Position numbers and translations under genes: made by a program
Shown: piece by piece, positions 1 through 34,791 of the stretch
How the letters are laid out: every line of letters begins with the position of its first letter
Numbering within the stretch: position 1 is the stretch's first letter
DNA from: Cochliopodium minus
Taxonomy: Eukaryota > Discosea > Himatismenida > Cochliopodiidae
Length of the DNA: 34,791 bases
Direction of reading: 5' to 3'
NCBI GenBank assembly: GCA_024220525.1
Contig: JAMYWO010000051.1
Location: forward strand, 163,651 to 198,441
Notes under the pieces: model-generated
What the model was told of the DNA's origin: nothing
Database searches by the model: none
The model's input: the letters and a program-made list of their open reading frames with translations, nothing else

Positions 1-71
1 AAAATAAAAATAAAAATAAAAATAAAAATAAAAATAAAAATAAAAATAAAAATAAAAATAAAAATAAAAAT
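1..71. repeat. (AAAAAT)n array at left edge
   Basis: Perfect six-base AAAAAT array. Bases 1-69 are identical, in register, to 34723-34791 at the other end of the window. It lies inside the RapGAP intron that would span the two ends, so it is an intronic low-complexity tract and not a telomere. If the two copies are one, the circle is about 34,722 bp and this intron is about 240 bp. Confidence 0.95.
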
Positions 72-187
72 TAAAAAATATATTATTGAAATAATTTCAA
101 ATAACATCCAAATTAATCATTAAAAAATTTGTTTTAAAACAAAATAAAATCCAAAATCAAAAAATAAAAATAAAATAATTTTTGGAC

Positions 188-3100
188 CTGTTTCGTTCAC
201 GATACTAACGACCAAAGGGAGCTTGGAAGTGGGGTTGACAGTGATGAAGTTTTTGTGATCTTTCTGAGCAAAGTGTTGTATGTACGGAAGATTGGATTTG
301 AGAGGAACAATCTGTTATTCAAAATAAAATTAATTTAAATTTTAATATTTTTAAAAATATTTGAAGAATTTAAGTTTTAAATTTTAAATTTTAAATTTTT
401 TTTATCATTTTTTTTGTTTTTTTACTTGAGATTCAACCACATTTATAGTTTTCGAAGGTAAGACAGGGAACTTGGGGTTGTTGGGCTGTATCAAAAACTC
501 CAAGTTGACCTTTCTGACTTCTTCAATCTCCTCTGTTCAAAGTTAATTTTTTAAAAAATAGTTGAAAAAATAAAATAATAAAATGAAATAAAAATGAGTA
601 ATAAAATGAAAATAAAAAAATAAAATAAAAATTATAAATAAAAAAATAGAAAAATGAGAAGTAAAATGAAAATAAATGTGATATAATAAATTCTTTTTTA
701 CCTTCAACTTTGTTGACAGATATTATTTCTTCGGTCTTCTCTTTGGACAACCTGCTTCGTCTCATTGAGGGACTGTCTTGTTGGATTTTGTCTTTGAGAA
801 CGTTGTTTCGGCTGCTTTTCCTTTTGGTGGTTATTTCTTCGTTTGAACTGGTGTTGGGAGATTTGAGGGCAAGTTTTCTGGAACTTTTTCTCTTGATTGC
901 ATTGTCGGTACTTACGTCTTTTTAATAAAAAATAAAAAATAAAAATATTGAAAAATTAAAAAGTTATAATTAATTTTGTTCCATCATTGAAAAAATATTA
1001 AAAAATATAAAATTGAAAAATATTTTTGAAAAAAATAATTCAAAAAAAATAATTCAAAAAAAATAAATGAAATAAAAAAATAAAAAAATAAAAAAATAAA
1101 AAAATAAAAAAATAAAAAAATAAAAAAATAAAAAAATAAAAAAATAAAAAAAGTTATAAAAAGTTATAAAAAATGAAAGTAGAAAAATTTTTTTTCTACC
1201 ACCCAATTTTCTTGTGCTCCTCCTTTTAGTAGTAGTGTCTTCTATCTGAACTTTGGAAGAAGATAAAGACTCTTGGGATTTTTGATGCTGAAGATTCCTT
1301 CTGCTCCTTCTATTCTTTGGGGTGATCTCTTGCGTTTCCTTGTCAATCACCACTTTGGGCGAGGACAATCTTCTGACGTGTACTTTGGGACTAGCTTGGG
1401 TTTCGAATTTGGAGATTGATTGGACAGATGGAGCTAAAAAATCAAACAAAAGATAAAAATGAATTTGAAAATATATATTCTCAAATTTTAAAATAAAAAT
1501 CATTTGAAAACAAAAGAAAAAATGAACTTTAAATAAATAACAAAAAAATAAAATAAAAAATAAAAATTTAATTTAAACGGAGAAATGAATTTTATAAATA
1601 AATTGTAAAAAATAAAATTCAATAAATTTCTTTACCACTCATTTTTCTCCCACTTCTCCTTTTATCGATAAGAACTTGATCAGTTTTCGTGTCTTGGGAA
1701 AGAGGCTCACGATCCAATGTAGTTTTGTGTTCAGGAGTAGATTTCCTTTCGGATATTTTAACCCGAGGACTAATGGGTGTTTCATGTGGTGATACTTCTT
1801 GTTTCTGAGCTCCGGATTTCTCATTTAGCTCAGGGGTTGAATCTTTCAGTCCTTTGGTTAGATGATCGTTGGATTTTTCAATGAAGATCATATCGTTAGA
1901 AGATAACAACAAAGATGAACCCTCATTTTGAACGCTAATTTTAACAGAGCAAATAAAAAAAATATGTACTAGAAAAAAATTTATTGTTATGAAATATTAA
2001 ACAGATTAAATAATTTTAAATTTAAATAAAAAATGTTGAATAAAAATTAGAAAAATTATTAAATGTTACATTTCTGTTTTCTCGAAATTATTTCCAACAG
2101 GTTCCTTTGAAAGACTTTCAGTGGGTGTTTTTACTTCAAGTTTCACAGAATCGATTTCTTCACTCGAGACGTCGCCACTAGAAATCTCGAAAGAGTAGTC
2201 CTCGAGATCAGAATCTTTGTCAAATTTCTTGGAAACTTTGACGGGCTTGGAAAGATGTTCTTTCATAGATTCTATGAACTCCTCTTTGGGAGTTTCGACT
2301 GGCTGAACTGTTGTCTCGCTTTTGGAAGCAAAGTTGACACTCCTTTCTTCTTCGAGTACTTCTTCCTCATTGGATAGAATTTCTTTGTTTAAAGGAACAT
2401 TTTGATCATTCACTTGTTCAAGCGCCACTTTTTGAAAGAGACTTTCTTGGGTGACTTCCTCGTGAGAAGCATGAGGTCCTAATTTAGCAGAAACAACTTT
2501 TGTATCTTCTTCTTCTTTTTTAGAATCTTCTTCAGAAGAGTAGATCTCAAGATTTTGCAAAGTGGAATTGGTTTCGACTTTGTCAGACTCCTTGAAGAGC
2601 TGGAGTGAAGTGTGAACAACGTTAGGCTCGTCCAAAATCTCCTCCTCATAAGACTCTCCCTCATCTTCATCCTCATCCTCCTCTTCTTCTTCACTGTACT
2701 CCCCCTCCTCAGTCTCATCCATCTTGTCCAACTCTGTGAAGTATCTCGGCGTCCCATCCAAAGAATCATAATCCACATTCTCGATCTCCAAGTTTCTGAA
2801 GCTAGCTCTTCTGACAGGAGACTCTACGGGCTCAGGCTTTTCTTCCAATATCTTCTGCTTCTTCTCCTCGATTTCCTGCTGAAAGCTCAACAATATCCTT
2901 TCTTCCTTGTCGATCCTCTGCTCCCTCTCCTGCCTCCTCTTTAACCTCTGTTCTTCTTTCTCCTTGTTTTTCTGCAGCCAGACCCTTTCTTCTTCTTCCA
3001 CCTTTTTCCTCATTTCATCCAATCTCTTTTCTCTTTCTGATTTCACATTATCATTCTGATATGATAACACGGTATCCACCATATCGACCTTTTGCTTTGA

Positions 3101-4035
3101 GGTAAGTGCCTTGGACCACCAATACTCTATCTTTTTGTCCCCTTTCTCTTGTTGCAAGAGGAATGAGGATGTATTGTTGATGGGAGAGGATTTCTCGTCC
3201 AAGTTTTCTTTGAATTCTATGATCGACTTCAATTTCTTTATTCTCCTCAATAATTGTCTTTCTTTCAGCTTCTGTCCTTCAATTTCTAAATTATATAATA
3301 TATTATATTGATTAAATAGATTCTTGGGATGATTTGAAATGCATATACTTGGATATATTTAAAATAATTTCCAATTTTTTGATTACCTGCAAGTAATGTT
3401 TGTATTTGTAAATCAAAATCAGATTTTTGATTCTTCAGCTCGTATAATGTTTTCCTTTCTATCTCATCTGATTTCAATTTTGCTTCTGCGATTTCCAATT
3501 TGAGATCTCTCAGCTGCTTCTGATTCTCTTTGTTCAATCTCATCTCCAACTCAAGGAATTTGGACTTCTCATTCCTGATCTCTTCTCCTTTTTGTTTATT
3601 TGTCAATTTTATATCTCTATCTTTTTCTTTTATGGTTTCTCTCAATCTATAAATTGATATTTGGTTTATTTTATTTGAGATATGATTAAATAATTTTTAC
3701 GTATGAATTATTTTTTCTTGTTCTATCAATTTCTGTTTATAATCCCTCAGATCATCTGTCCATATCTTTTCCATTGCCAATTCCTTCTCCCTATATTCAT
3801 TTTTGTATTTATTTTCGAGTGCCATCATCTCCTTCTTATGATCAATCCTCTCCTGAGTGATTTTGCGAACAAGGGATTTAGATTTTCTATCCTCCTCGAG
3901 ATATTTGGCTTGGAATTCATTCATGTTATTCTTCAAATGATTGATCTGTTCTCTATGTCTCAATTTTCTATCTTCATCAAGCTCTCTTTCCTTTAATTTC
4001 TGGATTTCATGAAATGATATTTCTGTGTCGAGCAT
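188..4035 (-). CDS. Coiled-coil RapGAP, N-terminal part (exons 1-8)
   Basis: Eight exons, read right to left: 4035-3701, 3646-3387, 3285-2070, 1934-1636, 1433-1200, 917-702, 532-426, 311-188. All splice phases agree. Start is the first ATG at 4035 (MLDTEISFHEIQ). Residues 1 to about 330 are a charged coiled coil. About 330-600 are Glu/Ser-rich and disordered. About 690-860 carry repeated basic motifs (KRRSGRK, KRRSTRK, KRKSSRK). The last two exons begin a Rap/Ran-GAP domain (YIQHFAQKDHKNF, then PLVVSIVNET), matching the family's Y-x-HF-x-GKEHxNF and LxLSV strands. Rap GAPs stimulate GTP hydrolysis on Rap-type GTPases that control adhesion and actin. The domain is cut at a phase-1 donor (GAAACAG/GTCCAA) and continues in the gene at the right edge. 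With exons 9-11 the protein would be 1221 residues. Confidence 0.88.
1024..1153. repeat. AAAAAAT heptamer array in RapGAP intron 5
   Basis: About ten copies of an A-rich seven-base unit lie between the exons at 1200-1433 and 702-917. On the gene's sense strand the tract is T-rich, as in most introns here. No coding signal. Confidence 0.8.
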
Positions 4036-4196
4036 AATTGCCAACAAAAAGCTTTCTCTTTTTTTTTTTATTATCTTTTTTATATTGAAAAAATGTAATG
4101 CAATTGATTGAATGAGGAAAATAAGTTTGTGAGATATTTTTATTTCAATTTGAAACTTTTATTGAACGTTTTTTTTTTGCATGAATATAATTAATA

Positions 4197-4512
4197 TTAT
4201 AATTTGATTTCTTCTTCAAGATTGATCCTTTCTATTTTGAGGTCTTTTTGTTTGATTCTTTCATTGTGAGTTCGTAGATGTAAAACAAATCCTTTATTCG
4301 ATGATCTTTTGTTTTAAAATTTAATTTTTATAAAAGTGGAAAATAATCGAATATTACAAGTCTCTCCAGGTGTTGAAGTATTTGATAGAAGGTTGTTTTT
4401 CCATTTCCTCCAACAAGAATTTGCCTTTTATTAAAAAATAAAGATATTATCAGAAAAAGAAAGTGTAGTCATAAAATGAAAGGGATTTACAATGTTTTCT
4501 TTGTTGATTCAT
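4197..4512 (-). CDS. Small ORF of 65 aa, or last exons of the LRR gene
   Basis: Three exons 4512-4491, 4424-4358 and 4305-4197 join in frame to 65 residues, starting MNQQRKHCKFLLEEMEK and ending with a charged helix (IKQKDLKIERINLEEEIKL). Family not recognised. Its ATG overlaps the last base of the TAA of the upstream LRR gene (TAATG). An alternative GTGAAG donor near 4522 would splice the LRR gene (PVEI/S) directly into the 4424 exon, also in frame. These exons may therefore be an alternative C-terminus of the LRR protein and not a separate gene. The stop lies 161 bp before the RapGAP start on the same strand. The exon chain is well supported; its ownership is not. Confidence 0.5.
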
Positions 4513-5613
4513 TATTCTTCACTTATTTCAACTGGTGTGATTTGCCCAAATGATCCGAAAATCGAAACATTTCTGCCTTTCCTATTGTAATCATTTGAAA
4601 TATATTGCAAATCACTTTTTGTAACTCTCAAACTTTTTGCATAGACTGTGATGATATTCAAGAGTGGGAAATATAAAGAAATTTTCTTGACCTACAAATT
4701 TATAAGAATAAAATGTTTTTTTTTTTTATTTTTTACGAAAATTTTGTTAGGAGAACCAAATTTGATTTTGTTGTAGTCTTGATAAGTACCAAGTGTAAGA
4801 GTGATTAATTTGTTCGAATTTGAGAAGGAGTGAAGAGAATCGTCTGAAAAAACTCCATTAAGTTGCAAATCTCTCAACTCTGGAGCATGTATATTTAAAG
4901 ATTCAATTTGGCAATTCTTGATCAAAAGATCTTCAAGGTTTGGCGCATCTTTAAAAAAAAAAATTTAAAAAAAAATGAAATTAAAGAAATTTTTTTTTTT
5001 TTTTCAAACTTATTTTGAGGTTTTGAAGTTTGAAACAATCTAAAATTGAAAAATTGTGAATGGATTCACTTGTTATGGAGAGTTTCAAAAGGTGATTAAG
5101 AGTTTGTAGTTGGAAGTTATGAACTGAGTCATTTTCTATCACCAATGAAACCAAGTTCTGGAAAAAGCTCAGAGTAATCTGTTTTATACAAGGCAAACAA
5201 TTTCATATGTTTCACCCTTAGATTTTTTTGGCTTCTCCAATAGAACATATCAATTTTTTAGGAAAAATAAAAATTATAAACACTCAAATTGAATTCTTCC
5301 TTTTTAAAAATATAATCTTCAATGCATCTGCTCCCTTGTAAACATCTTCTACCTGAGTTCTTGCAAAAAAAGACAATTTCGCTTGGTTTGGACATTTTTG
5401 TAGTTATCTCTTTTCTCCAAAACCTACAAATTAATGTGCTCATTTGGATTATTATTAATTGTTTACCTCTCTTATCTTTTTAATCTTTTGTTTTATTATT
5501 TTTTTCTGATCATCCAAATTATTATCATTTTTTTCCCTTGTGTTTTGTTCTCCCAAACACTCATTCCTTATTTTCTCAATTTCTAAAATAGATTTTGCCC
5601 ATAAATCAATCAT
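4512..5613 (-). CDS. Leucine-rich-repeat protein, frame break in exon 2
   Basis: Exon 1 (5613-5467) encodes 49 residues of charged helix (MIDLWAKSILEIEKIRNE). Exon 2 starts at 5423 (VLEKRDNYKNVQTKRN). Exons at 5178-5010, 4948-4737 and 4691-4512 encode irregular leucine-rich repeats (LQNLKINAPNLEDLLIKN, then IHAPELRDLQLNG), like the RNI-type LRRs of F-box proteins. I see no F-box. These repeats bind proteins, so a scaffold or adaptor role is likely, but the partner is unknown. Exon 2 meets a stop after a run of seven A at 5365-5371. A one-base change there would open a frame that continues TQVEDVYKGADALKIIFL, and no clean splice links exon 2 to the exon at 5178. Either there is an indel error or the gene is decaying. 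It is divergent from the PHYH gene, 212 bp away. Confidence 0.6.
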
Positions 5614-5825
5614 TTTTTAATTATTTTTTTAAAAAATCTTTTAAAAATTGGATTATTTTGAAAATTCTCAATTATTCTTCAGGGGCTCGATTCTTTAAAA
5701 AATAAAATACTCAATGCCAAATTCTTTAGTCCAAAACTTAGTTAATTTTACATTCTAACTTAAATTTCAAGAATTGAAAGTCCAAAATTTTTATTATTTA
5801 ATTCTTTGGCAATGATAATAAAAAA
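5614..5825. promoter_or_regulatory. Divergent intergenic region, probable shared promoter
   Basis: 212 bp between two start codons on opposite strands (LRR gene leftward, TPR-PHYH gene rightward). Very AT-rich with T and A runs. No specific element recognised; the call rests on position alone. Confidence 0.35.
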
Positions 5826-7444
5826 ATGGAAAATCAAGATTCACAAAATTATTTCAAAATGGCCAGTCATTTTGAGAATCTGGGAGATTTTAACAACGTT
5901 AATCATTTGAACATTTTGCACATATTAAATTTATATCTATTAGGCCATTAAATATTACAAATTAGCAGAGAAGATGGGTCATAATTTGATGCCAGAATTA
6001 GTTGATGAGGATCAATATTTTGGAGAGAAACCAAAAATTAAAAGCAATCAGCTTTTGATAGAAGAGAATAAAGAAGAGGAGCTGATCTTCAATATAAACA
6101 CAGAAGAACGCAGGAATTTCGAAGAAATATCGATCAATTTTTCACATTATACCCTTTCCAAACAACAATTGGAAGATCTGGATCGAGATGGCATGTTGGT
6201 GATCCCCAATGTTGTCGATCATCAAATTTGTGATGAATTTATCAAGGAGATCGATCAATTTTGCCAAGAGAACATAGGATTGGACAAATCTGATCCTGAA
6301 TCGTGGATCAACTTGAACAAATCTAATGGATTCATCAATCTTTGGCAGTAAGAAAAATTTTCAATTAAAAATTAAAAAAAAAAACTTTTTTAAAAAAACT
6401 AAATTTTAATGCAATAAAAATAAAAATAATATTTTGAAACAGAGATATTCAAAAAATGAATTAAAAAATGATGATTAAAAAATTTTAAATTGAATTATTA
6501 CAATAATAAAAACAAAAATAATAGTAGCAAAAGTTATCACAAAATAAGAACAAACAAGAACGTGTATTCCATCTTTGCACAAGTTATGAAAGAACCTAAA
6601 CTCACTGTTTCTATTGACAGAGTCAATATCAAGCCTCCTCTTTATTTTATCGATAAAAAGAATGAGAAGGTTAAAATTAAACAAAATTTATTAAAAGTGC
6701 ATACTGATCAGAGTTTGTGGGATTTGCAAGAAAACAAATTTCAAGGTTAAAAAAAAAAAAAAAAAATAATAATAATAAATTTTTTTGGATAGGTGGAATT
6801 TGTTTGAGTGATTGTAGCCTAATAGATGGAGGATTTTGTTGTATCAAGTATTAAAAAATTATTTTTTTTTTATATATATATCTTATTTTTGATTATTTAT
6901 TTTTTACATAATTTATTTTTTATTTTAAAAAATATTTTTATAAAATTTTAAACTATATATTCATTTTTCATTTAATTAAATTTATCAATCAAATTCATTG
7001 ATCATTTCAGATCATTTCACAAATTAGAAAAAATAAGAAAGTACAGGGGGGATTATGAGAATGGAAATTTCTCCAAAGGGGAAAAAACTTCACCTCAAGA
7101 AGACGATTTCAACATGTTTTTTGACCAAGGGCTAATAGAAACGAGTCTTTCTAACATCGAAATGAAAAAGGGAGATTTAGGTAAAAAAAAACAAATTTAT
7201 TTTTTAATAAATAAATTTTTAAAAAAATAAAACTTAAAAAAAATAAAAAAGTAATTTGGTCTTCTCGTTTGCCACATTCCAACAGCATTTCTAAAGGCAC
7301 TAATTGGAGGTACCAATGTTTTGTCAGGTTTGTTCCCACTTCTTTGTATCCAAACTATGCCAAAGTAGTATCACAATCTATTCAAGAAAATAAAGTTCCT
7401 CCAGTAAAAAATAATAATAAATTAAACAAATTTTTTTATTTTTA

Positions 7445-7475
<31 letters not shown>

Positions 7476-7609
7476 TTTCATTTCAATAGGTTTACTCCAC
7501 TCGTGGTTTAACTGGTTTCAACTTAAATGAGCAAGTCTCTCAAAACCCTGTCTTTGAGAATCTGCAAGATCCTTTTGAAAGAAAAATATATGGTTATGAA
7601 GAGTGGTGA
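5826..7609 (+). CDS. TPR plus phytanoyl-CoA dioxygenase (PhyH)-like protein
   Basis: Seven exons: 5826-5897, 5944-6347, 6534-6745, 6793-6847, 7011-7180, 7252-7403, 7490-7609; 394 aa with all phases consistent. Residues about 8-40 form one tetratricopeptide-like unit (YFKMASHFENLGDFNNAIKY) created by the first splice. From about 95 on it is a PhyH-type Fe(II)/2-oxoglutarate oxygenase: DRDGMLVIPNVV, SIDRVNIKPP, metal ligands H215xD217 (KVHTDQ), then GGICLSDCSLIDGGF, CIKSFHKLEKI and GDLVIWSSRLPHSN with distal His313, followed by Arg-rich WRYQCFVRF for the co-substrate. The fold and ligands look intact, so it should be catalytic. The substrate is unknown; many family members hydroxylate small molecules other than phytanoyl-CoA. 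The exon 3 acceptor at 6534 was chosen because it restores the conserved Arg-Thr-Asn stretch. Confidence 0.88.
7434..7478 (+). repeat. (TATTTT)n array in PhyH intron 6
   Basis: Short hexanucleotide array, T-rich on the sense strand, just upstream of the acceptor at 7489. It may double as an extended polypyrimidine-like tract. Confidence 0.75.
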
Positions 7610-7844
7610 AATTAGTCATATTTGCAATAATCTAAAATAAGTCGTCTTTATTATTTAAAACTTTTTAAAATTAATTGTTATTTATTTTTTGTCTTTGAAC
7701 CTTAAATAATAATTAAGAATAAGTTACTGTTTCTAGAAATACCAACCCACTATTTCTAGAATTACAAGGGATTAGATAGTAAATTAAGTGTTTCTAGAAA
7801 TAAAGAGATTAGATTGAACAATAATAAAAAAAAAAAAAAAAAAA

Positions 7845-8606
7845 ATGGTAAAAAATTTCAAAAGCATAATGAATTTATATTCACTGACAAAATCTTTTGA
7901 ATAGTTGCCATTATCTTTATTGAGAGGATCTATAGGCAAAGGAATGGTATGCATCATTCTTCATTGTGGAAATATTTTATTTAACGATTATTTATATCAG
8001 CTTGTAGAATTAAAAAATGGAGAAACATATAATGGGCATTTGGTTAATTGTGATCATTTCATGAATATCAATATGAAGGACGTAATTTGCACCTCAAGGG
8101 TAAAAAAAAACAAAAAATATTTAATTTGGCATAGAAATTTATGTTAGTCAAGTATATAGGTGATATCCTTTGGTATATCAAAAAAAATTATATAATTATA
8201 TACCAATGTGTTTTATTCCCTAATGATATTCATTAAGATAATAAGATTTATAAAGTGTATAAAATAAAGAGTGTGGAAATAATTAATAACTTTTCTCAAA
8301 CAAAAAACAGGATGGAGATAAATTTTGGAAAATTCCATCTATTCATATCAGAGGAACCACTATAAAATACTTGTGCATCCCTGACGAAGTTATGCAAGAG
8401 GTGCAAAACGAACCAAAAGAAAAAAGGTATCTTTTTTTTCCAAGAAAATAAAAAAAATTTTGTTCTTCTTAACTCTCTAATTTAATAGTAGACCTACAAC
8501 TGGCGGAAGAGGTGGTAATATGGGTGGTAGAGGTGGAAATAAGAAAGGTAGAAACAACGACCGTGGTGGTAGAGGTGGAAGAGGCAGAGGGATGAACCAA
8601 AACTAA
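7845..8606 (+). CDS. LSM4: U6 snRNA-associated Sm-like protein LSm4
   Basis: Five exons: 7845-7847, 7905-7946, 8001-8099, 8311-8426, 8489-8606; 125 aa. The first coding exon is the ATG alone, which gives the classical N-terminus [10 protein letters not shown] after splicing. Sm1 ([17 protein letters not shown], then [13 protein letters not shown]) and Sm2 ([15 protein letters not shown]) are near-identical to animal and plant LSm4. The last exon is a Gly/Arg tail with repeated GGRGG, the usual arginine-methylation and RNA-binding tail. LSm4 sits in the LSm2-8 ring on U6 snRNA in the nucleus and in the LSm1-7 decapping ring in the cytoplasm. It is convergent with the SWI3 gene, with stops 109 bp apart. 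Identification is certain. Confidence 0.97.
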
Positions 8607-8715
8607 ATAAAAATACCATTTTTAAAAGAAATTAACCAATAATAGTTTAATTAGTATTAGTGTCAAAAAAAATGAATTAAAAAGAAATATCAAAATTTTA
8701 TTATTTTTTTTTAAA

Positions 8716-11708
8716 TTAATTTAAATGTTCGGGTTTTTTCGTGCTTGTGTTGGATTTTTGGAGCAGGAGAAGTTCCTGTGTGGCTAGTTGAGAAGATAAC
8801 TCAATTTTCTCTAGTTGTTTGTTGAGAGATTCCTCGAGATGCTTAAATTTGTTCATTTTCAATTGAATCTTTTTGATTTGCAAATCAATGAGCTCGCCCA
8901 CAAGCTTGTGGATGTTTTGATCTTGTTCATTGGAAAGACTGACAGATCTAGACAAAGCAACATCAAGGGTTCTGTGGACAATGTCGTTTTGATGATAACT
9001 GCCATTGTTGCTGTTGTTATTGATGCCATTGTTGTTGTTGTCAATATTATTGTTGTTATTTTCGATAATAGAACTTCCGTTATGAGAAGGGGAAGGGTTG
9101 AGATGAAGGAACCTATTCAAATAGGAGAGAACGGTGTTGGTTTGTTTGATGCCATCCACTTGTTTCTGGTTGGCGGTTTTTATGAAAGAGTTGCTAAGCT
9201 GATCCTCAAGATAAGGATCCTCAATAGGCAATCTCAAAAAGTGAATGAGACATTGCTTCTTAGTTTTCCCGTTGCCAACAATAGCGGCGACTTTCTCCCA
9301 ATCCTCCCCGTACTTCTCAATGGAACTAAGGAGACGCAAAGTCTCTTGCTCTGTCCAAAAAGTGTGGTGCTTTTGAGTCAAACTCTTCTGGGTAAAGTGG
9401 TTGGGCTTCACACTCGGAGGGAACTTGCCTTCGTTAAAACAATTGGTGCAAAGCTTGAGTGTCTCCAAACCAGTAACCAAACACTGATAGTAAAAGTGGG
9501 CACTTTCGCTGTTGCAATAAGAGCAGAGCAATGACGGGATCTCGATTTCAGGTGGGAAAAAGGGGGATTGGAACACATTGTTGCTGAGTTGTAAATTAGG
9601 AAGGGGAGGCTTGTACTCTTCAATGGGGGGCATGACAGAGACGTTCTTTTGTTGCAAAGAATCTCCAGTAGTTGTTTTTTGGTTGTTGTTTATAGAAGGG
9701 TACTTTGGTTTGACGGGGAGACTGTGAGTCAACATTTCTGGGGTTGCTCGATAGTTGATGAGCCCCCAGTGTTCCAAGAAGGTGTGCACTTTTAACACTG
9801 AGCACACGTCTCCCACTAAATTTCTTCTTACTGCTGTTTGTGTGAGATATTGAGAAGGGTTCTGCTTGTATGCTTCCATCATGAAATCTCTGTATTCTAT
9901 GTATCTGTTTCATTGGAAATTTGAAAAAAAAAATTCAAATAAAAGATTATAAAATCATAAAATAAATAATTTTATAAATAATAAATCATTTCTAAAAAAA
10001 AAAGCTACAGTTTTGGAGTTTTTAAAGGAGAAGACCCATCAAAAAATTCAGGGAGAGACTCCTGCTCAATGGAATGGACCTGATTGATGTCAAACCAACT
10101 GCAATGCTCAGGCAAGAAAAAAGTGTTCAAGTTGGTTTGTACGATATGGTGCTGCTGAGGATTGGAATTATTTTGCTGATGGTAAAACGACAGTTGCTGT
10201 TGTTGATAGTTCTGATACTGTTGGTATTGAATGTATTGAGGGGTAAAGTTTTGGGAATACATGTTTTCGTAAGTCATGAGGTTGGGCATCTCTTCATTGT
10301 TGTTGTTATTGTTAATTTTATTTTTGAGATCGTTGTTGTTGTTAAGGTTCATGTATGTCTCTTTGCGCGGACGACCTACCTTCTTCTTTGGTCTTCCTCT
10401 TTTGGCGGTCTTTTCGGAGTTTTCAGAGTTTTCAGAGTTTTCGTCCATTAGGTCGGTGGCAACGTGGTTCTCTTCTAGCTTCTTCTTTTTGTGATCGGAT
10501 CCCTCCTTATTGGATGGGCTCGCCTCTCTCGAAAATACTCTCTTTTTGTTCTCTGACAACTTATTCACTTCATCTATCTCTTCATCTTCTATAAAATTGA
10601 TCATTAACGATTTTATTGAATGATGAAAAAAGTTTAATAAAGAATTATATTTATTAAATAGATCTAAGTTGATAAAAGATTATGAATAGAATTTTTTTCA
10701 ATTACCAATCAAATAGTCTTCTTCATTCATCCATTCATTGTATTTATCTAGATCAACGAGCCATCTGGATCCCATTATTTTGATTTGATTGGGATCCAAT
10801 TGCAATGGCTCCAATTTTCCTTCAACTTGATTATTTGGAAGCCAAGTATCGTAACTATCAGGAAAATACCACCAATGAACCAATGTTTTGTTACCTTGCA
10901 CCTCAACACTTCTCAAATAATCCTCATTATCATTATCTTGTGAATCTTTCTTTTGCATCACTATATAATGTGTTGCTTCTGATATATTTAACGTTACTTT
11001 TGCATTATGATTCACTGCTATTTGTGACAATTCTGATATCACAGAATTTGTTAATTTAGGAGAAAAATATATTACTGGATACTTCAAAAAACCGTTTTTC
11101 TGGATTAAAAAGGATTATGTTAGTTTGGAAGATGCAAATAATAAGAGAAATTGAATTTATTTTTAATCCAATATATCGAATATATTATATGCCACATCGA
11201 AATACTTGACATATCCAGAATATGGATTATATAAGAAGGAATAAAATTATTATTAATTATTGGTGAAAGACAACTATTAAATTATAATTAATGCTCTTAT
11301 AATTTCTTGTTGATTTTTTACCTCTAATTGTTCTTTCACTTCCTTCAACATTGGGAGAATTTCATTTTCATTATTCTCTTCATCGAATGGAAATATATCC
11401 CATTTCATTTTGGTTTTGTATTCATAACTTGTTGATATGATTGTATAAAGAGGTCCATCTTCTCCATAATCATTAAAAAAAGATATTGGGAGTTTTGTTA
11501 ATGTTTTTGTTTGATTTGAATTTATTCCCAAAATATCTTCTTGAATGAGAAGCAATTGATAGACAAATGTTGAAAGATTTTGTTCTGATTCTGTGCATAT
11601 ATTATTTTTTTTTAATTTATTACTTATTTGAGAAAATTTAGAGATTGTTGTTTTCTTTTTAAAATATCTCAAATCTATCAATGCTTTTTTTGGGTTTGAT
11701 GTCTCCAT
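8716..11708 (-). CDS. SWI/SNF subunit SWI3/SMARCC with AT-hooks
   Basis: Four exons: 11708-11322, 11099-10706, 10588-10009, 9904-8716; 849 aa, phases consistent. The N-terminal SMARCC module (LSTFVYQLLLIQEDILG, LTKLPISFF) leads into the BRCT/chromo-like part with the hallmark VHWWYFPDSYDTWLP and KYNEWMNEEDY. Then comes an acidic linker with tandem AT-hooks near 326-340 (RGRPKKKVGRPRK), Asn and Gln runs, and the SWIRM domain about 425-510 (CSWFDINQVHSIE, RRNLVGDVCSVLKVHTFLE). A ZZ-type zinc finger lies near 580-616 (CSYC...CTNC), SANT near 633-690 (FWTEQETLRLLSSIEKYGED), and a C-terminal coiled coil near 786-840. It should be the scaffold of a BAF/RSC-type nucleosome remodeller in the nucleus. 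The AT-hooks would add minor-groove DNA binding. Confidence 0.95.
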
Positions 11709-12268
11709 TTTATTTTATATACTGTTGAAGATTTTTCTAATTTATATTTTTTAAAAAAAAAAATAACGATTTTTGAATCAAAAAAATCAAAAAAAACTTG
11801 AGAATAGATGAAAATAATTTTCTTGTGATATTTGGATTATTTTTTACCTTGAAAAAAAATGGACCTCAATAAAATTTTATTTTTATTTTTTATTTTATAA
11901 TATCTTTCATTTGAAAGTATATAAAAATAGAATCTCACAATAATAATAGGTATCATTTATGAGTGATCAATGTTGAAAGGAATAAAATTTTATTGATAAA
12001 AAAAATATTCAAACTCAAAATTATATTATTTTTTTCTTTATATATGTTATTTTGATTCAAAAACATACAACCCAAATTGAATACAAATTTAAACCACATC
12101 TCATTCAATTTTTTTTGTTATATCAAGAAAGTGAAATGAAATAACAAATTTAAAAATATAAAATAGAAAAAAAAAATAAAAAAAAAAAGCAATTATATTT
12201 GAATTAAAATACCAAAATATATTCAAAAATACCCCAATACAATCATTTTGGTATATTTATCATTTTGG
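11709..12268. promoter_or_regulatory. Divergent intergenic region between SWI3 and LRR-PP2C
   Basis: 560 bp of very AT-rich sequence between two outward-facing start codons. No coding exon, RNA gene or recognisable element was seen. It must hold both promoters. Confidence 0.4.
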
Positions 12269-15200
12269 ATGGGAAATACGGTTGAATATCATAAGTCTAA
12301 ATTATTGGTGAGAAATGAAAAAATAGATTTGAAAAAGATTCAAAGAGCGATCTCGAATAATGGAAAAGAAATTAAAAAAATAGAATTCAATTGCAATAAA
12401 ATAGATGAGATCTCTCCAAAATGGCTCCATCACTTGAATAACCTCTCCAATATCAAAATTACGAATAATTTCCTCACAAATTTGTCTGATGATTTTGCAT
12501 TATTAAATTCTCTCGTAAAATTGGATCTGAGCAACAATACATTTGAAAAGATCCCAAAATCAATATTTTTTTTATCATCATTGAAAATATTGAAAATGAA
12601 TAGGAATAAATTATCTTCAATTTTGGACGATGAAACCTTCACCATCAAAAAATCCAAATTGAACAAATTGAGCTTAAAGGGGAATTCAATAGAGGAAATT
12701 GGTATCAAAATAGGAGATTTAAAGGAATTGAAGATAATAAAGCTCAACCATAATAAATTGATTGATATCTCAAATTTGAAACTCATCAAATCATTGACCG
12801 ATTTAAATGTTTCCCATAATAATATTCAAGATAGTAAGCAACCGCTAATTTATTATTTTTATTCTTATTATCTTTGATACATTAAAGTATCTATGATCCT
12901 CTCTATGAAAAAATTGCATAAATTGACCGCTCATAATAATCACATCAAACAATTTAATTTCATCAAAAAATCAAAGTATTCGAATCTCGAATATTTGGAT
13001 TTGGGGAATAATGGGATAACATTGATCGACAAAAAAATATTCATCTGTATCATAAATCTCAAAGAATTGATTCTCAATTCAAACGAAATAGAAAATGTGC
13101 CACAGAATATCAGTCACTTGAAGTTGCTCGAAAAATTAGATTTGGTAAAAAATATTTTTATTTTTTTCCATTTATTATCTGGAGATCCTGAAAATAAATT
13201 AATTTTCCTGAACTATTTGAATTTATTTCCCCTTTGGATATTTTAAATATTATTTATTTTTCATTGACGTTTTTCAGTCGAACAACAAGCTACGAGATAT
13301 GCCTCACTCGATGATGCAATTGAAAAATTTGAAGATTTTATTGATTAATCACAATCAATTAATTGAAATTCCCAACATCAGCATCCTCACATCAATGGAA
13401 AGATTGTCATTGTCTTATAATCCTAACATGGTTTTCAAAGGACCTCTCATTCACTATTTCCCGGAAAGTTTAATTACACTTGATTTGCAAGGTATGAAGA
13501 TTTCTGTTTTCTCAAAGGGGATCGAAAAGTTCACTAGACTAGAAACATTGTACCTTGGCTGTAATCAAATCAGCAAGCTCTCCAAAAAGTTATCTTCTCT
13601 CCCCAAGTTGAAGTTACTTGAGTGTGAGTTCAACAACTTGGACGAAATACCTGAGAGTATCTACCAAAAGCTCAAGTACAGGAATTTGAATGGTTATTTT
13701 GACGAGAATCCCCTTCTTTCTCAAACTCAACAAGCCAAATACTTGATCAACTTGGATAGGCTTCACCATTATAAGAAGGAACATATAAAAGATAGATCTC
13801 CCAAAATCAAAGATAAGCTTGTTTCAAAGGTGAAGAAGAGTGGTACTCTTTTGGAGATTGACAACAAGGTTATTGTAGTACCTGGAGGGTTTGAGATTGA
13901 AAACAAACTAGAGCCTAAACTTCCCTTGTTGGAAAGAAAAACTGAGATTCATTTAGACAAAGAATCTAATAGATTCAAGGGTTTGTACGATGGTCCCATG
14001 AGGAGCCATAGACAACGTGGTGTACTTTTTTTTTTCTATGTGTTTATTGGGTTTAAATTTATTGAACACTCTCTTTTAATAGACTGAAACTAAGGCAACC
14101 AAAGTTACCAACAAAAACTCTGGTGCACAAATATTCGAGAACGCTAACAAGTTTAACGAAATTCTGGCTGACAACGAAACATCTGAAAGTTTTTTCGACT
14201 TTTCTGTTGAACTCAACGTCTCTAAGGAGCAGGAAATAAACATAATAGTCCCCAATATCAAAATGAGCAGCGAAAGCTCTAATTTTATGGAAGAATTTGA
14301 AAAAGACAAGAATGGAAGCAACCCAAGGTTTCTCAACTTTGTTTCTTCTGTGGGGATCTCCATACCTCGTGTGGGACTAAAAACAATCAAGGTTGGTTCT
14401 TCTACTTTGAGCCACGATAATGTCAAAGATGAGTTTATTTCCGTTTGTCTTCTCAAAAATATGATTTGTGTCAGTATATTTGACGGTCATGGAGGGGAGC
14501 ATGTTTCCAAGTATCTGAACACTTTTTTGCCCACACTCATTCTTAAAAACTTTGAATCAGAGGGTGTATCTCCTAAAAAAGATCCTCAGTTTGTCATTCA
14601 GTTCCTTCAAAAGATTTTCATCTTCACCAATAACAGCATCAAGAACAACTTGGGTGTACTCGCTTCCACTTGTGGTTCTACTTGTGCTATCGTTTTAATA
14701 GTCGAGGACACCATCTATTGCTCTAATTTGGGGAACACTAAGATTCTTTTCAGTACAGGAGAAGTTTCAAAATTTCATAATTTGGATGATTATGATGAAT
14801 ACATGAGATGTATTAACAAAAACAGTCATGTTTATGGCAACAGGCTTAATGGTGCTTTGAGTGTAACAAGATCTTTTGGTGATTTCGAAATTCCTGGTGT
14901 CATTTGTCTTCCACATATTTATCATTCTCTGTTTCCCTTTAACAGGTACGATGATTCTGTCAGATCTGATGATTTGATCTTCAAATCGGAAGATTCTATG
15001 AAGGGAGATTCCAACAAGTCTGAGGAACATTCCATTGAGACCAAATACAATGTCTATTCTTCTCTCAAGCCCAAGTCTGAAGATTTCGATCAAAAATCTG
15101 AAGAGTATCTCAAAGAAAAAAAGGATCGCATCCAATTTATTATTTTATCTTCCAATGGGTAATTTTTTGTTTTTTGATAATAAAATTTTATTTTATTTGG

Positions 15201-15368
15201 AAATTTAGATTTCATAAGTATGTTTCTGACGATTTGGCTATTCGTATCACCAGAAACGTTCTTCTTTTTGAGAGAAATCCCCAAAAAGCGGCAAAAATTT
15301 TAAAATCAACCGCCATCATCAATGGATCTGATGACTCTATCTCCGTTACAGTAATCTATTTGAGCTAA
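12269..15368 (+). CDS. LRR-PP2C protein with degenerate phosphatase site
   Basis: Five exons: 12269-12833, 12888-13144, 13278-14021, 14083-15158, 15209-15368; 933 aa, phases consistent. The start MGNTVEY fits an N-myristoylation signal (Gly2). Residues about 20-450 are a run of roughly a dozen or more leucine-rich repeats (LVKLDLSNNTFEKIPKSIF, LEYLDLGNNGITLID). From about 570 it is a PP2C/PPM fold: VSIFDGHGG with Asp656, SVTRSFGDF, and SISVTVIYL at the end. The LRR-PP2C order matches PHLPP-like phosphatases and the LRR-PP2C core of fungal adenylyl cyclase. I see no PH or cyclase domain. The first PP2C motif (RxxMED) is not recognisable, and the late metal-site D-G reads N-G (SSNG, residue 880). 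It may be weakly active or a pseudophosphatase at membranes. Confidence 0.9.
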
Positions 15369-15541
15369 CAATTTTGTACATTGAAGTATTTATACATATT
15401 TTTTCAAAGAAAAATTTTTTTTTTTTTGGTTGTATTAAATGATTAAATTTATTTCAAAGTTTTTTGATCAATGAAATAGAGGTTTGTCTAATGATTAGAT
15501 GACAAATAATAAAAATTTATGGAAATATTAAAAAAAATTAG

Positions 15542-18500
15542 ATGGAGACCTATTTCGCCAAAAAGAAGAGCCAAAATTCATTACGATTGTATAATGATAA
15601 TATTAACATCAAATTGGCCACCATTAAGAAAAAAAGTTTGAGGGCTGGAAAACATGATCTCCTCAATTTATTCAAGAAGGATTCTGTCTCCATAATCTCT
15701 CCTATCAAGAGTTTCGATTTTTTCAAGGACGATGTGGGGTTTAATGATTTGATAAAGATGGATGAATTGTCAATAGAGAATATCTTGAATAATTTGAAGG
15801 AGAGATTCAATAAAGAGAGATACTATGTAAGAAGACCAAAATTCCTACTTCCATTATTTTTTTATAACTGACAAAAAAATATAAAGAAAATGCTTTTGAA
15901 AATCTATAGAAATATTTTATATTGCTATAAAATTTCCTATTTGAAAACCATCTATGTTTATATCAGTCATTTACATGATTTTACATTCAAAATTTATTAA
16001 ATACGATACGATATTTCCAAGATTAAAAAAATAAAATAATAACAAATTATTTTCTCTTTGTTAGACATCTATTGGAAATATATTGATAGCAATCAATCCA
16101 TTCAAAAAATTGGAGAATTATTACACCAACGAAATAATGAGGAATTATTCCTCCGACAATACGATTTCGGCTCCACACATCTTTTCTACTGCGGAGAACG
16201 CATTCAAAACGATGAGAGAAAACGATAAATCGATTTCGATTGTAATATCTGGAGAATCTGGTGCGGGTATAAATAAAATTATCTGAAATTTTTGAATAAA
16301 AATAAATAAATTTAATTTAATTAATAATGTTTTAAAGGAAAAAGCGAAACCACCAAACTGATTTTGAATTATCTTTCCAACAAATCTGTTCAACCTACCG
16401 AGATTGAGGTGAAATTGATTGATTCTTCAAGTCTTTTAGAGTCATTTGGGTAAAAAGTTTTTTGTTTTTATTTTCATTTTTTTTATTTTATTCTATTTCC
16501 TATTTAAAGAAACGCCAAGACTGTGAGGAATGACAACTCGTCAAGATTTGGGAAATACATAAAAGTGTTTTTTCATGACACCTTTTCTATAGAAAGCGCT
16601 GTCATAGAGCCATATCTCTTAGAAAAATCGAGAATGTAAAAATTTTCAAATTTTTTTTTTTTATTTCTTTTAACAATTTTTTTAGTATTTCTCAAGCCAA
16701 GGGGGAAAGAAATTATCACATATTTTACCAGTTGGTTTGTGGTGCTTCTATGGAAGAAAAGAAAAAGTATAGACTAAAGGACATGAAGGACTATACTTAT
16801 TTTTCCGACAAGTCTCCTGCTTCCATGTTTGATGAAGAAGAAGAGTTAGGTTTCACAAAGCAGGCAATGAAGGAGATAGGTTTTAGTGTAAATTTTTTTT
16901 AGTTTTATAGTATTTATTTGAAGAGATCATTTGAAAATTGTTTTTTTTATAATTTTTTGAAGAGATCATTTGAAAATTTTTTTAAAGATTTATGATTTGA
17001 AATTATTTAAAATTATTTTTAAAACCAATTTTTTTAAAAGTCAACTGAACAAGATTGCGTTTTTACTCTATTATCTGCTATTTTGCTCACTGGGAATATT
17101 GGATTTAAAACCCTGAATAACAAGGTGGAAATTGCGAACATGGATGTTTACAAGGAAATCTGTTATTTGCTGCAAGTTTCTAGCGAGGATCTAACAAGGG
17201 CTCTTTGCACTAAAATCATAATAGTGGGAGTAGAAAAAACAGAAACTTTTTTGAGTATGGATGAGTCTATATCAGTGAGAGATTCCCTTGCCAAGTATTT
17301 TTTTTTAAATTTAAATTGAATATTATTAATCAATCAAATATCTGTATTAATATTTTTTTATTTGAAACTATCGTAAAAATTTAAATTTTATTGATTAAAT
17401 CAAGGTTGTTGTATCATAACTTATTTGATTGGATCGTATCCAAAATAAATCTTTCCCTTCGCGCTAAAAATGAAGTTCACAAAAAGAGGGTATCTGTCAA
17501 CAAGAAACCTCCCAATTTTATTGGGGTTTTGGACATTTTTGGATTTGAGAATTTCCCTGTAAAGTTTTAAATTTTTTGAAAAATTTAATTTATATCATGA
17601 TTTATATTTAGACCAATAGTTTTGAGCAACTTTGTATAAATTATGCAAATGAAGTAAACTTTTTTTTAATTTTGATTCAAAAAATTTTAATTGATTTTTT
17701 TTCCATTAAAACAGAAACTTCATCAATTATTTATTGAAAATGTGGTTGTACAAGAACAAAATGAATACATTTCAGAAAACATTTTTTGGGCAGAAATTCC
17801 CAGTAATAAATCACTTTTAAAAATTAATTGACAAATATTTTACATTTTTTTGTTTTAAAATTTTATTAAATTAATATTATCGCATATTTATTATGATCAT
17901 TGATTAATTTTTTTTTTAAGTTTTAATTGTTGTTATATATTTTTTTTTTAGATGAGGGAAAGGATACCCTTTTTTTGATTGAAGGAAAATTGAAAACGTG
18001 CATTGGAATTATCCCATTGATAGATGATTCGTGTAACCAGAGAAACTCCAATGACACTTCTTTGTTATCTCAAATGAAACAAAATTTGTCGCAACACTCC
18101 AGCTTTGAAATTCCTAAAATAGGAAACAACAAGTTTTGTGTCAAACACTATGCTGAAGATGTAATCTATGACATCAATGGTTTCAGAGAGAAAAATATGA
18201 CTAATGTCTCGGAGATCTTGGTTTCCATCTTGCAGAAATCTGGATCGGAGTTTCTCGGAAAATTGATTGCGATAGATGATCTCAAAAAAGTGGGGAACGG
18301 TAGCAGTAAAATAATGAGAAGATCAACTGTCTCCAGTATTTTCAGAGTAAGATAAAAACATATAAATTGCTGATAAAAAGATTATTTAATTTTATGAATA
18401 TTTTTTCTTCAAAAAAGGATCAACTTAATTCTTTAGAAGAAACATTACAATCAACTGTACAGTATTATGTTCGTTGTGTCAAGCCCAACACCAAAAAAGA

Positions 18501-21500
18501 GCCCAACTGTTTCTCAGAGGACAATGTAAAACAGCAATTGATTTATGGTGGAGTGAAGGAAACTGTGAAAATAAGAAAAACGGGATATCCATTTCGTTAC
18601 CTCTTTAGAGAGTTTCTTTTGAACTTTAGTGTGTTGAAACAATCACAAAGCAATAATGTGGACAATTCATTCACTGATAAAGAAAATGTTCTTATTCTCA
18701 TTACCAAAATTACTCAAAGGACTGACAAAATAAATAAGGAGATGTGGCAAATAGGGAGCTCAAAAATTTTTTGCAAAAGAGAATGCCACGACTTTTTGTT
18801 GTCTGAGCAAAGTCGCATATGTTCCAGTTATGCTGTTGTCATCCAAAAGAACATTCGGTCTTTTTTAGCGAGAAAACACCTAAAGGAATGTAAAGAATCT
18901 CGTGCTTTGATCGTCAAAAACTGGAAGATTTTCAAACAAAACAATTATCTGAAGAAACTTGTCAAGTTTTCTCTTGTTGTTGTATATCATTTGGCTCTTT
19001 CCAAACAATTGAAGTTGGAGGAAAAGAGCTCCAAAGCGAAGAGCATGATCGTCAAAAATTATCGGATCTACAAAATGAACCAAAGGTACAAAACTGTTAT
19101 CAAGTTTTGTTTGCTTATTGTGAAACTGTCTGAGAATGAGAGAAGGGAAATTAAAAAGCAAGAAATTTTGAGAAGGGAGAAGGAGGAGATGGAGAAAGAG
19201 AGGGTGATGAAGGAGAGGGAACAAAAGATGCTCGAGGAGTTGAAAAGAAGAAAAATCGAGGAAGAGGAGCTCACAATGAAACTGATCGAAAAAGAAAAGA
19301 AAATTCTCGAAAATCAAAAAAACAATCTGGAAGAAAGGAGAAACAGAATCTCTTTTCGTGGTTTGAAGAATATTGGGATAGATGATTTTAGAAAAGAGAT
19401 GATATCTGACAACAACATTTCTCCCAAAAACCTAGCAAATTCAACAAACATTTCTCCTAGAAATTTATCTCCGCCAACAAATGAGAACCAGATAAAGTTA
19501 CCCATCACTAAGATGGGATTCACCAATCTCACACCAAACAAAAATAATAATAATTTTTCTCCCAGATCGAATGACACAGTAGTTGAAAATGGAAACATTG
19601 TTTCTCCCAAAATGAAAAAGCCTCTTCCAAAACTTATCATTAAGAAGAATTATGTTAATAAAATTCCATCCCCCAGAACCAGCGAAACGCCTCAGAAGAA
19701 CAATCTCCCTACACTCTCCATCTCCCAGCCATTGAAAATGACCAGTATTCCAAGCAACAGTTCTCCTAGAAATCTGTCTCCGCGAAATCAAAATAATGTT
19801 TCACCAAGAACTACTCCCAACATACTAATTTCTCCTCGATTTACCATCTCCGACAATAACAAATCTAATAAAGTTGAAAATAAACTCAACAACAATAACA
19901 ACACTAAAACAAAAAGCGCCGAAGTGGGAAATAAAGATTTATTACAAAGTTCACCTATTAACAGCAAAACTAGGAGCATCAGCGATGTAGGAAACAAAGA
20001 TTCTCCCAGCAACGCTCCCAAAGTGATCAACTTCAAAACAAAGGGTTCTTTCATCGATTTCGGAAACTCCCCCATCAAATCTCCCCGACTCAAACCCAAC
20101 GAGCCTAGTGAATCCAAAATCAAGCACATCAAAGTCAATTTCGAGGGCAAAGAGGACAATATGCTATATCCAGAGTCAAGTAATTCACCCAAGGGCATCT
20201 TTTTGAGCACTTTACATCAAAACATCTTCAACAAGATCCTTTTGGAAGTAGAAAACGAGAAGGTGGAGAAACAGAAACTTTTTGTCGAGATCGAGAACGA
20301 GAAGAAGGACATGCTCGTCACTAAGAATCTTTACGACACTTGCTCGAATGTCTCCAACTTTTTGGAGAACGACCCCAATGCTATCGAGACCAACTTTGAG
20401 AAGCTTATTTTGGACATTGAGTCTGGCAAAAAGCTTGAGATCAAACTTTGGTTTAAAAAAATGAATGTCATAAGCGAAGAAATGATATTCAGATGGTTGG
20501 TTCTTTATTTTTATTTGTTTGTTTATTCAAACAATTTTTTTTACATTTTTTATTTCCATCTTTTTTTATAAATTTATTTTTAATTTAATTTAACACATTT
20601 GTTTTTATTCAATTTAATTTGTTTTTTATTTCATTTTAATTGTTTTATTTTTTTATTTTTTATTCTTTAATTTTTATTTATAGGGCCAAAAAACAGTTTA
20701 ACATTGGAATTAATGATCAACACAAGCTCCTTAATTGTCTTCTCAAGGACTTTCTCATCGTCAAGGAGGACGTCAAAGAAAAGAACATGTACCGCATTTT
20801 GGAGTTAGAAGAGAGAAGAATTTTAAAAATGAGAAGAAACAAAAAAAGAAAGAACAAACTCTCCCTTTTGTCGTAATAAAAATATTTTTTTAAAATTTTA
20901 TTTTTTATTTTTTAATCTTGTTTAATTTTTTTTATTTGTATCTATCAATATTTTTTGCTACAAAATTTTCACATTTCATTTTTTATTATTTGTATTTTAT
21001 TTTATTAAATATTTTCTTTTATTTTTTTTTGTGATTTTATTGAATTTTTTATTATTTTATATTTTTCTGTTTAATTTTTTTTAATAAAATTTTTTTTTTT
21101 GATATATTTTTATTTAATATTTTTTTATTTTTTTCATTTTAGTTTGATGATCTTACAACAGCAGAAATATCCTAGACTAGCTATCCCCTATGTGATCTAC
21201 CACCTCTTCGACAAAGTGAAGAAGCTCGGAGGGAAAGCTAGCGAGGGAATTTTTAGACTCTCCATCGATAAAGAAACCAAACTTAAACTCATGCAAAAAA
21301 TCAAGAGAAAAGGATACATTCATATCAAAGTTATTTTAAATTGTTTTATTATATTTTTTTAATTTGTTTTTTATTTTTTATTTTTTAATTTTTAATTTAA
21401 ATTTTAATTTTTATTTTAATTTTTTATTTTATTTTATTTTTTAAAGGAATTGGATCCCAACATACCAGCTGTTTTAGTAAAAAGTATTTTTACCAAAGTA

Positions 21501-22743
21501 GATCCTGTTCTCTCCGGTGATGAGCTGTATCAAGGTCTCTAATAAATTTTTTATAAAATTTAATATTTTTTTTAAATAAAATTTAATATTTTTATTTTAT
21601 TTTTTATTTTTATTTTATTTTAGATTGTAGAGATGCAGTGACAGAGAATGACTACGCCAAAATTTGGGAGAGGATCCCAGAAGTCAACAAACAGGTGTTG
21701 CTCTACACTGCCTCTTTTTTTGCAGAGATGATCGAAGAGCCCGTAGTAGAAAAAACGAAAATGGATCTCAAAGTAAAAACTATAAATTATTCTCTACTTA
21801 AATATAAAAGTTATTTAATATTTAAAAATTTTCTATTTTTTAATATTTCTAATATTTTTTTAATTAAGTTTTTTTTTATTTTTAATTACATTTTATTTTC
21901 ATATTCTTATTAAAAATGATGATTTCTTTATGATTATTTTTTTTTAATTTGTTAATTATTTTTATTTTCAATTTTTTAATTTTAAAAGAACTATGCCATT
22001 GTATTTGCTCCGTCTCTCGTTCGAGACGACAAATTGAATCCCATCAAACTAGCTACCAACCAGCCTCACATCAATACCTTCTTTTGCAGCTTTGTCAGCT
22101 GGCTCTTAAAAACGCAACAACACCTTTTATTGCCCATAGATCTTTACGAACGTATTTATTTTAATATTTTTATTTATTTAACCTAATATTTTTTTTTTAA
22201 TTAGTATTTTATTTAATTTATTAATTCATTAAGTTGACACAAAAATTTTTTTAAAAAAAAATAATCTTTAAATAATGAGTATTTTATTTTCACTTTAAAC
22301 CAATATTTTTTTTTTTTGATTTTTTTTACAATTTTTTTTTTTCACAAAGATCCAGGGGGACAGTTCAACAATGATGACCAATTTAACAAAAGAGTCAAAA
22401 AGGAAAAGGATCTCGTTCAAACCAACACTCCCTTCTGGGCCAAAATCTATCAGTCAGATCTCAAAGGTTTCAAAATTGAAAATTTTTTAAATTTATTTAA
22501 AAGAATTTATTTGAAAATTATTTTTTTATTTTCCAAAATTTATTTTTAGAGAAATCCAAGAAAAAAGACCAAGATTCATACCCCCTTCACTACGACAAAA
22601 AAAAGTTCATGTATAAAAACCTCCCCCGCAAAAAAGACAAAGACCCCGAGACCAATCTCATCGACATCCGTCAGTTCAGACCCAAGAACACTTTGAGCAG
22701 ACCTCCAACCATCAAGGGATACAAAAGCATTTTGAAGAATTGA
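15542..22743 (+). CDS. Unconventional myosin with C-terminal RhoGAP
   Basis: Eighteen exons, 1674 aa: 15542-15826, 16065-16266, 16338-16449, 16510-16635, 16686-16887, 17041-17294, 17405-17558, 17612-17653, 17715-17802, 17952-18346, 18418-20495, 20684-20872, 21143-21329, 21447-21534, 21624-21772, 21989-22151, 22350-22466, 22550-22743. Motor about 45-755: P-loop GESGAGKSETTK (158 on), switch [17 protein letters not shown] (201 on), switch II DIFGFE (437), [15 protein letters not shown] and [10 protein letters not shown] Glu sits at the TEDS position. One good IQ motif near 762 ([13 protein letters not shown]) and two weak ones follow, then a coiled coil about 858-930, a disordered stretch with repeated S-P-R-N/S-P motifs about 940-1210, a helical linker, and RhoGAP about 1388-1570 (EGIFRLS with arginine finger Arg1414; [12 protein letters not shown]). 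It should move on actin and switch off Rho/Rac locally, the same logic as myosin IX. Confidence 0.93.
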
Positions 22744-23223
22744 AATAAATGTAATATTTATTTAATTATTTTTTTTATTTCAAATAAAAATTTTTTTTTA
22801 TTTTTTATTTCATATATTTTATTTATTAAATTTTATTTTTGTTTTTGCTTTATTTTTGTTTTATTTATTTTTCATTTTAGATTCTCCTGTACTAAGAAAT
22901 TATTTAAATAAATCCGATTGTAATTAAACTTAATTTTCAGAGCGATCAATATTGCAGTTTTATTATTCGTTATTATTTTTTGACTAAATTAAATGAATTA
23001 ATTATAAAACTAAAAAATAATCTTCCAATGTTCTCTTTCTTGCAAGCACTTTTATTTGACCTCTGCATTATCTTTTATACAACGGATTCTTGAATTAGAT
23101 AAACAAAGTTGGACCAACTATTCCAATTATGTGGGAAAATTTGCATTCTAAATTTCTTTTAAAAGTTTGTTTCAATAAAATAAATAAAATTGGAAAGATA
23201 ATCAAAGCTTGTTGAGAGAAAAA
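22744..23223. other. AT-rich intergenic spacer
   Basis: 480 bp between the myosin stop and the Rab-like start, same strand. I see no exon, RNA or repeat array. It presumably holds the myosin 3' end and the Rab promoter. Confidence 0.6.
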
Positions 23224-24197
23224 ATGAATCAAGAAAATTTTCTATTAATAAAAATATATCTCACTGGTCCAAAATTGAGTGGCAAAACCTGCTTGATGTT
23301 GAGATTTGTTGATGATACCTATTCTGAATCCTTTATTTCGATGGTACCATTCGAATAATAATTCGTTTGAAAATACTTTATTAAATGAAAGATTGGAATA
23401 GATTTCAAGATAAAAACGATCAATATATTCGGGAAGAAAGTTAAATTACAAATTTGGGATGAAGTGAAATGTTCAACTTTAAATTTATTTAAAATTTATT
23501 TTATATTTTCATTAAAGGATGGTAAGTGTGTTTGAATTCATCTAATTCATCTTAAAATTTTTTGTGGGTAGTATTCATGAGATTCAGACCATCAAATTGT
23601 ACTCCCTTCAGGGGAAGTCATGGTATAATGATGATGTTTGACTTGACTGACAAAGAATCAATAAAAAAAATAGGAGAGTTCATAGACCAAATAGACAGAT
23701 ATTGTCCAGAATCAGTGAAGAGGATGCTCATTGGATGTAAATGTGACCTTTTAAAAAACAGAGCAGTGAGTAATGAAGAGATTGAAGAGAAATGTAGAGA
23801 AATAGGTTATCAATACATCGAAACTAGTTCTAAAATAAAACATAATGTCGATTTTTGTTTTTATTTCATGGCTTCCATGGTCATGTCATCCTTTGATGAC
23901 AAAGTTAAAGAAAAATTGAACAACTACATTTTGCCAAGATACAATTTCTTTTCTCCTTCAGCTTGGGATTCGTCTAATCACAAATTTTATTCTTCAAATT
24001 TCAAAAGAAATGTTTTTTCTTTTTTGCTTTCTTTGAAATTTTTAAACATCAACATTCCCAAATTCGTTTTGTTCAAAATCATCAAACAAAACTTTTCAGC
24101 AAACGATACAAACTATAGTCTTGATTTGGATATCTTCAAGGAAAATGTTTTTGAAGGAGGAGTTTCAAAAGATGAAAAGAAATGTGTTTTGAATTAA
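23224..24197 (+). CDS. Degenerate Rab/Ras-like GTPase with CAAX end
   Basis: Exons 23224-23343, 23392-23463, a 4-base microexon 23518-23521 (GATG) and 23572-24197; 273 aa. The P-loop is present (GPKLSGKT, 15-22), and [10 protein letters not shown] plus KLQIWD are Rab-like, as is [17 protein letters not shown]. Key nucleotide residues are changed: the switch I Thr before IGIDF is Met, the WDTAGQE motif reads WDEDVFM, and NKxD reads CKCD, while ETSSK (G5) is kept. After the G domain a 100-residue extension ends KKCVLN, a possible CAAX prenylation box. A Rab-type membrane role with poor GTP hydrolysis or binding is inferred. The microexon is required for frame; with it, the distance from WD to FRP equals that in true Rabs. 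A longer exon ending at 23527 would also keep frame but uses a weaker donor. Confidence 0.78.
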
Positions 24198-24466
24198 ATT
24201 TATTTTTAAATATAATTTTTAAAGATTTAAGGAATGAAAATTCTATCCCTATCAGAATATCGAATTTTGAATTATTTTTAGAATCATGTAATTGAAACAA
24301 GGATATTGACTGAAAAAAAAAAAAAAATATATATATTTCTAATTCAAATCTCATCCAAAAATTAAATCACTCATATAATCATCCCTCCTTCCAAACGATT
24401 TTATTTTTTTGAAAAGTAAAAAGAAAATTCTATTTTTTAAAATCNAAACAAGCTTTTCTTTTTCGA
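24198..24466. other. Spacer with an ambiguous base
   Basis: AT-rich spacer holding one undetermined base (n at 24445). No feature seen; sequence quality here is suspect. Confidence 0.6.
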
Positions 24467-25542
24467 ATGTTTCGAACAACACAAGTGTTTCTTCAAACGT
24501 CAAAGGTAAAAAATTTTGATTTGATTTTTTTTTTTTTCAATCTTTTTTTTTCAATCTTTTTTTTAAAATCTTTTTAAATCTTTTTTTTTCATTATTATTT
24601 TTTTAATCTTTATATTTTTATTTTTAACTCTTTATAAACTCTGAACTTTAATTTTCCTTCTTAGATGATGAAATTGAAGATATTGAATTTGACTGGAAGA
24701 AGAATTTACCCTTGCTTGGATGCCATCTGGCAACCTTGAGTACTTGGATCACGGAATCGAAATTTCAAAGGCATTGAAACAAATCGTAGTGAGACAAGTA
24801 TTGATTTGTTGGCAAAGAAAATGGTCAAGTTAGGTAACACCAAGAAAAAATCAAAAAAGTTTTTAAAGAATAAATTGATGTTAAACATCACAATATCTTT
24901 AAAAACATTCAAATGATTTTCCAAAAATTTTTGGGATAATTAATTCAAAAGTTTATTGAAATTTCATTGAACATTTTCACAACGATTGATACATAACGAG
25001 AAATTATTTGCATTTTTTTAATTCGATTTGAAAATAACTAATTGTTATTTGGTTATACTCAAATATATTATTTTTATTTTTTATCTTTTTTTTATTTTTT
25101 TATCATAAATTTTATGTACATAAATCCTTTAAACTAATTTTCTCTTTTCCTTTTCTTTATTCTTCAAAGGACCATTCAGATATGCGATCATCAATCATTC
25201 CCTGATTTGGAATTTCTCACAAATCATGGCACACTCATCTCGCTTTGCCAGTTCTTGATCGACATCTTCCGCAAACCCAACAAAACCTCCATCCCCATCG
25301 TCATCGCTGCCCTCAACAAATCCAAGAAGACTTATATCACTGTTGGTGTAACTCCTGTTGCTTCTGACAGTATTGACCGAGCTTCTACTTTCGGAAAGTG
25401 TTTCAAGAGAGCCGCTTTGAAAACCAACTCGGAGATCCAGAAGCATTTTTTCGATTCTTCTATCATCGAGGTGAGGGAGGATGATGTTCACAAGTTTCTT
25501 GAGTTCCTTCATTTGGATCTCACTGAGGAGAAAGATTTATAA
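24467..25542 (+). pseudogene. Unrecognised gene, interrupted frames (decayed or mis-sequenced)
   Basis: Coding signal runs through three blocks. A short exon is at about 24467-24505 (MFRTTQVFLQTSK, or another frame). Block 24665-24832 is protein-like in turn in all three frames (DEIEDIEFDWKKN; PSGNLEYLDHGIEISKALKQ; then FVGKENGQV). A good last exon at 25170-25542 encodes 123 residues (ICDHQSFPDLEFLTNHGTLI, HKFLEFLHLDLTEEKDL). The final splice (phase 2, donor at 24833, acceptor 25169) fits only the FVGKENGQV frame. At least two frame changes lie in the middle block. An n at 24445 sits just upstream, so indel errors are as likely as decay. No family recognised. Confidence 0.45.
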
Positions 25543-25768
25543 GAGAATCTTTTCTTCTCCTTTTCAAAAATAAAACATTAATTTAAAAAAAAAATATATT
25601 AAATTAGTTTTTGATTGAGACCATTTTAATTCTTAACTTGGAAGATGATTTATGTCAAGATTAAAAGAAAATTTGCGAATCACCAGACATTGTAAGTGAT
25701 ATTTTATCGTGTTAAAAATATGCTTTGATTCAAGAAATAAAAAAAAATTTGAGAAGAATTCAAGAACC

Positions 25769-27480
25769 ATGGATAATGATGACATCAATAATTTGATTAA
25801 TGAGTACGAGAGAACGGTGGAAGGATATTATGAGGATGTATATTCTATATATTGCATTAAATGTGAGGATCATTCATTATGCAATAGAGGACAAAGGTAA
25901 AAATCCTTTAAACTCTGCATATAAACAGATAATTTCATGTATAATGCTTGCCATCTTTATAATACAAAAATAATTGAAATGATATTTAATTTTGAAAAAT
26001 AATCAATTATCATATTGAATAAAGTTTATATAATCAATTTATGGAGATCTTCCAATTAAATTATTTTGAGGATTAAATCAATTTCTGAAAAAATATTTTT
26101 TATTGAAAAATAAAATTTATTTTTTGTTAAATTAAAATTTTTTTTTTTCCTTTAGTGTATTGTTGGTGAGCGATCAAAAGGTAAAGTTGTTCAGCACTGA
26201 TTTTGTCACGAGGTTCTTGGGCGAGAAGGATGTGACGTACAAGTTCCACTTGTGCAATTGCATGATAAGAGACACAATTTGTAGGAACTGTGGAACGTAG
26301 AATAAAATAAAAAATAAAAAATAAAAATAAAAAAAATAAAAACAAAAAAAATAAAAACAAAATAAAAATAAAAATAAAAAATAAAAATAAAAAAAATAAA
26401 AACAAAAAATAAAAATAAAAACAAAAAAATAAAAATTGAAAACTAAAAAAATAAAAAATAAAAAAATAAAAAATAAAAAATAAAAATAAAAATTAATTAT
26501 AAACTAAAATAGTTTGTCAAATAATAAAAAAAAAGATTAATTGATTTTCCTTCTTAAATTAATTTGACAATATACTCAGATAATTCGAAATTTATTAGTG
26601 TAAAATAAAATCAATTTTTATTTTAGTGTTGTTGGATATCATGTTGTAAAAGGATGTAGGGGTTGTTTGGCCTCAGAAAATAACGGTATAAATAATTAAT
26701 AAAATAAAGGCAAATAAAAAATAATTAATATTTATTTAAATAAATTAATAATTAATTAAATAAAATAAAAATAAAATAAAAATAAAAATATTAATGATTA
26801 AAAGGACACTATTTCATGTTCAACAATGTGACTGGGAAGAAGAGATTCAATGAAGATGGGAAGGTGATGAAATGGAACCACTTGTCGCTTGAAAATGAGG
26901 ATGCTTTGGATGAATCTCTGTTTCTGGAAGAAATTCCTGACAATCTTTTTTGTAAATTTTTATTAATTTTTTATATTTAATTTTTTATATTTATTAATTT
27001 TTTTTTAAAGGTATAATTTGTTCAAATTTAATGGAAAGTCCAATATTAACAAAATGTGGGCACTCTTTTTGTAGTAAATGAATCTTTTTAAAATTTATTT
27101 TACTTGTCATTTTTAATTTTTATTTTTTATTAATCATTTTATTTTTCATTTTTTATTTTTTATTTTTATTTTGTTCACCAATTTTTATTTAATTAGAAAA
27201 ATGTACCACCAGACAAATAGACACCAAAAAAAATTGCCCTTTGTGTAGGACCGAATTAGATCATGACGACATGAAAGTAGATGTAGAGGTGGAAAAAATT
27301 ATTTTGGGCCTCAAACTTCACTGCAAATTCTCCAAGAACGAGACAGATGCTTGTGATTCTGTCATCACCTATGGAGAAAAGAAACAACATGAAGATTCTT
27401 GCTTACACAAAAAGATTGAAATAAAAATTAAGAATAAAAAAAGAAAATCTAAAAAAAAAAATATTAGAAAGAAAAAATAA
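25769..27480 (+). CDS. FAM72 - RING - TRAF-type zinc finger fusion
   Basis: Six exons: 25769-25896, 26156-26296, 26627-26685, 26805-26951, 27011-27073, 27197-27480; 273 aa, phases consistent. Residues about 25-115 match the FAM72 family: CIKC, VLLVSDQKVKLFSTD, FHLCNCMIRDTICRNCG, VVGYHVVKGCRGCL, NNGHYFMFN, with the paired cysteines of its zinc fold. After a 45-residue linker comes a full C3HC4 RING: Cys159, 162, 174, His176, Cys179, 182, 193, 196 (TKCGHSFCKKC, NCPLC). A TRAF-type zinc finger follows (LHCKF...C...H...C) and then a Lys/Arg-rich tail, likely nuclear. RING plus TRAF-type fingers are typical of E3 ubiquitin ligases. Animal FAM72A binds the uracil glycosylase UNG2 and promotes its loss. 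A one-chain E3 with FAM72 as substrate receptor is inferred. Confidence 0.9.
26297..26500 (+). repeat. A-rich AAAAAT/AAAAAC array in FAM72 intron 2
   Basis: About 200 bp of imperfect AAAAAT with AAAAAC variants inside a 330-bp intron. Unlike most introns in this window it is A-rich, not T-rich, on the sense strand. Confidence 0.85.
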
Positions 27481-27794
27481 AAATAAATAATTTAAAATTT
27501 AATTTATAATTTTATTTATAATAAAATGTCAATTCTTTATTCAATTGGAAAGAATAAATATTTTATATTGTTTTCTTTCATTAGAAAATTTCTTTTTCCA
27601 ATTTGTATCTAACCAAAAATAGATAATCTTGTTGTTGAAAATTGTTGAAACTTCTCCACAACTTGAAGGTATGCCGCGAACAGTTGTAGTTTGTAAATTA
27701 GCCCATTTCTCTCTTTTTTGTGACTAAGAAAATTTTGTCTTTTTATTTTTAAATAAAAATAAAAAATAAAAATTAAAAATTAAAAATAAAAATA

Positions 27795-28021
27795 GAAATG
27801 AAAAAAAAATGAACATCATCGTCTCACTGGGACCTTTTTTCTTTACTTGATGGATCCATTTTTGATCTGATTTCTTCCCCACTCAACCAATCTCATTTGT
27901 TGCACAATATCATTCAAGCTAATTTAGTGATATCACATCACCCAATAAAAAGATTGTTATCACCCAATAAAAAGATAAAATATGATTTTATACAACTTAC
28001 ATTTTCAAAAAATTATATTTA
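27795..28021 (+). pseudogene. NIF3-like relic
   Basis: An open stretch with no start of its own reads SHWDLFSLLDGSIF and then IIQANLVISHHPIKRLL, ending at a TAA near 28021. This aligns with the NIF3/DUF34 N-terminus, where WDNVGLLVG is followed by an alpha-helix and the metal-site motif LIISHHP. About 30 residues separate the two motifs, somewhat fewer than in the family. The stretch breaks down right after SHHP, at a 22-base direct duplication, and nothing NIF3-like follows. I read it as a decayed host gene copy. It could be the surviving exon of a gene whose other exons I missed. Confidence 0.42.
27937..27976. repeat. 18-base direct repeat, 22-base period
   Basis: ATCACCCAATAAAAAGAT occurs twice, at 27937-27954 and 27959-27976. 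It looks like a short tandem duplication inside the NIF3-like relic. Confidence 0.9.
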
Positions 28022-28580
28022 AAAGTTAAGGAAAATCATCTTAAAAAAAAAAGATAATTCTCAATCACTAATCTTTAAATAAAGATTTTTGAAGTCACCA
28101 AGATAATAAAGAAAGAAAGAAATTATAATGTAAACAAGAATACTAATAAAATATCAATTTCAAAAAAATATTTAATACATGGACACAATGTGATTACAAA
28201 AGACTTGAAGAAAAAGTACTCAAAGAAGACACAATCAAGAAGACACAAAAGTTGACGAAAAAAAACTTCGCTAAGTAAAGAAAATACAACACAAAAGTTA
28301 AAAAATAATGTTGAAAATTTTGAAGAAATGTATTTAAATTTAATATTTTAAAAAAGATATTCCACTTTGTGGATGTTTTAGATCAAAAAAAACCTCAAAA
28401 AAGTTTTAAATGCATTTGAAAATTGATATTTAATTCAATAAAAAATTAAAAAATTGATGTTCTTTCTTCAATTGGAGATAAGAGAAAAAAATAAAGATAA
28501 TTAAATTAATTAAAAAAAAATATTCAACCACTTTCAAAAAAATGAAAATTTTTTTGAAAAGAAAGAATTTTTCATGGAGT
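28022..28580. other. AT-rich region without clear genes
   Basis: About 560 bp with no open frame of note, no array and no RNA gene recognised. Confidence 0.55.
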
Positions 28581-28582
28581 AA

Positions 28583-28824
28583 TTTCATTTGCCAAAAATT
28601 TCAAATGTGAGGGATATATCCTTTTTGGAGTTTTTCCAACTTCAAATCAAAAATAAAGGCATTTCGCAACAATGGATGGTATATGCTCAGCAATAATATT
28701 AAATTTAAATTAATAATTTTCCTAAATTTTTATTCATTAGAAAAATGTGAGAGAAATTACATTTGAACCAAAACAATTCTTGAATGAGGTTTTTAATTTT
28801 TATTTAAAAATTATTACAAATTAA
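28583..28824 (+). pseudogene. Possible two-exon gene tail or relic
   Basis: An open stretch 28583-28678 (PKISNVRDISFLEFFQ, KGISQQWM) followed by a GTATAT donor joins in frame to 28741-28824 (KNVREITFEPKQFLNE), ending in TAA. No start codon or upstream exon was found. NVRDISF and NVREITF look like two copies of one repeat unit. The end overlaps the convergent Sel1 gene's stop by 11 bases. Weak evidence. Confidence 0.25.
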
Positions 28825-30103
28825 TATCCAGCTTCATCTTCACTTTTTCATCGTAATTTGCAACTGTATAAGTGTTGTCTCTTTGATGAAAAGTGATGAG
28901 AAACTTGATGATGTTGATCATGATTCCCTTCACAAGAAAAGAAGAGCATTGTTCGTCCTTTGAAGAGTTTCTGTGTTTGGAGATCAAAAGAAGAGTGAGA
29001 ACGTTCTTGTACAAAGGGAAAAAAGAATCCCAATGAATATTGTTTTCTGTGCTCCACTCTACCTCTCCATCACTCAACATTTTCTGTATTTTGTTATAAT
29101 AGATTTCATAGTAATCGTTTTCATCGTTATAGTCATGATCCCAATCATTTTCCTCCAAATAAAGTTTTGAAAAACAAAGGTAGAAAAACAATTTGTGAGG
29201 ATTTTTTGGGACAAACTCTCCCTTGTCGTAAATTTCGATCAATCTCTCACTGCACTTGTTTCTCGAACTCAACTCATCACTCTCATAACGACCATCCTTC
29301 TCCACTGTAAATTCAACAGCATCAGAAAAGACTTGAATCGCTTTCTCAACATTCTTTTCAGTACCTTCTCCATTCAAATAATAATCTCCCAAATGAAGCG
29401 CACACATCACATTTTTCTGTTTGTAGCCTCTTTCTGCATACAAAAAGGTTTTTTTGGGATTTCTTTCGATGTAACCATTTTCTTTATAAATCTTGAAGAG
29501 ATGATAGGTGCTTCTTTCACATCCCAAATCAGATGCTCCCTCATAAAATCCTATCGCTTTCAAGATATTTTCTTGTTGGGGATGCACGTGTTGATAATGA
29601 TATCCAAGCGATCTCAATGCATCTATGTTTCCCATCTCTGCACTCTTCAGTCCATATTTCAAATTATTCTCCAGATCAAAGTCTTGGGTGTGTGGATCAA
29701 ACAACATGAAATAACAATATGAGACAATTTCTTTTTTCTCTTCTTTATGCTCGTTTAATTGGATATATCTCCAAAAGGAATCAAAATATTTTTCTTTGTT
29801 GTATTCAAATCCCCAATTGCATCGAGAGGTGAATCCCAATCCTATTTCATTTCCTTCATTTGCCAATTCCATCACCATCTCCTTTGCTCCCTCGATATAT
29901 TCTGTGTAATTACTTTTATTGAATAAATGAAAGATCTTCAAAATCTTTTGATCTCTTTCTTTTTCTTTCTCCTCTTCTATCTCTTCTCCATACACCATCT
30001 TTTCAGTGATTTCTTCCTTCATTCTCTTTGAATCTCTTTCATTTTCTTTTTTGGAAGATTCTATCTCCACATCCAATTCTCTTTTCAAGTTATTCTCTTT
30101 CAT
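28814..30103 (-). CDS. Sel1-like repeat protein
   Basis: A single exon of 429 aa starting MKENNLKRELDVEIES, one of few intronless genes here. The first 55 residues are a charged helix rich in Lys/Glu. Sel1-type alpha-helical repeats follow: DALRSLGYHYQHVHP, KAIGFYEGASDLGCERSTYH, KTFLYAERGYKQKNVMCALH, GDYYLNGEGTEKNVEKAIQ. Sel1 repeats are TPR-like scaffolds for protein complexes, often in ER-associated degradation or signalling. No signal peptide or membrane segment is seen, so it is probably cytosolic or nuclear. It is divergent from the ankyrin gene 224 bp away. Confidence 0.85.
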   Translation of the reverse strand: MKENNLKRELDVEIESSKKENERDSKRMKEEITEKMVYGEEIEEEKEKERDQKILKIFHLFNKSNYTEYIEGAKEMVMELANEGNEIGLGFTSRCNWGFEYNKEKYFDSFWRYIQLNEHKEEKKEIVSYCYFMLFDPHTQDFDLENNLKYGLKSAEMGNIDALRSLGYHYQHVHPQQENILKAIGFYEGASDLGCERSTYHLFKIYKENGYIERNPKKTFLYAERGYKQKNVMCALHLGDYYLNGEGTEKNVEKAIQVFSDAVEFTVEKDGRYESDELSSRNKCSERLIEIYDKGEFVPKNPHKLFFYLCFSKLYLEENDWDHDYNDENDYYEIYYNKIQKMLSDGEVEWSTENNIHWDSFFPLYKNVLTLLLISKHRNSSKDEQCSSFLVKGIMINIIKFLITFHQRDNTYTVANYDEKVKMKLDINL

Positions 30104-30327
30104 TCCTTTTTTTTAAATGTTTATAAATGTTGAATAAAAATTTAATTTTATTATTCAATAATTTATCGATAATATTGGATATATATTTAATCTTTAATCA
30201 TTTTTTAACAAGAAACAAAGTGATTTGTATTTGATAGAGTATTAAGGTTTAATATTGATATCCACAATTCCTTTTTGATAAGTTCTTTCCATTATATTTA
30301 CTTCTTGAGAGAAATTAAAAAATTGAA
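30104..30327. promoter_or_regulatory. Divergent intergenic region, Sel1 and ankyrin genes
   Basis: 224 bp between outward-facing starts. AT-rich, no specific element recognised. A shared promoter is inferred from position only. Confidence 0.35.
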
Positions 30328-32892
30328 ATGCAAATTAACAAGAATAATCTTTACTTTATATCAAGCTATAGGAATCATTTGATCGAAAATCAAGGATATA
30401 CGGTTGGTAAATTAAATGAAAGCACCATAGAAAATAATTAAAAAATTGACCAATCAAAGGAAGAATAATGATTCATATAACAACAACATCATTAAAGATC
30501 AAATTTTAAAATTAAACATGTAGGAATATTCAACGAAGGAGATTTTATATTGGGAGGGATAGATGATTTGAAAGATGTTAAAGAGCTGATGGAGACAAAA
30601 AGGGAAGCAATGATCAAAACAAACAAGGAAAATGATTCATCTATCTTCTATTGCATGGCATTGAACAAAAATCTGGAAATAATAAAATATCTGATAGAAG
30701 AAGCGAAAATCAACATGTATTGCACAAACAAAAAAGGATTGACACCAATCCACTTTGCATTTTCGAACAACAAGCTGGAAATAGTGAAGTATCTGGTGGA
30801 AGAAAGAAAATTCGACATAAACATGAAAAGAGGGAACGAAATGAGTCCATTTCACATAGCTTGTGCTAAAAACAAGGAACTGGACGTTATAAAGTATTTG
30901 GTCGAAACAGCCAACTTGAAAAAGTTCGAGATAGTCAAGTTTGCGAGTAATACATTGGAGATAATAAAGTACATCTCTTCAAAGGAGATGGGAGGAGATC
31001 TGAAGTTCAAAAACCAAGAAGGAAACACGTTCCTTCATTTCGTGTGCGAGACGAACACGCTCGAAGTGGTAAGGTACTTGGTGGAAGTGGGAAAGTGCGA
31101 CGCAAAGGCGAAGAACAAAAATGGGTGCACTCCTTTTCACATCGCATGTGTGAGCAACAAAAACTTGGACGTGGTGAAGTATCTTGTCGAAAAGAAAAAG
31201 TGCAATGTCACCACGAAGAATGTGGATGGTTTAAATCCTTTACAAATGGCGTGCATTTCGAACAAGAATGAGGATATCATCAGGTACTTGGTAGAGGAAA
31301 GAAATTGCGATTTGAACGTGAGAAATAACAAGAAGAAAGAGTCTGCTATCTTGCTTTGTCTGAGGAACGGGTGTAACTTTGATCGGATCAAGTTTCTGGT
31401 GCAAATGAAAGCAGATGTGAATTCGAACAACATTGATGGGAAGGGTGTTACGGATTTGGTACTTCTTAGCGGGAATTATTCGAAAGCTCAGCAACAAGAA
31501 ATGATCAAATTCTTGGTGGGGGAGATGAAGTGCAAAATCATATTCAGCCAGTTTGACGTCAATACGACCTTCTTGAAAGTTTTTTATTTCAACAATGATG
31601 TGGCTTTGATGAGATACCTGATGGAAGAGTCTAATTGTGAGAAGAGCATTTCCATTGTCAACTACTTCAAGAGAAACAAGAACTTGGAGATCATCAAGTA
31701 CCTCGTGGAGGAAGCGAAATGTAGTTTGGACAAGGAAGATTTTGAAGGCTTTCTCCCTCTACAACTGGCTGTCTCTTTCAACAAGAACTTGGAGATCATC
31801 AAGTATTTGATCGAGAAAATGAATCTCGACTCCAAAAAATTGTCCGCTCTCAGACTAGACCGCATGGCCTGTTCTAACAAAAATTTGGAGGTCCTAAAGT
31901 ACCTTCTCTATGATCTCAAGCTCCCACTGATCAAAGAAGACAAGGCCAACCCTACCTCACATCTTTACCACGCGTGCAGGAGCAACAACAATGTGGCGAT
32001 GATGAAGTTTCTCATCGAGACTCTGGGCTGCGAAAAAAACTTTCGGACTGAATTTGGTTTTCCTCCGCTTTACTTTTCCCTCATGAACACCCGAAACACC
32101 ACCGTTTTCAAATACTTGGTTGCATCCAAGTGCAAGGTTGAGAATAAACACATTCGTTACGAGGATGGCAAAACCATTCTTGATCTTTATCTTTTAGGAT
32201 GCCCTGAAATCGATTTGTTCAAAATCAAGTATTTATTCGACGCAAAGTGTACCGTCACTAACCAGAATCTCAAAAGTGTGAAGAGTTCTACCATTTATAA
32301 ATTTTTTGTTTCAGCCTATAATGCTGGCATCAATAAAGCTAAGGTCAGATCTCTCATTTTGATTTTTCTTTCTAACAAAGTGGACTGGAACATTACTGAC
32401 AATTATAGCCAAGACTTAAAGTCCAAACTCTTTAAAGATATTCCTAAATTCAAAAAAGTATTCGAAAACGTCAAAAACGACGATTTGTGGAACCCCAATG
32501 AGCATCTTTACTTTTCTGATGACATTCAAAATTCTATTCTAACTTATTTAATATGTGTAAAAGTTCAACTGAGCAAGAACTTGCCTTTTAAAATCTCCAA
32601 ATACGTTAATTTTATGATTTTTAATTACTTTGTTTCTTCTACCCTTTTCCAACAAAATTCTGTTGACAAATTTTCAATAGTTCAGCAAGTCTTACATTTG
32701 AAGAACCAACAACTTGAAGAAAAAGACAACATGTTGAATCAAAATAAAAGAAAAATCGATCAAATCATCCAAGAAAAGGATAACGAGAAGAAAATTTTGA
32801 CAGAAGAAATTCTTCTTCTCAAAAAAGAAATAAATGAAAAAGATGAAAAGATAAAGCTTTTGGAAATTCTTTTAAAAGAAAAAGATAAATAA
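30328..32892 (+). CDS. Ankyrin-repeat protein with C-terminal coiled coil
   Basis: Two exons: 30328-30406 (MQINKNNLYFISSYRNHLIE) and 30524-32892; 815 aa. The upstream exon was chosen because the long frame has no ATG before its GGIDDLKDV start, and a TGTAG acceptor at 30521-30523 restores phase to GYTVGIFNEGDF. About 14-16 ankyrin-type units follow with a strong local consensus, N-K-x-LEIIKYLVEE (for example GLTPIHFAFSNNKLEIVKYL and GCTPFHIACVSNKNLDVVKY). The family mediates protein binding. Residues about 735-815 are a Lys/Glu coiled coil. Codon use is GC-richer in the middle repeats than at the ends. No enzymatic domain is seen. The next gene starts only 44 bp downstream. Confidence 0.88.
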
Positions 32893-32936
32893 AATTATTT
32901 ATAAAATGTAAAAAAAAAAAAAAAATAAAAAAAAAA

Positions 32937-33287
32937 ATGGAAAATAAAAAAGTTAAATTACTTTTACCACAACAACAAAAAGAAGAGACCGAGATTCTTA
33001 AAATAATGTTTCAAATCAACAAAATGATGGAAGTGATCAACTTTATGATAAGCTTTACCAAAGAGAATAGCGAGATGGGTAATTGCAATTATTTTTTTTA
33101 TTGGCAAATTTAAACTTTTGAAAAAATAAAAGAATGCAAGTTGATCGACCAAGAAATAGAGAATATGGAGAAATGGATCACAGAATGCAAATTAATGTTA
33201 CAATCCACACAAAAGATGGAAGAGAAAGTATTGATGGAGTTGTTGGTGATGTGTAGTCAAATATTATTGTCAGAAAAGAAAATTTAA
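32937..33287 (+). CDS. Small coiled-coil protein, 98 aa
   Basis: Two exons: 32937-33078 and 33133-33287, joined in phase 1 across a 54-bp intron. The product is all helical and Met/Glu/Lys-rich (MENKKVKLLLPQQQKEE, KLIDQEIENMEKWITECK), ending SEKKI. Family not recognised; subunits of coiled-coil assemblies such as tethers or kinetochore parts have this size and look. Its stop is 87 bp from the convergent RapGAP stop, and its start is 44 bp after the ankyrin stop. Confidence 0.7.
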
Positions 33288-33374
33288 TTAAAATTTTCAA
33301 AAATTTTTTATTTTATTACATTTTTAAATTTTAATTTTTACATTAAATTTTCTTTTCCATCAAAATTTTCTCTT

Positions 33375-34669
33375 CTATTTCTTCTTGTTGTTGGCAATGG
33401 AGTTGATGTTCTTCAAAAACATGGTCCTCATCTGCTGATCCTTGGAGTTCTTGATGGGATCGAACTGATCAAAAGCGACGCAACAACGCAAACAACAGCT
33501 CAAAATGAGAGAACGCAAGTGTTTGGAACTAACAGGACCAGAAGGGACAGAAGGAAAGTCATCGGGGAGCTTGAAACCTTTCTTGAGAGCAACCGAAACT
33601 TTATAAAAACTCTCCGAGCTAGTAGTTTTGTCATAGTCGGGAGCAACGACGAAGTACAGAGTGTTGGAGACGGATTGGGGCATCAAGGAAGGGTCGAAGG
33701 GCAGGGAGCCGTCTACGAAGACGATCACGCAGACGTCGTTGGAGATGTGTTTGGCTTTGCTGTGGCCCTCGTTGGTGGGAGGTGGCATCATGCTCACTAC
33801 GTGGTAAACTACTTCTGATTCTCCAAATATTCCGTGCTGTAAAGAATATGAAAAAAAATTTAATATAAAAAATAAAAAATAAAAAATAAAAAATAAAAAA
33901 TAAAAAATAAAAAATAAAAAATAAAAAATAAAAAATAAAAATTAAAAAATAAAAATCAAAAATCAAAAATAAACAAAAAATAAAAATTAAAAAATAAAAA
34001 ATAAATAAAAATTTTATTTTAAAAGAATAAATTCCAAAGAATTACCTTTAGGTAAATCGTTCTTTCTCCGCTGATGTTTTGGGGACTGATATCAAGCCCT
34101 CCACTGTAACCTTTGTGAGTGAGGAGCTTGACAGAGTCTCCTAACAATGAGAGGAAGTGGGTGTACTCTTTAGTTGTCTTGTAGTCTTTCTCGAACAAAT
34201 CTTTCAAGTTTGATCCATCAGGATAGTACAAGACCCCTGATAAAAAAAAAAGATTAATGAAAAAATAAAAATTAATATTAAAAAATCAAAAAAAGCACAA
34301 AAATGAACAAAAAAAAATAAAGATCAAAGAAAAATGATAAATGAAAATAATAAAAATTTTAAAAAAAAAAATATTGAGAAAAAATAAAAATTTATCAACA
34401 AAAAAAGAAATTTATTCTTAAAAATTAAAATGATTTTTTTTTTTAACCCATTTTGAATCTTTGATTATCCAAACCAAGAGTAAGCTCCATTTGGGAAATT
34501 TCCTTGACAATTTCCCCAAAGCTCGAGATTCTCTTGATCCAAGACTTTGAAGAGATTTTAGGGAACATCTCCTTCAATAATTGGGAGCCCGACTTGAACT
34601 TCTTGCCTGAGACGGGGTTGATTTTCTCGTCTGTTTTGGTTGGGGTCATAATGAGTATTCTTTGCGAAT
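33375..34669 (-). CDS. RapGAP, C-terminal part (exons 9-11)
   Basis: Exons 34669-34448, 34236-34046 and 33836-33375. The first begins at a CAG acceptor with two bases (AT) that complete a phase-1 codon. It opens with SQRILIMTPTKTDEK and runs LKEMFPKIS, then QRFKMGVLYYPDGS, EYTHFLSLLG and KGYSGGLDI, then HGIFGESEVVYHVVSMMP and KHISNDVCVIVFVDG. This is the core of a Rap/Ran-GAP domain. The Asn of HISNDV (residue 1101 in the joined protein) is the catalytic Asn thumb, so it should be active. A short tail ends NNKKK and TAG. No start codon fits upstream of the acceptor, because the beginning of the domain lies at the left edge of the window (188-532). Confidence 0.92.
33849..34016. repeat. (AAAAAAT)n/(AAAAAT)n array in RapGAP intron 10
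   Basis: About 165 bp of A-rich six- and seven-base units between exons at 33836 and 34046. T-rich on the sense strand. Confidence 0.9.
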
Positions 34670-34722
34670 CTGTTGATAAAAAAAGTAATGTCAAAAAACA
34701 AAAAATGAAAAATGAAAAATAA

Positions 34723-34791
34723 AAAATAAAAATAAAAATAAAAATAAAAATAAAAATAAAAATAAAAATAAAAATAAAAATAAAAATAAAA
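34723..34791. repeat. (AAAAAT)n array at right edge
   Basis: A 69-base array identical, in register, to bases 1-69. It lies in the RapGAP intron just upstream (sense strand) of the acceptor at 34670-34672. See the left-edge repeat. Confidence 0.95.

Follow-up and report, generated by a model that had tools for sequence, protein, structure and literature searches.

Rap1GAP, represented by the structures PDB 1srq and 3brw, which we take to be those of the human protein, is the closest described counterpart of the gene considered here. The arrangement in which this gene is found has two described counterparts, scaffolds misjoined or mis-ordered at short tandem repeats, which are recognised by non-continuous features flanking a join, and extrachromosomal circular DNA, recognised by a gapless closed sequence and by ends that overlap in unique sequence. 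According to passages of PMC9326850, contig boundary effects, particularly with repeats, can misalign linking reads.

The window, by which we mean the whole 34,791-bp stretch of Cochliopodium minus DNA that was analysed, corresponds to positions 163651-198441 of scaffold C51 (198,441 bp in total), and its right edge coincides with the end of the scaffold record. It is less A/T-rich than Anaeramoeba ignava, for which PMC11550330 gives 80.65% A+T. The original prediction was that this stretch closes on itself, with one RapGAP gene split across its two ends. The protein obtained by joining the two parts aligns with Rap1GAP chain residues 16 to 298, across the join, whereas the right half alone aligns from chain residue 116; it differs from Rap1GAP by low identity and by a long N-terminal region preceding the domain, roughly 880-900 aa, that appears coiled-coil-like and charged by eye. 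The locus resembles mis-ordered scaffolds in having contig ends ~70 bp into low-complexity arrays, a one-N join and features cut on both sides of that join. It shows no unusual difference from such cases, the circular look arising from gene halves at both ends of one readable stretch. Its only likeness to extrachromosomal circular DNA is that the first and last 69 bases are alike, and it differs in that this likeness is simple repeat and in that the stretch is gapped and part of a scaffold.

RapGAP gene model and domain structure

When the right end of the window is placed before the left end, the exons at the two edges (Table 1) join into a model of 11 exons and 1221 aa that has no stop and consistent phases. 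The predicted gene coordinates, the phase-1 donor and the exon and residue counts were thus all reproduced, with the frame open throughout. The right-edge gene begins at 34669, after the acceptor CAACAG, and phase 1 is found on both sides of the join. The phase match was considered as strong evidence for the join and rejected, as phase 1 is the commonest phase, present at 6 of the 10 introns of the joined model. The exon 8 donor, GTCCAA, is atypical; the other nine donors of the model start GTAA, GTAG or GTTA.

Table 1. Positions, strands and supporting evidence for features of the window
Feature	Position	Strand	Evidence
AAAAAT array, left edge, right after the 10,983-N run	1..71	+	sequence
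Donor GTCCAA of the intron split over both window ends	182..187	-	exon model
RapGAP gene 5′ part, exons 1-8, 930 aa, ends within the dimerization domain	188..4035	-	exon model and Rap-GAP_dimer match
RapGAP exons 1-8	4035-3701, 3646-3387, 3285-2070, 1934-1636, 1433-1200, 917-702, 532-426, 311-188	-	exon model from sequence
Ras-family GTPase gene, contig 1 right end; putative start taken from the ORF list	23224..24197	+	PF00071, E 5.1e-21
Dispersed element, 83 bp, end of contig 1	24362..24444	+	three further copies on C86, 94-99% identical
Single N, scaffold join of contig 1 (1-24444) and contig 2 (24446-34791)	24445	.	N-run listing
CDC45 gene 3′ part, cut by the start of contig 2	24446..25542	+	PF02724
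RapGAP gene 3′ part, exons 9-11, 291 aa, rest of the dimerization domain and catalytic Rap_GAP	33375..34669	-	exon model and PF02145
RapGAP exons 9-11	34669-34448, 34236-34046, 33836-33375	-	exon model from sequence
AAAAAT array, right edge, end of the scaffold record	34722..34791	+	sequence

A Rap_GAP domain (PF02145) is recognised in the right half (112 bits, cut-off 27, E 3.3e-32, positions 8-172 of 185). The query stretch HISNDVCVIVF aligns there with HIGNDIVAVVF of Rap1GAP, and the catalytic asparagine of the HIxND stretch is therefore present in the sequence. The dimerization domain, Rap-GAP_dimer (PF21022), scores 15.2 bits with the left piece alone (positions 5-34) and 24.8 bits with a joined 139-aa piece (positions 5-84), a value below the curated cut-off of 27. 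With a joined 370-aa piece the match crosses the join and scores 22.7 bits against the same cut-off. The domain was listed in none of five shuffles, and the Pfam search listed no Rap-GAP_dimer match in the right half alone. Scored against Rap1GAP, the joined 370-aa piece reached 68.1 bits, compared with 61.1 for the right half alone, and 68.1 bits was reached by none of 500 shuffles, in which the last 45 residues of the left piece were shuffled, and by none of 95 decoy left pieces. The left piece alone scored 3.4 bits against Rap1GAP, a non-significant score (equalled or bettered in 12 of the 351 scored shuffles), and RapGAP was not found when this piece was compared with solved structures at E values up to 10. 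When residues 850-1221 of the joined protein were used as a protein-search query, none of 3086 candidates matched at E 0.001, and the search thus supplied no relative that contains both halves and could serve to test the join.

In the readable genome, the left end matched only itself and no close second copy of it was found; nor was there a close second copy of the right half, for which the best other match by E-value is 33% identical. Because the join completes the domain and close second copies of either half are lacking, it is probable that the two halves belong to one RapGAP gene. The join is also favoured by a paralog on C81, in which, as read by eye, a phase-1 intron lies within a few residues of the corresponding place. 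This part of the original prediction is thus supported, with a Rap-GAP_dimer score that lies below the cut-off.

Several other genes are recognisable in the window. A 780-aa ORF at 30550-32892 has many ankyrin repeats (Ank_2, E 1.2e-64), a SWIRM/Myb protein gene lies on the minus strand at 8716-9882, and a gene encoding leucine-rich repeats and PP2C lies on the plus strand at 12248-15162. The end of a myosin head is encoded on the plus strand at 18367-20571, with an IQ motif that scores slightly below its cut-off.

Arrays at the window ends

The arrays at the left and right ends of the window are 71 and 70 bp long, respectively, and direct comparison confirmed the identity of the first 69 bases with the last 69, as originally described. 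This identity is weak evidence for closure because a shared stretch of this kind is bound to arise whenever two ends both fall in the same period-6 array. It was rejected as proof of overlap, as (AAAAAT)11 by itself matches the genome 205 times (99 plus 106 positions, shifted matches counted); the starts of C81 and C88 are two places among the matches listed. The ends do not overlap in unique sequence, the 69-base overlap being AAAAAT array, and a contig that stops within such an array will share that array with many others. The predicted 34,722-bp circle and 240-bp intron presuppose that both arrays are one array, fully assembled.

Arrays of this kind were also evaluated at both ends of 20 scaffolds (C41-C50 and C52-C61), a sample of 40 ends of which 8 are N and 32 readable. 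Exact A/T arrays are present at 9 of the 32 readable ends, and 7 of these 9 are 67-75 bp long. Within C51, exact A/T arrays of at least 40 bp account for 958 of the 148,186 readable bases (0.65%). Contigs that stop ~70 bp into such an array bear a signature of assembly. Given that scaffold ends are often in A/T arrays and that such arrays are rare in C51, the assembly probably also broke at the left edge of the window. Two arrays inside the window, of 77 and 83 bp, were assembled through, which speaks against a strict 70-bp limit. In the same 20 scaffolds, N occurs at 8 of the 20 scaffold starts and at none of the 20 scaffold ends, an odd asymmetry.

Scaffold gaps and the join at 24445

Summed over all runs, C51 contains 50,255 N among its 198,441 bases. 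A run of N occupies C51:1-15542 at the scaffold start, and a 10,983-N run at C51:152668-163650 directly precedes the left edge of the window, with 163 kb of further scaffold on that side. The N-run listing also contains six single-N joins, one of which, at position 24445 and unmentioned in the original prediction, divides the window into contigs 1 and 2. With this N inside, the N run on the left and the scaffold end on the right, closure of the window on itself is not confirmed. Another one-N join, outside the window at C51:151336, is flanked by ORFs that do not share a frame and, by eye, seem unrelated. One-N joins in C51 may be unreliable. A single N is written by some scaffolders for an estimated gap of zero or less; its meaning is not explained in the passages of PMC6733440.

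Contig 1 ends 247 bases past the stop codon of the Ras-family GTPase gene, and only noncoding-looking sequence lies between this stop and the N. The terminal 83 bp belong to a dispersed element that runs on in its three C86 copies and does not do so here. The element begins CACTCATATAATCATCCCTCC. Of this 21-mer the readable genome contains four exact copies, one here and the other three on C86, where they appear by eye to be near gene starts. The dispersed element may be promoter-like or a small mobile element.

To the right of the N, contig 2 begins within a CDC45 gene, whose last exon (ORF 25138-25542) aligns with the profile PF02724 from position 507 to 623 of 624 (E 7.1e-24); a further, weak match covers positions 457-497 (E 0.13). 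Upstream, ~456 of the 624 profile positions are missing, equivalent to some 1.3 kb of coding sequence, and a profile search of the readable genome, with 67 of 95 candidates scored, gave no convincing match for this part. Besides the last exon, that search returned 13 matches under the cut-off, with E values from 0.025 to 7.1, of which 12 fall within profile positions 98-224 and one spans 116-458. The CDC45 part does not have one clean frame, with pieces of similarity present in different frames, and this scatter may result from unrecognised introns, sequencing errors near the contig end, or decay. When the terminal 444 bases of contig 1 were compared with the initial 2000 of contig 2, no match was found at E 1e-3. 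With features cut on both sides and no shared match, the N at 24445 is unlike a one-base gap in continuous sequence. The features that flank this join, a cut dispersed element on the left and the 3′ part of CDC45 on the right, are not continuous with each other.

Interpretation of the circular appearance

The apparent circle is likely to be an assembly artefact, in which a linear gene was broken at the array and two contigs were placed in the wrong order. Among the options offered in the original prediction was an assembly cycle through the repeat, and the reading preferred here is a close variant of it, differing in that the contigs are broken at the array and wrongly ordered. The intron between RapGAP exons 8 and 9 would hold a long AAAAAT array, and the assembler would have halted ~70 bp into this array from both sides, generating one contig with the 3′ part of the gene (24446-34791) and one with the 5′ part (1-24444). 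On the linear chromosome, 24446-34791 would then immediately precede 1-24444. We infer that the scaffolder reversed this contig order and wrote one N at 24445, which would place the RapGAP halves at the two ends of the stretch and so give it a circular look. The missing 5′ part of CDC45 would directly precede contig 2 and perhaps lie inside the 10,983-N run. The atypical GTCCAA donor, the Rap-GAP_dimer score of 24.8 of 27 bits and the lack of significance of the left piece alone against Rap1GAP count against the contig swap. The N at 24445 could also hide a longer stretch, with the contig order still right.

The left-hand gene may simply continue into the large N run to the left of the window. 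The halves could then derive from two different RapGAP genes, each cut in the same conserved intron, the 3′ half of the left gene lying in the N run that precedes the window and the 5′ half of the right gene lying beyond the scaffold end, an explanation that we consider unlikely. The RapGAP family in this genome is large, with 82 exon-level matches at E values up to 10 on 38 scaffolds by our own count, and C15, C97 and C105 each have well-separated matches that suggest two genes apiece. In the C81 paralog, the dimer-domain exon reads, in an alignment by eye of the sequence alone, as ending in phase 1 a few residues from the join position, so that this paralog seems to share both intron position and phase; contig 1, moreover, is already connected within the scaffold to sequence lying to its left. 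Set against this, close relatives of either half are absent from the readable genome, and the PF21022 search found only C81, in which the Rap_GAP matches lie ~1 kb on in the same contig. Two genes would also require that the assembly broke twice in one intron, with strand and motif the same as well.

It is very improbable that the stretch represents a true extrachromosomal circle, or a single unit of a collapsed tandem array, with a size of ~35 kb or more and with nuclear genes on it. Were the RapGAP join and the N join both correct, the two contigs would form a cycle, but the N join has features cut on both of its sides, at least ~1.3 kb of the CDC45 coding sequence would have to be absent there, and the window belongs to a 198-kb scaffold. 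The sequence is not a gapless closed one, and at 24445, where a circle would require its second link, there is a one-N join with a cut dispersed element on the left and a cut CDC45 gene on the right; the circle is therefore not supported. Marginally less probable still is the fully specified form, a real circle or tandem unit of ~36 kb or more with RapGAP, Ras-like, myosin-head, SWIRM-domain and PP2C genes of a protist-like nucleus, from which a part including most of CDC45 was lost at 24445.

Implications

Where contigs end in the same simple repeat, the scaffold that joins them across a one-base gap can look like a closed circle, and two quick checks for such false circles are to look for an N inside the stretch and for gene continuity across that N. 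Were the circle true, the presence of housekeeping and signalling genes on a circle would be notable. The RapGAP gene is an ordinary member of a family that is large in this genome.
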